Part shown: positions 1-64,000 of the stretch, one piece after another | Position numbering within the stretch: position 1 is the stretch's first letter | Layout: each line of letters begins with the position of its first letter | Source: Bacteroidaceae bacterium | GTDB taxonomy: Bacteria; Bacteroidota; Bacteroidia; Bacteroidales; Bacteroidaceae | Assembly (NCBI GenBank): GCA_017483605.1 | Contig: JAFUWG010000048.1 | Location: 62,001-126,000 of the forward strand | Reading direction: 5' to 3' | Length of the DNA: 64,000 nt | Notes under the pieces: generated by a model | Databases searched by the model: none | The model's input: the letters and a program-made list of their open reading frames with translations, nothing else | What the model was told of the DNA's origin: nothing | Position numbers and translations under genes: made by a program

Positions 1-1
1 T

Positions 2-1003
2 TACTTCATCACGAAGAACAACGCCGTGGTATATGTGGACAATGCTGAACGCCGCACCAACGGAATGACCGTGAAGGGTGGATGGCAGATCGCCAATGAC
101 GAGGAACGTACCGTCACAGGTTTCGACGACAAGTCAGCCCAGACTAACGGCTACGGTAATGGTTTCGCCTACATGATTAACCGTCCTCTCATCCCGACGA
201 TTGAGTCTATCTACTCAGCCATGTACAACAACCCTGACTTTTCTAAGTTCTTCGAACTCTGCCAGACAGATGCCGAAGTGCTGCAAGAAATTGGCATCAC
301 CTCCACCACCGAGCAGTCGAAGTATAACATCTTTGTGAACAACAAGGGTCTGCCCTGCTACGACAAAGCAACTGGTACCATGGTGAACTCGGCAACCAAC
401 GTACGTTTCTTCAACAACTATCGCTACACGGTTTACGTGCCCACCAACGCTGCCATCGAGGCTGCCGAGGCTGCAGGCCTTCCCTCTTGGCAGGACATCC
501 GCAACTACCTCCAACTCGATGTGGACGAAGACCAACAGGCTGATCTCACACAGGAAGAACTCGATGCACGCAACTTGAAGGCAAAGGCGATGGTGACTGC
601 CATTGTGAACTTTGTGAAGAACCACTTCCAGGATAACTCCATCTTCGCCGATGCTGCCGCCATCCAGCCAACACAGTATGAGACGGCAACCATCAACAGC
701 GAAACAGGCGTTTACTGCAAGGTCAACGTATCAAGCAATGGTAATGGCACACTTTCTGTGACCGATGCCAATGGCAAGACCTGCAACGTGACCAGCAACA
801 AGAACATCATCGCACGCGACTATGTCACAAACGGTAACAGCAGCCCCATCAGCATCACTGTTCAGGCAAGTTCTTCAGCAGTGCTGCACGGCATCGACGG
901 TGTGCTCGACTACAAGAAGTACGAAGGCAACCGCTACGACTCTGATTGGGCAACCACAGCCAAAGCACGTGCTTATCTGAAAAAATATCAACTTTTTGAC
1001 TAA
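2..1003 (+). CDS. Fasciclin (FAS1)-domain protein, 3' part only
   Basis: The reading frame is open from base 2, so the 5' end lies outside the window and 333 residues of C-terminal sequence are visible. It holds the tail of one FAS1-like domain (GNGFAYMINRPL) leading into another whose core motif reads YTVYVPTNAAI, the equivalent of the usual FAPTNEAF box. FAS1 domains are adhesion or binding modules. In Bacteroidetes they occur as surface lipoproteins beside SusC/SusD pairs. The gene ends 24 bp before a SusC gene and is probably co-transcribed with it. The lipoprotein signal, if present, is outside the window. The FAS1 call rests on motif resemblance and on the two better-preserved FAS1 paralogues downstream. 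Confidence 0.7.
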   Translation, partial: YFITKNNAVVYVDNAERRTNGMTVKGGWQIANDEERTVTGFDDKSAQTNGYGNGFAYMINRPLIPTIESIYSAMYNNPDFSKFFELCQTDAEVLQEIGITSTTEQSKYNIFVNNKGLPCYDKATGTMVNSATNVRFFNNYRYTVYVPTNAAIEAAEAAGLPSWQDIRNYLQLDVDEDQQADLTQEELDARNLKAKAMVTAIVNFVKNHFQDNSIFADAAAIQPTQYETATINSETGVYCKVNVSSNGNGTLSVTDANGKTCNVTSNKNIIARDYVTNGNSSPISITVQASSSAVLHGIDGVLDYKKYEGNRYDSDWATTAKARAYLKKYQLFD

Positions 1004-1027
1004 TAACTTACATCAAGAACAAACATT

Positions 1028-4000
1028 ATGAACAAGATTAAATTCATTATCTCCTCTCTCGTGCTGTTCTTCTGTGTAAGTTCAGCCATGGCACAGCAAC
1101 GACGCATCACCGGTAACGTTTACGACGATCTGGGTCCTATCATGATGGCAAACGTTGTGGAGCGTGACAACAACAACCGTATCGTCGAGGCATCTGTGAC
1201 CGACATCAATGGTAACTTCTCGATGGTCGTCAAGAATCCGAAAGACCGTCTCGAAGTCAGTTATATTGGCTACAAGAAATGGAGCCAGGTGATAGGCAAC
1301 AATACCAAGTTCAACATCCACATGCAGGACAACACTCAGTTGCAAGAAGTGGTGGTGAAAGCAAAGCCTATGACCCGCAGCAACGGTATGTCCATCCCGC
1401 TCAAGGAAATCTCTGTCGCCACACAGACCATGAACATGGACGATGTGGAAGGTCTCTCCTTCACCTCTGCAGACGAAGCCCTGCAAGGTAAGATTGCCGG
1501 TCTCGACATCATCGCCAACTCTGGTAACTTGGGTGCCGGTACTTCCATGCGTATGCGTGGTGTGAGCACCATTAACGGTTCAGCCGAACCACTCATCGTG
1601 GTGAACGGCAATATCTTCGACCTGCCAGACGACGTTTCGGAAGTGAACTTCGAGGATCTCGACAACGAGGAACAGTTTGCGACCCTCCTCTCTGTCAACA
1701 CCGAGGACATCCAAGACATCAAGGTGCTGAAGGATGCCGCCGCCACCGCTATCTGGGGTTCCAGAGGTGCTAACGGTGTTATCGAAATCACGACTCGCCG
1801 AGGTGTGAAGGGTAAGACCAAAATTAACTTCTCTTACAAGTTCACCGGCTCTTGGATGCCAGCAGGCCTGAACATGCTCGATGGTGATGGCTACACCATG
1901 ATGCTCAAGGAAGCCTACTTCAACCCCAAGCAGAACACGGCCACTGCCGACATGGTCGAATTGAACTACGACCAATCATATCCTATTCAGTACTACAACT
2001 TCAACCGCAACACCGACTGGGTGGATGCAGTGAAGCAGTTTGGTCAGAAGCACGACTACGGAATCACCCTTTCGGGTGGTGGCGAAAAGGCCCGTTTCCG
2101 TATCTCAGGCAACTACAACCACGCAACAGGTACCATCATCAAGCAGACCCTCGACCAGTTCACCACTCGCCTGGTGCTCGACTACGACGTGTCTGACCGC
2201 ATCACCTTCTCGACCAACTTTGCATTGGCTTACACGGACAACCACCGCAACTGGGACGGAAATTCGACTACAACGATTCTTAACAAGGCATACAACGCCA
2301 TGCCAAACATGTCAATCTACGAGTACGACCAGTACGGCGAACTGACAGGTGACTTCTACAAGATGCTGCCTACCAACCCAACTCGCTACGCTGGTGGTAA
2401 CAACTACTACTCGTCCTATTACCTCTCTGACATGAAGGGTATCGGCAACCCTGTCGCCATTGCCCACCATGCGTTCAACAACCAGTCAACTTACCGCATC
2501 AACCCACAGTTCAACCTCCAATACAAACTGCTGGGCAAAGACGCTGATCAGACTCAGTTGAATCTGAATGCCGAGGTGTACATGGACATCTTCAACGAAT
2601 CGGACAACACCTACTACCCCTCTACGCTCACCACAGACGCATGGTCGGCAGGTGTGAACGCAACGACCAACAATGAATATAAGTCACTCGCTCTGACCAA
2701 TCGTGAAAAACTCATCTTCATTCCCCACTTCAACGTGGACTGGGTGACAGTGAGTGCCATGGGACAATTTGAGTTTACCACAGGTAACGGTACCAGCCAG
2801 TACATCGCCCACAGCGGTCTGCCTACAGGCCTTGACTCTTCGATTGCTGACGCCTACCTCACCTCCTCTACTTCTGGCACCAGCCAGTGGCGTAACGCAG
2901 CATTCTTGGGTAGTGCCCACGTCGCTTTCTTCGACGGTCGCTACTCCTTCGACGCAACGCTTCGCCGCGACGGTTCAACCAAGTTTGGTGCCGGTCGCAA
3001 ATGGGGTTCTTTCCCTGGCATTTCTGCACGATGGAACATCAACCAGGAGCCATTCTTCGAGAAACTGCACATCGACAAAGTCGTCTCCCTCCTCTCTTTC
3101 CGCCCTGGTTGGGGTAAGGTGGGTCGCCAGCCTCGCAACGAATACCTGATGTACAATAGTTACAGCAGTTATGGTGTGTATGGCTCTGGCAACAGGACTC
3201 AAGCAGCCATCTCGCCCGACAACCTTCGTCTGACAGACCTCAAATGGGAGACCACTTCATCTTGGAACCTTGGTGCCAACTTGAACCTCTTCAACGATTT
3301 GCTGCAGTTCGACTTCAACTATTATAACAAGCAGACCAAAGACCTCCTCATGGAAGGTGTCGGCATCCCTGGTTCAACGGGATTCGGCTCTCTCAGTTGG
3401 AAGAACGTAGGTGGCTTGCGTAACCGTGGTTGGGAACTCTACTTGAACACTGGAAAGATTGTCAAGGCTGGCAAATTCTCCATGTCTCTCAACTTCAACA
3501 TCGCTCAGAACGTGAACACCATCACCGACATGGACATCACCGTTCTGAATAGCATGAACGGTGAATATTCCTACAACAACGTGAACGGTAACTCAGGCTA
3601 CCTCCAGCGTATCCAAATCGGCAACGCTGTAGGTTCCATCTACGGTTTCCGCTACAAGGGTGTCTATCGTTATGACTACGACCACAACGGCTACACAGAC
3701 CTTTCTGCACAGACCTACGGCGAAAACACAGCCGCCGCTGCTGCCGCACGAGGCGAGAACGCCACGGTGCCTGTGGCACGCGATGCCGCTGGTGAAATCC
3801 TCTACGATGCTAAAGGCAATCCACTCCACATGTACTTCAACTATGGTGGCAAGAACTACGAGTTCAAGGGTGGCGATGTCATCTACGAAGACATCAACCA
3901 CGATGGTCAAATCAACGAACTCGACATCGTCTATTTGGGTAACTCTAACCCAAAGGTAAACGGTGGTTTCGGCCTCAACTTCAACTACGGACAATGGTCG

Positions 4001-4447
4001 TTGAAACTCTCGTTCAACTACCGTATGGGCAACAAGATTGTCAACCTTGCCCGTCAGAACAACGAGTCAATGCGTAGCAACATCAACCAGTCGCAAGCCG
4101 TGGCTTGGCGCTGGCGCAAGAATAGTGACATCACCGAAATTCCTCGTGCCATGAATGCCAACATCGGTGCTTCATACAACGCCCTCGCCAACGATCGCTA
4201 TGTGGAGAAAGGCGACTTCCTCCGTCTGCAATATATGCAGTTGGGCTACTCGTTCCCTAACAAGTTGTGCAAAGACCTCGGCATCCAGAGTTTCCGTCTC
4301 AACATTTCAGCCCAGAACCTCTTCTGCCTGACCAAGTACACAGGTATCGACCCTGAGGTTTCTTACGGTGCATGGGGTGTCTGCTACGACAAATCGAAGA
4401 CTCCACGTTCGAAGTCATTCACAATTAGTGCTAACCTCGGATTCTAA
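1028..4447 (+). CDS. SusC/RagA-family TonB-linked outer membrane protein
   Basis: This is a 1139-residue TonB-dependent transporter of the SusC/RagA type. A signal peptide (about residues 1-22, ending AMAQ) is followed by a CarboxypepD_reg-like domain (about 26-110, starting RRITGNVYDD). The plug comes next (RMRGVSTINGSAEPLIVVNG near 175-195; VLKDAAATAIWGSRGANG near 233-250), then a long beta-barrel ending in aromatic SFTISANLGF. A Ca-binding-like loop DINHDGQINELD lies near residue 960. It would form the barrel under the SusD lid encoded 15 bp downstream and draw energy from TonB/ExbBD. The substrate is not evident: no glycan-degrading enzyme lies in the visible part of this locus. Confidence 0.95.
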   Translation: MNKIKFIISSLVLFFCVSSAMAQQRRITGNVYDDLGPIMMANVVERDNNNRIVEASVTDINGNFSMVVKNPKDRLEVSYIGYKKWSQVIGNNTKFNIHMQDNTQLQEVVVKAKPMTRSNGMSIPLKEISVATQTMNMDDVEGLSFTSADEALQGKIAGLDIIANSGNLGAGTSMRMRGVSTINGSAEPLIVVNGNIFDLPDDVSEVNFEDLDNEEQFATLLSVNTEDIQDIKVLKDAAATAIWGSRGANGVIEITTRRGVKGKTKINFSYKFTGSWMPAGLNMLDGDGYTMMLKEAYFNPKQNTATADMVELNYDQSYPIQYYNFNRNTDWVDAVKQFGQKHDYGITLSGGGEKARFRISGNYNHATGTIIKQTLDQFTTRLVLDYDVSDRITFSTNFALAYTDNHRNWDGNSTTTILNKAYNAMPNMSIYEYDQYGELTGDFYKMLPTNPTRYAGGNNYYSSYYLSDMKGIGNPVAIAHHAFNNQSTYRINPQFNLQYKLLGKDADQTQLNLNAEVYMDIFNESDNTYYPSTLTTDAWSAGVNATTNNEYKSLALTNREKLIFIPHFNVDWVTVSAMGQFEFTTGNGTSQYIAHSGLPTGLDSSIADAYLTSSTSGTSQWRNAAFLGSAHVAFFDGRYSFDATLRRDGSTKFGAGRKWGSFPGISARWNINQEPFFEKLHIDKVVSLLSFRPGWGKVGRQPRNEYLMYNSYSSYGVYGSGNRTQAAISPDNLRLTDLKWETTSSWNLGANLNLFNDLLQFDFNYYNKQTKDLLMEGVGIPGSTGFGSLSWKNVGGLRNRGWELYLNTGKIVKAGKFSMSLNFNIAQNVNTITDMDITVLNSMNGEYSYNNVNGNSGYLQRIQIGNAVGSIYGFRYKGVYRYDYDHNGYTDLSAQTYGENTAAAAAARGENATVPVARDAAGEILYDAKGNPLHMYFNYGGKNYEFKGGDVIYEDINHDGQINELDIVYLGNSNPKVNGGFGLNFNYGQWSLKLSFNYRMGNKIVNLARQNNESMRSNINQSQAVAWRWRKNSDITEIPRAMNANIGASYNALANDRYVEKGDFLRLQYMQLGYSFPNKLCKDLGIQSFRLNISAQNLFCLTKYTGIDPEVSYGAWGVCYDKSKTPRSKSFTISANLGF

Positions 4448-4462
4448 AACATCAAGAAGAAA

Positions 4463-6358
4463 ATGAAAAATATCATTAAGAATATAACACTCTGCGGACT
4501 GGTTGTGGTCGGTGCGGGCATGGGGCTTTCCTCTTGCGAGGACTTTCTGACCATCACCCCCACCTCGTCCATCGTGGAGGAAGAATTCTGGCAGGACAAG
4601 AGCGACCTGAACAACGCTGTCATGGCTTGTTACAAAAGAATGGTCTCCGACGAGATTCTCAACAATTACATCAATTGGGGTGAGATGCGTTCTGACAACG
4701 TAGAGCGTTCGAGCAGCGTGGCAGCCACCAGTGCTGTGGCCAACATCACCAATGCCAACCTCCTGCCTACCTACTGGCAATTCAGTTGGACCAGCATGTA
4801 CAATGCCATCAACTACTGTAACAAAGTGCTGGCACATGGCCCCGAAGTGATTGAGTCAGACGAAAGTTTTTCTGCTAACGACTGGCGTCCCATCAGGGCT
4901 GAAATCATCACTTTGCGTGCCCTCGCTCACTTCTACCTTGTACGTACATTCGGCGAAGTGCCTTACATTACAGAGGACTACAACAACGACTCTCAAGAAC
5001 TTCGTGCAGTACAATCTACACAACTGGCAGTGCTCGACAGCATCGTCAACGACCTTGAATCAATCAAGAACGATGCCATGGTAGAGTACGGCAACACAGT
5101 AGAGAACAAGGGTCGCATCACCAAGAAAGCGGTGTATGCACTCTTGGCAGACGTGTACCTGTGGCGTGCATCTTACAAGGCAGGTGGCAACCAGCCTTTC
5201 ACCAAGGTAACACTTGCCAGCAGTTACGACGGTCCACAGACCGAAGCCGAACTGAGTTCCCGCCACGAAGACTACGGCACTTCAGCCGAGTCTGACTATC
5301 AGAAATGCATCGACTATTGCGACCTCATCATCGATATGGCTAAGCAAGAAAAGATTGATTATCTGAACAAGTACGGTTTGAACATCGGTGGCACGGAAAT
5401 TGAGATTGACCTGGAAGACCTGCTCGAAACGAACGATCAGTCGGGCAACAACTACTCCACCTCGGGTGGCGATGCCTATGGTTCACTCTTCGGCAGAGGA
5501 AACTCAGACGAGTCTATCTTTGAACTACAGGTGGATGGTATCACATACGGGAACAACATGATTACCAGCCAATTCTGGAGCATCAAGGATTCGAAGTCGG
5601 GTTCTCTGACAGGTTCTACTGCACTCTTTGAGGGCATTGAGAACACTCCGAACACACCAACGCCCGCATCCGTCTTCACCAAGACCGACTATCGCCGCTG
5701 GGAGAGTCTCAAGTTCGACCAAGTGGGTCAGACAGCCTTCGATATTGGCAAGTACATCAATCGCAGCGTGACACAGCGTGTGGGAACAACATCTATCTAT
5801 ATGACAGACAACTCGTCAACCAGCCTTCAGGTTGTATCAGCAATGCGAACCACCAGCAACCTCGATGCCAACTGGATTGTTTACCGCATGTCGGAAATCT
5901 ACCTGTTCAAGGCAGAGGCAATGACGCAACTGTATGACGATGAAGAACACCTGGAGGACGCTTACCAGTATGTACGCGAAGTGTTCAAACGTAGCAATCC
6001 CTACGCTTACCAGGCAAATAACTCCACCGCCAGCACAGACTCTCTCAAGTTTGACAACTTCAACACAGCAGAGAACATGGAACGTTTAGTGATGTCCGAA
6101 CGTCAGCGTGAATTTATCGGTGAAGGCAAGCGTTGGTACGACCTCGTGCGTTTCGCCCTCCGCCGTGGTAGCACATCAGACATGCTTTCTATCCTGTCTC
6201 GCAAATACACCAACAGTAAGTCTGTACAGGCAAAACTGGCAGACATGCAGGCACTCTTCTCTCCCGTTTACAACAACGAGATTAAGAACAACAGTTGGCT
6301 CTACCAAAATGGTGTATGGTCCGTCAATGAGACTTCTTCAAGAACTGATGAAATGTAA
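4463..6358 (+). CDS. RagB/SusD-family nutrient uptake lipoprotein
   Basis: This 631-residue protein has a lipobox (GLSSC, Cys25) followed by EDFLTITPTSS, the classic mature N-terminus of SusD-family proteins. The body shows helical TPR-like blocks (NNYINWGEMRSDNVERS; RALAHFYLVRTFGEVPYIT). The conserved C-terminal SusD signature near residue 550 reads MSERQREFIGEGKRWYDLVRF. It is the surface lipoprotein lid that captures ligand for the SusC barrel encoded immediately upstream. The start is the ATG at 4463, 15 bp after the SusC stop. The gene continues within 12 bp into a FAS1 lipoprotein gene, so the locus reads as one operon. Confidence 0.95.
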   Translation: MKNIIKNITLCGLVVVGAGMGLSSCEDFLTITPTSSIVEEEFWQDKSDLNNAVMACYKRMVSDEILNNYINWGEMRSDNVERSSSVAATSAVANITNANLLPTYWQFSWTSMYNAINYCNKVLAHGPEVIESDESFSANDWRPIRAEIITLRALAHFYLVRTFGEVPYITEDYNNDSQELRAVQSTQLAVLDSIVNDLESIKNDAMVEYGNTVENKGRITKKAVYALLADVYLWRASYKAGGNQPFTKVTLASSYDGPQTEAELSSRHEDYGTSAESDYQKCIDYCDLIIDMAKQEKIDYLNKYGLNIGGTEIEIDLEDLLETNDQSGNNYSTSGGDAYGSLFGRGNSDESIFELQVDGITYGNNMITSQFWSIKDSKSGSLTGSTALFEGIENTPNTPTPASVFTKTDYRRWESLKFDQVGQTAFDIGKYINRSVTQRVGTTSIYMTDNSSTSLQVVSAMRTTSNLDANWIVYRMSEIYLFKAEAMTQLYDDEEHLEDAYQYVREVFKRSNPYAYQANNSTASTDSLKFDNFNTAENMERLVMSERQREFIGEGKRWYDLVRFALRRGSTSDMLSILSRKYTNSKSVQAKLADMQALFSPVYNNEIKNNSWLYQNGVWSVNETSSRTDEM

Positions 6359-6370
6359 TTTCCAAAGACA

Positions 6371-8455
6371 ATGAAACTCTTTAATAACATCAAGAAATAT
6401 TGTGGTGCAGCACTGCTTATCGGTGCAGCCGCCGCAGTAACGCTGAACTCTTGTTCGGAAAAAATCGATGAGTCAGACCTCTACACCTTTACTGGCGAGA
6501 TGATGATTGACCACTTCGAGAATAACCCCGAAACTTTCAGCAGTTACCTCACCATACTTGGCAAGGTACACCCCAGCAAGCGTTCCTCTTCCACAATGAA
6601 AGAACTGCTCGCTGCCCGTGGACACTACACTTGCTTTGCCCCCACTAACGAGGCGATTCAGTTCTACCTCGACTCCCTCTACTCTATTGGTCAGTTAACA
6701 AGCAACCAACTCGACCAGATTAGCGACTCAGTGGCAGAAGCCATCGTGTTCAACTCCATTGTACAGAATGGTGAAAACGAAGCATACGCTACGACCGACT
6801 TTGAAGAAGGTGCCCTGGGCACGACCAACATGAATGACCGCTACATCGACATCTCATATGGCGTGGACTCCCTCAACAACACCATTATCTATGTGAATGT
6901 ACACTCACAAATCATCGACGGTGACATTGAGGTGGAGAACGGTTTCATCCACACGATTGACAAGGTGCTCTCTCCTTCTAATGTGTCAGTTGCCGACCTT
7001 GTCATCAATGCCGAAAACACCAAGTTCTTCGGTAGCCTGCTCCAGTTGACAGGCTGGGATGTGAAACTCCAAGCCTACAAGGACGAAGTGTGGGAGGAAA
7101 AGTATGACGACATCCGTGGAGCCCCTTATACACACGGAAGTTGGAACGGAATGTACCCTAACCACCGTTACCTCGGCTATACCGTCTTTGTGGAGACTGA
7201 CTCTGTCTTCGCTCAGCATGGTATCACCGATGTGGAAAGCCTAAAGAACTGGCTGAGAGAAAATGCCTACTACAACGATGACACCAGCGGTCACACCGAA
7301 CCCAGTTATGGCGACGACTATGATAGCGAGGATAACGCTGTAAACCAGTTTGTCAGTTACCACCTGTTGCCAGAACGACTCACGTTCGACAAGTTGGTGA
7401 CATTCGCCAACGAGTACGGTTGCTCTGCCGGCATGATGAGTTCACGTACAGCCACCCAGTTCTATGTGAACGTCTGGGAATACTGGGAGACGATGGGCAA
7501 GCAGCGCCGCTCTGTCAAGGTGACAGGCATCCGTGGCGAAAAGCGAATCAACCGTGTGTCGGTTTACAACCTGACGACCTATCGTGAACGTACTTCCGAG
7601 ATTACCATCCCTGGCATCAAGATTAATGCCAACAATGGTTCTTACAACAATCAGGCACTGAATGGCTACTACTACCCCATCGACGACATTCTCGTATGGA
7701 ATCAAGATGTCCCCACCAAGGTGCTCAACGAGCGTATGCGTTACGACGTGACCTCCCTCTTCCCAGAACTGCTGACCAATGGTATTCGCCAAAACCGTAA
7801 CCGTGACGAATGTGGCGACGGCTACTGGTACTTCACCACCGACTACATTGACAATGTGGTGGCGATGTCTAACGAGACTGAGTTCATCTACTTGCCAAAC
7901 CAGGGTTACTCTGGTGCGAGCGGTTCATGGATGAACTACCAGATTGACGAGTTCAACATCCAGGGAATCTTCGACTTCACTATGAAGTTGCCTCCTGTAC
8001 CTTACACTGGTACTTACGAACTTCGTTACGGCATTAATGCCAACAACAACCGAGGCATGGCACAGGTGTATGTCGGTACCAACAAGGACAACCTGCCCGC
8101 TATCGGAATCCCACTCGACCTCCGCTCCAGTTCCGGTACGAACCCAACTGCAACAGGATGGGTGAGCGACACCAGCCTGGGCGATGATGATGCCATCAAC
8201 GAGAACGACAAAGCCATGCGTAACCTAGGCTTCATGAAAGGTCCTAAATACGTACAGTTGGCAAGTTCGACAAACCGTGATGAGCAGAACGCCCTCCGCA
8301 AGATTATCTACACAGGTCAGTTCGAGGCTGGAAAGACCTACTACATCCGCTTCAAGTCAGTACTTGCTGGTACCAACTACGAGTTCTTCTACGACTATCT
8401 GGAACTTGTGCCTAAGTCTATCTATGCAGGCGACGAAGCCGAAGACAAGTGGTAA
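6371..8455 (+). CDS. Fasciclin-domain lipoprotein
   Basis: This 694-residue protein has a signal peptide and lipobox (TLNSC, Cys28). The N-terminal half carries a FAS1 domain: FSSYLTILGKV, then CFAPTNEAIQFYLDSL, then VENGFIHTIDKVLSPS closing the fold near residue 200. A second FAS1-like section follows (YTVFVETDSVFAQHGI near 270, LPERLTFDKL near 335). The C-terminal third (about 500-690) is beta-rich and ends in a YYIRFKSVL...YDYLELVP segment resembling a carbohydrate-binding or jelly-roll tail. It is probably an accessory surface protein of the SusC/SusD complex. The ligand is unknown. Confidence 0.8.
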   Translation: MKLFNNIKKYCGAALLIGAAAAVTLNSCSEKIDESDLYTFTGEMMIDHFENNPETFSSYLTILGKVHPSKRSSSTMKELLAARGHYTCFAPTNEAIQFYLDSLYSIGQLTSNQLDQISDSVAEAIVFNSIVQNGENEAYATTDFEEGALGTTNMNDRYIDISYGVDSLNNTIIYVNVHSQIIDGDIEVENGFIHTIDKVLSPSNVSVADLVINAENTKFFGSLLQLTGWDVKLQAYKDEVWEEKYDDIRGAPYTHGSWNGMYPNHRYLGYTVFVETDSVFAQHGITDVESLKNWLRENAYYNDDTSGHTEPSYGDDYDSEDNAVNQFVSYHLLPERLTFDKLVTFANEYGCSAGMMSSRTATQFYVNVWEYWETMGKQRRSVKVTGIRGEKRINRVSVYNLTTYRERTSEITIPGIKINANNGSYNNQALNGYYYPIDDILVWNQDVPTKVLNERMRYDVTSLFPELLTNGIRQNRNRDECGDGYWYFTTDYIDNVVAMSNETEFIYLPNQGYSGASGSWMNYQIDEFNIQGIFDFTMKLPPVPYTGTYELRYGINANNNRGMAQVYVGTNKDNLPAIGIPLDLRSSSGTNPTATGWVSDTSLGDDDAINENDKAMRNLGFMKGPKYVQLASSTNRDEQNALRKIIYTGQFEAGKTYYIRFKSVLAGTNYEFFYDYLELVPKSIYAGDEAEDKW

Positions 8456-8475
8456 ACTATTAAAACAGAACAAAA

Positions 8476-10347
8476 ATGAACAAAAATAAAATCTATAAAT
8501 GGTTAACAGGGTCTGTGATGACAGCGGCACTTGCCGCTGGCATCAGTGCCTGCTCCGATGACCATTTCGACATCTCGTCTGATGCCGCTGGCAAGCAGAC
8601 CATCTGGCAGAACATCCAGTCGAACAGCCAACTCAGCGAGTATGCCGACATCCTGCAGAGCGTTTACTACTCACAGACCGAAGAGAAGACCACCCCTGAA
8701 ACATACGCCAACCTTTTTGATGGCGACCAGACTTTCACAGTGTGGGCTCCAGTCAACGGCTCGTTCCGCTACAGTTACTACAAGGATTTGCTCAATACAG
8801 GAAATCGTGACAGTATCTACAAAGTAGAAAAAGAGTTGATTCGCAACAACATGACTCGTTACCGTCATGTCATCAATGGTTCAGACTCGATCAAACTCGA
8901 TCTCTTCAACAGTAAGTCGGCATGGCTCAACAACAGGAAGCAGACCATCAAAGGTGTGGCTGTGACTCAGCCAAACGTAGGTGCCTCCAACGGTGTGCTC
9001 CACGTGACGGCAGGGCCTGTAGAGTACCAGCCCAACCTCTACGAGTATCTTGCTTCTCGCCACGATCTCGACTCAATCAACGCTTTCATCAAGAGTTTCC
9101 AGACCATCGAGTTCAACGAGAACGCATCAACCCAAGGTCCTACCATCGACGGACAAATCACATGGGTTGACTCCATCACTTATGTGGCCAACGACTACAC
9201 GAACTACTACATGAACGCCTACCTCGACCGTGAGGACTCCAACTATGTGATGATTATCCCCACCAACGACACTTGGCGTAATACATTGGAGAAAACGAAG
9301 AAGTATTTCCACTTCAAGCCTTCCTACAAGCAGGACATCAATACACAGACAGAGACTGGTGCCGACACCACCATCACGGGTGTAGAGACCACTTTCACCT
9401 CTGAAGAAATCGACTCTTTGGTGAACCTCTACTCGAAGAACGCCATCTGCGAGAACCTCACGTTCAACGCCAACTGGCAATATGAGCAGATTCCTATCAC
9501 CAGCATTGCCGACATCCGTGCCGCCGATGCCCGCTTCGACTCGCTCCAGTCCACTGCACTCACAAAGTTCAAGAAGACAGGCACTCTCAACCAGACCAAC
9601 AAGAACCGCACGGTGGAGGTGGACAACTTCGCCACCATGTTTGGTAATGCAGACCCTGTGGAAGTCAGCAACGGATACGCCTATATCGTGAACGATTTTG
9701 CCTTCCCATCTACAGTTTACGCTGCCAACAGAGACTTGGATGGATTTACCGCTTTCGAGTCGGCAGACAACCAGTGCGAGGCATCTGTCAGAACATGGAC
9801 GTGGGACAGCCACGCTGTCTTGACTGACTCTTTAGGCAACACGATTGCTTCACGCGACAGCACCTACAATTACACTTACTTCGTAATGGGTAACCGCACA
9901 TCCACCTCTCATCCTGGTGCTTTCTTCCGTATCCCTAACACACTCTCATGCAAGTACGACATCTACGTGGTCATCGGTTACAACACTGATTACAACATGC
10001 AGAACAAGTTCCGTGCTTACATTTCCTACGACACAGAGGACAAGCGTATCTCCAACGATGCTTTGAAGAATCCCAACGAGGATGCCGTTGATGCCAAAGG
10101 AGAATCACTCTTCGGAGGCAACTATTTTGTCAACAAGCCTGCCACTATCAATGCCGATTTGACGGTCAACTACACCGACACCATCTGCATTGCCAAGGAC
10201 TTCGAGTTCCCTGTTTCTTACTACGGACTCTCAGACAAGGCATATCCAGTCATTCAGATTAAGAGTAACTTCACCTCTTCTGAACGTAGTTACTACTCTC
10301 GTGAAATCTGGGTCAACGCCATCATCTTGAAAGCAAAAGAATGGTAA
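8476..10347 (+). CDS. Fasciclin-domain lipoprotein (second paralogue)
   Basis: This 623-residue protein has a lipobox GISAC (Cys26) and an N-terminal FAS1 domain (TIWQNIQSNSQLSEYADILQ, then FTVWAPVNGSF near residue 93, then NVGASNGVLHVTAGPVEY). A second FAS1-like unit follows (YVMIIPTNDTW near 258, VSNGYAYIVNDFAFP near 405). The C-terminal 200 residues are beta-rich, with no identified family. The gene starts 20 bp after the previous FAS1 gene and stops 21 bp before the second SusC gene. The tandem FAS1 pair between two SusCD pairs suggests accessory lipoproteins of one assembly. This role is inferred from position, not shown by the sequence. Confidence 0.8.
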   Translation: MNKNKIYKWLTGSVMTAALAAGISACSDDHFDISSDAAGKQTIWQNIQSNSQLSEYADILQSVYYSQTEEKTTPETYANLFDGDQTFTVWAPVNGSFRYSYYKDLLNTGNRDSIYKVEKELIRNNMTRYRHVINGSDSIKLDLFNSKSAWLNNRKQTIKGVAVTQPNVGASNGVLHVTAGPVEYQPNLYEYLASRHDLDSINAFIKSFQTIEFNENASTQGPTIDGQITWVDSITYVANDYTNYYMNAYLDREDSNYVMIIPTNDTWRNTLEKTKKYFHFKPSYKQDINTQTETGADTTITGVETTFTSEEIDSLVNLYSKNAICENLTFNANWQYEQIPITSIADIRAADARFDSLQSTALTKFKKTGTLNQTNKNRTVEVDNFATMFGNADPVEVSNGYAYIVNDFAFPSTVYAANRDLDGFTAFESADNQCEASVRTWTWDSHAVLTDSLGNTIASRDSTYNYTYFVMGNRTSTSHPGAFFRIPNTLSCKYDIYVVIGYNTDYNMQNKFRAYISYDTEDKRISNDALKNPNEDAVDAKGESLFGGNYFVNKPATINADLTVNYTDTICIAKDFEFPVSYYGLSDKAYPVIQIKSNFTSSERSYYSREIWVNAIILKAKEW

Positions 10348-10368
10348 AAACTCCAAAATAACAAGAAC

Positions 10369-13300
10369 ATGAAAAATCATAATATTCACACAGGCTTCTT
10401 CCGCCTCGGTATAGGTCTCATGATGTTATCAGGAGCGACCGTCCTCATTGCACAAGAAGCAGAAGAAGCACCAGCCAAACCAACTCGAGCAAGGGTTGAG
10501 ACGGCTCCTAAATATGAGATGAAGGAGGTGAGCGGCTACGTCTATGATGCTGCTACCAAGACACCTCTCGACGGTGCCAAAGTGCAGGCATACGGCAACA
10601 ACCGCTATTCTGTCATGACAGGCGAAGACGGCAAATACACGCTGCAAGTGCCAGTTTTCATCAATTCTCTCTATGTAACCGTACCAGAGTACAACGATGT
10701 GCAAGTCAGTTTCGACGGACCGACGGCACCTGCTGTTGGACTCTATAGCAGCAAATTCAACGCTGTTTATTCAACTACCACGGACATCACCGCCAAAGGT
10801 AAAGCCGAACTGAACAACTCGTCAGCCATCATCATTGACGAAGAGATAGACGCTAAACTTGCTGGCGACCTTCATGCCATCAACCGTGGAGGTCAGCGCG
10901 GTCAAGGCGTGGCGATGTTCATCCGTGGTCTTAATTCGCTCAACATCAACGCTCAACCACTCATCATCCTCGATGGAATGATGATGGATCCACAACTCGA
11001 CCGTACCAGCATTCACGACGGATTCTTCAACAATATCCTTGCTGGCATCGACCCTGAGGATGTTGAATCTATTGAAGTACTGAAGAACGCCACCGCTCTT
11101 TATGGCGCCCGAGGCGGCAATGGTGTTGTCATCATCAACACCAAGCGTGGTCGTTCCATGGCAACCAAAATCAATGTGAGTGCCAATGCCGGCTTTGAGG
11201 TGGCTCCATCTTATCCCGACATGATGAACGCCAGCCAGTACCGCACTTATGTCAGCGACCTCATCGGTACGACCGAGTACGGTTCCCTGCACTCCACATC
11301 CAGTACGTCCATCCCATTCCTCAACAACAATCCATCCTACTACTGGTATCCCATGTACCACAATGATACCGACTGGTCTGATGGCCTCTATCGCACAGCA
11401 GCCACACAGAACTACAAGGTGAATGTGCAAGGTGGTGATGACGTGGCGATGTATAATCTCTCATTGGGTTACACCAACTCACAGTCAACTGCCAAGGAGA
11501 ATGATTTCGACCGTTTGAACATCCGTTTCAACACCGACATCAACCTCATCAAGAACCTCTCCACACAACTTGACCTCTCCTACTCCAAGTTCTCCAACAA
11601 TCTGAGAGACAACGGATGGGCAGAGTCCTATGCCACCAGCACCGTTTCTTCCCCCAACGTGCTCGGTCTCATCCAGTCGCCCTTCCTTTCGAGGTATGGC
11701 TACTACACAGGCGACGACGGTCAACTACACCTCTCGTCAGTCTATGCAGGCAAGTATGTGGACGACGCCAACTACCCCTTTAACTACGCTTCTGCCTATG
11801 GCACCAACGCCGCTCTTGCCAACCCCTATTGGATTCTACAAAACGGCGACGGCAACAACAAGAACCATCAGGAAGTGACGCAGTTCAACCTCAACATCAT
11901 GCCCAAGTGGGAAATCAACAAGCACCTCAACCTGACCAACCGCTTTGCCTATCAGTTGAACCGCTCGAATGAGAAGTACTATCTGCCAGAAGCAGGTATT
12001 CCAGTTTTCAACTACGAGGGTTACGGCGATGTGACTTCGGTGGTGAAGTCCCTTTTCTCTAAAGAGACCTCCATCTATGAAGACTTCCGCATCAACTGGT
12101 CAGCCAACTACGGTCAGCATGACGTGCTCGCCTTCGGTGGTGTACGCTTCACCAGCAACAGTTTCTCCGACTCCTACATGCGTTCTTACAATGCAGGCAA
12201 CGACAAGATGCCTGACCAGAAGAACTCCAACGCTTTCCGTTCTGTGGAAGGAGACCAGGATTCTTGGAACAATCTTGCCTATTACCTCCATGCACGTTGG
12301 GCAATCAAGAACACCTACTTCCTCGAAGGCACCTTCTCTGCCGAGACCTCTTCACGCTTCGGCGACAAGACCGAAGAAGGCTTGAAGTTGTTCGGCGTCA
12401 AGTGGGGTCTTTTCCCAAGCCTTCAGGCCGGATGGGTTATCTCCAACGAAAAGTGGATGCAGAAACTCCGTGGCATCAACAACCTGAAATTCACCGTGGG
12501 TTACGACGAGTCAGGTAACGACAACATCGACTATGCTGCAGCACGTACCTACTTCAAGTCCTACACCTACCTCAAGACCGCTACAGCCCTCCAACTTGCT
12601 AACATCGAGAATCCCGCCATCCAATGGGAAACCACTCGTCGTTGGAACATTGGTCTGAACGGTTCATTCCTCAACAACCGTCTTCAGGCAGGTGTTGACT
12701 TCTACATCGCCAACACCGACAATCTTGTCACCTACAAGACCATCAACTACCTTTCTGGCTTGGCAGGCTACCTCAGCAACGACGGCTCGCTCCGCAACAC
12801 AGGTGTGGACGTGAAAGCAAACGCCATCCTCGTCAACACCAAGGACTTCAAGTGGCAGTTGGGTCTCTCGTTGGGTCACTACAAGAACAAACTGACCTCC
12901 TTACCTGAGGGCGACTACACCCAGAAGATTTACGGAGCCGAAGTGCTCACTGCTGTGGGCAACCCTGTCGGAGTGTTCTACGGTTACAAGACCGCAGGTG
13001 TCTTCTCAACTGATGGTGAGGCATCTTCTGCCACCACCGCCACCGCAGACGGCTACCTCAAGTATCCTACCGGCATCACCAAGAATCCTTATCGCAACTT
13101 CTCCGCTGGAGACGTTCACTTCATTGACCAGAACGGCGACGGCATCATCAATGAGAGCGACAAGACCATTATTGGTGACCCCAACCCCGACATTTACGGT
13201 ACCATCTACACCAATCTCAGTTACAAGCGCTGGAGTCTCGACATCAACTTCAAGTACTCGCTGGGCAACGACATCTACAACTACCAGCGTTCACAACTCG

Positions 13301-13683
13301 AGTCGCTCAACACCTTCTACAACCAGACCACTGCGGCTGTCAACCGCTGGACATACGAAGGCGACAACGCTCTCCTGCCACGTGTCATGTCGAAAGACTC
13401 TGAGAGTTGGGTAGATAACGAGCGTTTCTCCGACCGCTGGATTGAAGACGGCTCATACCTCAAACTGAAGAAGGTACGTCTCTCCTACGAGTTGCCTCTC
13501 AACGCCTCATGGATTCAGGGACTCACCATCTGGGCAGAGGCAAACAACCTCGTCACCCTCACCAAGTACACAGGCAAGGACCCAGAGTTCTCTTGTGGCA
13601 ACAGTGTGCTCTATCAGGGCATCGATGCAGGTTTGCTCCCCAGCAACCGTTCTTTCAACCTCGGTCTTAAAATCAACTTGTAA
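10369..13683 (+). CDS. SusC/RagA-family TonB-linked outer membrane protein (second)
   Basis: This 1104-residue SusC-type transporter has a signal peptide of about 29 residues (VLIAQ), then a charged linker rich in E, A and P. A CarboxypepD_reg-like domain follows (about 53-115, VSGYVYDAATKTPLDGAKV). Plug motifs are RGLNSLNINAQPLIILDG near 183 and VLKNATALYGARGGNGVV near 240. The beta-barrel ends in FNLGLKINL. A calcium-loop-like DQNGDGIINESD sits near residue 922. It differs widely from the first SusC in the window, so the locus probably houses two different transport complexes and not a recent duplication. It is paired with the SusD gene 12 bp downstream. Confidence 0.95.
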   Translation: MKNHNIHTGFFRLGIGLMMLSGATVLIAQEAEEAPAKPTRARVETAPKYEMKEVSGYVYDAATKTPLDGAKVQAYGNNRYSVMTGEDGKYTLQVPVFINSLYVTVPEYNDVQVSFDGPTAPAVGLYSSKFNAVYSTTTDITAKGKAELNNSSAIIIDEEIDAKLAGDLHAINRGGQRGQGVAMFIRGLNSLNINAQPLIILDGMMMDPQLDRTSIHDGFFNNILAGIDPEDVESIEVLKNATALYGARGGNGVVIINTKRGRSMATKINVSANAGFEVAPSYPDMMNASQYRTYVSDLIGTTEYGSLHSTSSTSIPFLNNNPSYYWYPMYHNDTDWSDGLYRTAATQNYKVNVQGGDDVAMYNLSLGYTNSQSTAKENDFDRLNIRFNTDINLIKNLSTQLDLSYSKFSNNLRDNGWAESYATSTVSSPNVLGLIQSPFLSRYGYYTGDDGQLHLSSVYAGKYVDDANYPFNYASAYGTNAALANPYWILQNGDGNNKNHQEVTQFNLNIMPKWEINKHLNLTNRFAYQLNRSNEKYYLPEAGIPVFNYEGYGDVTSVVKSLFSKETSIYEDFRINWSANYGQHDVLAFGGVRFTSNSFSDSYMRSYNAGNDKMPDQKNSNAFRSVEGDQDSWNNLAYYLHARWAIKNTYFLEGTFSAETSSRFGDKTEEGLKLFGVKWGLFPSLQAGWVISNEKWMQKLRGINNLKFTVGYDESGNDNIDYAAARTYFKSYTYLKTATALQLANIENPAIQWETTRRWNIGLNGSFLNNRLQAGVDFYIANTDNLVTYKTINYLSGLAGYLSNDGSLRNTGVDVKANAILVNTKDFKWQLGLSLGHYKNKLTSLPEGDYTQKIYGAEVLTAVGNPVGVFYGYKTAGVFSTDGEASSATTATADGYLKYPTGITKNPYRNFSAGDVHFIDQNGDGIINESDKTIIGDPNPDIYGTIYTNLSYKRWSLDINFKYSLGNDIYNYQRSQLESLNTFYNQTTAAVNRWTYEGDNALLPRVMSKDSESWVDNERFSDRWIEDGSYLKLKKVRLSYELPLNASWIQGLTIWAEANNLVTLTKYTGKDPEFSCGNSVLYQGIDAGLLPSNRSFNLGLKINL

Positions 13684-13695
13684 TTCAGAACAATC

Positions 13696-15834
13696 ATGAA
13701 GAATATATTTAGAAATATAGCCATCGCATCCGTCGTTGCCACAGGACTTGTGGCAACCTCCTGCGAGGACATGATGACAGTAGACACCGGTGACAAGGCA
13801 TACGTGAATGCACAAGACACGCTCTATTCCTACCTGGGTATCATGCGAGCCATGCAGGATGTGGCAGAGCGTCAGGTCATCCTTGGTGAAATCCGTGGCG
13901 ACCTTGTGGTTTCCACCGACTACACCACCGACACCCTCTACGCCATCTCCAACTTCGACAACCCACAGGATCAGTCGTGCTCCATGCTGCAAGTGTCTGA
14001 CTATTATAACGTCATCAACAACTGCAACTTCTACCTCTACAATGCCGACACTTCTGCTGTGAAGTCCAACATTAAGTACATGGTGCCCGAGTACGCCCAA
14101 GTGAAAGCCGTTCGTGCGTGGGCATACCTCCAACTCGTCAAGAACTACAAGGAGGTGCCCTACATCACCGAGCCTATCAGCAACCTCGGCATCATCGAGA
14201 ACTTCAACTACTCCGCCAACCTTGTCAACAAAGACAACCTCGTGGACAAACTCATCGAAGACGGTTTGCTCAATTTTGTCGATACCCAATATCCACAGTA
14301 TGGCTCTGCCTCCGACCCTATCGGCAAGTGGAACAACGGTAACACTGACATTGAGTCACGCCTCCTCTTCATTCCTATCCGCCTCGTGCTTGGCGACCTC
14401 TACCTCCTGCGTGGTGCCTCCACCAGCGACTACGAGAAAGCCGCACAATACTACTACGACTATCTGAAGAACGAAACCACGCCACTTGGCACCCAGTATT
14501 GTACCGCACAGACACTCCGCAGCGGTGCCAACAGTTATTCCGCATTCGGCAACTGGGGTCGCTGGGCAGCCTCCTACACGGCAGCCAGCAACTCCGATGT
14601 CATTTCCGTCATCCCTGGCTCTGCCAATGCCGGACTTGGCAAGATGCTCACCCGCGTGGCTGACATCTTTGGCTACACTCCGTCTTCTTCACAGTCTTCT
14701 GAGAACAGCACAGAGACCAATGACGATGGCGAACAGACGAACAAGACCGATGCCAACGGCAACGAAATTTTCGAGTCGTCAGGTGCCATCACCGTCACTC
14801 GCAACTACCGTCGCCAGTATGGTCCTTCCAATGCCTACCAGGATGTCGTGAATGGTCAGACCTATGTTTACTACTCTGGTCTTCAGACCACTACCCCTAC
14901 CCCATCCTACATCCAGAACTGCGATGCCCGCTACGGTTCATCGGTAGAAGACCTCACCTACGAAGGAGAAGGTTACCCACTCTGTAGCAAAGCATCCCGT
15001 GGAAACAACTTCTACTACACCATCCCTATCTACCGCAAGTCACTCATCTGGCTCCGACTGGCTGAAGCCATCAACCGTGCTGGCTATCCAGAGTTCGCCT
15101 TCGCAGTCCTGAAGGATGGTATCAATCAGTACACCCTCCCCGAGGTAGTTGAAGACTACACCACTTCCGCACATCTCGACGAGCAGGGCGACACCATCTG
15201 GACCTGGAACCGCGACTCCACGCGTGTCACTGGCTTCGTGCAAGACACCACCTACTTCCATCGTCTCGACTACGGAACCTATGGTGCCATGTACTACGTG
15301 ACCGACTCCACACGCCTGCAGAAGTTCAATTCGCTCCTTAATTTCAAGGACGAAATCTGGAACTCCACCTACGGCATCCACGCCAAGGGAACAGGTCTGG
15401 CACGCTACACACAAGGCAACAACGCAGTTCTCTGGTCATCAGCCGACGAGGGAGCCATCGCCACCAGCATCGCTGGCTATCGCGACTCCGTTTACTACGA
15501 CTACTCGAAGTTGCTGCTCGCCCAGGGCATCAACGTCGGCACAGCCAGCCAAGAGGCCATCATCAATGCTGTCGAAAACATCATCGTTGACGAGTTGGCA
15601 TTGGAGACAGCCTTCGAAGGCAACCGCTTCACCGACCTCGTCCGCATTGCTGAGCACAAGAATGCTTCTGGCTACAACGGCACCGATTGGCTTGCCAACA
15701 AGATTGCCAACCGTGGCTCGAAGGCTGCCACCAGCACGGCTGCCGCTGTGGAGAACTTCGATGCGTCCATCTATGCCAAGTTGCAGGACACCAGCCATTG
15801 GTACTTTGCCCTGCCTGCATGGACGGGAAAGTAG
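13696..15834 (+). CDS. RagB/SusD-family nutrient uptake lipoprotein (second)
   Basis: This 712-residue protein has a lipobox VATSC (Cys23) followed by EDMMTVDTGD. SusD-like helical blocks include RAWAYLQLVKNYKEVPYIT near residue 140 and SLIWLRLAEAINRAGYPEFA near 448. The C-terminal signature LALETAFEGNRFTDLVRIAEH lies near 634, equivalent to the usual ERxxEFxGEGxRWxDLxR block. It is longer than typical SusD proteins because of an S/T/N/Q-rich insert near 335-365. It is the partner of the SusC gene just upstream and the last gene of the uptake locus; a strong terminator follows within 50 bp. Confidence 0.93.
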   Translation: MKNIFRNIAIASVVATGLVATSCEDMMTVDTGDKAYVNAQDTLYSYLGIMRAMQDVAERQVILGEIRGDLVVSTDYTTDTLYAISNFDNPQDQSCSMLQVSDYYNVINNCNFYLYNADTSAVKSNIKYMVPEYAQVKAVRAWAYLQLVKNYKEVPYITEPISNLGIIENFNYSANLVNKDNLVDKLIEDGLLNFVDTQYPQYGSASDPIGKWNNGNTDIESRLLFIPIRLVLGDLYLLRGASTSDYEKAAQYYYDYLKNETTPLGTQYCTAQTLRSGANSYSAFGNWGRWAASYTAASNSDVISVIPGSANAGLGKMLTRVADIFGYTPSSSQSSENSTETNDDGEQTNKTDANGNEIFESSGAITVTRNYRRQYGPSNAYQDVVNGQTYVYYSGLQTTTPTPSYIQNCDARYGSSVEDLTYEGEGYPLCSKASRGNNFYYTIPIYRKSLIWLRLAEAINRAGYPEFAFAVLKDGINQYTLPEVVEDYTTSAHLDEQGDTIWTWNRDSTRVTGFVQDTTYFHRLDYGTYGAMYYVTDSTRLQKFNSLLNFKDEIWNSTYGIHAKGTGLARYTQGNNAVLWSSADEGAIATSIAGYRDSVYYDYSKLLLAQGINVGTASQEAIINAVENIIVDELALETAFEGNRFTDLVRIAEHKNASGYNGTDWLANKIANRGSKAATSTAAAVENFDASIYAKLQDTSHWYFALPAWTGK

Positions 15835-15882
15835 TCGAAGCCGATTCAGAACGAACCGCTTTTACTCTTACAAATATTGGGA

Positions 15883-15919
15883 AACCTCGAAGGCTCGAAA
15901 GGGTCTTCGAGGTTTTTTT
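15883..15919 (+). terminator. Intrinsic terminator of the SusCD/FAS1 locus
   Basis: A perfect 10-bp stem, AACCTCGAAG (15883-15892) with CTTCGAGGTT (15905-15914), has a 12-nt loop and runs into an uninterrupted T tract to 15919. It lies 48 bp after the second SusD stop. Repeat copy 1 begins only 4 bp after the T tract. Confidence 0.9.
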
Positions 15920-15923
15920 GTAT

Positions 15924-16042
15924 GCGTTCTTAAAACTAAAGTTATCTCTTATAAAATTAAACTTAAATTTTATAAAATTGAACTTGAATTTATATAAATC
16001 TAACTTGAATTTTATAAAATCCAAGTTTAGTTTTAAGAACGC
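15924..16042 (+). repeat. 21-bp-periodic palindromic intergenic repeat, copy 1
   Basis: The element has 17-bp perfect inverted ends (GCGTTCTTAAAACTAAA and its complement TTTAGTTTTAAGAACGC). Between them lie four 21-bp units, each centred on a palindromic A+T core (ATTTTATAAAAT or ATTTATATAAAT). Orientation is called plus when the TTTATATAAA core is the third unit, as here. This is the most diverged copy: its first unit has lost the core symmetry. Both strands stay open because 21 bp is seven codons, giving the spurious heptapeptide theme N-L-N-F-I-K-L. No plausible translation start or purine ribosome site belongs to it. Confidence 0.9.
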
Positions 16043-16047
16043 TTGCG

Positions 16048-16272
16048 GCAAAAGCAGGAAAACAAAGGCGGTGAAGATGGAAAGGGGAAAGCGGTAAGGG
16101 TGGAAAGAAAAAGGCTGAGAATGTGGAGAGAAGAAGGCGGCGAAGATGGAGAGAGGAAAGCGGAGGAGATAGGAAGGTGATGAAGGTACAGGCAGGAATA
16201 TGATGAAGGTAGAGATAGGAAGAAGATGATGGTGCAGGCTGGAAGATGACGAAGGCGAAGGTGGAAAGATAA
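16048..16272. repeat. Long purine-rich tract with degenerate repeats
   Basis: About 225 bp of the plus strand are overwhelmingly A and G (GAAGATGG, GGAAAG and GAAGGCG motifs recur), with only scattered T and C. A 27-bp unit beginning GCGGTGAAGATGG at 16068 recurs with four changes at 16137 (GCGGCGAAGATGG), an offset of 69 bp. It lies between repeat copy 1 and the deoD promoter. The open frame on the opposite strand, rich in Ser, Pro, Leu and Phe, is an artefact of this composition. Function is unknown. Together with copy 1 it accounts for the 533-bp gap between genes. Confidence 0.75.
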
Positions 16273-16316
16273 ATACTTTTTAATAGGAATTGTTGTTGGA
16301 AATAAAAAAAATTGTG

Positions 16317-16324
16317 TATCTTTG
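16317..16324 (+). promoter_or_regulatory. Bacteroidetes promoter (TATCTTTG) for deoD
   Basis: TATCTTTG matches the Bacteroidetes -7 box TAnnTTTG. A TTGTTG sequence about 22 bp upstream (16290-16295) can serve as the -33 element. It is 43 bp before the deoD start codon. Confidence 0.75.
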
Positions 16325-16367
16325 CAACGACAATTCAACTAACAAAACCTATCAAACTTTTGATATT

Positions 16368-17084
16368 ATGGCAACACCTCACATTTCAGCACCTGAAGGT
16401 GCTTTCGCCAAGACACTTCTGATGCCAGGCGACCCCCTGAGAGCAAAGTTCATTGCAGAGACATTCTTGACCGACCCCAAACTGGTCACTTCCGTTCGCA
16501 ACGTGCTCGGTTACACGGGCACCTACAGGGGTGTGCCTGTGTCGGTGATGGCAAGCGGCATGGGTATGCCCAGCATCGGCATCTACTCCTACGAGTTGTT
16601 CAAGTTCTACGGCGTGGAAAACATCATCCGCATCGGTTCGGCTGGAAGTTACAAGGACTGGCTGAAAGTGATGGATGTGACGCTGGCAGAGAGTGCCGTG
16701 AGCGACTCCAGTTTCGCACTCATCCAGGGTGGCTGCAAGAGCAACCGCATCCTGCCCAATGCAGAACTGAATGCCGCCATCAAGCAGGAAGCCAAAGAAC
16801 TGGGCATTGAACTGAAAATGAGCGTAGTACACTCCAGCGATGTCTTCTATGCAGACCCGTCGCAGGGCACATGGCAGGAACTGGCAGAACGCACCGGAAG
16901 CGACTGTGTGGAGATGGAGAGTTTCGCCCTCTTCCACAACGCCAACATGCTCGGCAAGCGTGCCGCCTGTCTGCTCACCATCAGCGACTCGTTTGTCAGC
17001 CACGTGGAACTGACCTCCGAGGAGCGTCAAAACTCGTTCACCGAAATGATGACGCTGGCACTCGAGACAGCCATCAAATTGTAA
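16368..17084 (+). CDS. deoD: Purine-nucleoside phosphorylase, DeoD type
   Basis: This 238-residue enzyme cleaves purine (deoxy)ribonucleosides with phosphate to free base and sugar-1-phosphate, for salvage in the cytoplasm. Its length and sequence follow the hexameric DeoD family: N-terminus MATPHISAPEG, phosphate-binding MPGDPLRAKF, GMGMPSIGIYSYEL, IRIGSAGSY, ribose-binding VEMESFALF, and TISDSF, where the catalytic Asp is expected. The ATG at 16368 is preferred over an in-frame upstream start because it gives the canonical N-terminus and lies after the promoter. A 55-bp gap leads to the next gene, with no obvious terminator. Confidence 0.95.
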   Translation: MATPHISAPEGAFAKTLLMPGDPLRAKFIAETFLTDPKLVTSVRNVLGYTGTYRGVPVSVMASGMGMPSIGIYSYELFKFYGVENIIRIGSAGSYKDWLKVMDVTLAESAVSDSSFALIQGGCKSNRILPNAELNAAIKQEAKELGIELKMSVVHSSDVFYADPSQGTWQELAERTGSDCVEMESFALFHNANMLGKRAACLLTISDSFVSHVELTSEERQNSFTEMMTLALETAIKL

Positions 17085-17139
17085 CCCATCCATCAACTAA
17101 CCATCAAAAGAATAACCCTATCATCTGAACGAATCTGAC

Positions 17140-20100
17140 ATGAAAAAAGTGTTGCTAACTCTTCTGATGATGTCAACCGCTGTGTGGATGAACGCACAGA
17201 TGGACATCACCCGATATTACTTGTCGAACTATGGGTTTGACGAAAAATTCGACTATACCGCCGACCAATGGACCACGGTGAAAGAGGAAATCAAGGAGGT
17301 GGCAGGCTGGACAGCCGACCTCAGTGCCGGCTACACCATTGTGGGCACGTATGAGTTTGGTTTCCAGGGCACCTACAACACAGCCACCGTGCCAGCCAAA
17401 GGCTATGACGGTGAAGCGGGAGGCGGCCTTGCCATCTCGACGGGGTGGGCCCAGACCTTCATCTTCTACCAGACTGTCACCCTGCCAGCCGGCACCTACA
17501 CCATCAATGTGCCTACCTACAACGGTTCCGACAGGACGGCTGCCACCTCGCAGGTGGCATGGATTCCGTCGAGCGGCACTGCCGTGAGGTCGAAAATCAC
17601 CAGTTACCCCATCGGCGAGTGGACACTCGACCAAATCACCTTCACGCTGACCAAGACCACCACGGGCAAGATTCAGTTCGGCATGAAAGCCGCCTCCAAC
17701 GGCTCTGCCAACTCTGCCAAACTGCTGGTGGATTATGTACAGTTGCTGGGTGAGAACATGACGGTGGACAAATCGGTGCTCGAAGCGACCATTACCTCCG
17801 CCACCACCTACTACGCTGACGGAAAAGGCAATGGTGCCGCCGACCTGAAGGCTGCTATTGATGCCGCACAAAGCGTGGTGGACGACGAAGGTGCTGACCT
17901 CATCACAGTGCTGGAAGCCACCCAGACACTGAACGATGCCATCGAGACCTTCCGCAGCCAAAACATCAGCGAAGAGAATCCCAAAGACTGCACTTCCTAC
18001 ATCCAAAACCCGAGTTTTGAAGACGGGTTCAACAAGTGGACACAGACCAACCTGCAGACCCAAACCAATTCGGACTTCCCGAAGAAGGCTGGTGGAACCT
18101 ACGTGGAAAAGTGGACAGGCTCTGGCAATGTGGGCAATGCGTTGGTGAAACAGACCCTCACCAACCTGCCCAACGGCATCTATAAACTGACGGTTGCCGC
18201 CATGAACTACAGCCAAAGCAACACAACGAAGAAGAACACCGGAGCCTACATCTTTGCGGGCGAGGAAAAGGAAACGGTCTATACCCCCGACGATTACTCC
18301 GTGAAATTCACCAGCATTTCGGGCGATGTGGAAATCGGTTTCGTGGCAGAAAACGCAACTGGTAACTGGATTGCGGTGGATAACTTCCGACTCTACTTCA
18401 TCGGCTATGTGGATGCAGAGACCGTCATTGCAGAACTCAACCGCATCATCAGCGAAGCCGAGGCGTTGCAAACCAGCACGATGTCGAGGAACGCATCCGA
18501 AGAACTGAAGACCGCCATCGATGCAGCCAAACTCATCAACACAGAATCGGCAGATGCCGACATACAGACCGCTTCGCAGAATCTGCGGGCAGCCATCGCT
18601 CATGCCGAAACATCGATTGCGGAGTACAAGACGTTGCAAACTCTGGTGGCAACTGCCGAGCCGCTGCAAACCAACATGATGTCCAATGCGACTGCCGCCA
18701 CCCTCAAGTCTGCACTTGATGCCGCCAAACTCATCTCTTCGGCATCGACCGACACCGAGGTTCAGACGGCAACAGAGGCTCTGACGGCCGCCATCGTCGA
18801 TGCACAGACCTCCATTGCTGTGTATCAAGCACTCGACGAACAAATCAAGGAGGCAGAAGCCGGTTACGACGAGAGCAAGGAAGGTGCAGCCGACCTGAAA
18901 ACGGAAATCGACAAGGCCAAAGCAATGCTGGAGAACGCCGAGGCTGCATCAGAAGATGTGACGAACGAAACGGACGCATTGGCAAAGGCACTGCTGGCGT
19001 TCCATCTTGCCAACGCAACCGCTGGAACAGGCACGGCTCCGAAGGTGACCGAAACGCAGACATACGTTGCGACGGGTGCGACGGAGGCATTGGTACGTGC
19101 CACGATGACCAGCGGCGATTTGCTGGAACGCGGTGTGTGCTGGAGCACGGAGCACGAGCCGACGGTGTTGGACAACCGCACCACCAAGTCGTTCTCGCTG
19201 AAAGGCACCATCTTCCACATCAAGGGCTTGAAGCCTGCCACCGTCTATTATGTTCGTCCATACGTGATGAACAAAACCTACACGGTGGCATATGGCGACG
19301 AACTGAAAATTGTCACCCACCCCAAAGGCACCTGCACCTGGAGTTGGGACGAAGGTGCACCCACCGAGGCTGCCAACGCCCGTTGCCGCAAGGCGATGGA
19401 AGAGACCATTGCCTACTTCAACGAATGGACCGGCATCAAGGGATTCCATCTGTCTGGCCACTATGGAGCACAGACCCCGACTGCTGACTGCTCTTATGGT
19501 GGTTGGATGCGTATCGGTCCGAACGCCTCATACCAGGCCATCGGAACGGTACTGCACGAGACAGGTCACGGCGTGGGTGTAGGCACTCACTGGAGATGGT
19601 ACAACTGTAGCGACACCCGCGAACGCGAGAGCAAATACGGCAAGTGGCTCGGACGTGAGGCAAACGATGTGCTGCATTTCTTGGAGAACTACTATGGAGA
19701 CGAAGTTTACTTCACAGGAGACGCCGTGCATGGCTGGGGAACAACAGCCTCTGGAGCAAAGGGCAATGCCTCCATCTCCTACGACTGGCTGGTGAACGGA
19801 GCCGACAAGGACAAACATACTGAATTGCAATACATTGGCGGTATGTGCATCCTTCACGGACTCTTCATCGACGGTCTCTGCCCTACCGACAACGACCCGA
19901 ACGGCATCGCCGGCTACACCTACAACTTTGACGACTCGAAGAAGTACTATATCATGAACAAGGATGCGGAACGTGGTCTGGGCGAAGGGCTTGTGTATCA
20001 GCGTGCTGGAACAGGCGTCAACTGGCGACCATTCCTGGCACACGAGGAAGTGAACGACTCTGCGGCTTGGTACATCGAGTATAACCCAACCAGCGGCTAC

Positions 20101-20625
20101 TATATGTTCAAGAATGTGGCATCAGGCAAGTACATCTCTCACAACACCAACAACGTAGGCATATCGATGAAGACCATTGCCGAATCCAGCAAACCAGGCA
20201 CGACCGAATACTTCCAGTTGATGCCAGACCGAACGGACGTGACCATCGGCACTGGACGCAACAAGATAACCACTCACGGCTATTGGTTCACCTGGTACTA
20301 CGGTTCACAGAACAGAGCGATGACTGCAAATGACCTCGGCAAAGTGCTGAATACTGGCAACATCAATCAGGCAAGTTTCGACTACAGCGACTTCGCTACC
20401 CAACAGCAATGGATCATCTTTAGCGAAGATGAACTGGAAGCGTATGAAGCGGCTGCAGTGGCTGTAGGCATCCGTACCATCGCCGTGGACGACTCAACCA
20501 TGGATGGGTCAAAGACCGTTGTGGGCATCTACTCGACAGGCGGTGTACAACTGCACGAGACCCAAAAGGGCTTCAACATCATCAAGTACAGCGACGGAAC
20601 AAGTAAGAAAATTTATGTGAAATAG
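17140..20625 (+). CDS. Large secreted multidomain protein with zincin-like motif and T9SS-like C-terminus
   Basis: This 1161-residue protein has a signal peptide of about 19 residues (VWMNAQ). Two beta-sandwich, CBM-like regions follow (about 45-205; about 285-430, IQNPSFEDGFNKW...WIAVDNFRLYF). Helical FIVAR-like repeats (about 435-630, LKTAIDAAKLI) precede a fibronectin-III-like segment (about 640-720, RGVCWSTEHEPT, LKPATVYYVRPYV). A zincin-like motif HETGHGVGVGTHW has His806, Glu807, His810 and a further His817. A ricin-like stretch (about 930-1010) and a C-terminus of the T9SS signal type (GIYSTGGVQL...KIYVK) complete it. The third metal ligand is spaced one residue wider than in metzincins, so peptidase activity is a hypothesis. 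It is probably surface-anchored and shares a transcript with the GH28 gene 1 bp downstream. Confidence 0.7.
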   Translation: MKKVLLTLLMMSTAVWMNAQMDITRYYLSNYGFDEKFDYTADQWTTVKEEIKEVAGWTADLSAGYTIVGTYEFGFQGTYNTATVPAKGYDGEAGGGLAISTGWAQTFIFYQTVTLPAGTYTINVPTYNGSDRTAATSQVAWIPSSGTAVRSKITSYPIGEWTLDQITFTLTKTTTGKIQFGMKAASNGSANSAKLLVDYVQLLGENMTVDKSVLEATITSATTYYADGKGNGAADLKAAIDAAQSVVDDEGADLITVLEATQTLNDAIETFRSQNISEENPKDCTSYIQNPSFEDGFNKWTQTNLQTQTNSDFPKKAGGTYVEKWTGSGNVGNALVKQTLTNLPNGIYKLTVAAMNYSQSNTTKKNTGAYIFAGEEKETVYTPDDYSVKFTSISGDVEIGFVAENATGNWIAVDNFRLYFIGYVDAETVIAELNRIISEAEALQTSTMSRNASEELKTAIDAAKLINTESADADIQTASQNLRAAIAHAETSIAEYKTLQTLVATAEPLQTNMMSNATAATLKSALDAAKLISSASTDTEVQTATEALTAAIVDAQTSIAVYQALDEQIKEAEAGYDESKEGAADLKTEIDKAKAMLENAEAASEDVTNETDALAKALLAFHLANATAGTGTAPKVTETQTYVATGATEALVRATMTSGDLLERGVCWSTEHEPTVLDNRTTKSFSLKGTIFHIKGLKPATVYYVRPYVMNKTYTVAYGDELKIVTHPKGTCTWSWDEGAPTEAANARCRKAMEETIAYFNEWTGIKGFHLSGHYGAQTPTADCSYGGWMRIGPNASYQAIGTVLHETGHGVGVGTHWRWYNCSDTRERESKYGKWLGREANDVLHFLENYYGDEVYFTGDAVHGWGTTASGAKGNASISYDWLVNGADKDKHTELQYIGGMCILHGLFIDGLCPTDNDPNGIAGYTYNFDDSKKYYIMNKDAERGLGEGLVYQRAGTGVNWRPFLAHEEVNDSAAWYIEYNPTSGYYMFKNVASGKYISHNTNNVGISMKTIAESSKPGTTEYFQLMPDRTDVTIGTGRNKITTHGYWFTWYYGSQNRAMTANDLGKVLNTGNINQASFDYSDFATQQQWIIFSEDELEAYEAAAVAVGIRTIAVDDSTMDGSKTVVGIYSTGGVQLHETQKGFNIIKYSDGTSKKIYVK

Positions 20626-20626
20626 C

Positions 20627-21988
20627 ATGAAAAACAGACTCTTAACACTGATGGCATGTGCACTCCTGTGCATGCCATCTTTCGCCAAAAAGTCTGCCGA
20701 CCTCTGGCCCGACGGCACAGAGATTGGCGAGTGGTTCAGACAGACCGACCCTGTCAACGTCAACACACTGGGCAAGCAATACCGCATCACGGATTTCGGC
20801 GTGGTGAACGACGGACAGTTGCACACCGCCGAACTGCAGGCACTCATCGACAAGGTGGCGGCCGATGGGGGCGGTGTGGTGGTTGTGCCCGAAGGCACCT
20901 ACCTGACGGGAGCAATCTTCTTCAAGCAGGGCGTTCATCTGCATCTCTACGATGGCGGAACCCTGATGGGCAGCAACAATCCGAGCGACTACCCCATCTT
21001 GAAGACACGCATTGAAGGTGAAACCTGTCTCTACTACGCTGCCCTCATCAATGCGGACGGGCTGGATGGATTCACTATTTCGGGCAAGGGCACCATCGAC
21101 GGCAACGGCTACACCTTCTGGAAACACTTCTGGGAGCGTCGTTCGTGGAATCCCCGATGCACGAACAAGGACGAGCAACGCCCTCGATTGGTCTATGTGA
21201 GCAACTGCAAGAACGTGCAGATTGATGGCGTGAAACTCCAAAATTCGCCATTCTGGACCACGCACATTTATAACAGCGAGAACATCAAACTGTTGCGTCT
21301 GCACATTTATTCACCAGCCAAACCCGTGAAAGCCCCCAGCACCGATGCTATCGACCTCGACGTGGTGAAGAATGTGCTGGTGAAAGACTGCTACATGAGT
21401 GTGAACGACGATGCCGTAGCCATCAAGGGCGGCAAGGGGCCATACGCTGACTACTGGCGGACAAACTACGATGGCATAGACATCAACAAGTTCCCCGAAA
21501 TGGTGGGCGACGGAGGCAATGAGAACATCATCATCGAAGACTGCGAGTACGGCTTCTGCCACGGCTGTTTGACCTTGGGCAGCGAGTCGAACTATGACCA
21601 CAACATCATTCTGCGTCGCATCAAAGTAGATGAAGCAAACAACCTGCTGTGGCTGAAGATGCGTCCAGACACACCTCAACGGTATGAATACGTTACGGTT
21701 GAAGATATCGAGGGCAACGGCAAAAACTTCATTCTGGTTGCTCCGTGGACACAGTTTTACGATCTAAAAGGCAGAGAGAGCGTCCCCATGTCCTACTCTG
21801 ACCACATTTCGATGCGGAACATCACTTTCGATTGCAACGCTTTTTTCAACGTGAAACAACAGGAAGACCAGTACCATCTTAGCAACTTCACCTTTGAAAA
21901 CTTGACAATTCGTGCCAAGAATACCGATTTCCACACAGAATATGTGGAAAATTTCACCGTGAAGAACGTGAAAGCCGAAAAAAAGTGA
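20627..21988 (+). CDS. Glycoside hydrolase family 28 (polygalacturonase-like)
   Basis: This 453-residue secreted enzyme has a signal peptide MKNRLLTLMACALLCMPSFA. It opens with the usual pectate-enzyme N-terminus ITDFGVVNDGQ...LQALIDKVAADGGGVVVVPEGTY. The right-handed beta-helix carries GH28 active-site motifs: STDAIDLD near 238 (NTD motif, Asn replaced by Ser), NDDAVAIKGG near 260, CHGCLTLGSES (exo-type GHGxxxIGSE variant) and RRIKVDE. It is expected to hydrolyse galacturonan or rhamnogalacturonan in the periplasm or outside the cell. The start codon is 1 bp after the preceding stop, implying translational coupling. The exact substrate cannot be read from the motifs. Confidence 0.9.
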   Translation: MKNRLLTLMACALLCMPSFAKKSADLWPDGTEIGEWFRQTDPVNVNTLGKQYRITDFGVVNDGQLHTAELQALIDKVAADGGGVVVVPEGTYLTGAIFFKQGVHLHLYDGGTLMGSNNPSDYPILKTRIEGETCLYYAALINADGLDGFTISGKGTIDGNGYTFWKHFWERRSWNPRCTNKDEQRPRLVYVSNCKNVQIDGVKLQNSPFWTTHIYNSENIKLLRLHIYSPAKPVKAPSTDAIDLDVVKNVLVKDCYMSVNDDAVAIKGGKGPYADYWRTNYDGIDINKFPEMVGDGGNENIIIEDCEYGFCHGCLTLGSESNYDHNIILRRIKVDEANNLLWLKMRPDTPQRYEYVTVEDIEGNGKNFILVAPWTQFYDLKGRESVPMSYSDHISMRNITFDCNAFFNVKQQEDQYHLSNFTFENLTIRAKNTDFHTEYVENFTVKNVKAEKK

Positions 21989-21996
21989 TAACTTTG
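21989..21996 (+). promoter_or_regulatory. Bacteroidetes promoter (TAACTTTG) for the AspT-like gene
   Basis: TAACTTTG fits TAnnTTTG exactly and begins at the base after the GH28 stop codon, 38 bp before the next start. It separates the transporter pair from the GH28 unit. Confidence 0.7.
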
Positions 21997-22026
21997 TACT
22001 CCGAAAAAAAATGATAACATCACAAT

Positions 22027-23736
22027 ATGGATTGGTTGATTGAACTGTTTACAGCAGGGGGTGGCGTTGCACACACAGTGATTCTGTACGCACTGGTCAT
22101 CTCTTTAGGTGTCTTTCTTGGCAACAGAATCAAGTTTGGCAGCGTTTCACTGGGTGTGACGTGGATTCTCTTTGTCGGCATTTTGGCGGGTGACCTGCTC
22201 ATGCGTGGCGGCATCAAAGAGAATACGGCTGTGCTCAATTTCATTCAAGACTTCGGACTCATTCTGTTCGTGTTCAGCATCGGTCTGCAGGTCGGTCCAT
22301 CGTTCTTCACTTCGCTGAAACAGGGCGGTTTGAAAGCAAACGGGGTGGCAGCAGGCATTGTGGCACTGAACATCGCAGTGATGCTCGTGCTTTATTACGC
22401 TCTTAGAAATATCATCCCTGCCGCCAACAACCTGCCGATGATGGTCGGCACACTCTGTGGAGCGGTGACGAACACTCCCGGACTTGGTGCCGCCAATGCC
22501 GCATTGGAACAAATCAACCAGATTCATCCGTTTGTAGGCGGTGTGCCCGTGATTGCCAACGGTTATGCCTGTGCCTACCCTCTCGGCGTGGTGGGCATCA
22601 TCGGCAGCATCATCCTTATCCGCTATCTTTTCAAGGTCAACTTCAAGACAGAAGAAGAGCATTTCAACAAGAGGAACAACAATGAAGCCATCAAGCCACA
22701 CTTGATGACGGTGAACGTCTTCAACCCTGCCATCTCAGGGAAGACCATCCTGCAAGTGAGAGGGTTCATCGGACGCGATTTCGTCTGCTCTCGTATGCTC
22801 CACAATGGGCACGTCATTGTTCCCAACAAGGAGACCCTGTTGAATGTTGATGACAAACTCTACATTGTTTGTGCCGAAGAAGATGCCGATGCAATTGTGG
22901 CATTCATTGGCCCTGTAGTCGAGGTGGAATGGGACAAGCAAGATGTGCCTATGGCTTCACGAAAACACACAGTGACCAAAGATAGCATCAACGGAAAGAC
23001 GCTCGGAAGTCTGCACCCAAGTTCGATGTACGGCGTGAATGTTACCCGTCTTTATCGTTCTGGTATTGAACTATTTGCAAGCCCGAGCGTGATTCTTCAG
23101 GTGGGCGACATCCTTACTGTGGTTGGTCCCGAGGATGCCGTTGACCGTTTTGCTAACAAGATTGGCGACAAGAAGCAGCAACTTGACAAGCCCAACCTCC
23201 TGACCCTCTTTGTGGGCATCTTGGTCGGTATCATCTTCGGTATGCTACCCATCAACATTCCTGGCATGTCCATGCCAGTGAAACTCGGTTTGGCAGGTGG
23301 TCCGCTCATCATTGCCATCCTGCTGGGTCGCTTTGGCTACAAACTGAAACTGGTGGCATACACCACCAACTCCGCTTCGTTGATGATACGAGACATAGGT
23401 CTGGTTCTCTTCCTTGCCAGCGTGGGCATCAAGGCAGGTGGGAACTTCGTCGATACCGTGCTGAATGGCGGTATCCACTATGTGTGGATGGGCTTCCTCA
23501 TCACCGTCATTCCACTGGTCATCATGGGCATCTTTGCCCGCATCAAATGGAAGATGAACTACTTCCTCATCATGGGTATCATAAGTGGTGCCACGACCGA
23601 CCCACCAGCATTGGCATTCAGCACTGCAACAGCCAACAACGGCATCCCATCGGTGGGCTATTCGACCGTTTATCCGCTGTCCATGTTCCTCCGAATCATC
23701 ACTGCGCAAGTCATCATCTTACTCTTATGCAGTTAA
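22027..23736 (+). CDS. AspT/YidE-type putative transporter with two RCK_C domains
   Basis: This 569-residue inner-membrane protein has the duplicated architecture of the aspartate:alanine antiporter (AspT/YbjL/YidE) family. An N-terminal membrane half (about 1-200) has [14 protein letters not shown]. Two TrkA-C/RCK_C domains follow in the centre (about 220-300, [36 protein letters not shown]; about 310-390, [30 protein letters not shown]). The C-terminal membrane half (about 395-569) contains [19 protein letters not shown] and [13 protein letters not shown]. The substrate is unknown; members exchange small carboxylates or amino acids. It overlaps the next gene by 10 bp. Confidence 0.85.
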
Positions 23737-24434
23737 ATATCAACGACATAACAGATGCACTCTTGCAGTCAGCAGACCTTCCTCTGTTGGCTGCATTTGT
23801 GCTTGGTGTACTGGTGGCACTCAATCCCTGCCAACTCGCCATCAGCGTGTCAGCATTGGCTTACGAGTACCGTAACGGCAAGGGGCTGACAGACGGCATC
23901 GTGTATGCCCTCGGCAGGACGGTCACCTACACCCTCTTAGGTTGGATAACCATGTGCCTGATTGGTGGAGGCAAGAACGTCGAAGGCCTGCAACAAGTCC
24001 TCTCGTGGGCAGAAATCGCCGTGCCTTACGTGCTGATTGCTTTAGGCATCTACCTCATCTACAGAGCCTTCCACCATCATCACCACGACGGGGAGAATTG
24101 CCACAACAGCGGAAAAATCATCAAACGTAACGGTCCGTTTGGCTCGTTGGTACTCGGCATGACTCTGGCACTCGCTTTTTGCCCCGAAAGTGCCATCTTC
24201 TATTTCGGCATGATGATTCCACTCAGCCTTTCGAGCCATGTGGGAGCCATCGTCCCGCTCGTGTTTGCCCTTGCCGCCAGCCTGCCCGTGGTCGTGATTG
24301 CATGGCTCATGAACAAAGCCGTGAATGGGGCGGAACGGCTAAGCCGAGGATTCGAACACTTCCAGCAATGGCTGAACGGGGTAACAGGAGTGCTTTTCGT
24401 CGCCATTGCCGTGCTCTTGCTGATAGAAAAATGA
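23727..24434 (+). CDS. DsbD/CcdA-like (ArsG-type) polytopic membrane protein
   Basis: This protein has 235 residues with about six membrane segments. The ATG at 23727 gives N-terminus [13 protein letters not shown] and overlaps the upstream stop; a longer in-frame opening upstream merely reads through the transporter gene. The first half has [18 protein letters not shown] and the second [16 protein letters not shown], the paired NPC/CPE loops of the LysE/DsbD superfamily in which CcdA and ArsG-type exporters fall. A His-rich loop [11 protein letters not shown] (about 113-123) with a Cys could bind metal. Thiol-electron transfer and small-molecule or metal export are both possible. The overlap with the AspT-like gene suggests shared expression. 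Confidence 0.65.
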
Positions 24435-24486
24435 GGAATTAAATACTTTTAATACAACAAAGTAGCAAAAAGTTATTTTTTTACAT

Positions 24487-24494
24487 TAACTTCG
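24487..24494 (+). promoter_or_regulatory. Possible promoter (TAACTTCG) upstream of the hendecad protein gene
   Basis: TAACTTCG is one mismatch from TAnnTTTG and lies after a T-rich run, 37 bp before the start at 24531. It is weaker than the other promoters in this window. Confidence 0.4.
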
Positions 24495-24530
24495 CACACA
24501 AAATTAAACAGACAGGACATTCAGACCAAC

Positions 24531-25322
24531 ATGACTGAAGAAGAAAGACAAGAAGAAGAAAGACAACACCGGCAGGACGAATATTCGGGCAGAAGTGCCG
24601 CCCAACTGGGGCGTGAACTGCTGCGACTCATTCTTGTACTCCTGTGGAAAATCCTCCTTTGGCTCATCCGAAAGTTCCTGAAAGGTGTGCTGTGGTGCAT
24701 CCGCACTGGCGAAAAAGGCTGGGACAGGCTCAATGCATGGTGGCACGACAACAATACCCAAGAAAAAGTCGCCAAGACCAAGGCGTGGCTGAAGATGGCA
24801 ACCCGAAAAGCGGGCGAATGGAGCATCATTGCCGGCAAAGCCATCCTAAAAGGCATCGCCATCGGAGCCCAAGCCACTTGGCACGGCATTAAAGTCGCCA
24901 TCCGAGCCACCTATCGAGGCATCATCATCGGCATCAAAGCCACCGTGCAAGGCATTATCCACCTGCGACCGACCATCAAGAAAATCGGCCAACTCATCGT
25001 CAAAGGTGCCAAAGGCTTCTGGGCATGGCTCAAGCGGTGCCGACGCGGCATGAAACTGTCACGCATCAGACGGAAACGAGCCTACGAAGCCTTCCGTCGC
25101 AACGGCGGTGTGAAAGGCATGATGATTGACACGACCCGAAGCATCAAGAACGGCATCCAGATGTTCATGGAAGAAGATCAGGAAGAGGCTGCCCCCGATG
25201 CCGTGACCGAGGACGACATCATGGAAGAAGCCCTGGAAGAAAGAGCCAACGAAGGCAGAAAGTCGGTACAAATTGGCAAGTCATTCCTCACGCGAGCCAA
25301 AGATTTCATGGATGTGGAATAA
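24531..25322 (+). CDS. Unrecognised basic membrane-associated protein with 11-residue repeats
   Basis: This 263-residue protein resembles no family I can name. A charged N-terminus (MTEEERQEEERQ) is followed by a hydrophobic helix (about 30-50, LILVLLWKILLWLI). A Trp-rich amphipathic region comes next. Residues 100-143 hold four 11-residue repeats of the pattern hydrophobic-x-x-K/R/Q-A-x-x-x-G-I-x (for example IGAQATWHGIK, VAIRATYRGII, IGIKATVQGII). A very basic stretch (KRCRRGMKLSRIRRKR, 168-183) and an acidic tail (MEEDQEEAAPD, DIMEEALEE) complete it. Such hendecads typically form long amphipathic helices that lie on membranes. It precedes the MscS-type gene by 22 bp, so a membrane-surface or channel-accessory role is plausible but unproven. 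Confidence 0.6.
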   Translation: MTEEERQEEERQHRQDEYSGRSAAQLGRELLRLILVLLWKILLWLIRKFLKGVLWCIRTGEKGWDRLNAWWHDNNTQEKVAKTKAWLKMATRKAGEWSIIAGKAILKGIAIGAQATWHGIKVAIRATYRGIIIGIKATVQGIIHLRPTIKKIGQLIVKGAKGFWAWLKRCRRGMKLSRIRRKRAYEAFRRNGGVKGMMIDTTRSIKNGIQMFMEEDQEEAAPDAVTEDDIMEEALEERANEGRKSVQIGKSFLTRAKDFMDVE

Positions 25323-25344
25323 ACGATTATCAACACAAGATAAA

Positions 25345-27888
25345 GTGAAAAAAGTACTCTTTACATTATTACTTCTGATGGCAGTGAGCCAGCAGAGCCA
25401 AGCGGTGCTGAAAGAACGTAACCTCAGCCAGACACTGCACGTGCTTCGTCTCGAACTCTACAACAAGTGGATGAAGCAGAAAGAAAAGATGAAGCAGATG
25501 GATGCCCGCCGAGAGGCGCAGCACGAAAAACTGGTTGACATCATGAAGCGGAGCGAGACAACCAGCCTCATCCTCTACTCTCAGGGACAAGACTTCACCT
25601 TCGACATGACCTACGCTTGTCAAGAGGCGACGACACTCTATCATGAGTTGAAGAACAACACGATGCCGTTTGACCAAATCAAGCGTTACATCGAGAATGA
25701 GATTGCCAGTTACGACAGCCTGATTTACTCCTTGGAGCAGATTCCGCCAGCCGTCGGCAAGGCAAAGGCTGACCGAGAGGAAAAAAGAAGCCAGAGGAAG
25801 GCACGTTTCGTCGAAGAAGGCAAAGAGAAGAACAAAAAGCCCTTCTCGCTTGACACCCAAGGCATTCAGGACCGGAAGATGTGTATCGTCTATGCCACCA
25901 CCCTGCGTAACAACATGAAGACCATCCTCAATCGCCTCGAAGAAGACAATCAGCATTATGTGGATTTGACCAACCGCGTGGAGAAGATGAACGCCTATGC
26001 CCAGAAAAAGTACACAGACTTGCAGCAAAGCATCTTCCTCAACCCTGGCTCCAACTACTTTACCCTCCTGTCACGCATCCCCATGCAGTGGAGGCGGACG
26101 CAGGAAGACTTCAACACCAAATACAAACCGCTGGAAGAGAAAGGCAGCAACGGTCAGTTCCGTCCATACATGTCGGAATGGCGAGGACCTATCGTGCTGT
26201 TTGTCAGCATCTTCATGCTTGTTTACATCTTCGGTGGTGCCGTGCTCAGCAATGTGCTGCTCCGCTGGCTGCTTCCGAAACGATTCCGCACAGAGAAGTT
26301 CCGTCAGAAACGACCCATGCTCATCATGGCACTTGCCGTGCTCATTTTCGCCATTGCCGTGATGATTGCCCGCACCTTCATCAGACACAACCTCATGCTG
26401 ATGGCGACCAGCCTGATGATTGAGATGGCATGGTTGATAGAAGCCATCTGCGTGTCGCTCATCATCCGCCTGAACGGCAGCCAAATCAAAGAAGCAGCCA
26501 AGACCTATGTCCCCTTCCTGCTGATGTCGCTCATCGTGATATGCTTCCGCATCATCTTGATTCCCAACACGCTGGTCAACCTCATCTTTCCCCCTATCCT
26601 GTTTATTTTCACCTTCTGGCAGGCCATCCGCATGAAGCAATGCCACAACAAGATACCGTCAAGCGACGAACTGTATTGCTCCATCTCCTTGCTCGCCATG
26701 TTGACGTCGTGCGTGCTCTCATGGATAGGTTTCACGCTGATGGCAGTACAAATCCTGGTGTGGTGGATGTTCCAGTTGGCAGCCATCGCCACCATCACCT
26801 GCTGCTACGACCTGATGGAGATGTACGAAACCCGATTCTTGGAGAAACGCATCAAGCGGGCATACGGCAACAGCCTGACCGACAGCGAGATTGAGTTCCG
26901 CATGAAGCGTGGCGATTTTGTCGACAAGACCTGGGTGTACGACTTTGTCAATCGCGCCCTGCTCCCCGTTTGTGCCGTATATTCCCTGCTGTTCAGCGTC
27001 TATATGGCGGCAGAGATTTTCGACTTGCGACACCTCTGCATGAGTTGGTTCCTCAAGACCCTCTCCGTCGATGGGCTCTTCTCCGCCTCTTTGTTCAAAC
27101 TCTGCCTGGTGGTGGCATTGTTCTTCATCTTCCAATATGTCAACTATCTGGTGCGTTCCGCCTGGTTCCGCTATCGCAGGAAGAAAGACGACAAAAACTT
27201 CAACGCCACCCTTGCCAAAAACCTCATCGCCATCGTCATCTGGGGCATCTACACCATCGTCGTCTTCCTCATGCTCGAAGTGCCCAGCAAGGGCATCGCC
27301 ATTGTGACCGGCGGCTTGTCCACGGGTTTGGGTTTCGCATCCAAGAGCCTGCTGGAGAACTTCTTCTACGGCATTTCCCTCATGACGGGTCGCGTGCGTG
27401 TGGGCGATTATATTGAATGTGACGGCATCACCGGCAAGGTGGAGAGCATCACCTACCAGAGCACCCAGATTACCACGCTCGACGGTAGCGTCGTCGCCAT
27501 CCTCAACTCCGAGTTGTTCGGCAAGCACTTCAAGAATTTGACCCGCAACCACCAGTACGAACTGCTCACCATCCCGTTCGGCGTGGCATACGGCACCAAC
27601 GTGGAGGAAGTTCGCCGCTTGATTGTCGAAGGAGTGCAGCCACTCTGTCAGAAGACGGCAGACGGCAGACACATCGTCAACCCCAAGAACCCCGTTTCCG
27701 TCATTTTTGCCGACTTCGGCGACAGCAGCGTTGACCTGAAATTGGTTGTTTGGGTGCTCGTTGACCAGAAAATCAGTTTCACCGCAAAAGCCAAGGAAAA
27801 GATTTATCAGGTGCTCAACGACAACCACATTGAGATTCCGTTCCCGCAACAGGATGTTTATATCAGAAGTTTGGCAAAAAATGAGTAG
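25345..27888 (+). CDS. Large MscS-family mechanosensitive channel
   Basis: The protein has 847 residues from a GTG start at 25345, chosen because it opens directly on a signal peptide (KKVLFTLLLLMAVSQQSQA). In-frame TTG/ATG options further upstream lie inside the preceding gene. A periplasmic coiled-coil region rich in K, E and Q (about 22-290) precedes several membrane helices (about 300-620). The MscS core is C-terminal: GLSTGLGFASKSLLENFFYG (pore helix TM3, about 665-685), VGDYIECDGITGKVESITYQST (beta domain) and ITTLDGSVVAILNSELF. It resembles the MscK/MscM-type large channels, which release solutes on osmotic downshock. Confidence 0.88.
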   Translation: MKKVLFTLLLLMAVSQQSQAVLKERNLSQTLHVLRLELYNKWMKQKEKMKQMDARREAQHEKLVDIMKRSETTSLILYSQGQDFTFDMTYACQEATTLYHELKNNTMPFDQIKRYIENEIASYDSLIYSLEQIPPAVGKAKADREEKRSQRKARFVEEGKEKNKKPFSLDTQGIQDRKMCIVYATTLRNNMKTILNRLEEDNQHYVDLTNRVEKMNAYAQKKYTDLQQSIFLNPGSNYFTLLSRIPMQWRRTQEDFNTKYKPLEEKGSNGQFRPYMSEWRGPIVLFVSIFMLVYIFGGAVLSNVLLRWLLPKRFRTEKFRQKRPMLIMALAVLIFAIAVMIARTFIRHNLMLMATSLMIEMAWLIEAICVSLIIRLNGSQIKEAAKTYVPFLLMSLIVICFRIILIPNTLVNLIFPPILFIFTFWQAIRMKQCHNKIPSSDELYCSISLLAMLTSCVLSWIGFTLMAVQILVWWMFQLAAIATITCCYDLMEMYETRFLEKRIKRAYGNSLTDSEIEFRMKRGDFVDKTWVYDFVNRALLPVCAVYSLLFSVYMAAEIFDLRHLCMSWFLKTLSVDGLFSASLFKLCLVVALFFIFQYVNYLVRSAWFRYRRKKDDKNFNATLAKNLIAIVIWGIYTIVVFLMLEVPSKGIAIVTGGLSTGLGFASKSLLENFFYGISLMTGRVRVGDYIECDGITGKVESITYQSTQITTLDGSVVAILNSELFGKHFKNLTRNHQYELLTIPFGVAYGTNVEEVRRLIVEGVQPLCQKTADGRHIVNPKNPVSVIFADFGDSSVDLKLVVWVLVDQKISFTAKAKEKIYQVLNDNHIEIPFPQQDVYIRSLAKNE

Positions 27889-27968
27889 AACGACCGTTAA
27901 AAATAAAAAAATAACACTCTTTTGATAAAAAAAACGCCATTCGTTGCTGACGAAACAAAAAAAAGTAT

Positions 27969-27976
27969 TACTTTTG
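27969..27976 (+). promoter_or_regulatory. Bacteroidetes promoter (TACTTTTG) for tonB
   Basis: TACTTTTG matches TAnnTTTG and lies 96 bp before the tonB start, leaving an untranslated leader of roughly 90 nt with no clear structure. The 27889-28071 gap holds nothing else recognisable. Confidence 0.7.
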
Positions 27977-28071
27977 TCTCCCAAACGATGAAATTGTGTG
28001 CCAGCCCCCTGCGGGAAGGTGACTTTTCAGCGTGTAAAAACAGTGAATTAACTAAAAAATAAATATAATCT

Positions 28072-28788
28072 ATGGAAGTAAAAAAATCAAAAAAAGCAGA
28101 TCTCGAGGGTCAGAAAGGCACCGGCCTGCTCATTGGCTACATTGTGGCATTGGCTGCAATGTTCGCTTGCTTCGAGTACACCACCCGCACGTATGAGGAG
28201 ACAGACCAAGTCTACTCCGTAGCAACATTCGTGTCAGAGGAGGAAGTCATTCCAATCACACAGCCTATCTTTGCGGCTGCTCCACCACCACCAGCAGAGA
28301 CTCCTGCCGTGGCTGAAATTCTTGACATCGTGGACAACAACCAGGACATCGAGGAAGAGAAGATTGAATCTACCGAGGACACTCACGAGGCTGTCAGCGG
28401 TCCATCGGCTCCCGTTTCTGGTCCTGTGATGGCTGGTCCTCCAGCGCCCGTGCAGGAAGAGAGCGACGAAGGTGAAATCTTCGAGGTGGTAGAACAGAAC
28501 CCATCCTTCCCAGGCGGCGACAAGGCACTCATGGCTTGGCTCACCAAAAACCTGAAGTACCCAGCATCTGCACAGGAGAACAACATCCAGGGCCGTGTGC
28601 TCGTGCAGTTCGTGGTGAACAAAGACGGTTCAATCGTTGACCCCAAGGTGCTCCGTGGTGCAGACCCCGCACTCGACAAGGAAGCCATGCGTGTGGTATC
28701 AGCCATGCCTAAGTGGACTCCTGGTAAGCAGCGTGGCAAGACTGTGCGTGTACGCTACACACTCCCTGTCACCTTCCGTCTCCAGTAA
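28072..28788 (+). CDS. tonB: Energy transducer TonB
   Basis: This 238-residue protein has a short cytoplasmic N-terminus (MEVKKSKKADLEG), one membrane helix (about 18-36) and a Pro/Glu-rich periplasmic spacer (PPPPAETPAVAEI, EEEKIESTEDTHE). The C-terminal TonB domain (about 140-238) shows FPGGDKALMAWLTKNLKYP, GRVLVQFVVNKDGSI, DKEAMRVVSAMPKWTPGKQ and VRYTLPVTF. It couples the ExbB/ExbD proton motor, encoded about 2.5-5 kb further on, to outer-membrane transporters such as the SusC proteins. It is a single-gene unit with its own promoter and terminator. Confidence 0.93.
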   Translation: MEVKKSKKADLEGQKGTGLLIGYIVALAAMFACFEYTTRTYEETDQVYSVATFVSEEEVIPITQPIFAAAPPPPAETPAVAEILDIVDNNQDIEEEKIESTEDTHEAVSGPSAPVSGPVMAGPPAPVQEESDEGEIFEVVEQNPSFPGGDKALMAWLTKNLKYPASAQENNIQGRVLVQFVVNKDGSIVDPKVLRGADPALDKEAMRVVSAMPKWTPGKQRGKTVRVRYTLPVTFRLQ

Positions 28789-28851
28789 TAAGACATTCTG
28801 ACGAAGAGACCTCCGAGTCTCACACAGGACAGACCGGTCCTGATAAAGCAC

Positions 28852-28886
28852 ATGCCGCACAACACTCACATTGTGCGGCATTTTTT
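28852..28886 (+). terminator. Intrinsic terminator of tonB
   Basis: An 11-bp stem, ATGCCGCACAA (28852-28862) with TTGTGCGGCAT (28871-28881), has an 8-nt loop and a T run to 28886. It ends 63 bp before repeat copy 2. Confidence 0.92.
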
Positions 28887-28949
28887 AACCACCCAACGCA
28901 GGCTGTCACCTCACGACAGGAACACCTCCGAGACGGAAATGCCCGAAGT

Positions 28950-29064
28950 GTTCTTAAAACTAAACTTAGATTTTATAAAATCAAACTTAAATTTTATAAA
29001 ATTGAACTTAAATTTATATAAATCTAACTTGGATTTTATAAAATCTAAGTTTAATTTTAAGAAC
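28950..29064 (+). repeat. 21-bp-periodic palindromic intergenic repeat, copy 2
   Basis: The element has the same structure as copy 1: GTTCTTAAAACTAAACTTAG at the left, its near-complement CTAAGTTTAATTTTAAGAAC at the right, and four 21-bp units between. Orientation is plus. It differs from copies 3 and 4 (read in the same sense) at only a few positions. The flanks just outside also pair (CCCGA at 28942-28946 with TCTCGGG at 29066-29072, one mismatch inside), extending the possible hairpin. The frame crossing it on the plus strand has no start signal of its own and is not considered a gene. Confidence 0.92.
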
Positions 29065-29154
29065 ATCTCGGGTTTTCGCCTGTTTCAGAGCCTCCACAAC
29101 CCACCGACAGCCCAGGGGCTGATACCCCGAATGGCGTGCTTATCATCATAAAAT

Positions 29155-30123
29155 ATGTATAAGATAGAAGAACTTATCCAAAAAGTCAACAACGCAATTG
29201 ACCATATTCAGTACAACGCTGAACCGAAAAACCTCTACGACCCCATCCGCTACATCCTCTCCATCGGCGGCAAACGCATTCGCCCCGTGCTGATGATGAT
29301 GGGCTACAATCTCTACAAGGACGACGTGGATGCCATCATCGACAACGCCCTTGCTCTGGAGACGTACCACAACTTCACGCTGCTGCACGACGACCTGATG
29401 GACAAGAGCGACATGCGTCGCGGCAACCCGACGGTACACAAGAAGTGGAACGACAACACCGCCATCCTGTCGGGCGACACGATGCTGATACTTGCCTACC
29501 AACTGTTCAACAAGGGGGTGCGGAACGAGCAGGCTCTGACCGCTTTCATCGACGCCACACTGGGCGTGTGCGAGGGTCAGCAATACGACATCGACTTCGA
29601 GACTCGCAACGACGTGACTGAAGCGGAATATATGGAGATGATTCGTATGAAGACCTCCCTGCTTCTGGGGTATGCCCTGAAAATCGGTGCCCTGCTGGGC
29701 GGTGCAGACGAGGCGGACGTGGAACATCTCTACACCTTTGGCGAAAAGATGGGACTCGCCTTCCAGTTGCAAGACGACCTGCTGGACGTGTACGGCAACC
29801 CCGAAGTGTTCAAGAAGAAACTGGGTGGCGACATCGTGGACAACAAGAAGACCTTCATGCTCATCAATGCCCTCCAGTTGGCAAATGCCGAGCAGAAGGC
29901 AGAACTCGACCGCTGGATTGCCGCCAAGGAGTTCGACGCGGAGCAGAAAATCGCTGCCGTTACACATATATATAATATATTAGGCATCGACCGACTTGCC
30001 CAACAGAAGATTGAAGAACTCTTCGCCATCTCGCTCCAGAGCCTCGACAAAGTGAAGGTAGCGGATGAGAAGAAGGCGGAACTGCGAGCCTTCGCCAACA
30101 AACTGCTGGGCAGAAAATACTAA
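29155..30123 (+). CDS. Polyprenyl (isoprenoid) diphosphate synthase
   Basis: This 322-residue trans-prenyltransferase adds isopentenyl units to an allylic diphosphate. Both aspartate-rich motifs are present: LLHDDLMDKSDMRRGNPTVH (DDxxD, about 80-84) and FQLQDDLLDVYGN (about 203-207). GGKRIRPVLMMM, the IPP-binding GKRxRP element, lies near residue 37. Product chain length (C15, C20 or longer quinone side chain) cannot be assigned safely. The gene starts 90 bp after repeat copy 2, and the TatD gene follows 16 bp after its stop. Confidence 0.92.
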   Translation: MYKIEELIQKVNNAIDHIQYNAEPKNLYDPIRYILSIGGKRIRPVLMMMGYNLYKDDVDAIIDNALALETYHNFTLLHDDLMDKSDMRRGNPTVHKKWNDNTAILSGDTMLILAYQLFNKGVRNEQALTAFIDATLGVCEGQQYDIDFETRNDVTEAEYMEMIRMKTSLLLGYALKIGALLGGADEADVEHLYTFGEKMGLAFQLQDDLLDVYGNPEVFKKKLGGDIVDNKKTFMLINALQLANAEQKAELDRWIAAKEFDAEQKIAAVTHIYNILGIDRLAQQKIEELFAISLQSLDKVKVADEKKAELRAFANKLLGRKY

Positions 30124-30139
30124 CGAAAGCATCGAACCG

Positions 30140-30985
30140 ATGATTGACACCCACTCACACCTCGACGGAGAAGAGTTTGCGGAAGACCTCGAAGACGTGC
30201 TCCAAAGGGCACAAGATGCCGGCGTGGATAAAATCTTCGTGCCGGGCATCTGCCTGAAGGACACGCCGCATCTGCTGGAAGTCTGCAACGCACACCCTGG
30301 CTACCTCTACCCCATGATTGGGCTTCACCCCGAAAACATCATGGACGAAGACTACCACCACGCACTCGCCGAGTTGGAAAAAATCCTCGTCCAAAGGTTG
30401 GACTCACCACATCCGCAAGCCGCCACCCCACCCCTCCCCTCGTCGGCATCGCCCATCATCGCCATCGGCGAAGTGGGGCTGGACCTCTATTGGGATGCTA
30501 CCCACAGGCAGGAGCAGTTGGAGGTGTTCGAGCAGCAGATTCGGTGGGCGGAGAAATACGACCTTCCGCTGATGATTCACTCCCGCAATGCCCATGCCGA
30601 ACTGATGGAAACGATGGAACGGCACCGAGGCAGCAACCTCAGCGGCGTGTTCCACTGTTTCACAGGCACCGAAGAGGAGGCACGCGACCTGCTCACCTTC
30701 CCCAATTTCATGCTGGGCATCGGCGGCGTGTTGACGTTCAAGAAATCCACCCTGCCCGAAGTGGTGAAAAATGCCATTCCCCTCTCCAGAATCGTGCTCG
30801 AAACCGATTCTCCCTACATGGCACCCGTGCCAAATCGGGGAAAAAGGAACGAAAGTGCATACGTAAAATCGGTGGCAGAAAAGTTGGCAGAGGTTTTTGA
30901 GGTAGATTTTGACGAAATTGTGCTTCAAACCACAAAAAATGCAGGCAAAGTATTCAAAAAAGTGACTTTTTTCAATAAAAATTAA
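30140..30985 (+). CDS. tatD: TatD-family metal-dependent hydrolase/DNase
   Basis: The protein has 281 residues from the ATG at 30140, which gives the canonical start MIDTHSHLDGEEF; an upstream in-frame opening overlaps the prenyl synthase. TatD metal and active-site motifs are all present: DTHSHLD, IAIGEVGLDLYWD, PLMIHSRNAH, GVFHCFTGTEEEA and VLETDSPYMAP. One oddity is a Pro/Ser-rich insert (PHPQAATPPLPSSASP, about 95-110) just before the IAIGE strand, where relatives are usually short. The protein is cytoplasmic, with a TIM-barrel fold and a probable role in nucleic acid turnover or repair. Confidence 0.92.
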   Translation: MIDTHSHLDGEEFAEDLEDVLQRAQDAGVDKIFVPGICLKDTPHLLEVCNAHPGYLYPMIGLHPENIMDEDYHHALAELEKILVQRLDSPHPQAATPPLPSSASPIIAIGEVGLDLYWDATHRQEQLEVFEQQIRWAEKYDLPLMIHSRNAHAELMETMERHRGSNLSGVFHCFTGTEEEARDLLTFPNFMLGIGGVLTFKKSTLPEVVKNAIPLSRIVLETDSPYMAPVPNRGKRNESAYVKSVAEKLAEVFEVDFDEIVLQTTKNAGKVFKKVTFFNKN

Positions 30986-31027
30986 AAGTTTCCACCCTTT
31001 TAGGTTTATTGGTAAGAAAAAAATCAT

Positions 31028-31035
31028 TATTTTTG
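31028..31035 (+). promoter_or_regulatory. Bacteroidetes promoter (TATTTTTG) for tRNA-Ser
   Basis: TATTTTTG fits TAnnTTTG and lies 80 bp before the tRNA. The 30986-31328 gap otherwise contains only the tRNA and the duplicated tRNA end. Confidence 0.55.
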
Positions 31036-31115
31036 TCTCGAATTAGGGGTGTACCATCGTTTTTTGCGATAAAATACGCCACTTTTATGCGGTGAAAGAC
31101 CCTATTTTTAACATT

Positions 31116-31203
31116 GGAGAGATGCTCGAGTGGCTGAAGAGGCACGCCTGGAAAGCGTGTATACGTCAAAAGCGTATCCGGGGTTCGAATCCCCGTCTCT
31201 CCG
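31116..31203 (+). tRNA. tRNA-Ser (anticodon GGA)
   Basis: An 88-nt cloverleaf. The acceptor stem is GGAGAGA (31116-31122) with TCTCTCC (31196-31202) and discriminator G. The anticodon stem CACGC/GCGTG encloses loop CTGGAAA with anticodon GGA. A long variable arm (TATACGTCAAAAGCGTATC region) is the class II hallmark of serine tRNAs. The T-arm GGGG TTCGAAT CCCC is normal. CCA is not encoded. The antisense peptide (GETGIRTPDTLL...) is the familiar spurious product of such tRNA genes. Confidence 0.97.
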
Positions 31204-31206
31204 CAA
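31188..31206 (+). repeat. 19-bp direct repeat, first copy (within the tRNA-Ser 3' end)
   Basis: AATCCCCGTCTCTCCGCAA covers the 3' part of the T-arm, the acceptor strand, the discriminator and three bases beyond. An identical copy lies at 31237-31255. Duplication of a tRNA 3' end is the usual footprint of a tRNA-targeting integrase. Confidence 0.8.
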
Positions 31207-31236
31207 GGATGAGAAAGGAGGATAGATGACAAAATC

Positions 31237-31255
31237 AATCCCCGTCTCTCCGCAA
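31237..31255 (+). repeat. 19-bp direct repeat, second copy (possible att scar)
   Basis: This is a perfect copy of the tRNA-Ser 3' end 49 bp downstream of the original, preceded by unrelated sequence (GACAAAATC). No integrase gene is present between or near the copies, so this is at most a residual attachment site or a local duplication. Confidence 0.7.
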
Positions 31256-31328
31256 TATATTTAACAACATAGAAAGAGAAAAAAGTAAAAAAATTAAATA
31301 ATTTATTAATCTTAAAATTTTCAACACA

Positions 31329-32147
31329 ATGAAAAAAGTATTTGCAATCATTGCATTGATGGGTGTGTTTACATTCGGTATGACACAGTCAGTTTCCGCT
31401 CAGGACGAGGCAGACTCTGCCGCAGTTGAGCAGGTTGATTCAGCAGCAGTGGACACAGCAGCCGCTCCTGTTGTGGACGAGGCTCCAGTTGAGTCTGAGC
31501 CAGTTGAGACTGGTATGTACAAGACAATCAAGACTAAGTTCATCGAAGGTTCTGCAGGCTTCATGGCACTCGTTGCTATCGCCCTCATCCTCGGTCTTGC
31601 TTTCTGTATCGAGCGTATCATCTACCTCTCTCTCTCAAAGGTAAACGCTGTGAAACTCGTTGAGGACGTTGAAGACGCACTTCTCAACAAGGGTGACCTC
31701 GAAGGTGCTAAGGCTATCGCACGCGACACTCGCGGTCCTATCGCTTCTATCTTCTATCAGGGTCTGACTCGTCTGAACGACGGTGCTGACGCAGTAGAAA
31801 AGTCAGTAGTTGCTTACGGTGCAGTGCAGGCTTCTAAACTCGAAAGCGGTTGCTCTTGGATTACCCTCTTCATCGGTATGGCTCCATCTCTCGGATTCTT
31901 GGGAACTGTGATCGGTATGGTGCAGGCATTCGATGATATCCAGGCTGCAGGTGACATCTCTCCAACAGTCGTTGCAGGTGGTATGAAGGTGGCCCTTTTG
32001 ACAACTATCTTCGGTATCGTCGTTGCCCTCATTCTTCAGGTATTCTACAACTACATTCTTGCTGAAATCGAAGGTCTTACCGCTAAGATGGAAGACTCTA
32101 CTATTTCTCTCCTTGACATCGTTGCAAAGTACAGCAACAAGAAGTAA
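31329..32147 (+). CDS. exbB: ExbB/TolQ/MotA-family proton channel subunit
   Basis: This 272-residue protein has an N-terminal signal-like segment (MKKVFAIIALMGVFTFGMTQSVSAQ). An Ala/Val/Glu/Asp-rich stretch (about 26-58) precedes three membrane helices: GFMALVAIALILGLAFCIERI, ITLFIGMAPSLGFLGTVIGMVQAF and KVALLTTIFGIVVALILQVFYNYI. The last two carry the ExbB/TolQ signature around the proton path. It forms the inner-membrane pentamer with ExbD that powers TonB. It heads the exbB-hypothetical-exbD-exbD cluster. The cleavable-looking N-terminus and extension are common in Bacteroidetes ExbB proteins. Confidence 0.93.
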   Translation: MKKVFAIIALMGVFTFGMTQSVSAQDEADSAAVEQVDSAAVDTAAAPVVDEAPVESEPVETGMYKTIKTKFIEGSAGFMALVAIALILGLAFCIERIIYLSLSKVNAVKLVEDVEDALLNKGDLEGAKAIARDTRGPIASIFYQGLTRLNDGADAVEKSVVAYGAVQASKLESGCSWITLFIGMAPSLGFLGTVIGMVQAFDDIQAAGDISPTVVAGGMKVALLTTIFGIVVALILQVFYNYILAEIEGLTAKMEDSTISLLDIVAKYSNKK

Positions 32148-32216
32148 TTAGCGGACTCGATATCCTAAGGACGAACCCGATTCAGTCATCAACTAATTAA
32201 AAAGGAGAAAAATAAC

Positions 32217-32729
32217 ATGGAGAATATTCAAGTAATAAGCGCACAGGATAAGGTCGAGAAGATTTCCAAAATCGTCCTTTGGGTGCTCATCGGCATCTCA
32301 CTGGTGGTTATGGCGCTCTTCCTCCTCATCGGCTACGATACTCCTTACGAGGAGAATCCAAACTTCAACGACCCAAAACTTACCGACCTCCTTCTCGTCT
32401 GGACTTACATTCTCATCGTAGCCACTGCTGTTGCAACTATCGCAGCAGTTATCTACGGCTTTGTGAACGGAAGCAACAAGTCTAAGCACGAAGAAAAAGG
32501 CATGGCAGGCAAGGCAGGTGTCATCGCATGGGGTACATTCGTTGTATCTATCATCATCGGTCTCATCGTCGGCTTTGCCAACAAGAGCGAAGTGCTCCTT
32601 ATCAACGGTAAGGATTGGAACGACCCAACAGACATCGTTCTGACTGACACATCAATGGTTTCTATCCTCATCCTGACGATTGTAACCGTTGCTGCCACTG
32701 TCTTCAGCATGGTAACCAACAAGAAGTAA
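32217..32729 (+). CDS. Conserved membrane protein between exbB and exbD
   Basis: This 170-residue protein has three to four predicted membrane helices (about 20-40, 58-83, 100-120, 145-165). It resembles no enzyme. Its position between exbB and the exbD pair recurs in Bacteroidales to my knowledge, suggesting a part in the ExbBD motor, but nothing in the sequence proves this. A clear AAGGAG (32203-32208) lies 8 nt before the ATG. This is unusual for Bacteroidetes and supports the start. Confidence 0.75.
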   Translation: MENIQVISAQDKVEKISKIVLWVLIGISLVVMALFLLIGYDTPYEENPNFNDPKLTDLLLVWTYILIVATAVATIAAVIYGFVNGSNKSKHEEKGMAGKAGVIAWGTFVVSIIIGLIVGFANKSEVLLINGKDWNDPTDIVLTDTSMVSILILTIVTVAATVFSMVTNKK

Positions 32730-32756
32730 AAACATCTTTAACTCAGAGCAAATAAT

Positions 32757-33347
32757 ATGGGAAAGAAAAGAAAAATGCCAGGACTGAACACCAGTTCTAC
32801 AGCCGACATCTCATTCATGTTGCTCATCTTCTTCCTTGTGACAACGTCAATGGACACCGACCAGGGTCTGGCACGTACACTGCCTAAACCCCCAGAGGAT
32901 GACCAAGCAAACAACGAAATCAAGGTGAAGGAACGTAATATCCTGAACATTCGTATCAACAAGGACAACTATGTCATGATTGGCGACGACTACGCCACAC
33001 TTGCTGACATAAAGGAGAGGGCTAAAGAGTTTATCAAGAACGAAGAAAACCGCCCCAACCTTCCTGAACTGAAACCAAAGAAGATCAAGGGGTTGGGCAA
33101 GACGATGATGGTGACAGAAAACCACGTCATCTCCGTTCAGACAGACCGCGGAACAGACTACGGAGTTTACTTTGCCGTGCAGGACGCTCTTGTGACTGCC
33201 TACAACGAACTTCGTGACGAACTGGCAAAAGCAGAGTTCGGATTCAAGTACGAATTCCTCACAGAAGACCAGCAGAAAGCCATCCGCGAAGTTTATCCAC
33301 AGAAGATTTCTGAGGCTGAACCAAAGAAATATGGAGGACAAAAATAA
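32757..33347 (+). CDS. exbD: ExbD/TolR-family biopolymer transport protein (first)
   Basis: This 196-residue protein has a basic N-terminus GKKRKMPGLNTSSTADISF with the conserved Asp of the ExbD/TolR helix, then MLLIFFLVTTSM. The periplasmic domain (about 45-196) includes NILNIRINKDNYVMIGDDY. It is longer than E. coli ExbD because of an insert (about 85-125, NLPELKPKKIKGLG). It supplies the proton-binding rotor element of the TonB motor. The stop codon overlaps the next ATG (TAATG), giving a 1-bp overlap. Confidence 0.93.
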   Translation: MGKKRKMPGLNTSSTADISFMLLIFFLVTTSMDTDQGLARTLPKPPEDDQANNEIKVKERNILNIRINKDNYVMIGDDYATLADIKERAKEFIKNEENRPNLPELKPKKIKGLGKTMMVTENHVISVQTDRGTDYGVYFAVQDALVTAYNELRDELAKAEFGFKYEFLTEDQQKAIREVYPQKISEAEPKKYGGQK

Positions 33348-33814
33348 TGAGTAGATTTAACAAAGGCGGAGGCAGAGAAATGCCTGAGATGAACACCTCA
33401 TCTCTCCCTGACTTGATCTTCACCATCCTGTTCTTCTTCATGATGGTAACCACCATGCGTGAGGTGACACTGAAGGTGAAATTCGAGAAGCCAGTCGGAA
33501 CACAACTTGAGAAATTGGCTCGTAAGTCTTGTACTTCATTCATCTACATCGGCCAGCCTACTGATGCGTTGAGAGGCCAGTTCGGTTCTGCTCACCGTAT
33601 CCAGTTGAACGACAAGTATGCAGAGGCACCCGAAATCTACGACTACGTGATGGAAGATCGTGCCGAACTTGCAGAGTCTGACAAGCCTTTCTACACCGTT
33701 TCACTCAAGGTTGACCACCACACTCCAATGGGTATCATCACCGACGTGAAGCAGGTACTCCGTAAGGCTTATGCCCTCAAGATTGTTTACTCGGCTAACA
33801 AGAAACAGGACTAA
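33347..33814 (+). CDS. exbD: ExbD/TolR-family biopolymer transport protein (second)
   Basis: This 155-residue paralogue has N-terminus GGGREMPEMNTSSLPDLIFTILFFFMMVTTM (shown in part), carrying the ExbD helix with its Asp, and a periplasmic domain ending in LRKAYALKIVYSANK. Two adjacent exbD genes of different length are usual in Bacteroidales and may form heterodimers in the motor. It is translationally coupled to the first exbD through TAATG. A strong terminator follows 24 bp after its stop. Confidence 0.93.
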   Translation: MSRFNKGGGREMPEMNTSSLPDLIFTILFFFMMVTTMREVTLKVKFEKPVGTQLEKLARKSCTSFIYIGQPTDALRGQFGSAHRIQLNDKYAEAPEIYDYVMEDRAELAESDKPFYTVSLKVDHHTPMGIITDVKQVLRKAYALKIVYSANKKQD

Positions 33815-33838
33815 ACGTAATTTTATCAAAATAAAAAG

Positions 33839-33869
33839 GAGCGACTCTTTCCCGAGTCGCTCTTTTTTT
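33839..33869 (+). terminator. Intrinsic terminator of the exbBD operon
   Basis: A 9-bp stem, GAGCGACTC with GAGTCGCTC, has a TTTCCC loop followed by seven T. The T tract ends one base before the next promoter box. Confidence 0.95.
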
Positions 33870-33870
33870 G

Positions 33871-33878
33871 TATCTTTG
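33871..33878 (+). promoter_or_regulatory. Bacteroidetes promoter (TATCTTTG) for thyA
   Basis: TATCTTTG starts one base after the T tract of the exbBD terminator and 27 bp before the thyA ATG, so the upstream promoter contacts must lie on the terminator DNA itself. Confidence 0.75.
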
Positions 33879-33897
33879 CCAACAAATTAGTGAAGAC

Positions 33898-34692
33898 ATG
33901 AAACAATACCTCAACTTATTAGACCGCATCCTGACGGAAGGTGTTCAGAAAGGCGACCGCACAGGCACGGGCACCATCTCCGTTTTTGGCAATCAGATGC
34001 GGTTCAACCTGTCAGAAGGATTCCCCCTGCTGACAACCAAGAAACTGCACCTCAAGTCCATCATCTACGAACTGCTCTGGTTCCTGCAAGGCAACACCAA
34101 CGCCAAGTGGCTGCAAGAGAGAGGTGTACGCATCTGGAACGAATGGGCGGACGAAGACGGCAACCTGGGACACATCTATGGCTATCAATGGCGAAGTTGG
34201 CCCGACTACAACGGCGGACACGTTGACCAAATCCGCGAGGTTATCGACCAAATCAAGAACAATCCCAACTCTCGCCGACTGATTGTGTCAGCGTGGAACG
34301 TGGCAGACCTCGGAAACATGAACCTGCCCCCATGCCACATCCTCTTCCAGTTCTATGTGGCAGACGGAAAACTCAGTTGTCAACTCTATCAGCGTAGTGC
34401 CGACACCTTCCTCGGTGTGCCGTTCAACATCGCCTCATACGCCCTGCTCACGATGATGGTAGCACAGGTTTGTGACCTCCAGCCAGGCGATTTCGTCTAT
34501 ACGACGGGCGACACCCACCTCTACCTCGACCACATCGAACAGGCAAAACTACAGTTGACTCGCGAACCTCGCCCACTGCCGAAGATGAAAATCAATCCCA
34601 ACGTGAAGAGCATCTTCGACTTCCAGTATGAGGACTTCGAACTGACCGACTACGACCCACATCCACATATCAAAGCAACGGTAAGCGTATGA
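33898..34692 (+). CDS. thyA: Thymidylate synthase
   Basis: This 264-residue enzyme, the same length as E. coli ThyA, methylates dUMP to dTMP with methylene-tetrahydrofolate. Motifs include [13 protein letters not shown], the catalytic-Cys region [12 protein letters not shown], the nucleotide-binding [20 protein letters not shown] and the C-terminal IKATVSV. The ATG at 33898 ([12 protein letters not shown]) gives the canonical N-terminus; an upstream in-frame ATG would begin inside the promoter. It overlaps folA by 4 bp (ATGA), coupling dTMP synthesis to regeneration of the folate it oxidises. Confidence 0.98.
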
Positions 34693-35177
34693 TTTCCATC
34701 ATTGTAGCCATCGCCGAGAACAATGCCATCGGTTCCGACAACAAACTCATCTATTGGTTGCCCAACGACTTGAAACGCTTCAAGGCATTGACCACTGGCA
34801 ACACCATCATCATGGGCAGACGCACCTTCGAGAGCCTGCCCAAAGGTGCATTGCCCAATCGTCGCAACATCGTTCTCTCACGACGTGGCAAGGCGGAAGA
34901 TTTTCCGGGAGCTGACCTCTACCCCAACCTCAACAAAGCCCTGGCTTCCTGCGAGGGCGACGTGTACATCATCGGTGGGGCATCCGTTTACAAAGAGGCA
35001 CTCCCAATCGCCGACCGCCTGTGTCTCACCTACATTTACGACACCCCCGAAAAGGCTGACACCTTCTTCCCGCAAATCGATGCAGATGAATGGGTTGAGA
35101 CCTTCAGAGAGGAACATGACCTCGACGAGAAGCACAACTATCGGTACGCATTTATCAACTTGGAAAGGAAAGCATGA
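34689..35177 (+). CDS. folA: Dihydrofolate reductase
   Basis: This 162-residue enzyme reduces dihydrofolate to tetrahydrofolate with NADPH. Typical features are [15 protein letters not shown], the [16 protein letters not shown] helix with the active-site Asp, [10 protein letters not shown], and the NADP site [14 protein letters not shown]. It overlaps thyA upstream and the methyltransferase gene downstream by ATGA each, so three proteins are translationally coupled. Confidence 0.97.
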
Positions 35178-36544
35178 ATCTGCCCGTTGACTTCGTACAA
35201 GCCATGACTGACTACCTCGGCAAAGAAGAGTTCACCCGACTTGCCGAGGCTCTTTCTTTGCCAGCACCAACCAGCATCCGCATCAACACAGAAAAGGTTG
35301 AGAAAGAAGAACTTGGCTTCTTGAATGACGCAGAAAGGGTGCCGTGGTGCGACACAGGTTTTTACCTCAACGAACGCCCCGCCTTCACCTTCGACCCCCT
35401 TTTCCATGCGGGCTGTTACTATGTGCAGGAAGCCTCTTCCATGTTTCTGTCACATCTCTTGAAACAGTTTGTGAATGAGCCCGTTGTGGCACTCGACCTC
35501 TGTGCAGCCCCTGGCGGAAAGTCCACACTCGCCCTCTCTACCCTTCCCCAAGGCTCCTTACTGATTGCCAACGAAGTGGTGCGTCAACGAGCCAATATCC
35601 TTGCCGAAAACATCACGAAATGGGGCAATCCTTACAGCATCGTCACCAACAATTATGCCGAAGATTTTCAGCCACTTGGCTCATCGTTCGACCTTATCAT
35701 CTGCGATGCCCCATGCTCTGGCGAAGGAATGTTCCGAAAAGACCCTGCCTCTATCGATGAATGGAACCTTGCCAATGTGGAAACGTGCTGGAAGCGACAG
35801 CGAGGCATCGCCAAAGACATTTGGCCGACCCTCAAAGATGGAGGGCTATTTATCTATAGCACATGCACTTACAATCCCCACGAAGATGAAGAAACGGTGC
35901 AGTGGATTGCCGAAAACTTGAGTGCAGACCTCCTGTCTTGCCACCCCGACCCAGCCTGGGGACTAACCGAACAAAACACCCACTTTTTTCCTCACAAAAC
36001 CAAGGGCGAGGGCTTCTTCATCAGCGTTCTTCGCAAGCACCCTTCCGACGAAGAAGACACCCTACGAACCCCAAATGCCCACAAAAAGAAAGAGAAAAAC
36101 AGGAAACCCGTCTCAAAAGTGCCTGCCGAAATCTCCTCATGGCTGCTTAATAACCAAGATTTCACATCCTATGAAGACCTCGGTACGTTCCGGGCGTTTC
36201 CATCAGCCTACTACCCCATCCTGCAACAAGCCCAACAACACCTGAAAGTCCTTCATGCAGGCATTGACCTCGCCACCACAAAAGGCAAAAACCTACAACC
36301 CTGCCACAGTTTGGCACTCAGCAACCATCTCAACCCTGGCATTTTTCCGCAGGCAGAAGTGGATGAGCAGCAAGCCATTGCCTATCTCCGCACCGAGGCA
36401 ATACAACTGCCAGCCAACATCCCCACAGGCTACGTGCTTATCACCCATCAAGGGCATCCACTCGGTTTCGCCAAAAACATTGGCAGCCGAGCCAACAACC
36501 TCTATCCCTCGGAATGGAGAATCAGAAAAGAATTGAAAAACTGA
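35174..36544 (+). CDS. RsmB/RsmF (NOL1/NOP2/Sun)-family rRNA cytosine-5 methyltransferase
   Basis: This 456-residue SAM-dependent RNA m5C methyltransferase shows motif I LCAAPGGKSTLALS, motif IV CDAPCSGEGMFRKDP and the catalytic-Cys motif IYSTCTYNPHEDEE. The N-terminal SIRINTEK segment and the C-terminal region (about 310-456, PUA/RsmF-like) match the RsmF arrangement, which modifies 16S rRNA. The specific target base is inferred from family only. It is the last gene of the thyA-folA unit, with only a weak hairpin afterwards. Confidence 0.9.
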   Translation: MNLPVDFVQAMTDYLGKEEFTRLAEALSLPAPTSIRINTEKVEKEELGFLNDAERVPWCDTGFYLNERPAFTFDPLFHAGCYYVQEASSMFLSHLLKQFVNEPVVALDLCAAPGGKSTLALSTLPQGSLLIANEVVRQRANILAENITKWGNPYSIVTNNYAEDFQPLGSSFDLIICDAPCSGEGMFRKDPASIDEWNLANVETCWKRQRGIAKDIWPTLKDGGLFIYSTCTYNPHEDEETVQWIAENLSADLLSCHPDPAWGLTEQNTHFFPHKTKGEGFFISVLRKHPSDEEDTLRTPNAHKKKEKNRKPVSKVPAEISSWLLNNQDFTSYEDLGTFRAFPSAYYPILQQAQQHLKVLHAGIDLATTKGKNLQPCHSLALSNHLNPGIFPQAEVDEQQAIAYLRTEAIQLPANIPTGYVLITHQGHPLGFAKNIGSRANNLYPSEWRIRKELKN

Positions 36545-36559
36545 AAAAAGGGAAGATTG

Positions 36560-36583
36560 AAGTCTTTTTAATAAGACTTTTCA
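36560..36583 (+). terminator. Weak hairpin after the methyltransferase gene
   Basis: A 7-bp stem, AAGTCTT (36560-36566) with AAGACTT (36573-36579), has loop TTTAAT and then TTCACTTTT. The poor T tract makes it a weak terminator at best. Confidence 0.4.
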
Positions 36584-36625
36584 CTTTTCAATCCTTCAAT
36601 CTTTCCATTCTTCAATTCTTTTTCG

Positions 36626-36633
36626 TAACTTTG
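36626..36633 (+). promoter_or_regulatory. Bacteroidetes promoter (TAACTTTG)
   Basis: TAACTTTG is followed by CAAACAG and lies 31 bp before the ATG of the hypothetical gene at 36665. This is the usual spacing in this window. Confidence 0.75.
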
Positions 36634-36664
36634 CAAACAGAAAAACAAATCAGAATAACAACTC

Positions 36665-37234
36665 ATGAATTTATACGTTAGATATTTTGACCACGAATGT
36701 TTGGCCAAAAGTGTAGATGAGGCCATCGATTTCCTGAAAGGCATAGAAGAGATTAAACTTGAAAGCAATGCCGCCAGTCGCATCACAACTTTTCTCAATT
36801 CTTCCAATCTCTACCCTTTCCGTCTGAAGGTGAGTTACTCCAACTATGTCCTGTTCCTCAAAACTGAGGCTGAAAGCCTTGAGGATTTCAAAGAGGAAGA
36901 GGCTCGTCGCAAGGAGCAGAAGACCGACCGTGTTTCCACGATGGCAGAACGGAAAAAGACGATTCTCGATGCCCTCAACGAACAGAAATCCGGATGGTGG
37001 GAAGCAGGACTTCTCTTCAAGCGTGTGATTACCCTGCCCGAGACCGGCAAGTGCAAGTACATCGACACCCGTTTCCGTGTACGCCTCAAGGCCAACAGCG
37101 CAATGGATGCTTACACCCGCATTGTTGACCACTTGAAAAATCGCCCCGAGATTGATCCTCGCTCGCAGTTCCCATCTGCCAAGAGTCCAAACTTCGAATA
37201 CACATTCATTGAGCCAGAAGGAGAAGAGGCATAA
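36665..37234 (+). CDS. Conserved hypothetical protein
   Basis: This 189-residue protein has no signal peptide or membrane segment. The N-terminal part (MNLYVRYFDHECLAKSVDEAIDFLKGI) looks alpha/beta. A charged helix (about 80-110, EEEARRKEQKTDR) links to a C-terminal domain (about 115-189). I recognise no catalytic motif. It has its own promoter and a shared convergent terminator, so it is a single-gene unit. It is probably a cytoplasmic protein conserved in Bacteroidales; function unknown. Confidence 0.75.
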   Translation: MNLYVRYFDHECLAKSVDEAIDFLKGIEEIKLESNAASRITTFLNSSNLYPFRLKVSYSNYVLFLKTEAESLEDFKEEEARRKEQKTDRVSTMAERKKTILDALNEQKSGWWEAGLLFKRVITLPETGKCKYIDTRFRVRLKANSAMDAYTRIVDHLKNRPEIDPRSQFPSAKSPNFEYTFIEPEGEEA

Positions 37235-37271
37235 CGACGCTGATAGACCACTCCAAATATACAACAAACAA

Positions 37272-37309
37272 AAAGTTCCCAACCGTCTTGTGAGACAGTT
37301 GGGAACTTT
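37272..37309. terminator. Bidirectional terminator between convergent genes
   Basis: A 12-bp stem, AAAGTTCCCAAC with GTTGGGAACTTT, encloses a further GTCT/AGAC stem with one mismatch between them. T-rich sequence follows on both strands. It serves the hypothetical gene (plus) and porE (minus). Confidence 0.9.
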
Positions 37310-37331
37310 CTGTTTTTCATCCTTTTAGTCC

Positions 37332-39431
37332 TCAAAAGATAAACCCGTCCTCTTCCTCGTCATCGTGCTTTCGGGCAGCAGCCTTTTTCTCCTCCTCTTC
37401 GGGCTTGTACTCGTTCAGCGTGGTGCCATAAGTGGTGCGGAGCACACGGAATTCCGTGCGTCGGTTGAGGGCATTGAGCACTTCCTGAGCATCGTTGTCC
37501 TTGAAACTGAGGATGTAACTCTCCGTCAGCGTATCATTTTCCTTCACTTCCACCTTCGGCGTGCCAGCCATCAGCGTTTCTGCCAACTTCTTCGTGATGA
37601 CCTTCGGACGCGACTCACCATAGCCGACAGCGGTGAGTCGGTCTTTTGCCACGTCATGCTGAATCAGATAGCGAACCACCGACTCCGCACGCCGCTGAGA
37701 CAGCCGCTGGTTGTAAGCGTCGTTGCCACGATAGTCGCAGTGGGCAGAAAGTTCGATGGTGATATTCGGATTCTCGTTCATCATCGCCACCAGTTTGTCC
37801 AACGCCTCAGTCGATTCGGGCGTGAGGTCGGCACGGTCAAACTCATAGAAAATATTGTCTATCAGCACCGGCACATTGATGGGCGGCAGCGGAAATTGCA
37901 AAGTGTATTCCTCGCTTTCCTCCGATTCCTCCACACGGATTTCATTTTTCACGTTCAGATAACCTTTGCAGGTGCCAAGGAACACATAATCCACACCAGG
38001 CTTCAGCACCTGCGTGAAAGAGCCATCACCCTTGACCGAAAGTTTCAGGTTCGTTCCGTCATTGCCCACCATGTAAACCAATGCTGCCGGCAACTCATAA
38101 CCATCCTTTTCATACACCCAACCCGTCACCGTCTGCAAAATCTCGGGACACTCAAACGAGAAGATGTGCTCCCATCCTTTGCCATCATTTCTGGACGAAC
38201 AGAAGTAGCCACGATGGTGTACGCCCTCAAAGGTCATGCCAAAATCGTCCATCGGGGAGTTTAGCGGAAACTGCTGATTCTCAACGATTAAACCTCGTAT
38301 AGAGTCTTCGTATGCACGAAAAATGTCCAAACCGCCCATACCAGGATGACCATCGCTGGAGAAATAGAGGTCGCCGTTAGGACGGAACGACGGAAACATC
38401 TCGTCGCCAGCCGTATTGATAGGCCGACCCAGATTCTCCATGCCGCCAAATCCGCTGTCCAAGATGCGAGTTCGCCAGATGTCCAAACCACCCTCTCCGC
38501 CAGGCGAGTCGCTGACAAAATAGAGCCACTGACCATCGGGACTCACAGCAGGATGGGCAAAGGATGTCAGCGTGTCACGAGAGATGTCACACTTGGTCGG
38601 TTTGCTCCACGAGGCATCGCTTCGCTGCGACTTCCAAATCTCGGCGTATCGGGGATAGTCGGGGTCGCTGCTGCAACGGGTGAAGTACATCGTTTTACCA
38701 TCAGGACTCAGACAAGAGGCACCCTCGTCATACTCCGTATTCACCTCACCTTCTATCACATCCACCGGCTGCCACTTCCCCTGCTCATTCTTTCGAGAGA
38801 AGAAGAGGTCACCAAACTTCAAGCCCGTGATGCCAGAAATATCGTCACCCGTCGCCTCCTTGCGAGTGGACGAAAGCACCAGTTGGTCGGCATCGTCCCC
38901 CACCAGCATGGGGCTATAATCCGAACGGCGAGAATTAAAAATCGCCTCTTTCTTCACCTTATACTGATTAGGTTTCGCCTTCCATTGCGGTCCTAATTCA
39001 CACGAAATCAGTCCACTGCGAGCCAGTTCATTGCCAGGGTCGAACTCCAGATATTGGTTGAAGTTCTGTGCCGCCTGCTTATATTGCCCCGCCTTCAACT
39101 GCTGCCGAGCCAGATGCAGATAGACCGTGCTGTCTTCCACATGATAACGGACAGCATTCGCATACGCCGCCATCGCCTTCTGCGTGTAACCGATACGCCG
39201 ATAGCACTCCCCCATCTTGAACGCCCTCACCGCACGCTTCGCCTTGTCCTTAGGCGGCGTTCGCGAATAAGACTTCTTATAATGAATCGAGGCAGTATAA
39301 TATTCACCAATGGCATAACTCTGCTCCGCCTTCTTGAAGGCAATGCCCTCATTGGAACAGGCACACACAAAGAAGGCAACAAGCATCAACACCATTGCCC
39401 GCTTCAGCATATCGTGAATTTTACGTTCCAT
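37332..39431 (-). CDS. porE: PorE-like OmpA-family lipoprotein of type IX secretion
   Basis: This 699-residue protein has a signal peptide ending in lipobox FVCAC (Cys25). A TPR region follows (about 28-150, YAIGEYYTASIHYKKSY, GECYRRIGYTQKAMAAYANAV). A PD40/WD40-type propeller (about 160-420, SPDGKTMYFTR, SPDGQWLYFVSD) precedes a carboxypeptidase-regulatory-like domain (about 430-500). The OmpA peptidoglycan-binding domain (about 525-640) contains FDRADLTPESTEALDKL, IELSAHCDYRGNDAYNQRLS and RLTAVGYGESRP. This TPR-propeller-CRD-OmpA order is that of PorE, which anchors the T9SS to the cell wall. A second ATG seven codons in is an equally good start. Other OmpA/PD40 lipoproteins share parts of this layout. 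Confidence 0.8.
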   Translation of the reverse strand: MERKIHDMLKRAMVLMLVAFFVCACSNEGIAFKKAEQSYAIGEYYTASIHYKKSYSRTPPKDKAKRAVRAFKMGECYRRIGYTQKAMAAYANAVRYHVEDSTVYLHLARQQLKAGQYKQAAQNFNQYLEFDPGNELARSGLISCELGPQWKAKPNQYKVKKEAIFNSRRSDYSPMLVGDDADQLVLSSTRKEATGDDISGITGLKFGDLFFSRKNEQGKWQPVDVIEGEVNTEYDEGASCLSPDGKTMYFTRCSSDPDYPRYAEIWKSQRSDASWSKPTKCDISRDTLTSFAHPAVSPDGQWLYFVSDSPGGEGGLDIWRTRILDSGFGGMENLGRPINTAGDEMFPSFRPNGDLYFSSDGHPGMGGLDIFRAYEDSIRGLIVENQQFPLNSPMDDFGMTFEGVHHRGYFCSSRNDGKGWEHIFSFECPEILQTVTGWVYEKDGYELPAALVYMVGNDGTNLKLSVKGDGSFTQVLKPGVDYVFLGTCKGYLNVKNEIRVEESEESEEYTLQFPLPPINVPVLIDNIFYEFDRADLTPESTEALDKLVAMMNENPNITIELSAHCDYRGNDAYNQRLSQRRAESVVRYLIQHDVAKDRLTAVGYGESRPKVITKKLAETLMAGTPKVEVKENDTLTESYILSFKDNDAQEVLNALNRRTEFRVLRTTYGTTLNEYKPEEEEKKAAARKHDDEEEDGFIF

Positions 39432-39538
39432 ATTATATATAACGTACCTAAAACCGTTTTATTGTACTCCACACCCACCTTTTCTGGCATTCCTCTTTTC
39501 CCCTTCCCAAGCAACGTCCAACTGCCGTTGCCGCATAT

Positions 39539-39654
39539 CGTCTTAAAACTAAACTTAGATTTTATAAAATTCAAGTTAGATTTATATAAATTTAAGTTCA
39601 ATTTTATAAAATTTAAGTTTGATTTTATAAAATCTAAGTTTAGTTTTAAGAACG
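39539..39654 (-). repeat. 21-bp-periodic palindromic intergenic repeat, copy 3
   Basis: The element is read on the minus strand in the same sense as copies 1 and 2. Four 21-bp units with ATTTTATAAAAT or ATTTATATAAAT cores lie between ends GTTCTTAAAACTAAACTTAG and CTAAGTTTAGTTTTAAGAC (one base shorter at that end). It begins 14 bp beyond the minus-strand terminator of topB and upstream of porE, filling most of the 282-bp gap. Open frames through it on both strands are composition artefacts. Confidence 0.92.
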
Positions 39655-39668
39655 TAACGGGTAAAGGC

Positions 39669-39694
39669 AAAAAAAAGAGCCCTCAAAGGGCTCT
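39669..39694 (-). terminator. Intrinsic terminator of the mlaE-mlaF-topB operon
   Basis: On the minus strand, AGAGCCCT pairs with AGGGCTCT around a 3-nt loop, followed by a run of at least eight T. It lies 19 bp after the topB stop. Confidence 0.92.
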
Positions 39695-39713
39695 AAGCGG
39701 CAGGCTCACATCC

Positions 39714-41924
39714 TCACGCCTTATCAAATGGCAAACGATACGTGCAGCCCTCACGCCAGCGAGAGCAGCCATAGGCGGTGTTGCCTTTGATGATGTGCCC
39801 TTGCTTGCAGACGGGGCAAGGAAGACCGATGAGTTCGTCGGGGTTGTGGGCGGCTTTCACTTCTTCGATAGACTTTGCCGGTTCTGATGAAGAGGCGGGT
39901 TTCTTAGAGGAGGTTCTTTTCTTGGGTTGGAAACCTGCGGGTGCATTGGCAGCGGAAACCGCTTTAGGGGCTTTCTTTTTCTTTAAGTCTTCCTCGGTGG
40001 TGATGGCGACATGACGGTTGGAATTGTCATTACGCACGGTGTTAACCAGTTCCACCACCATCTGTTTCAACTCTTCGATGAAGGTTTTGGCATCGTACTG
40101 CCGCTTCTCTATCTCGCGAAGTTTCTTCTCCCAAATGCCCGTGAGTTCGGCACTTTTGAGGAGTTCCTCGTGGATGATGCCGATGAGTTCCACACCTGTT
40201 GGGGTGGCGATGAGATTCTTGCGTTCTTTGCGAATGTAGCGACGCTTGAAGAGGGTCTCGATGATGGCAGCACGGGTAGAAGGACGACCAATGCCGTTCT
40301 CCTTCATCGCATCCCGAAGTTCTTCATTGTCAACGAACTTACCCGCGGTTTCCATCGCACGGAGCAAGGTCGCCTCGGTGTATGGCTTTGGCGGCTGTGT
40401 CCACTTCTCGGAAAGCATCGGAAGGTGCGGTCCACTTTCTTTCTTGGCGAAAAGAGGCAGAGAACGGTCATCGTCTGCCGCATTCTTTTCGTCATCACCG
40501 TCGCTGTCTGCTGTCGTCTTTTTGTAAATCACTTTCCAGCCCTCATCGATGATGGTTCGCCCACTGGTGCGGAAGAGGACAGGTCCTCCTACCTCTGACG
40601 AGGGCTGGGGAACAACCTCTCCAAAGACGGTTGTCGTCTCAAACTTGCAATCGGGATAGAACACGGCAATGAAAGCACGGGTGACGAGGTCGTACACACG
40701 GCGTTCCATATCCGTCAAACTGATGGCCAGCACACCCGTTGGGATAATGGCGTGGTGGTCGGTAACTTTCGAAGAATCAAACACTTTCTTCGATTTCGGC
40801 AGGGGCTTTCCTGCCAATGGCTGAGTGAATTGTTCGTAACCCTTCAGCCCTGCCAGCGTCTGCGGACACTTGGCATAGATATCGTCGCTCAGAAAAGTCG
40901 TGTCCACACGCGGATAGGTGGTGAACTTCTTTTCGTAAAGACTCTGGATGAGTTGCAGCGTCTGCTCTGCCGAATAGCCAAACTTTCGGTTGCAATCGAC
41001 CTGCAAAGAGGTCAAGTCGTACAGACGAGGCGGTGCTTCCGTCCCCTTCTTCTTCTGAATGTCCGTCACGGTGAACGGCTGGTCGGTGATGGCATCGAGC
41101 ACCGCTTTTCCTTCCGCCTCCGTCAGATACTCTATCTGCCTGTAAATCGGTCCCTTGCTCTTGATGGTCTTGCCCTGTTCGGCTGCCGCTTTCACCTCTG
41201 CGGCATCTTCCGCCTCCGCCTCTTCATCATGGGCAATCGCCATAAATTTGGTGTCCCGATAGAGGGTGGAAAGCACCCAACTCTGCTTCGGGACAAAACT
41301 TTCTATCTCCTGTTGGCGGCGAACAATCAGTGCCAACGTTGGGGTCTGCACTCGTCCGATGGAAAGCACCTGACGGTTCTGCCCATATTTGAGCGTGTAG
41401 AGGCGAGTGGCATTCATGCCGAGTGTCCAGTCGCCAATGGCACGACAGAGTCCCGCCTCGTAAAGTGACTGATATTCAATTTGGTCTTTCAATTGGTTGA
41501 ATCCCTCACGAATCGCCTCTTCGGTCAGCGAAGAAATCCACAACCGCCTGACGGGACACTTCGCCCCCGCCTTCTGCATCACCCATCGCTGAATCAGTTC
41601 ACCCTCCTGCCCTGCATCGCCGCAGTTGATGATGCCATCAGCCGCCTGCATCAACTTCTCGATGGTGGCAAACTGCTTTTTGATGCCGTCATCATCCTTC
41701 AGACGAATGCCAAAACGGGGAGGAATCATCGGCAAATCCCACAGGTCCCAACGTTTCCAACGGGGATTGTACTCATCAGGTTCCTTCAGTTCGCACAGGT
41801 GTCCGAACGTCCAAGTGACCTGATAGCCATTTCCCTCGATGTATCCCTGCCTGGTCTCTCTGGCACCCAACACGTTGGCAATGTCGCGAGCCACACTCGG
41901 TTTCTCTGCTATACAAACAATCAT
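39714..41924 (-). CDS. topB: DNA topoisomerase III
   Basis: This 736-residue type IA topoisomerase relaxes and decatenates DNA by single-strand passage. The TOPRIM domain starts MIVCIAEKPSVARDIANVLG, with its acidic motif INCGDAGQEGELIQR. The core has SIGRVQTPTLALIV and the catalytic-Tyr segment TTYPRVDTTFLSDDIY. A linker rich in K, A and P precedes a C-terminal CPVCKQGHIIKGNTAYGCSRW element, a single zinc-ribbon-like motif. The start ATG overlaps the mlaF stop (ATGA). Its place behind mlaE-mlaF implies co-transcription from the promoter upstream of mlaE. Confidence 0.96.
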   Translation of the reverse strand: MIVCIAEKPSVARDIANVLGARETRQGYIEGNGYQVTWTFGHLCELKEPDEYNPRWKRWDLWDLPMIPPRFGIRLKDDDGIKKQFATIEKLMQAADGIINCGDAGQEGELIQRWVMQKAGAKCPVRRLWISSLTEEAIREGFNQLKDQIEYQSLYEAGLCRAIGDWTLGMNATRLYTLKYGQNRQVLSIGRVQTPTLALIVRRQQEIESFVPKQSWVLSTLYRDTKFMAIAHDEEAEAEDAAEVKAAAEQGKTIKSKGPIYRQIEYLTEAEGKAVLDAITDQPFTVTDIQKKKGTEAPPRLYDLTSLQVDCNRKFGYSAEQTLQLIQSLYEKKFTTYPRVDTTFLSDDIYAKCPQTLAGLKGYEQFTQPLAGKPLPKSKKVFDSSKVTDHHAIIPTGVLAISLTDMERRVYDLVTRAFIAVFYPDCKFETTTVFGEVVPQPSSEVGGPVLFRTSGRTIIDEGWKVIYKKTTADSDGDDEKNAADDDRSLPLFAKKESGPHLPMLSEKWTQPPKPYTEATLLRAMETAGKFVDNEELRDAMKENGIGRPSTRAAIIETLFKRRYIRKERKNLIATPTGVELIGIIHEELLKSAELTGIWEKKLREIEKRQYDAKTFIEELKQMVVELVNTVRNDNSNRHVAITTEEDLKKKKAPKAVSAANAPAGFQPKKRTSSKKPASSSEPAKSIEEVKAAHNPDELIGLPCPVCKQGHIIKGNTAYGCSRWREGCTYRLPFDKA

Positions 41925-42688
41925 TTCTTCTGTTGGTCGTGCAGTTCCTTTGCCTGCCGCAAGATGTCGCTGGCAAAAATGAAGTCCTCCAATTTCTTGT
42001 TGGCGGCATCCATAATCTCCTTATTACTTCCCTGCCACTCGGCTTTTCCCTCGCAGATGAACGTGATGTTCTCGCCAATACCCATCACGGAGTTCATATC
42101 GTGGGTGTTGACGATGGTGGTGATGTTGTCCTCATGAGTGATGCCAGCAATGAGTTCGTCGATGACAATGCTCGTCTTGGGATCAAGACCTGAGTTTGGC
42201 TCGTCGCAGAACAAGTATTTGGGTTCCAGCACAATGGCACGGGCAATCGCCACACGCTTCTGCATACCACCCGAGATTTCGCCAGGAAATTTCATCTCTG
42301 CCCCTGCCAGATTCACACGTGCCAAACAATCGAGGGCACGCTTCTTGCGGTCCTCGTAGGCATCGTAGGAGAACATGTTGAGCGGAAACATCACGTTGTC
42401 GAGCACCGTCATGGAGTCAAACAATGCTGCACTCTGGAAAATCATGCCCATCTCACGGCGCAGCAGAATCTTCTCCCGCTTGCTGAGCGACACAAAATCG
42501 CGGTCATCGTAGAAGATGGAGCCACTGGTGGGGGTGAGCAAACCCACGATATTCTTCATCAGCACCGTCTTACCACTACCACTTTGTCCAATAATCAGAT
42601 TCACCTCGCCATCACGAAAGACGGTATTGATGTCTTTGAGCACATCCTTGTCCTCAAAACTCTTATATAAATGTTCTACTTTTATCAT
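41921..42688 (-). CDS. mlaF: ABC transporter ATP-binding protein, MlaF type
   Basis: This 255-residue ATPase has Walker A GQSGSGKTVLM, signature ISGGMQKRVAIARAI, Walker B YLFCDEPNSGLDP and switch His in IVNTHDMNSVM. The GMQKR signature is characteristic of the MlaF/TTG2A group, which moves phospholipid between inner and outer membranes with permease MlaE and substrate-binding MlaD. The start is 3 bp after the mlaE stop. No MlaD gene lies in this operon; topB follows instead. Confidence 0.93.
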   Translation of the reverse strand: MIKVEHLYKSFEDKDVLKDINTVFRDGEVNLIIGQSGSGKTVLMKNIVGLLTPTSGSIFYDDRDFVSLSKREKILLRREMGMIFQSAALFDSMTVLDNVMFPLNMFSYDAYEDRKKRALDCLARVNLAGAEMKFPGEISGGMQKRVAIARAIVLEPKYLFCDEPNSGLDPKTSIVIDELIAGITHEDNITTIVNTHDMNSVMGIGENITFICEGKAEWQGSNKEIMDAANKKLEDFIFASDILRQAKELHDQQKK

Positions 42689-42691
42689 GTT

Positions 42692-43438
42692 CTATGTCAG
42701 CATATTGGTCAAGAAAATGTCGGAGAAGAGCACGAGGATGCTACTCAGCACCACGGCATCGGTGCTTGACTTGCCCACTTCCACGCTGCCTCCCTCGACG
42801 GTGTAGCCCTTGTAGGCGGACACACTGGTGATGATGAAGGCATACACAATCGCCTTAATCATACCACACCAGAAGAACCACTGGTTGAACTGGTAGCGGA
42901 ATCCCTCCGTCAGTTCGGGCACGGTGGTGGTGCCGAGCAGAGAGGTGGCGTATGCTCCGAGGATGCCGGCAAAGACGCTCAACGTGACAAGTATCGGCAT
43001 GATGGTCATCAAGCCCACGATTTTCGGAAGAATCAGGTAATTGGCAGAATTGACGCCCATGATGTCGAGGGCATCAATCTGCTGAGTGATACGCATCGTG
43101 CCAATCTCCGAGGCGATGTTGGAGCCCACCTTACCTGCCAAGATGAGACACATGATACTGGATGAGAACTCCAGCAGCATAATCTCACGGGTGGTGTAAC
43201 CCACCACCATGCGAGGCATCCAGGGACTCTGAATGTTCAATTTGATTTGGAGGCAAATCACGGCACCAATGAAAAAAGAGATAATCAACACGATGCCTAT
43301 CGAGTTATAGCCTAACTGATACATCTCGGTCACGTATTGCTTAAAGAACATTCTCCACCGGTCGGGCTGAGACAAGACCCGCCCCATCAGCATCACATAC
43401 TTACCCAGATGTGTTAATCCACTTTTGATTGAAAGCAC
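42692..43438 (-). CDS. mlaE: MlaE-family ABC transporter permease
   Basis: This 248-residue protein has about five membrane helices and the MlaE domain. Features are VLIISFFIGAVICLQIKLNIQ (partial helix), SSSIMCLILAGKVGSNIASEIGTMRITQQIDAL, the coupling-loop signature (GRIGAAIAAELGTM in relatives) and NYLILPKIVGLMTIMPIL. It is the permease of a phospholipid-transport ABC system with the MlaF ATPase next to it, acting in the inner membrane. It is first in the minus-strand operon, 44 bp from its promoter box. Confidence 0.93.
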   Translation of the reverse strand: MLSIKSGLTHLGKYVMLMGRVLSQPDRWRMFFKQYVTEMYQLGYNSIGIVLIISFFIGAVICLQIKLNIQSPWMPRMVVGYTTREIMLLEFSSSIMCLILAGKVGSNIASEIGTMRITQQIDALDIMGVNSANYLILPKIVGLMTIMPILVTLSVFAGILGAYATSLLGTTTVPELTEGFRYQFNQWFFWCGMIKAIVYAFIITSVSAYKGYTVEGGSVEVGKSSTDAVVLSSILVLFSDIFLTNMLT

Positions 43439-43481
43439 TTGTTTGTCGTTTTTAATGATTTATAAATAGCAAAAACTTCGC

Positions 43482-43489
43482 AAAATTAG
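43482..43489 (-). promoter_or_regulatory. Bacteroidetes promoter (TAATTTTG) for mlaE-mlaF-topB
   Basis: On the minus strand, TAATTTTG followed by CGAAG matches TAnnTTTG, 44 bp before the mlaE start codon and back to back with the lptB promoter. Confidence 0.65.
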
Positions 43490-43562
43490 CAATTTTTGTT
43501 CAAAAGAGAGGCTTTTAACATAGTTTTTTAATTTAGAAAGTGACTAATCAACAAACAATTCG

Positions 43563-43570
43563 TACTTTTG
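43563..43570 (+). promoter_or_regulatory. Bacteroidetes promoter (TACTTTTG) for lptB
   Basis: TACTTTTG matches TAnnTTTG, 20 bp before the lptB ATG; the leader is very short. Confidence 0.7.
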
Positions 43571-43590
43571 TAACTAATTTGACGTAACGT

Positions 43591-44439
43591 ATGGAAATAA
43601 AAACGCTATCAGCAACCACAAATGCCGGCGATGCCGAGATACCAGAGTACTCCGATGACAGGAATACGCTCTATACTCGCAACCTGGTGAAGACATACGG
43701 AAAACGCACAGTGGCAAACGACGTGTCCATCAGTGTGCGACAGGGAGAGATTGTCGGGCTCCTGGGTCCTAACGGAGCAGGGAAGACTACCTCTTTCTAT
43801 ATGACCACAGGACTGGTGGTGCCCAACAGCGGCAGGGTGTTCATCAACGACATGGAAATCACCAACGACCCTGTGTCCACCCGTGCCAAAAAAGGTGTGG
43901 GCTATCTGGCTCAAGAGGCGAGCGTGTTCCGCACCATGAGTGTGGAAGACAACATCATGACGGTGCTGGAGATGAAATACAAATCGACGGACGAGCAAAA
44001 GATGCATCTGGAGAAACTGCTGGATGAATTCAATTTACAAAAGGTGCGTCGCAATCGAGGCAACCAACTCTCCGGTGGTGAACGTCGCCGTTGCGAAATT
44101 GCCCGTTGCCTTGCCATCGACCCGAAGTTTATCATGCTTGACGAGCCGTTTGCAGGCGTTGACCCTATCGCCGTGGAGGACATTCAGTATGTGGTGTGGA
44201 AACTGAAAGACCGAAACATCGGCATCCTCATCACCGACCACAACGTGCAGGAAACGCTCTGTATCACCGACCGTGCCTACCTGCTCTTCGAGGGACGCAT
44301 TCTCTTCAAAGGCACTCCGCAGGAACTGGCAAACAACACCATTGTGAAAGAAAAATACCTCGGCAGCAACTTTGTCCTCCGTCCGAAGAACTTCCAGATG
44401 ATTGAGGAAAAGAAATTGAGAGAAGCCGAAGAAAACTAA
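43591..44439 (+). CDS. lptB: LPS export ABC transporter ATP-binding protein LptB
   Basis: This 282-residue ATPase drives LptFG to extract lipopolysaccharide from the inner membrane. It has Walker A GPNGAGKTTSFYM, signature LSGGERRRCEIARCL, Walker B FIMLDEPFAGVDPIAVEDI and switch His ILITDHNVQETL. These match LptB, including the VEDNIMTVLE segment. It is about 40 residues longer than E. coli LptB, with an N-terminal extension (about 1-25, acidic) and a charged tail. It heads the rightward run lptB-rsfS-ftsH-cdsA. Confidence 0.94.
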   Translation: MEIKTLSATTNAGDAEIPEYSDDRNTLYTRNLVKTYGKRTVANDVSISVRQGEIVGLLGPNGAGKTTSFYMTTGLVVPNSGRVFINDMEITNDPVSTRAKKGVGYLAQEASVFRTMSVEDNIMTVLEMKYKSTDEQKMHLEKLLDEFNLQKVRRNRGNQLSGGERRRCEIARCLAIDPKFIMLDEPFAGVDPIAVEDIQYVVWKLKDRNIGILITDHNVQETLCITDRAYLLFEGRILFKGTPQELANNTIVKEKYLGSNFVLRPKNFQMIEEKKLREAEEN

Positions 44440-44461
44440 AAATACACATTATTTATTATAC

Positions 44462-44821
44462 ATGACAGAAACCGAAAAGTTAGTACAGGCTTGCATTGCA
44501 GGCATCCAAGAAAAGAAGGGAAGAAAAATCCGAGTCGTCAATCTTGAAGGCATCGACGACACCATCACCAAATACCTCGTCATTGGCGAAGGCAACTCGC
44601 CCAGTCAGGTGTCGGCACTGACCGAATCGGTGCGTGAATTTGCTCGCAAACAAGCAAATGCACGTCCATCAGCAGTGGATGGCACTCGCAACAACCTGTG
44701 GGTGGCACTCGACTATATTGACGTGGTGGTTCACCTCTTCGTGCCTGACGCTCGTGAGTTTTACGATGTTGACAACCTCTGGGAAGACGCAGAAATCACG
44801 GACATTCCAGATTTAGATTAA
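44462..44821 (+). CDS. rsfS: Ribosome silencing factor RsfS
   Basis: This 119-residue member of the DUF143/Iojap family binds uL14 on the large subunit and blocks subunit joining when nutrients are scarce. The family segments are RKIRVVNLEGIDDTITKYLVIGEG, the SVREFAR helix and NNLWVALDYIDVVVHLFVPDAREFYDVDNLWEDAE (shown in parts). Length and order are typical. A small hairpin-forming sequence (GGTTGCAAA near 44835 with TTTGCAAACC) lies in the 53-bp gap before ftsH but lacks a T tract. Confidence 0.94.
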   Translation: MTETEKLVQACIAGIQEKKGRKIRVVNLEGIDDTITKYLVIGEGNSPSQVSALTESVREFARKQANARPSAVDGTRNNLWVALDYIDVVVHLFVPDAREFYDVDNLWEDAEITDIPDLD

Positions 44822-44874
44822 CCCTCTACAATGTACGGTTGCAAAGCCTTTTGCAAACCTTATTGACCAACTGA

Positions 44875-46980
44875 ATGGAAACGACTGAAAACAAGAATAC
44901 GAACAATCGGATGCAAAAGCCAAGATTCAACTTCACATGGCTTTATCTGCTCCTCATCGGAGGGCTTGCATACATGATTTTAACGCGTCACGACGTATCT
45001 GCCTCCAGAACGGTAGATTACACCACCTTCAAGGAACTGGTGACCAATGGATATGTGTCGGACGTGAAGGTCAACAAAGACCAATACACTTTGACGCTTG
45101 GGATTGATGCCAAATACAACAAGCAGGTGTTTGGCACCGTTCAAAAGGACAAATCGCCCAATCGCATCAAGGTCGAATTTGGCTCCATCGACAATCTGGA
45201 GACTTTCCTCGACGAACAAACGGAAGCAGGAAACTTCAACGGAAAGATCACCTATGAACGCGAAAATGACTTCATCAGCAATCTGTTTTGGAATCTTGCA
45301 CCCCTATTGATCATCATCTTCATCTGGATGTTCCTCATGCGAGGCATGGGCGGCGGCATCATGGGAGGTGCTTCCAGCATTTTCTCTGTGGGACGTTCGA
45401 AGGCACAACTCTTTGACAAAGACGATAAGAACACGCCTCAAATCACCTTCAAGGATGTGGCAGGCCAGGCTGGTGCCAAACAGGAAGTTCAAGAAATTGT
45501 GGATTTCTTGAAGAAGCCAGAAAAATACACCAATCTGGGTGGTAAGATTCCGAAAGGAGCCTTGTTGGTAGGTCCTCCAGGAACAGGTAAGACATTGCTT
45601 GCCAAGGCCGTAGCAGGCGAAGCAGGAGTGCCGTTCTTCTCTTTGTCAGGTTCTGAATTTGTCGAAATGTTTGTGGGTGTGGGTGCCAGCCGTGTACGTG
45701 ACCTCTTCCAACAGGCAAAGGCGAAAGCCCCCTGCATTATCTTCATCGACGAAATTGATGCCATCGGACGTGCTCGCAGCAAGACTGCCGCCATGGGTGG
45801 CAATGACGAACGTGAAAGCACCCTGAACCAACTCTTGACAGAGATGGACGGTTTCGGCACCAACAGCGGTATCATCATCATGGCTGCCACCAACCGTGCC
45901 GACATCCTCGATGGGGCATTGCTCCGTGCAGGACGTTTCGACCGTCAGATTCACGTGGACCTTCCCGACCTGAGCGAACGTAAAGAAATCTTCATGGTGC
46001 ATCTGAAGCCCCTCAAGATAGACGAGACTGTTGATGTGGCACAGTTGGCACGTCAGACACCCGGATTCTCAGGTGCCGACATCGCCAATGTCTGCAACGA
46101 GGCAGCCCTCATTGCCGCCCGCAACAACAAGGAATGGGTGGACAAGCAGTGCTTCCTCGATGCCGTTGACCGCATCATCGGAGGTTTGGAAAAGAAGACT
46201 AAACTACTCACGGCGAACGAGAAGAAGACTATCGCCCTCCACGAAGCGGGCCACGCCACTATCTCCTGGTTCCTCGAATACGCCAACCCGCTTGTGAAAG
46301 TGACCATCGTGCCACGCGGACAGGCTTTAGGTGCCGCATGGTATATGCCTGAAGAGCGTCAAATCTCCACGAAGGAGGAAATTCTTGACGAAATCTGTGC
46401 CACTCTGGGTGGACGTGCAGCCGAGGAACTTTGTGTCGGCCGCATCTCTACAGGTGCCATGAACGACCTCGAGAAAGTGACCAAACGTGCCTATGGCATG
46501 ATTGCCTACGCTGGTATGGGCGAAAAACTGCCCAACCTCTGCTACTACGACAACCAGGAATACCAATTCAGCAAGCCTTACAGCGACAAGACCGCCGAGA
46601 CCATCGACGAGGAAGTTCGCAAACTGATTGCCACAGAATATGAACGGGCAAAGCGTGTCCTCACCGAGCACAAGGAGGGACATGCACAATTGGCACAATT
46701 GCTGGTTGAGCGTGAAGTCATCTTTGCCGAAGACCTTGAGAACATCTTTGGCAAACGTCCTTGGACATCACGAACGGACGAAATTTTGGCAGCCAATGCC
46801 GAGAATGAGGAAAAAGAAGAGGACAAGCAGCCAGATACGACTGACCACAAGAAGGAAAACGAAGAGTTTATCCGTCAGAAAATCGTACAGGCAGTGCTGG
46901 AAAAGGCTGAAAAAGCAGAAAAGGCTGAAAAAGCAGAAAAGGCAAAGCAAGCAGAATCTGATAAACCCAAAGAAAAGTGA
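44875..46980 (+). CDS. ftsH: ATP-dependent zinc metalloprotease FtsH
   Basis: This 701-residue inner-membrane AAA+ protease has two membrane helices (about 18-36 and 141-160), a periplasmic domain between them and a glycine-rich linker ([12 protein letters not shown]). The AAA module has Walker [14 protein letters not shown], the pore-loop region [18 protein letters not shown] and [23 protein letters not shown]. The zinc site is [12 protein letters not shown]. The C-terminal tail is highly charged and ends in tandem E-K-A repeats encoded by an imperfect 18-bp direct repeat near 46909-46947. The stop overlaps the GTG start of cdsA. Confidence 0.97.
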
Positions 46981-47837
46981 AAAATCTCATTATCCGCACC
47001 ATCACAGGCATTCTTTTCGTCGTCGTCCTCGTTGGCGGCATCGTATGGAATCCCTACTCTCTCCTTCTACTCTTCACCGTCATCACAGCCTTGACGGTGT
47101 GGGAGTTCACCACTATCATCAACCACAACATGCACCTGCATGTCAACCGCTTCATCACAACGGTGGCAGCAGCCTACCTATTTGTGGCGGTGTGGGCGTT
47201 CAACACCAACATCATGGGTTCCGAGGTCTTCATTCCCTACCTCATCTCCATCATCTATCTGTTAGTGTCAGAAATTTACTTCGACCGCTCCGACACCATC
47301 CAAAACTGGGCAATGGCACTGATGGCACAATTGTACATCGCCCTGCCGTTCGCCTCATTCAACACATTGTGCTTTATCAGCACCCCTACTGGCGTGAGTT
47401 ACTACTTTTGGTATGCCCTGTCCGTGTTCATTTTCCTGTGGGCAAACGATTCTGGGGCTTACCTCATCGGCTCATGGCTTGGCAAGCATCGACTTTTCCC
47501 ACGCATCTCACCCAAGAAGTCTTGGGAAGGCAGCATCGGAGGAGGCATCGTGGCCATCATCGCCTCTCAAGTCCTTGCCACGTTCATCCCGTTTGCAGAA
47601 AATCTGACACCCACACTCAGCCGTCTGCTGTGGGCAGGATTGGCTGTGCTCACGGTCATCTTTGGCACATGGGGCGACCTTGTAGAATCGCTCCTTAAAC
47701 GCAAATTAGGCATCAAGGATTCTGGCAACATCCTGCCAGGACACGGAGGAATGCTCGACCGCTTCGACAGTTCTCTGCTTGCCATCCCTGCTGCTGTCAT
47801 CTACATCTACACCATCATGTTGAACATCATACAATAA
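46977..47837 (+). CDS. cdsA: Phosphatidate cytidylyltransferase
   Basis: This 286-residue polytopic enzyme makes CDP-diacylglycerol from phosphatidate and CTP, the branch point of phospholipid synthesis. The family signature is complete: ESLLKRKLGIKDSGNILPG then HGGMLDRFDS. SPKKSWEGSIGGG and the FLWANDSGAYLIG segment precede it. The GTG start at 46977 overlaps the ftsH stop by 4 bp (GTGA) and opens directly into a membrane helix, as expected. A short hairpin terminator follows 10 bp after the stop. Confidence 0.95.
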   Translation: MKNLIIRTITGILFVVVLVGGIVWNPYSLLLLFTVITALTVWEFTTIINHNMHLHVNRFITTVAAAYLFVAVWAFNTNIMGSEVFIPYLISIIYLLVSEIYFDRSDTIQNWAMALMAQLYIALPFASFNTLCFISTPTGVSYYFWYALSVFIFLWANDSGAYLIGSWLGKHRLFPRISPKKSWEGSIGGGIVAIIASQVLATFIPFAENLTPTLSRLLWAGLAVLTVIFGTWGDLVESLLKRKLGIKDSGNILPGHGGMLDRFDSSLLAIPAAVIYIYTIMLNIIQ

Positions 47838-47847
47838 AATAGTTTGA

Positions 47848-47866
47848 AGTGGCTTGCCACTTTTTG
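47848..47866 (+). terminator. Short intrinsic terminator after cdsA
   Basis: A 6-bp stem, AAGTGG with CCACTT, has loop CTTG and runs into TTTTTG. Confidence 0.7.
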
Positions 47867-47901
47867 TAACCGTAATAACAACCTCTTAAACAAAACTAAC
47901 T

Positions 47902-49830
47902 ATGACTGAAATTCAGAACCCCACTGAGGAACCTGTAGTAGAACCTACAGTTGAAACAGCAACTGCACCTGTCCAGGAGACAGTGCCAGCAGCCGAAGAG
48001 CCAGCAGCACCTGCTGTTGAAGAAGAAACTCCCGCTGTTGAAGAAGAAACTCCTGCTGTTGAGGAGCCTGCTGTTGAAGAACCAGCCGCTACAGAAGCAG
48101 CCGAAGAGCCTCAGGCAGAAAACTCAACGACTCCTATCGCCACTTATGAGACAAAAGCCCAGGTCGTTGAACGGCTGAAAGCGCTTGTTGCAAGCGACGA
48201 AGAAGTAACACGTCAAGAACTCGACAGCCTGAAGAGCAACTTCTACCGCATCCACCATCAGGAGGCTGATGCTGCCTACAAGAAGTTCATCGAAGAAGGC
48301 GGAAATGCCGAAGAGTACACCCCTGCCCCCAACCTTGAAGAAGCAGATTTCAAGGAGCAGATGACACTCATCCGCGAGAAGCGTGCGGCTGCCGCTGCCG
48401 CTCTTGAGCAGGAACGCGAGGCAAACTTCCAAAAGAAGACAGAAATCATTGACAAAATAAAGACGCTGACAGAAAATCCAGACGAAATCAATCGTGCCTA
48501 CAACGACTTCAAGGAGTTGCAGCAGCAGTGGAACGACATCAAGGACGTTCCTGCCGAAAAGGCAACATCTCTCTGGAAGAACTACCAGCAGGCAGTAGAA
48601 GCATTCTACGACACTCTGAAACTGAGCAACGAACTGCGTGCCTACGACTTCAAGAAGAACCTCGAACGCAAGACAGCACTCTGCGAGGCAGCCGAGAAGT
48701 TAGCAGACGAGACAGACATCATCTCCGCCTTCCGCAAGTTACAGCAACTCCATCAGGAGTTCCGCGAGACAGGTCCTGTCGCTAGCGACCTTCGTGAGCA
48801 GATTTGGACACGCTTCAAGGACGCTTCCACCGTCATCAACAAGCGTCACCAGGAGTATTTCGAGGCTCGCAAGCAGCAAGAAGAGGAGAACCTCACCAAG
48901 AAGACAGCCATCTGCGAGACCATCGAAGGCTTCAACCTCGACGAACTGAAGACCTTTGCCGAGTGGAACGCCATCTCCGACAAGATTACCGCCCTGCAAG
49001 CAGAGTGGAAGACCATCGGCTTCGCTCCGCAGAAGATGAACACCAAGATTTTCGAGCGTTTCCGTGCCGCTTGCGACAACTTCTTCACTCGCAAGAGCGA
49101 ATACTTCCAATCCGTTCGCGACAACCTCAACCAGAACTACGCCCTCAAACTCGACCTCGTGGAGAAAGCCGAGGCACTGAAGGACAGCACCGAATGGAAG
49201 AAAACCACCGATGCACTTGTTGAGTTGCAGAAGAAGTGGAAGGAAATCGGCACTGTGCCCAAGAAGTTCAGCGACCAGATTTGGGAGCGTTTCAATGCTG
49301 CTTGCGACGCCTTCTTTGCCGCCAAGAAAGAGGCAAACCAAGGTGCTCATGCCGAGCAGACAGAGAACATGGAAAAGAAGAAGAGCATCATCGATGAATT
49401 GGCAGCCATCGTGCCAGAAGAGTTCGAGGGTGACCTTCGTGCCAAACTCCGTGCTGCACAGGAAGAGTGGAACCAGATTGGCCACGTGCCATTCAAGGAA
49501 AAAGATAAACTCTACAAACTCCTCCGCGAGCAGATGGACAGACTTTACGGCTTCGCCAACCAGAACGCCACAAAGCGTCGCATCGACCGCTTCAAGGAGA
49601 GCATCAAGGGAGGCAACGGCAACGATATCCGCTCACGCCTCATGCGTCAACTCGACATCCTGAAAAACGAGATTAAGACCTACGAGAACAACCTCGGCTT
49701 CCTCAACATCTCCAACAAATCTAAGCAGAGCAACGCCCTTGTCGAAGAACTCAATCGCAAGATGGACAAACTCCGTGCAGACATGGAGGAAGTGAAGGCT
49801 AAAATCGCCGCACTCGAGGAGAACAACTAA
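47902..49830 (+). CDS. DUF349-repeat protein
   Basis: This 642-residue cytoplasmic protein has an acidic low-complexity N-terminus (about 1-75) with repeats of E-E-T-P-A-V-E encoded by a 24-bp tandem near 48018-48075. Several DUF349-type helical repeats follow (about 150-540), each with a conserved W: LQQQWNDIKDVP, LHQEFRETGPV, LQAEWKTIGFAP, LQKKWKEIGTVPKKFSDQIWERF, AQEEWNQIGHVP. A C-terminal coiled coil (about 570-642) ends the protein. DUF349 proteins are common in Bacteroidetes; their biochemical role is unsettled. A strong terminator follows. Confidence 0.9.
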   Translation: MTEIQNPTEEPVVEPTVETATAPVQETVPAAEEPAAPAVEEETPAVEEETPAVEEPAVEEPAATEAAEEPQAENSTTPIATYETKAQVVERLKALVASDEEVTRQELDSLKSNFYRIHHQEADAAYKKFIEEGGNAEEYTPAPNLEEADFKEQMTLIREKRAAAAAALEQEREANFQKKTEIIDKIKTLTENPDEINRAYNDFKELQQQWNDIKDVPAEKATSLWKNYQQAVEAFYDTLKLSNELRAYDFKKNLERKTALCEAAEKLADETDIISAFRKLQQLHQEFRETGPVASDLREQIWTRFKDASTVINKRHQEYFEARKQQEEENLTKKTAICETIEGFNLDELKTFAEWNAISDKITALQAEWKTIGFAPQKMNTKIFERFRAACDNFFTRKSEYFQSVRDNLNQNYALKLDLVEKAEALKDSTEWKKTTDALVELQKKWKEIGTVPKKFSDQIWERFNAACDAFFAAKKEANQGAHAEQTENMEKKKSIIDELAAIVPEEFEGDLRAKLRAAQEEWNQIGHVPFKEKDKLYKLLREQMDRLYGFANQNATKRRIDRFKESIKGGNGNDIRSRLMRQLDILKNEIKTYENNLGFLNISNKSKQSNALVEELNRKMDKLRADMEEVKAKIAALEENN

Positions 49831-49890
49831 TGATGCATAAAATGATTGAGTCCCTATAGAAACCTATAGAATCAATAGACCCTAAAACCA

Positions 49891-49925
49891 GAAGTAGCAG
49901 CACCTCGTGCTGCTACTTCATTTTT
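49891..49925 (+). terminator. Intrinsic terminator after the DUF349 gene
   Basis: A perfect 13-bp stem, GAAGTAGCAGCAC with GTGCTGCTACTTC, has a 3-nt loop and then ATTTTT. It overlaps the stop codon of the minus-strand gene that ends at 49913, so it sits at the convergence point. Confidence 0.93.
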
Positions 49926-51001
49926 CTGACCATCCACCACCACACATTATCCCACCACACACGTGGCAACTCATGCGGAGCCAAAGGCATCAAGCGGCAC
50001 ATCCTTGTCAAACGCCGCCAGAACTTCCTCACCTTCTTTTCCTGCCCATACACGCCGACTGACAAGTCATCTGCACTCACCACTCCCACCTTCATAATAT
50101 CGTCCAGCAGCAACGTTCCCAGCCATTTGCTGGGCGGACAGAGCAACACACCATCCTCCATCCCCCACAAACTGAAAATATACATCACAGCAGCCACAAA
50201 GTTTCCCAGCCCTAACACACTTAGCGTTTCCATTGCCTCCCTCCGTTCATCCGCCGATGCACTCATCATCAGCCAATAATAATCCACCAACTGCTTCATG
50301 CCGCACCCCTCAAACGCCCAGTGGTGCAGCAGATGCAACAAGATGAACACAAGGTCAAAATTCTTCGAGGGCACCCGAATCTTCCCCACTCCCTCAGGCA
50401 GTTCCGCCCAATGGTTCCACTGCTTTGGCTCCATCTCCTCCATCCATTTCCTCAAACGCTCATCACGCTTTGGCGACGACAGCCGCACTGGCCTGTAATG
50501 CACTTCCATCTCCACTCCATTCTTCAGCATTGTCGCCACGTGGTACATATTCGGACCTTCCACCTGCTCATAGTGCGACCTCATATACTCCACCACCTGC
50601 TCCTTTCCACCCTGCATCCACACATCAATATCCCCCGTCGCCCTTCTCAACGGTTTCGGGTACAACACGCTCATCCCCTGCCCCTTCAGGATGCACACAC
50701 GCACCCCATCCTGTTCAAACCGCTCACACACCTCCACACACGCCTTGTTCAGCCGCCGATTCTCCTTTGCCAGATAATCCTCCGCAGCCGCCCAATCCAT
50801 AATCATCTCCACAGGTGGCATCTGCTCCTTCGGCAGCCGTTCCACCCCATCAAACATCACCCCCACAAGCCCCTGCCTCACGGACATGGCAAACAACTCC
50901 TCCCACTCTTTCGGCGTGGGGGTGACATCCAGACGCTTCGCATTGCCCAAGGCAACACGCATCAGTTCTATGAATTGAGGACATATCATGTCGTCATCCA
51001 T
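49913..51001 (-). CDS. Nucleotidyltransferase-like protein (PF14907-type)
   Basis: This protein has 362 residues from the ATG at 51001; a TTG further upstream would put the start inside a hairpin. The segment VCILKGQGMSVLYPKP followed by RRATGDIDVWM carries the G-D-I-D acidic pair of nucleotidyltransferase-fold proteins of the uncharacterised NTP_transf_5 group. HHWAFEGCGMKQLVDYYWL lies further on, and the C-terminus is rich in Trp and Arg. Such proteins occur near small-peptide and surface-polysaccharide genes in Bacteroidetes; the substrate is unknown. It follows a 56-residue peptide gene on the same strand but is separated from it by a terminator-like hairpin. Confidence 0.75.
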   Translation of the reverse strand: MDDDMICPQFIELMRVALGNAKRLDVTPTPKEWEELFAMSVRQGLVGVMFDGVERLPKEQMPPVEMIMDWAAAEDYLAKENRRLNKACVEVCERFEQDGVRVCILKGQGMSVLYPKPLRRATGDIDVWMQGGKEQVVEYMRSHYEQVEGPNMYHVATMLKNGVEMEVHYRPVRLSSPKRDERLRKWMEEMEPKQWNHWAELPEGVGKIRVPSKNFDLVFILLHLLHHWAFEGCGMKQLVDYYWLMMSASADERREAMETLSVLGLGNFVAAVMYIFSLWGMEDGVLLCPPSKWLGTLLLDDIMKVGVVSADDLSVGVYGQEKKVRKFWRRLTRMCRLMPLAPHELPRVWWDNVWWWMVRKMK

Positions 51002-51042
51002 AAAAAACGATAGCCACACTCCCAAGAATGCGGCTATCGTTT
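51002..51042 (-). terminator. Terminator-like hairpin whose T tract abuts a start codon
   Basis: On the minus strand, AAACGATAGCC (51042-51032) pairs perfectly with GGCTATCGTTT (51015-51005) around a 16-nt loop. Six T end exactly at the A of the ATG at 51001. It could end transcripts from the peptide gene, or act as an attenuator or translation-controlling structure for the nucleotidyltransferase gene. Confidence 0.8.
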
Positions 51043-51051
51043 AACAGAGTG

Positions 51052-51222
51052 TTACATTGCATCTCGTCCTTTAGTGACGGTATTTGTTCCCCAAATGTCA
51101 TCACCAGAATCTTCAACTCCTGGTGTAGAACCACCTCCTATTGAACCAGAGCTGCTAAGAATGTAAGTCTTAACACGAGTCTGACGAACTTTCGTCACGG
51201 GTGCCATATAAACCTTTTTCAT
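51052..51222 (-). CDS. 56-residue small peptide, leader/Gly-rich-core-like
   Basis: The ATG at 51222 and TAA at 51054-51052 encode a 56-residue peptide. A basic N-terminal half (MKKVYMAPVTKVRQTRVKTY) leads to a Ser/Gly-rich stretch (SSSGSIGGGSTPG) and an acidic/polar tail ending KGRDAM. It starts 28 bp after the stop of the large surface-protein gene and ends 10 bp before a terminator hairpin, so it fits one transcript. From memory, small proteins opening M-K-K-x-Y-x-x-P are frequent in Prevotella and Bacteroides, often near PF14907-type genes. A precursor-peptide role is a guess. No cleavage site or modifying enzyme is evident. Confidence 0.6.
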   Translation of the reverse strand: MKKVYMAPVTKVRQTRVKTYILSSSGSIGGGSTPGVEDSGDDIWGTNTVTKGRDAM

Positions 51223-51250
51223 TTTCTTGTCTGTTTTTATCGTTATACAT

Positions 51251-54200
51251 TTATTTTACATACACTTTTTTACCATTAAGGATGTAGAAGCCCTTCGTTG
51301 GGGCCTTCACTGGCACACCTTGCAGGGTGTAGAAAGTACCGTTATTGATGGCACGTGAGAGATTCTCCGTTGTCATCCCTTCGCCGTCCTTTGCCTGCAC
51401 ATCTACAATGCTGGTCACCAAATCTCCATCATCGATGAAATAAACCTGCTTGATGGATTCTGTGTCATAAACAGAAGCACCTTCCTCCGCATTACGACGT
51501 TTAGATTCCACATCTTGATTTCTACGCTCTCTGACACCACACAACTGCATATAAGCCACATGGTCACCCAGCAACTCGCCTTCATAATATCCCTTTGGCT
51601 CAGTTGGGTCTGGAGTACCCTGCTTCATAAGCAAATAGAATCCTAAACCTTCCACATAACTTTGGATTTCATCTTGCTTAGAATAGTCATTCTCATCAAA
51701 TTTCACAAGATATCCATTAACAGCCAAAACGTAATTCCAATAATCCAAGCCATTCTTTTGGGTTCTCTGGTCAAGCACATAGTCGTTGTTGTAAGCCGTG
51801 TTGCGTGTCAACTCACCCGTAGCAGCAGCTAACTGGCTCTGGAATGCCACACCAATCAACTTATTGTTCGACATATCGGAAGGAGCACGGTCGATGTCCG
51901 TCGTGAACAATGGCCAAGTGGTTGCGTTCTGCTTGTAGAGATAGTCACCCGTAATCAGCACACCCGACTGATTAGGAACTGCCAACGTTGCAGGAATGTA
52001 GCGAACCTCAGAGAGTGTCACCTTGCCTGTTTCGTCATATGCTGTGCCTGAATATTCCGTGTCTTTCACGCTCATCACCTTAAATGCCTTCTGCTCTTCG
52101 CCGAGGAAAGTGTATGCCAATGTAAAGTCAAGTGGATATTCACGTGCCTCCGTTGCATAACCATATCTTGTCACATTCTTCGTATCGACAGATACAGCCA
52201 CCTTGTGAACCTGAATATTCTTCAGGAAGAGGTTGACATCGCCGCCAGAACCTGCAATCTTATAGACATTCAGCGGGGTAGAATGGTAGTAGCCATTGCC
52301 ATAGTTGAAGTCGTTGCTGTTGGATGGGTTGTAACTGTCCACATACACACGACCCGTGTAGTTTTCTCGACTGATGGGGTTGTCGATGCTGCCAAGAGCC
52401 ACGCTGGAATTGTTCGTGTCGCCCGTTACAGCCAAGTAAACCGTCTGGCCATACTGCACGTTAGGCACAATGAGTTGATATACACTATCGTTGCTGAGTG
52501 TCAGACCATTCTGGTCGGGTTGCAACTGCACTTTTCGATCATTCTCATCCCAATATGCCACAGGGATGAAGCCAAGACCATCAGTTTCTGGTACGAAATT
52601 TTCAGAAACTTCACCACCCGAAGCACTATAAGTGTAAGTAAAGCCATAGAAGCCGAGTTTAGAACCAGAAGCATAAACCTTATAAGAATTACCCACTTTC
52701 ACGTTGAATGTGTAGGTGGTATTAGTCGTGCTCGTCGTGGTAGCACTCGTGTAGATGTTGCTACCGTTTTCATCCACCGACAACGCTTTGTTATTAGCGA
52801 TGCGGACAGCCACGGTAACAGAACCACTATAGTTGGGTTGGATGGTGTAGAATGTTCCACCCTGCTTGTTGCCATTCTCTCCGTTACCTGCGGTATAAGC
52901 CGTATAGCCACTGATGCTGCCATCTTCTGTAGCAGCCTTAAAATCAGCACCGCCGCTTTCACCATACGTGATGGTAGCCACACCACCTCCCACGTTCACT
53001 GTCTGTCCCGAAGTGAAAGAGTCGCCATTCGAGAGTGCATACTTCACCGTGTTCGACAAGCCACTGCCAACCGCCTTCTTCTTCAGAGCAATCATGTTCT
53101 CTGGGTATCCCACATTGAAGTACTTGTTGTTGCCAGAGGCATAAGACCAATAGTGCTGGTCATTACTGCCCATATTGGCATCGGCATTCAGTTCTGCCAA
53201 GGTGTTGTTGCCCGTGTCGGTTGTGAAGTGCTCCATTGCCCAAGTGTAAGGGTAAGGCTTTACGTTGTAGTCATATTCATAAACCTTCACACGCACATGG
53301 CAACTGTCGAGCAGATAGCCATATTCACAACTGCCCCACACATTCTGACGCGACTCCAGCACCAGCGTGAAACTACCGTGAGCATTCGGAGCTATGTTCA
53401 ACGTTTCGCCGTCGGTCAGTGTACAGTTGCTTTCCGTCAGTGTACCCGTGCGTGAGCCGTCCAAAATGTAATACTTGTCAATCTGACTACTCTGAGTGTG
53501 AATCTGACCTTTGTTTCTCCACAACGTGGTTGAGATATTACCAGTGCCAGCCTTACGCAGGTAAGTATAAATCATGGCATGTGGATGAGCAATATCACTT
53601 TCGTTTGTATCGTTCAGTTCTCGGTCAAACGCTGTTCCACTATAGTATTTCGATTTCATGTGTGTGTCGAGGAACTCATCTACAGACCCCACCTTGATTT
53701 CGTAGATGTTCGCCCAACCGGTTTCCGTAACTTGGAATGTCACATCACCATCATTCTCCACCACAAACTGCTGGTGTCCCTGCGTTGTCAAATTAGCACC
53801 AGAGCCTATATAAAAATATTTACCGGTCATGCTCGTGCCATCCAAATCCGTCACATTCCATGCCATAAACCTATCACCAGTTGCTTCCTCGTGACGATTC
53901 CAACGGATACGGATATGCTGCCCCTTCTTCAACTTCGGAATGACGAACGAAGCACCGTTCTGGATGGTGATAGCAGCAGACATCGTGGAAGACTCCACAT
54001 TGTTCGGCAACGTGTAAGTCTCTCTGATTCGGCGCAACAACACATCTGCCTCATCTTGTGACAATCCATCCGTCGTATATTCAGGGGTTACAGTCGTATT
54101 GGTGCCAAAATGAAGCGGTTCGCTATAGAACATCAAACCTGCTGTAGCATCAATGTATCGTGCGTTGTCGCCCGACACCGCTATAGCATTAGAGAAGACG

Positions 54201-55549
54201 GGGTGATTCAGATACTCCAACTTCGAATTGGTCGCTGTGTCAAAATGACGCACTTTCCATTCTAACTTCCAATCGTTGCCGTATGCTGTATTGGCATAAA
54301 GATCTGCCTTTGTCTCCGTGTTATAGAAATTCCACACATGGGTAGAATAAGGTTTGGTGATAACCGTCTGTGCCACACTCATGATAGGGCTCTGATAATA
54401 ATAACTATCGTTTTTGTCTGTCAAATAACCCACAGACGCTTCCTGTGCCGTCACCACAAGAGCACCACCTTCGCCACTGATGTTGTAAATTTCGCCCGTC
54501 GCACTATTGATGGATGCCGACATATCGCCCTTACCTTCAATGGAGTAAGTCACATTCGTTCCGTCCGACACAGTCAATTGGGTGCTTGTCTCATTTGACA
54601 TTTCATATGACCTCGAAGCAAAACTGATAGCCTTTGGCGAGTACACCTCAATGGTGTAAACCACCAGATAGCGGCCATCATTGTCAGATGTATCAATTGC
54701 CACATATCCGTCGCCCAAAGCCCGAGCCACCATTGTGCTCACAGAGCCACAATAAAACGATCCGGCAGGTTCCACTGCTACATTTCGCCACTGGAATGTT
54801 CTTCCTTCGCCCGAATTGCCGTTATTTACCGAACCTGTCACCTTCACATAGGCACCTTTTGTCACAGGAATGTAGAGCGTTGCACCTGACATCACTTGGA
54901 GTTGTGTCGCAGCATCTGTACGAATGGTACCTGTAGCCTTCAAGCCATTTGTTTCTGGCACCACCGTTCCTCGATAAGTTATTGCTTCATTGTTGTAACC
55001 ATCATGATAAACTATCGTTGTGCTTTTGGTAACCCAATCGCCACCTTGTACCAACACACTGCGTGTTGTTGACCAACTATTCGTGAAATCCCATGTCTCC
55101 ACCGTCTTATCATTGGAACTTGAGGTGGTGCGTCCGCCTAACACATAAATGTGATACAAGCGTGGGACTGCTCCAGAACCGAAAGATTTGAGACCATTCA
55201 GATGGACAACATTATCAACCCGGAAATTAGCGAGGTCGATATCCACAAATCCATCTACGCCAATCGTTGCGTGATACTCTGTTCCGTCATTGAAAAAGAC
55301 ACGATAAGTACCCTGTTGACCTTCCAGACGAAGGATGCCATAATTAGACAAATCCACATAAGTACTTGACGAAGGGCTATTATTACCATAATAGGCGTTC
55401 AGATAACCCATATTGTGGTTCACATAACGTGTTTCACAGCCGCCCACATAACTTAATTGTGTGATTTCTGTCTGTGCCCAGACACTACTCATTGTCCCTC
55501 CTATCGCCATGAGGAGTGACAACATAAACAGTTTGTAAATCTTTTTCAT
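51251..55549 (-). CDS. Very large secreted surface protein with T9SS-like C-terminus
   Basis: This 1432-residue protein has a signal peptide (MKKIYKLFMLSLLMAIGG...SVWAQ). The body is beta-rich with several similar modules: repeated blocks with TWDFTNSWS / VWNFYNTETKADL / YTWAMEHFTTDTG openings, YIPVTKGAYVKVTG / FVIPKLKKGQHIRIRW / LIVPNVQYGQTVYLAV strands, and TVNVGGGVATITYG with NKQGGTFYTIQPNYSGSVTV. Ser, Thr, Asn, Gly and Tyr dominate. The end (FYTLQGVPVKAPTKGFYILN then GKKVYVK) matches the Prevotella-type T9SS C-terminal signal. It is probably exported by T9SS and anchored outside. No catalytic motif is evident. A 56-residue peptide gene follows on the same strand. Confidence 0.75.
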   Translation of the reverse strand: MKKIYKLFMLSLLMAIGGTMSSVWAQTEITQLSYVGGCETRYVNHNMGYLNAYYGNNSPSSSTYVDLSNYGILRLEGQQGTYRVFFNDGTEYHATIGVDGFVDIDLANFRVDNVVHLNGLKSFGSGAVPRLYHIYVLGGRTTSSSNDKTVETWDFTNSWSTTRSVLVQGGDWVTKSTTIVYHDGYNNEAITYRGTVVPETNGLKATGTIRTDAATQLQVMSGATLYIPVTKGAYVKVTGSVNNGNSGEGRTFQWRNVAVEPAGSFYCGSVSTMVARALGDGYVAIDTSDNDGRYLVVYTIEVYSPKAISFASRSYEMSNETSTQLTVSDGTNVTYSIEGKGDMSASINSATGEIYNISGEGGALVVTAQEASVGYLTDKNDSYYYQSPIMSVAQTVITKPYSTHVWNFYNTETKADLYANTAYGNDWKLEWKVRHFDTATNSKLEYLNHPVFSNAIAVSGDNARYIDATAGLMFYSEPLHFGTNTTVTPEYTTDGLSQDEADVLLRRIRETYTLPNNVESSTMSAAITIQNGASFVIPKLKKGQHIRIRWNRHEEATGDRFMAWNVTDLDGTSMTGKYFYIGSGANLTTQGHQQFVVENDGDVTFQVTETGWANIYEIKVGSVDEFLDTHMKSKYYSGTAFDRELNDTNESDIAHPHAMIYTYLRKAGTGNISTTLWRNKGQIHTQSSQIDKYYILDGSRTGTLTESNCTLTDGETLNIAPNAHGSFTLVLESRQNVWGSCEYGYLLDSCHVRVKVYEYDYNVKPYPYTWAMEHFTTDTGNNTLAELNADANMGSNDQHYWSYASGNNKYFNVGYPENMIALKKKAVGSGLSNTVKYALSNGDSFTSGQTVNVGGGVATITYGESGGADFKAATEDGSISGYTAYTAGNGENGNKQGGTFYTIQPNYSGSVTVAVRIANNKALSVDENGSNIYTSATTTSTTNTTYTFNVKVGNSYKVYASGSKLGFYGFTYTYSASGGEVSENFVPETDGLGFIPVAYWDENDRKVQLQPDQNGLTLSNDSVYQLIVPNVQYGQTVYLAVTGDTNNSSVALGSIDNPISRENYTGRVYVDSYNPSNSNDFNYGNGYYHSTPLNVYKIAGSGGDVNLFLKNIQVHKVAVSVDTKNVTRYGYATEAREYPLDFTLAYTFLGEEQKAFKVMSVKDTEYSGTAYDETGKVTLSEVRYIPATLAVPNQSGVLITGDYLYKQNATTWPLFTTDIDRAPSDMSNNKLIGVAFQSQLAAATGELTRNTAYNNDYVLDQRTQKNGLDYWNYVLAVNGYLVKFDENDYSKQDEIQSYVEGLGFYLLMKQGTPDPTEPKGYYEGELLGDHVAYMQLCGVRERRNQDVESKRRNAEEGASVYDTESIKQVYFIDDGDLVTSIVDVQAKDGEGMTTENLSRAINNGTFYTLQGVPVKAPTKGFYILNGKKVYVK

Positions 55550-55681
55550 ATTATAATGTTGTTTTTGTTTTGATTTGCGATTAGTAGTTCTGTTGTATAT
55601 TGTGGGTAATTTGTTGGATATTATTTCCGATATGGTAGGAGATGTTTCCGCAGCGAGTGGCTACGAGAAACTTAATTAGGG

Positions 55682-55689
55682 CAAAGATA
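55682..55689 (-). promoter_or_regulatory. Bacteroidetes promoter (TATCTTTG) for the large surface protein
   Basis: TATCTTTG on the minus strand lies 133 bp before the ATG at 55549 and leaves an untranslated leader of about 125 nt with no evident fold. Confidence 0.6.
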
Positions 55690-55797
55690 TGTAATCTGGG
55701 GGAGGTGGAAAAGAGATTTTAGGATTTTTTAGCCTTTCGGGGTGGCAATTTTTGGTGGTTTTTTGTTTGAATGTTCTGATTGCAAAGTGCAGATTGC

Positions 55798-55880
55798 AAC
55801 AAAAGGAGGGAAACGAGGGGATGAGATGGCAGGAGGAAAAGGAGCGATGTGAGGGGACGGGAAAGTGGGTTGGCGGGGAG
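55798..55880. repeat. Second purine-rich tract beside a 21-bp-periodic repeat
   Basis: About 85 bp of plus strand rich in G and A (GGAGGGAAACGAGGGG, GGCAGGAGGAAAAGGAG, GGGGACGGGAAAG) end directly at repeat copy 4. No clear internal repeat is seen. With copy 4 and two promoters it makes up the 574-bp divergent gap. Confidence 0.55.
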
Positions 55881-56000
55881 GGGTCTTAAAACTAAACTTA
55901 GATTTTATAAAATTCAAGTTAGATTTATATAAATTTAAGTTCAATTTTATAAAATTTAAGTTGGATTTTATAAAATCTAAGTTTAGTTTTAAGAACGCCC
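55881..56000 (-). repeat. 21-bp-periodic palindromic intergenic repeat, copy 4
   Basis: Read on the minus strand it matches copies 2 and 3 almost base for base: GTTCTTAAAACTAAACTTAG end, four 21-bp units with the TTTATATAAA core third, and CTAAGTTTAGTTTTAAGAC end. Its flanks add GGG/CCC complementarity. Unlike the other three it lies between divergent promoters and not behind a terminator. The frames crossing it on both strands are not considered genes. Confidence 0.92.
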
Positions 56001-56074
56001 GCAGAAAAGGGGCTTTGGAGGGGCGGAATATATTAAATTTTGTAATTTAGCGTGGTGGTTTGGAGAAAAAAGCG

Positions 56075-56082
56075 TATCTTTG
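56075..56082 (+). promoter_or_regulatory. Bacteroidetes promoter (TATCTTTG) for the DUF1573-meaB-porQ operon
   Basis: TATCTTTG is followed by CCAAAG and lies 41 bp before the preferred ATG at 56124. It is the only good promoter before pfkA on this strand. Confidence 0.75.
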
Positions 56083-56123
56083 CCAAAGATTTATAATAAT
56101 ATTTAATGTGTAAAGATAATAAT

Positions 56124-57188
56124 ATGATGAGGAAATACGTTATAATGGTAGTGATGGGCATGGCTTCGGCGGTTGCGTCGGCTCAGAAAATCTCGTTTGA
56201 AAGGACAACGGTGAATGCGGGTTCGACCTTGTGGAAGAAGCCAGTGACGGCAGTGTTCAAGTTTACGAACAAGGACAGGGAACCGCTGATTGTGCGGGAG
56301 GTTGATGCGGGGTGCGGCTGTCTGATGCCGAAATGGTCATCGGCTCCGCTGATGAAGGGCGACGACGGCGAAATCAGCGTGACGTATGACGCAAAACTGC
56401 TGGGACACTTCGACCGGTACATCGATGTCTATACGAACGCGGGCGAGAAGCCGGTACGCATCCGCATGAAGGCGCTGGTGACGGAGGTGGAGAAGAAGAC
56501 GGTGGAGGAACTGTATCCTTACAGCGTGGATGACATCCTGATGAGTGCGAACAACGTGGAGTTCCCAGACGTGAACGCGGGCGACTCAGCCTCGGTGGAG
56601 ATTGAGATTCTGAACAACAGTAGCGAGGTGTACACGCCATCGCTGATGCATCTGCCGCCTTACATCACGGCGACGTATCAGCCGGAGATGATTGCCCGTG
56701 GCAGGCGTGGAAAGATTCAACTGACGCTGCACAGCGACAAGTTGCCCGACCTGGGTCTGAACCAGACGAGCATCTATCTGGCTCGCTACGCCGGCGACAA
56801 GGTGGGCACGAACAACGAGATTGCGGTGTCGGCGGTGCTGCTGCCCGACCTGCACTATGCGGAGACGTTCACCAGGAAGCCGAACTTCCAGATTTCGACC
56901 ACAGAACTGAACATTGGCAAGTTGGGAAAGAAGACGAAACTGACGGGTCAGGTGAAGTTGAGCAACAAGGGCACGGGTGTGCTGAAACTGAGCAAGATTC
57001 AGGCGTTCAACCAGGCGATTACGGTGGCTCTGGCGAAAACGGAGTTGCAGCCTGGCGAGGAAGTGGCGATGAAGGTGACGGTGGACGCAAGATTCCTGGG
57101 CATGTCGAAGACGGAACCGAGGGTGCTGATTATCACGAACGACCCGAAGAGGCCTAAGGAGGTGGTGAACGTGCATTTTGAGAAGTAA
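56124..57188 (+). CDS. DUF1573-domain exported protein
   Basis: This protein has 354 residues from the ATG at 56124 (MMRKYVIMVVMGMASAVASAQ, a normal signal peptide); an ATG six codons upstream is also possible. The first half has the DUF1573 pattern: VTAVFKFTNKDREPLIVREVDAGCGCLMPKW (CxC motif, shown in part), GDDGEISVTYDAKLLGHFDRYIDVYTN. A second Ig-like domain (about 150-240) and a third (about 255-354, KLTGQVKLSNKGTGVLKLSKI, VLIITNDPKRPKEVV) follow. Such ASPM/SPD-2/Hydin-like folds are common in Bacteroidetes; role unknown. meaB follows after 42 bp. Confidence 0.85.
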   Translation: MMRKYVIMVVMGMASAVASAQKISFERTTVNAGSTLWKKPVTAVFKFTNKDREPLIVREVDAGCGCLMPKWSSAPLMKGDDGEISVTYDAKLLGHFDRYIDVYTNAGEKPVRIRMKALVTEVEKKTVEELYPYSVDDILMSANNVEFPDVNAGDSASVEIEILNNSSEVYTPSLMHLPPYITATYQPEMIARGRRGKIQLTLHSDKLPDLGLNQTSIYLARYAGDKVGTNNEIAVSAVLLPDLHYAETFTRKPNFQISTTELNIGKLGKKTKLTGQVKLSNKGTGVLKLSKIQAFNQAITVALAKTELQPGEEVAMKVTVDARFLGMSKTEPRVLIITNDPKRPKEVVNVHFEK

Positions 57189-57230
57189 AGGGCTGCAACA
57201 TCGTTGCAGCACGGAAAACAAAGATAAACT

Positions 57231-58331
57231 ATGGAACATCCGGAGAATAGTGCTGAATATGCTGGTTTGCAGGTGAATGCGGGGGTGGCACAGCCATCCA
57301 TCGTGAACCCCTACCTGAGCCAGATGAGGAAGAAGCGGCAGAAGTTGTTCACTCCCGGCGAGTATGTGGAGGGCATCCTGAAGGGCAATGTGAGTATGCT
57401 GAGCCAAGCGGTGACGCTGATTGAGAGCGTGCTGCCTGAACATCAGGTGATTGCACAGGAGGTGATTGAGAAGTGCCTGCCCTACTCTGGCAACTCGGTG
57501 AGAATCGGCATCAGCGGTGTGCCTGGTGCTGGCAAATCGACCAGCATCGATGCCTTTGGTGTGCATCTGCTGGAGAACTATGGCGGCAAACTGGCGGTGC
57601 TCGCCATCGACCCCTCGTCGGAGAAGACCAAGGGCAGCATTCTGGGCGACAAGACGAGAATGGAGAAACTGGCTGTGCATCCGAAGTCGTTCATCCGCCC
57701 CAGCCCCACGGCTGGTAGCCTGGGCGGCGTGGCACGGAAGACGAGGGAGACCATCATCCTGTGTGAAGCGGCTGGCTATGACAACATCTTCGTGGAGACG
57801 GTGGGTGTGGGTCAGAGCGAGACGGCGTGCCACTCGATGGTGGATTACTTCCTGCTGATTCAGTTGGCAGGCACGGGCGACGAACTGCAGGGCATCAAGC
57901 GTGGCATCATGGAGATTGCCGACGGCATCGTCATCAACAAGGCGGATGGCAACAATGTGGACAAGGCTCAACTGGCGGCGACACACTTCCGGAACGCCTT
58001 GCACCTGTTCCCCCTGCCCGACAGCGGCATCGTGCCCGAGGTGATGTGCTATTCGGGCTTCTACGAACTGAACATCGACGAGGTGCTGAAGATGGTGTTC
58101 CGATACATCGACAAGGTGAAGGAGACGGGCTACTTCCAGTACAGGCGGAACGAGCAGTCGAAATACTGGATGTATGAGAGCATCAACGAGCACCTGAAGA
58201 GCAGTTTCTACCAAAACAAGGTGGTGAAGGGCATGATTGAGCAGATGGAGAACGATGTGCTGGGCGGACAAGTGACTTCGTTTGTGGCAGCCAAAAAGTT
58301 ATTGGACGCTTATTATGAGACACTTAAATAG
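57231..58331 (+). CDS. meaB: Methylmalonyl-CoA mutase-associated GTPase MeaB
   Basis: This 366-residue G3E-family GTPase loads and protects the B12-dependent methylmalonyl-CoA mutase. It has P-loop GISGVPGAGKSTSIDAFG, switch-region AIDPSSEKTKGSILGDKTRM, SPTAGSLGGVARKTRETI, FVETVGVGQSE, base-specificity motif VINKADGNN and a C-terminal dimerisation arm. No mutase gene lies in the window. It overlaps porQ by 17 bp. Confidence 0.95.
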   Translation: MEHPENSAEYAGLQVNAGVAQPSIVNPYLSQMRKKRQKLFTPGEYVEGILKGNVSMLSQAVTLIESVLPEHQVIAQEVIEKCLPYSGNSVRIGISGVPGAGKSTSIDAFGVHLLENYGGKLAVLAIDPSSEKTKGSILGDKTRMEKLAVHPKSFIRPSPTAGSLGGVARKTRETIILCEAAGYDNIFVETVGVGQSETACHSMVDYFLLIQLAGTGDELQGIKRGIMEIADGIVINKADGNNVDKAQLAATHFRNALHLFPLPDSGIVPEVMCYSGFYELNIDEVLKMVFRYIDKVKETGYFQYRRNEQSKYWMYESINEHLKSSFYQNKVVKGMIEQMENDVLGGQVTSFVAAKKLLDAYYETLK

Positions 58332-59265
58332 GACATTTTTCTTGTTGGCATTCCTGCTTGTGGCGGCTACAATGAAGGCACAAGACGGCAAGGTGGGGTA
58401 TCAGTTTCTGAACATCCCTGTGAGTGCCCATTCGGCTGCCTTGGGCGGTGCGAATGTGAGCATTGTGGAGGACGATGCCAGCATCATGTGGACAAACGCG
58501 GCGATGCTGACCAATGTGTCGGACAAGAGCATCCTGCTGGGATATAACTCCTACATCAACTCGAGCAACCTGATGTCGGCGGGCTTCGTGAAGGCGATTG
58601 GCGAACGGGGCACGTTGGGCGTGGGTGCTCAGGTGCTGACGTATGGCACGATGGACGAGACGGACGAGACGGGCAACGTGGTGGGCAGTTTCAAGGCGAA
58701 CGACCTGAACTTTCAGGCGTCGTACTCCTACCTGCTGAGCGACCGTTGGAGCGGTGCCATCACGGCGAAGGTGCTACTGAGCAACTATGCGGAGTTTTCG
58801 AGCACGGCACTGGGTGCGGACTTGGCACTGAACTACTTCGACCAAGAGCATGGCTTCTCGTTCTCGGCGGTGGGCAGGAACTTGGGTGGCCAAATCACGT
58901 CGCTCTACGACGACGGTGACCGCGAGTCGCTGCCGTTCAATCTGGCGTTCGGCTTGAGCAAGGACTTTGCCAACGCCCCGCTGCGAATCTCGCTGACGGC
59001 TGACGACGTGACGCACTGGGACGATGTGAAGTTCATCCAGCACTTTGTGTTGGGTGTGGACATCCTGCCGTCGAAGAACACGTGGGTGGGCTTGGGCTAC
59101 AACTTCCGCCGTGCCCACGAGATGAAGGTGGCAGACAGCAGCCATTGGGCAGGGTTCAGCATCGGCGCAGGACTGAATGTAAAGAAATTCAAGGTGGGTG
59201 TGGCTTACGGCAAGTACCATGTGGCTGCATCTTCGGTAATCATCAATGCAGGTTTTTCATTATGA
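58315..59265 (+). CDS. porQ: Type IX secretion system protein PorQ
   Basis: The protein has 316 residues from the ATG at 58315, which opens a signal peptide ([23 protein letters not shown]). The mature protein is an outer-membrane beta-barrel of the PorV/FadL-like class: [38 protein letters not shown] (in part), [28 protein letters not shown], and C-terminal [21 protein letters not shown] ending in aromatic Phe. This matches PorQ, part of the attachment complex that delivers cargo proteins to PorU/PorZ. The porQ-cmk-ispH order, to my knowledge, is conserved in Bacteroidales and supports the call. It overlaps meaB and cmk. Confidence 0.88.
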
Positions 59266-59972
59266 AGAAAATTATCATTGCGATAGATGGCCATTCGAGT
59301 TGCGGAAAGAGCACGATGGCGAAACAATTGGCAAAGGAGATTGGCTATGTGTATGTGGACACGGGTGCGATGTATCGTGCCGTGACGCTGTTTTCCATGA
59401 GGAACGGAATGTTCCCCGACGAGGGCATCAAGGAGGAGGAACTGAAGGAGGCGATTGATGCAGGAAAGATTCAGATTGGCTTCAAGTTCAATCCTGAGAC
59501 GGGGCGCCCTGACACCTACCTGAACGGGGAGAAGGTGGAGGACGAAATCCGCCAGATGGCGGTGAGCAACCGCGTCAGCCCGATTGCGGCATTGCCCTTC
59601 GTGAGGGCATTGCTGACGGAACAGCAGCAAGCGATGGGCAAGGAGAAAGGCATCGTGATGGACGGCAGAGACATCGGCACGGCTGTGTTCCCACAGGCGG
59701 AACTGAAGGTGTTTGTGACGGCTTCGGCTCGTGTGAGGGCTCAACGTCGCTATGACGAACTGATGGGCAAGGCTCAGACGCAGGAGGAGAAGGACGCTCT
59801 GAATTATGAGGAGATTCTGAAAAATGTGGAGGAGAGAGATTACATCGACTCGCACAGAGAGGTGGCTCCGCTGAGACAGGCGGAGGATGCCATTGTGCTG
59901 GACAATTCGGAACTGACGAGAGAGGAGCAGAGTGCGTGGCTGCTGGAGAGGTTTAAGGAGAGAGTTCAATAA
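59262..59972 (+). CDS. cmk: (d)CMP kinase
   Basis: The protein has 236 residues from the ATG at 59262, overlapping the porQ stop (ATGA). It has P-loop [33 protein letters not shown], the CMP-specific insert, [35 protein letters not shown] and [19 protein letters not shown]. It phosphorylates CMP and dCMP. The length is close to that of E. coli Cmk (227). Confidence 0.96.
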
Positions 59973-60010
59973 AAAAAACAGCGACAATGCCGCTGCACGC
60001 AAGACAAGAT

Positions 60011-60862
60011 ATGCTGATAGAGATTGACGAGGGTTCGGGATTCTGCTTTGGGGTGACGACTGCCATCCGAAAGGCGGAGGAGGAACTGGCGAAGAGCGAG
60101 TCCCTCTATTGTCTGGGCGACATTGTACACAATGGGCGTGAGGTGGAGAGGCTGAAGAAGATGGGGCTGATGACGGTGGGACATGCTGACCTCAACACGC
60201 TGAGGAACACAAAGATGCTGCTCAGGGCTCATGGGGAGCCTCCCCTCACCTATCAGAAGGCGAAAGAACAGAATATCAGCCTGATAGACGCCACGTGTCC
60301 TGTGGTGCTGAACCTGCAGAAACGCATCCGAAAGGCTTACGAAGAAGGCGGACAAATCGTCATCTACGGAAAGAATGGCCACGCCGAAGTGGTGGGGCTG
60401 GTGGGTCAGACGGACGGCACGGCTATCGTGATTGAGAATCTGGAGGATGCGAAGAGGCTGGATTTCAGCCATGACATCCAACTGTTTTCTCAGACGACAA
60501 AATCGCTGGAGGGATTCAGGGAGATTGTGGGCTACATCGAACAGAACATGAAGGACGGGGCACAGTTCCACTACTTCGACACCATCTGCCGACGGGTGGC
60601 AAACCGCATCCCGAACATCCGCAACTTTGCCGAGAAGCATGATGTGATTCTGTTTGTGTGTGGCAAGAAAAGTTCAAACGGGAAGGTGCTGTACAACGAG
60701 TGCCTGTCGGTGAACCCGCACACGTATATGATTGACGACCCCTCAGAAATTGATTTCCAGTGGTTTGAGGAGGTGAAGAGCGTGGGCATCTGTGGTGCAA
60801 CAAGCACGCCAAAGTGGCTGATGGAAGAATGCAAAAAGAGGATTGAGAATGAAAACGCTTGA
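60011..60862 (+). CDS. ispH: 4-hydroxy-3-methylbut-2-enyl diphosphate reductase (IspH/LytB)
   Basis: The protein has 283 residues from the ATG at 60011 (MLIEIDEGSGFCFGV, the usual IspH N-terminus); a start eight codons earlier at 59987 is possible. The iron-sulfur enzyme makes IPP and DMAPP in the last step of the MEP pathway. Cluster Cys are in GFCFGV, DATCPVV and GICGATSTP. Active-site segments are DIVHNGREVERL, AHGEPP, the QTTKSLEGF Thr and SSNGKVLYNECL. It overlaps the fdtA-like gene by 14 bp. Confidence 0.95.
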   Translation: MLIEIDEGSGFCFGVTTAIRKAEEELAKSESLYCLGDIVHNGREVERLKKMGLMTVGHADLNTLRNTKMLLRAHGEPPLTYQKAKEQNISLIDATCPVVLNLQKRIRKAYEEGGQIVIYGKNGHAEVVGLVGQTDGTAIVIENLEDAKRLDFSHDIQLFSQTTKSLEGFREIVGYIEQNMKDGAQFHYFDTICRRVANRIPNIRNFAEKHDVILFVCGKKSSNGKVLYNECLSVNPHTYMIDDPSEIDFQWFEEVKSVGICGATSTPKWLMEECKKRIENENA

Positions 60863-61259
60863 TTATGAATTGATTGAATTGCCCAAGATAACAGATCCCC
60901 GTGGGAATCTGACGGTGGCTGAGCAGATGAAGAATGTGCCATTCGACATCAAGAGGGTGTATTGGACCTACGACGTGCCTGGTGGCGAGAGCCGTGGGGG
61001 ACATGCCCACAAGAACCTCTATCAGTTGGTGGTGGCGATGAGTGGCAGTTTCACAGTGACGCTGGACAACGGGGAGGAAAGAGAGACGGTGCTGCTGAAT
61101 CATCCGTGGCAGGGATTGCTCATCAAGCCGAACACCTGGAGGACTTTGGACGACTTTTCAAGTGGTGCGGTGTGTATGGTGTTGGCAAGCGAACTCTTTG
61201 ATTTAGACGACTATATCTATGAGTATGAAGATTTCCTGAAGTATGTTCGACATCGTTAG
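60849..61259 (+). CDS. FdtA/QdtA-like dTDP-sugar 3,4-ketoisomerase (cupin)
   Basis: The protein has 136 residues from the ATG at 60849. It is a cupin of the WxcM/FdtA family: DPRGNLTVAEQMKNVPFDIKRVYWTYDVPGGESRGGHAHKN (in part), with the paired His of GGHAHKNLYQ, SGSFTVTLDNG and IKPNTWRTLDDFSSGAVCMVLASELFDLDDYIYEYEDF (in part). Family members convert dTDP-4-oxo-6-deoxyglucose to the 3-oxo sugar that an FdtB/QdtB-type aminotransferase, encoded 0.9 kb downstream, aminates. Which epimer (Fuc3N or Qui3N) forms cannot be read from the sequence. Confidence 0.88.
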   Translation: MKTLDYELIELPKITDPRGNLTVAEQMKNVPFDIKRVYWTYDVPGGESRGGHAHKNLYQLVVAMSGSFTVTLDNGEERETVLLNHPWQGLLIKPNTWRTLDDFSSGAVCMVLASELFDLDDYIYEYEDFLKYVRHR

Positions 61260-62175
61260 ATACACAACAGACAGACAGGCGGAATGGGATGCCTTTGTGG
61301 AGAAGAGCAAGAACGGCACTTTCCTGATGAAGCGAGGGTACATGGATTATCACGCAGATAGATTCGTGGACTGCTCGCTGATGTTTTATCTGAAGGGGAA
61401 GTTGTATGCTGTGATGCCTGCCAACGTCTGTCAAGAGGTGTTCTACTCGCATCAAGGGCTGACATACGGAGGGCTCATCATGAACGAAAGGTGTACGGCA
61501 GCCAAGGTGCTGAAGGTGTTTGAGGAGATGAACGAATGGCTGAAAAGCAAGGAGGTGAAGAAGGTGGTATATAAGCCTATCCCGCACGTTTACAGCACGT
61601 TGCCATCAGAAGAGGACTTGTATGCATTGTTTCGATGCGGAGCACGGCTGGTGGCAAGGGGACTTTCGTCGAGCATCGACCTGACGGACTTGCCAAAGTG
61701 GAAGCAAAACCGCAGGACTGCGTTGAACAAGGCAATGACGGAGGGAGTGACGGTAAAGCGGTCGAACGACTTGAAAGGATTCTGGGAGATTCTGACGAAG
61801 AACCTGATGCAGGTGCACGGAGTGGTGCCAGTACATCGTGTGGAAGAAATGCAACTGCTTCAGAGCCGATTTCCGAAGAATATTGTGCTATTGGTAGCCA
61901 AAAGCCGTGAAGGGAAACTGCTGGCAGGCATCTTGCTGTACCTGACGAAACAGGTGGTGCATTCGCAATACATCTCAGCGACAGAAGAGGGCAAGACGGT
62001 GGGTGCGGTGGATGCCATCATGTATGAGGTGCTGAAAATGAATGCCCAATATTTTGACTTTGGCATCTCGACAGAAAACGGAGGGCAATACCTGAATGAA
62101 AAACTGATTTTCCAGAAGGAAGGATTTGGAGGCAGAGGCATCTGCTACGACACGTATGAATATACCATATCTTGA
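61243..62175 (+). CDS. FemAB/GNAT-like acyltransferase in the amino-sugar cluster
   Basis: This 310-residue protein has GNAT-fold features of the FemAB-like group: NGTFLMKRGYMDYHADRF, VVYKPIPHVYSTLPSEEDLYALFRCGARL (in part), LPKWKQNRRTALNKAMTEGV (K/R-rich helix), LLVAKSREGKLLAGILLYLTKQVVHSQYISATEEG (in part), YFDFGISTENGGQYLNEKLIFQKEGFGG (in part). It overlaps the fdtA-like gene by 17 bp and the fdtB-like gene by 20 bp. By position it is the candidate N-acyltransferase for the 3-amino sugar. That job is usually done by a left-handed beta-helix enzyme (FdtC), so the role is inferred. Confidence 0.75.
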   Translation: MFDIVRYTTDRQAEWDAFVEKSKNGTFLMKRGYMDYHADRFVDCSLMFYLKGKLYAVMPANVCQEVFYSHQGLTYGGLIMNERCTAAKVLKVFEEMNEWLKSKEVKKVVYKPIPHVYSTLPSEEDLYALFRCGARLVARGLSSSIDLTDLPKWKQNRRTALNKAMTEGVTVKRSNDLKGFWEILTKNLMQVHGVVPVHRVEEMQLLQSRFPKNIVLLVAKSREGKLLAGILLYLTKQVVHSQYISATEEGKTVGAVDAIMYEVLKMNAQYFDFGISTENGGQYLNEKLIFQKEGFGGRGICYDTYEYTIS

Positions 62176-63265
62176 CTTGAAGGCGGTGACGGCCCAGCAT
62201 GAGGAGGAAATCCAAAGGGCTGTGGCGGAAGTGGTGGGTAGCGGATGGTACCTACAAGGGGAGGCTGTGAAACGGTTTGAGCAGCACTTTGCGGAGTATA
62301 TCGGTACACCATACAGCATCGGCGTGGCAAATGGGCTGGACGCTTTGACGCTGACGCTGAAAATCTACAAGACATTAGGAAGAATCAAGGAAGGTGCGGA
62401 AGTGATAGTGCCAGCCAACACGTTCATTGCAACGGTGTTAGCCATCACAGAGAATGGAATGAAGCCGGTATTTGTGGATGTGGACGAAGAGACGCTGGAG
62501 ATGCCAGCGGAGGCGGTGGAGAAGGCGATGAATCGGCAAACTGGTGCCTTGATGATGGTGCATCTGTATGGGCGTTGCACCTACAATGAGCAAGTGGCTA
62601 CGCTTTGTCAAGAGCATGGCATCTTGCTCATCGAGGACAATGCACAGGCACATGGATGCAAGTATCAGGAACGAAAGACGGGGTCGCTGGGAAATGTGGG
62701 GTGCCATAGTTTCTACCCTGGGAAAAACCTTGGGGCATTGGGAGATGGAGGTGCCGTGACGACGGATGACGAAGAACTGGCAGAGACACTTCGTGCGATG
62801 GCGAATTATGGCTTTGAGAAGAAATATGTGGCTCGGTATCAAGGAAGAAACAGCCGTCTGGACGAGGTACAAGCAGCCGTGTTGGACGTGAAACTGCAAT
62901 ATCTGGATGAGGACAACCGGAAAAGGCAAGACCTCGCGCGTACATATTATAACTATATTGACAATCCGCTGGTTCGGTTGCCACAAAAGATGGATGAAAA
63001 GAACAACGTCTATCACATTTTCCCTGTCTTCACGGAACATCGGGACGAACTACAGACCTATCTACAAAAGCAAGGGATACAGACGCTCATCCACTACCCT
63101 ATCCCACCTCATCAGCAACAATGCTATGCGACGTATAACCACTTGCAGTTGCCAGTCACGGAGAAACTTGCTCGGCAGGAATTGAGCCTGCCATTGAATC
63201 AAGTCATGACGGAGGCAGAGGCAAGATATGTAGTATCGACAATAAATTCTTTCAAAAAGTTTTGA
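62156..63265 (+). CDS. DegT/DnrJ/EryC1/StrS-family aminotransferase, FdtB/QdtB-like
   Basis: The protein has 369 residues from the ATG at 62156 ([19 protein letters not shown], the usual FdtB-type opening). It has [56 protein letters not shown] and the PLP-lysine segment [20 protein letters not shown]. The C-terminal [16 protein letters not shown] is also present. It is expected to transfer an amino group to the 3-oxo-deoxy sugar nucleotide made by the FdtA-like enzyme. It is the last gene of the overlapping operon; no hairpin terminator is evident after it. Confidence 0.92.
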
Positions 63266-63283
63266 GAAATTGCAGAAAATGTA

Positions 63284-63291
63284 TAATTTTG
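63284..63291 (+). promoter_or_regulatory. Bacteroidetes promoter (TAATTTTG) for pfkA
   Basis: TAATTTTG followed by CAACC matches TAnnTTTG, 36 bp before the pfkA ATG. Confidence 0.7.
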
Positions 63292-63327
63292 CAACCAGAA
63301 AGAGACAAACGTATAAAACGAAATACT

Positions 63328-64000
63328 ATGGCTGAAATCAAATGTATCGGCATCATCACTTCAGGAAATGACGCACCAGGCATGAATTGTGCCATACGTG
63401 CCGTCACCCGTTCTGCTATCTACAACGGGCTGAGAGTCAAGGCTGTCTATCGTGGCTACAAAGGCTTGATAGACGGCGAAATTGTGGAGTTTCAGACCCA
63501 AAACGTGAGCAATATCCTGCAATATGGAGGCACCATCCTCAAGTCCTCACCTTCAAAGGACTTCAAGAGTGCCGAAGGTCGGAAGAAAGCCTACGAGAAC
63601 CTCGTCAAAGAGGAGATTGATGCACTTGTGGTGATTGGCGGCGACGGCACCATTCAAGGTGCACGCATCTTTGCACAAGAATTTGATTTTCCGTGCATTG
63701 CAATCCCTGCAACCATCGACAACAACCTCTGTGGCACCGATACAACCATCGGCTATGACACGGCTCTCAACACCATTATGCAGACGGTCGATAAAATCCG
63801 CGACACAGCCACCAGTCACGAGCGACTTTTCTTCGTCGAGGTGATGGGTGATGGAGCAGGGTTCCTTGCCCTCAATGGTGGCATCGCCGCAGGAGTGGAA
63901 GAAGCCATCGTGCCAACCATCGAGATTGAAGACGAACAACTCAACCACTTCATCCAGAAAGGTTTCCGAAAGACCAAAGGCAGTTCTATCGTGCTCGTGG
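63328..64000 (+). CDS. pfkA: 6-phosphofructokinase, 5' part
   Basis: The ATG at 63328 opens a frame that runs off the window after 224 codons. It has the PFK nucleotide loop [31 protein letters not shown], the ATP-type [12 protein letters not shown], catalytic [54 protein letters not shown] (in part). It phosphorylates fructose-6-phosphate in glycolysis. Gly after GGD (not Asp) argues for ATP and not pyrophosphate as donor. Two substitutions at normally fixed sites (TSGGD to TSGND; TIDND to TIDNN) are odd. Confidence 0.9.

What the first reader, a model, noticed from the sequence alone, without database searches (positions are those of the whole stretch)
15924..56000. Family of four near-identical intergenic elements with an exact 21-bp period
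Seen: copies at 15924-16042, 28950-29064, 39539-39654 and 55881-56000 share about 112 bp. Each has four 21-bp units with a palindromic A+T core (ATTTTATAAAAT, or ATTTATATAAAT in the third unit) between inverted ends (GTTCTTAAAACTAAACTTAG and its complement). 21 bp is two helical turns, so all cores would face the same side of DNA. The whole element is also an imperfect palindrome. Four copies in 64 kb implies a high-copy genome-wide family. Inference: it could be a phased protein-binding array, a structured RNA hairpin, or a small non-autonomous mobile element. I know of no description of it.
Basis: partly seen in the sequence, partly recalled or inferred. Interest (0 to 1): 0.85.

Follow-up and report, generated by a model that had tools for sequence, protein, structure and literature searches.

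The report
Dispersed palindrome-array mobile-like DNA element
The four repeats belong to a family of short, non-coding, hairpin-forming DNA elements scattered between genes of one uncultured bacterium, and related species of its genus carry elements of the same design but with different letters, which makes this an unusually fast-changing kind of bacterial repeat.

Summary
In detail: palindromic A+T cores at an exact 21-bp step between inverted ends. The genome has 38 copies, 33 with four units, the rest with 1, 2, 3 or 5.

The A+T family occurs in 2 of 45 congeners, but the design is genus-wide: a de novo scan finds arrays of palindromic units, mostly with a 23-bp period, in 13 further species, with other core sequences. 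None was found in 262 kb from 20 other families.

In the stretch of relative G064 syntenic to the window, all three arrays lie where this genome has A+T copies. In two close species pairs an orthologous array persists with other half-sites or centres. Three core families share outer arms at both ends. One family sits inside a 142-143 bp inverted-repeat element.

Best reading: a non-autonomous, MITE-like modular element, closest to the P. gingivalis BrickBuilt MITE and pneumococcal BOX, with palindromic units that turn over fast. No transposase, target duplication or function was shown. A protein-binding array remains possible; a strand-specific RNA role is disfavoured.

The parts
15926..16040 (+). 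Copy 1: A+T palindromic array (four units, first core degenerate) between inverted ends
16041..16054 (+). Right outer arm of copy 1 (GCTTGCGGCAAAAG), near the family arm consensus
16068..16255 (+). Purine-rich minisatellite of 23-bp period next to copy 1
   Evidence: TRF; 23-bp period in flanks of copies
28950..29065 (+). Copy 2: four-unit array, between a TonB-C-terminal gene and a polyprenyl synthetase gene, downstream of a terminator-like hairpin
39541..39653 (-). Copy 3: four-unit array, between a PD40/OmpA gene and a DNA topoisomerase gene (both on the minus strand)
55884..55996 (-). Copy 4: four-unit array, between a divergent gene pair (1432-aa ORF without Pfam match on the minus strand, DUF1573 protein on the plus strand)

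Best explanation
Each copy is a non-autonomous, MITE-like interspersed element built from modules: outer GC-rich inverted arms, degenerate terminal cores and a variable number of 21-bp palindromic units. It belongs to a genus-wide class in which the same design carries different core sequences. Shown: dispersal, unit-number variation, patchy presence, array-free orthologous sites, outer arms shared by several core families, inverted-repeat ends of the D family, and species-specific half-sites or centres at orthologous sites. Inferred: copies spread by a transposase acting in trans on the ends and are tolerated mainly between genes; units are gained and lost by recombination or slippage; insertion turnover or conversion between copies rewrites the arrays of a genome together. 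Any effect on neighbouring genes (hairpin in read-through RNA, protein binding) would be secondary.
For: 38 copies with 1-5 units. 2 of 45 congeners and, among 84,980 species genomes, one organism by exact pattern, own-genome records possibly left out. At the L062 gene junction, read in 30 of the 38 species with a match, 27 have 0-87 bp between the aligned parts of the two genes, while G000 (one unit), G023 and G007 have 248, 331 and 250 bp holding units of two different families (G007 array scored). At site 2, read in 30 of 43 species with a match, 25 have no array by eye and 77-185 bp. D-family cores lie inside 142-143 bp elements with GAGGGTGTGTCAAA-type inverted ends, 3 copies in G064. The arm motif TTTWGAGG (up to one mismatch) stands at both ends of 9 of 36 scan hits against 0.46% of random places (motif chosen after viewing part of these arrays). 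G036 and G013 (91-94% identical on the two sides) carry a 3-unit and a 1-unit version at the same site.
Against: No consistent target-site duplication in the 35 copies tested. No transposase with matching ends was found; the D-end search, in held DNA only, paired four short elements and no longer one. The A+T core is far more alike between copies than its outer arms, which simple decay after insertion does not predict. Shared positions between species suggest targeting, selection or in-place replacement rather than random insertion. Genus membership rests on the tool's labels; the genomes are draft, many incomplete.
Confidence: 0.6

Rival explanations
1. The arrays are binding sites for a dimeric DNA-binding protein (nucleoid, insulator or repressor type); half-sites co-evolve with the protein, so each genome has its own version.
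For: The families seen are palindromes of roughly 12-19 bp repeated at 21-24 bp; both half-sites differ together between G068/G003 (AGC) and seven other species (TAC or AAC); core more conserved than arms; some positions shared across species with different cores.
Against: One genome carries several unrelated core families (five in G064); 23 bp is not an integral number of turns; 43 of 45 congeners lack the A+T family; pairing symmetry within TGTTAC-type units is imperfect (14 of 500 shuffles reach the observed covariation score).
Confidence: 0.22
2. The copies act as structured RNA: attenuators, stabilisers or terminators in read-through transcripts.
For: Very stable long hairpins, z -7.2 to -13.8 for the four window copies; several copies lie next to terminator-like hairpins or between adjacent genes.
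Against: Array polarity shows no clear preference relative to genes: +/+ 14, +/- 10, -/+ 8, -/- 6 of 38; no Rfam match in 5 sources; two copies tried as DNA fold well too, z -10.5 and -10.2, so folding alone does not point to RNA; A+T units should hardly fold alone (inference).
Confidence: 0.1
3. The copies are REP/REPIN elements moved by a RAYT (Y1) transposase.
For: Dispersed extragenic palindromes with genome-specific sequence, as in REPINs; G000 has one Y1_Tnp match over the cut-off.
Against: G023 (99% complete) has the elements but no Y1_Tnp match at E 0.001; 14 of 45 genomes have a match over the cut-off, 13 of them without the A+T elements.
Confidence: 0.03
4. The arrays arise in place by slippage and hairpin template switching, without mobility.
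For: Unit number varies; a middle unit looks inverted between G010 and G011.
Against: 38 copies of the same family at different loci need copying between loci.
Confidence: 0.05

Closest known systems
BrickBuilt MITE of Porphyromonas gingivalis (PMC4596501)
   Same: Intergenic, 19 copies in strain ATCC 33277, tandem 23-nt units inside a MITE with inverted ends, varying unit number, predicted long stem loops, 10 of 19 flanked by terminators or polyadenylation sites, narrow host range.
   Different: The A+T family here has a 21-bp period, 1-5 units and palindromic cores (the word start 'palindrom' does not occur in the paper's text; the 23-nt sequence itself was not seen); BrickBuilt-type ends were found in 2 of 70 flanks, both of one copy; here many core families differ between congeneric species.
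Pneumococcal BOX element (PMC3049150)
   Same: Modular: end modules with a variable number of tandem middle modules, dispersed, predicted to fold as RNA.
   Different: BOX end modules are around 50 nt in the passages read and it is a streptococcal family; the middle units here are palindromes at 21-24 bp with rapid sequence turnover.
REP/REPIN elements with RAYT (PMC3116915)
   Same: Short extragenic palindromes, genome-specific families, proposed transposase coupling.
   Different: No RAYT coupling; tandem arrays with outer arms instead of REP doublets.
Organellar repetitive hairpin or double-hairpin elements (search listing only)
   Same: Mobile hairpin repeats, as named in listed titles and abstracts.
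   Different: Mitochondrial; not 21-24 bp arrays as far as recalled.

Membership tests
MITE | Terminal inverted repeats | tested here: met
   Inverted ends in the four window copies; outer arms degenerate; D family has clear ends
MITE | Target-site duplication | tested here: not met
   No offset with direct repeats in excess of shuffled pairs in 35 of 38 copies; three of a near-identical group left out
MITE | Ends shared with a full-length IS in the genome | tested here: inconclusive
   D ends searched in held DNA only; four short pairs found. Not done for the A+T family
MITE | Dispersed copies and presence/absence at orthologous sites | tested here: met
   between species, not between strains
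BrickBuilt | 23-nt tandem units | tested here: not met
   21 bp in this family; 23 bp in most sister families and in flanks of several copies
BrickBuilt | GAGACCTTTGCA-type IS5 ends | tested here: not met
   2 of 70 flanks of 120 bases, both of one copy
BOX | boxA-(boxB)n-boxC modular layout | tested here: inconclusive
   Layout alike (end, n units, end), sequences not compared
REPIN | Coupled RAYT gene | tested here: not met
Known RNA family | Rfam match | tested here: not met
   0 matches at gathering score in the window and four relatives' pieces

The most novel reading that the evidence does not exclude
A genus-wide class of intergenic palindrome arrays keeps its design, outer arms and some positions while the palindromic recognition sequence is rewritten in all units and many loci of a genome at once. 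This would imply a trans-acting factor (transposase or DNA-binding protein) of changing specificity that copies or selects its own sites, a counterpart of DNA uptake dialects or REPIN/RAYT co-evolution with an unknown protein.
Probability: 0.3. Interest if true: 0.85.

Novelty: new variant of a known kind. Interest (0 to 1): 0.6.

Why it matters
Short bacterial repeats are usually described one species at a time. Here one design can be followed across many congeneric species, with arrays present and absent at orthologous sites, close species pairs and several core families per genome. That makes it possible to ask how a non-coding repeat changes its sequence genome-wide, and which protein, if any, reads it. 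It also warns that absence by sequence search (43 of 45 species) hides presence by design.

Tried and rejected
RAYT/REPIN coupling: rejected by distribution.

Target hypothesis (element inserted into a pre-existing GC palindrome): the six arm hits of G000 all lie beside copies, one further hit is in G003. Left/right arm covariation is weak (positions 9-13 z 2.3; positions 1-4 are negative, z -3.1).

Phage or plasmid origin: 0 viral contigs for exact patterns of three core families, no phage match, one 37-base plasmid match in Vibrio at E 4e-3.

Target-site duplications: none. Rfam: none. General 23-bp periodicity of array-free intergenic DNA: not seen in 10 of 11 genus sets (G036 the exception, z 3.6).

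Corrected on checking: I first took G064 for the nearest relative of G000. That rests on one protein (93%); with two others it has 86% and 87% and G034 and G002 rank first, so the relationship is open. A binomial probability for 4 of 10 shared positions is biased, because the G064 DNA was partly chosen for synteny with G000 elements; I no longer use it.

Of the scan hits, a period-20 poly-T/C hit in G064 was dropped from the 10 arrays. Several hits (for example L225, G011 12982, G014 15750) look like low complexity or chance and were left in the 36. L145/L227, L146/L228, L144/L199 and L143/L100 are pairs of loci with one array each.

Full report
The observation. The four places were read directly. 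Each holds A+T palindromic cores at a 21-bp step between inverted ends of the type GTTCTTAAAACT / AGTTTTAAGAAC, which themselves look like degenerate terminal cores. Copies 1 and 2 lie on the plus strand, 3 and 4 on the minus strand. Copy 1 has a damaged first core.

Copy number and anatomy. A search of the window's own genome (G000, 3.06 Mb, 56 contigs, 81.5% complete) gives 77 matches that collapse to 38 loci, since each locus matches on both strands. Lengths between the conserved ends: 33 loci with four units, two with five (L023, L028), one with two (L061), one with one (L062), one divergent copy that I read as three units (L060). The array is polar: the ATTTATATAAAT core keeps its place. 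Outside the ends lie GC-rich arms, consensus about GAAC-RYYT-GCGGC-AAAAG, whose conservation fades over about 33 bases. The four window copies fold far better than shuffled sequence as RNA (z -7.2 to -13.8); the two tried as DNA do so too.

Distribution of the A+T family. In 45 genomes of the genus only G000 and G023 match the pattern. In the 32 G023 pieces that I fetched (20 internal, 12 at contig ends, so an exact number of arrays cannot be given) the complete copies read have three units and other spacer letters. G064 lacks the family; by one flanking protein it is nearest to G000 (93%), by two others it is not (86% and 87%), so the phylogeny is open.

The design is genus-wide. At window sites 1-3 the relative G064 has its own arrays of other palindromes. 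A scan for three tandem units with palindromic cores found: window 4 in 64 kb; G064 11 hits in 354 kb (one low-complexity); G002 3 in 160 kb; G007 5 in 125 kb; G026 2 in 100 kb; G017 0 in 100 kb; shuffled controls 0 in three rounds each. Further pieces of genus members (404 kb) gave 14 hits, some duplicates, already known or low complexity, with clear arrays in G068, G014, G010, G011, G036, G004, G034 and G065; 262 kb from 20 other families gave 0. G013 has one too. That makes 13 species besides G000 and G023. Periods are mostly 23 bp, with 21, 22 and 24. Cores include CGTACCC-nnn-GGGTACG, TCGGACTG-GAG-CAGTCCGA, CCGACGTG-GGG-CACGTCGG, GGTGAGAGTCTCACC, TGTTAC-nnnn-GTAACA and GAATAATTATTC. G000 itself has a 23-bp array of another family (L179:16544). 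The sample of other families was small, and BrickBuilt shows that similar designs exist elsewhere.

Sites with and without arrays. At the L062 junction I read 30 of the 38 species with a match: 27 have 0-87 bp between the aligned parts of the two proteins; G000, G023 and G007 have 248, 331 and 250 bp with units of the A+T family (one unit in G000) or, in G007, of a 23-bp family. At window site 2, 5 of 30 species read (43 had a match) have arrays by eye: G000, G064, G007, G068 and G014, of four families. At site 3 it is 2 of 30 (39 had a match): G000 and G064. At the L028 site G000 and G023 have the A+T array; 20 pieces from 19 other species gave no scan hit and G003 showed none by eye, but the gene on the other side differs there, so this is not strictly the same gap.

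Shared positions. Four of 10 G064 arrays lie next to genes that flank a G000 element: copy 2 with both flanks, copies 1, 3 and L061 with one. The G064 DNA was partly chosen for synteny with G000 elements, so 4 of 10 overstates the genome-wide rate. Within the chosen stretch (C30:18001-72000) all three G064 arrays fall on three of the four window sites; with an assumed 35-70 gaps the chance is 6e-4 to 7e-5, loosely, since at copies 1 and 3 G064 has 3-4 kb of other DNA in the gap. G000 and G023 share L062, L008, L019 and L028, judged by hand from coordinates; other flank matches (L003, L010, L018, L024, L002) lie at unlike distances or on the other side and were not counted.

Turnover in place. 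G068 and G014 both have a four-unit array between the same two genes (they read like mlaE and mlaF; recalled, not tested), in flanks about 86% identical. The spacer ACACTGGCACTGT is kept, but half-sites are TGTAGC/GCTACA in G068 and TGTTAC/GTAACA in G014. In held DNA G068 has 17 units in 4 arrays, none with TAC; G014 has 17 units in 4 arrays, 13 TAC/TAC; G003 (one array) is AGC; G036 (three arrays) and G013, G010, G011, G033 and G007 (one array each) are TAC or AAC with few exceptions. The pattern search (9 of 45 species; list cut short before G068) shows one TGTAGC locus in G014 among mainly TGTTAC ones, so the separation is not complete. Formal pairing covariation over 20 distinct units is weak, because mixed TAC/AAC units are common. 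G036 and G013 carry, at one orthologous site, a three-unit and a one-unit array with different centres, G013's centre being that of its other array.

Common ends. The motif TTTWGAGG (one mismatch allowed), often followed by TTGYGGAAG, stands at both ends of 9 of 36 scan hits and at one end or more of 17 of 36, against 0.46% and 13.3% of random places. I chose the motif after seeing part of these arrays. Both-end cases belong to three core families (B, D and G of my notes); A, E and F show it at one end. The A+T family has TTTTAAGAAC-nnn-TGCGGCAAAAG in the same place; the likeness is suggestive only. D-family arrays of G064 sit inside 142-143 bp elements with GAGGGTGTGTCAAA-type ends, and G007 has a 121-bp element with TGAGGCCGTGTCAAAA ends.

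Mechanism. I judge a MITE-like non-autonomous element most likely (0.6). Against it stand the missing target duplication, the unknown transposase and the core being better conserved than the arms. The binding-array rival explains core conservation and paired half-site change, but several unrelated core families per genome and the sparse distribution fit it less well. Orientation counts (+/+ 14, +/- 10, -/+ 8, -/- 6 of 38; simple ORF caller, 7 of 38 overlapped by an ORF of 150 aa or more that may be spurious) give no support to a strand-specific RNA role.

Known relatives. For BrickBuilt I read outline, abstract, passages and part 1 of section 7 of PMC4596501: 23-nt tandem units inside a MITE with leader and tail, 19 intergenic copies, IS5-type ends. 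For BOX (PMC3049150), REPINs (PMC3116915) and P. gingivalis repeats (PMC5771137) I read passages. PMC3733652 was seen as a listing only. Searches for a description of such arrays in Prevotella or Bacteroidales listed nothing closer than BrickBuilt; the library holds only open-licence papers. I therefore call this a new variant of a known kind, with an unusual feature: one design, many rapidly replaced palindromes.

Noticed in passing
window 16068-16255; flanks of L002, L005, L016, L062; G036 C56 about 36630-36830: Minisatellites of 23-bp period next to arrays; the flanks of the 21-bp A+T elements show a 23-bp autocorrelation peak at 10-100 bases from the ends, recalling the 23-nt unit of BrickBuilt.
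   Followed up: partly
L056, L057, L058, L059 (G000 contigs C10 and C25): Four copies form a subfamily with a core ATTTATGAAAAT and the same adjoining hairpin GGCAAAGCGGAAACACCGCTTTG on one side.
   Followed up: no
window 49830-56035: A stretch of about 6 kb with two ORFs and copy 4 stands where G064 has about 90 bp, so copy 4 lies at a synteny breakpoint.
   Followed up: no
L176:11037-13804 (G064 C30): At the site of copy 3, G064 carries its own array upstream of an HU-like gene, followed by a DNA methyltransferase-like gene, not present in the corresponding gap of G000 (names by eye).
   Followed up: no
L368 (G034): An unrelated long palindrome (TTTAAACTTTA-type arms) upstream of the L028-type gene.
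   Followed up: no
G010 C8:42725 and G011 C24:34823: The middle unit of an orthologous array appears inverted between two species about 91% identical there.
   Followed up: no
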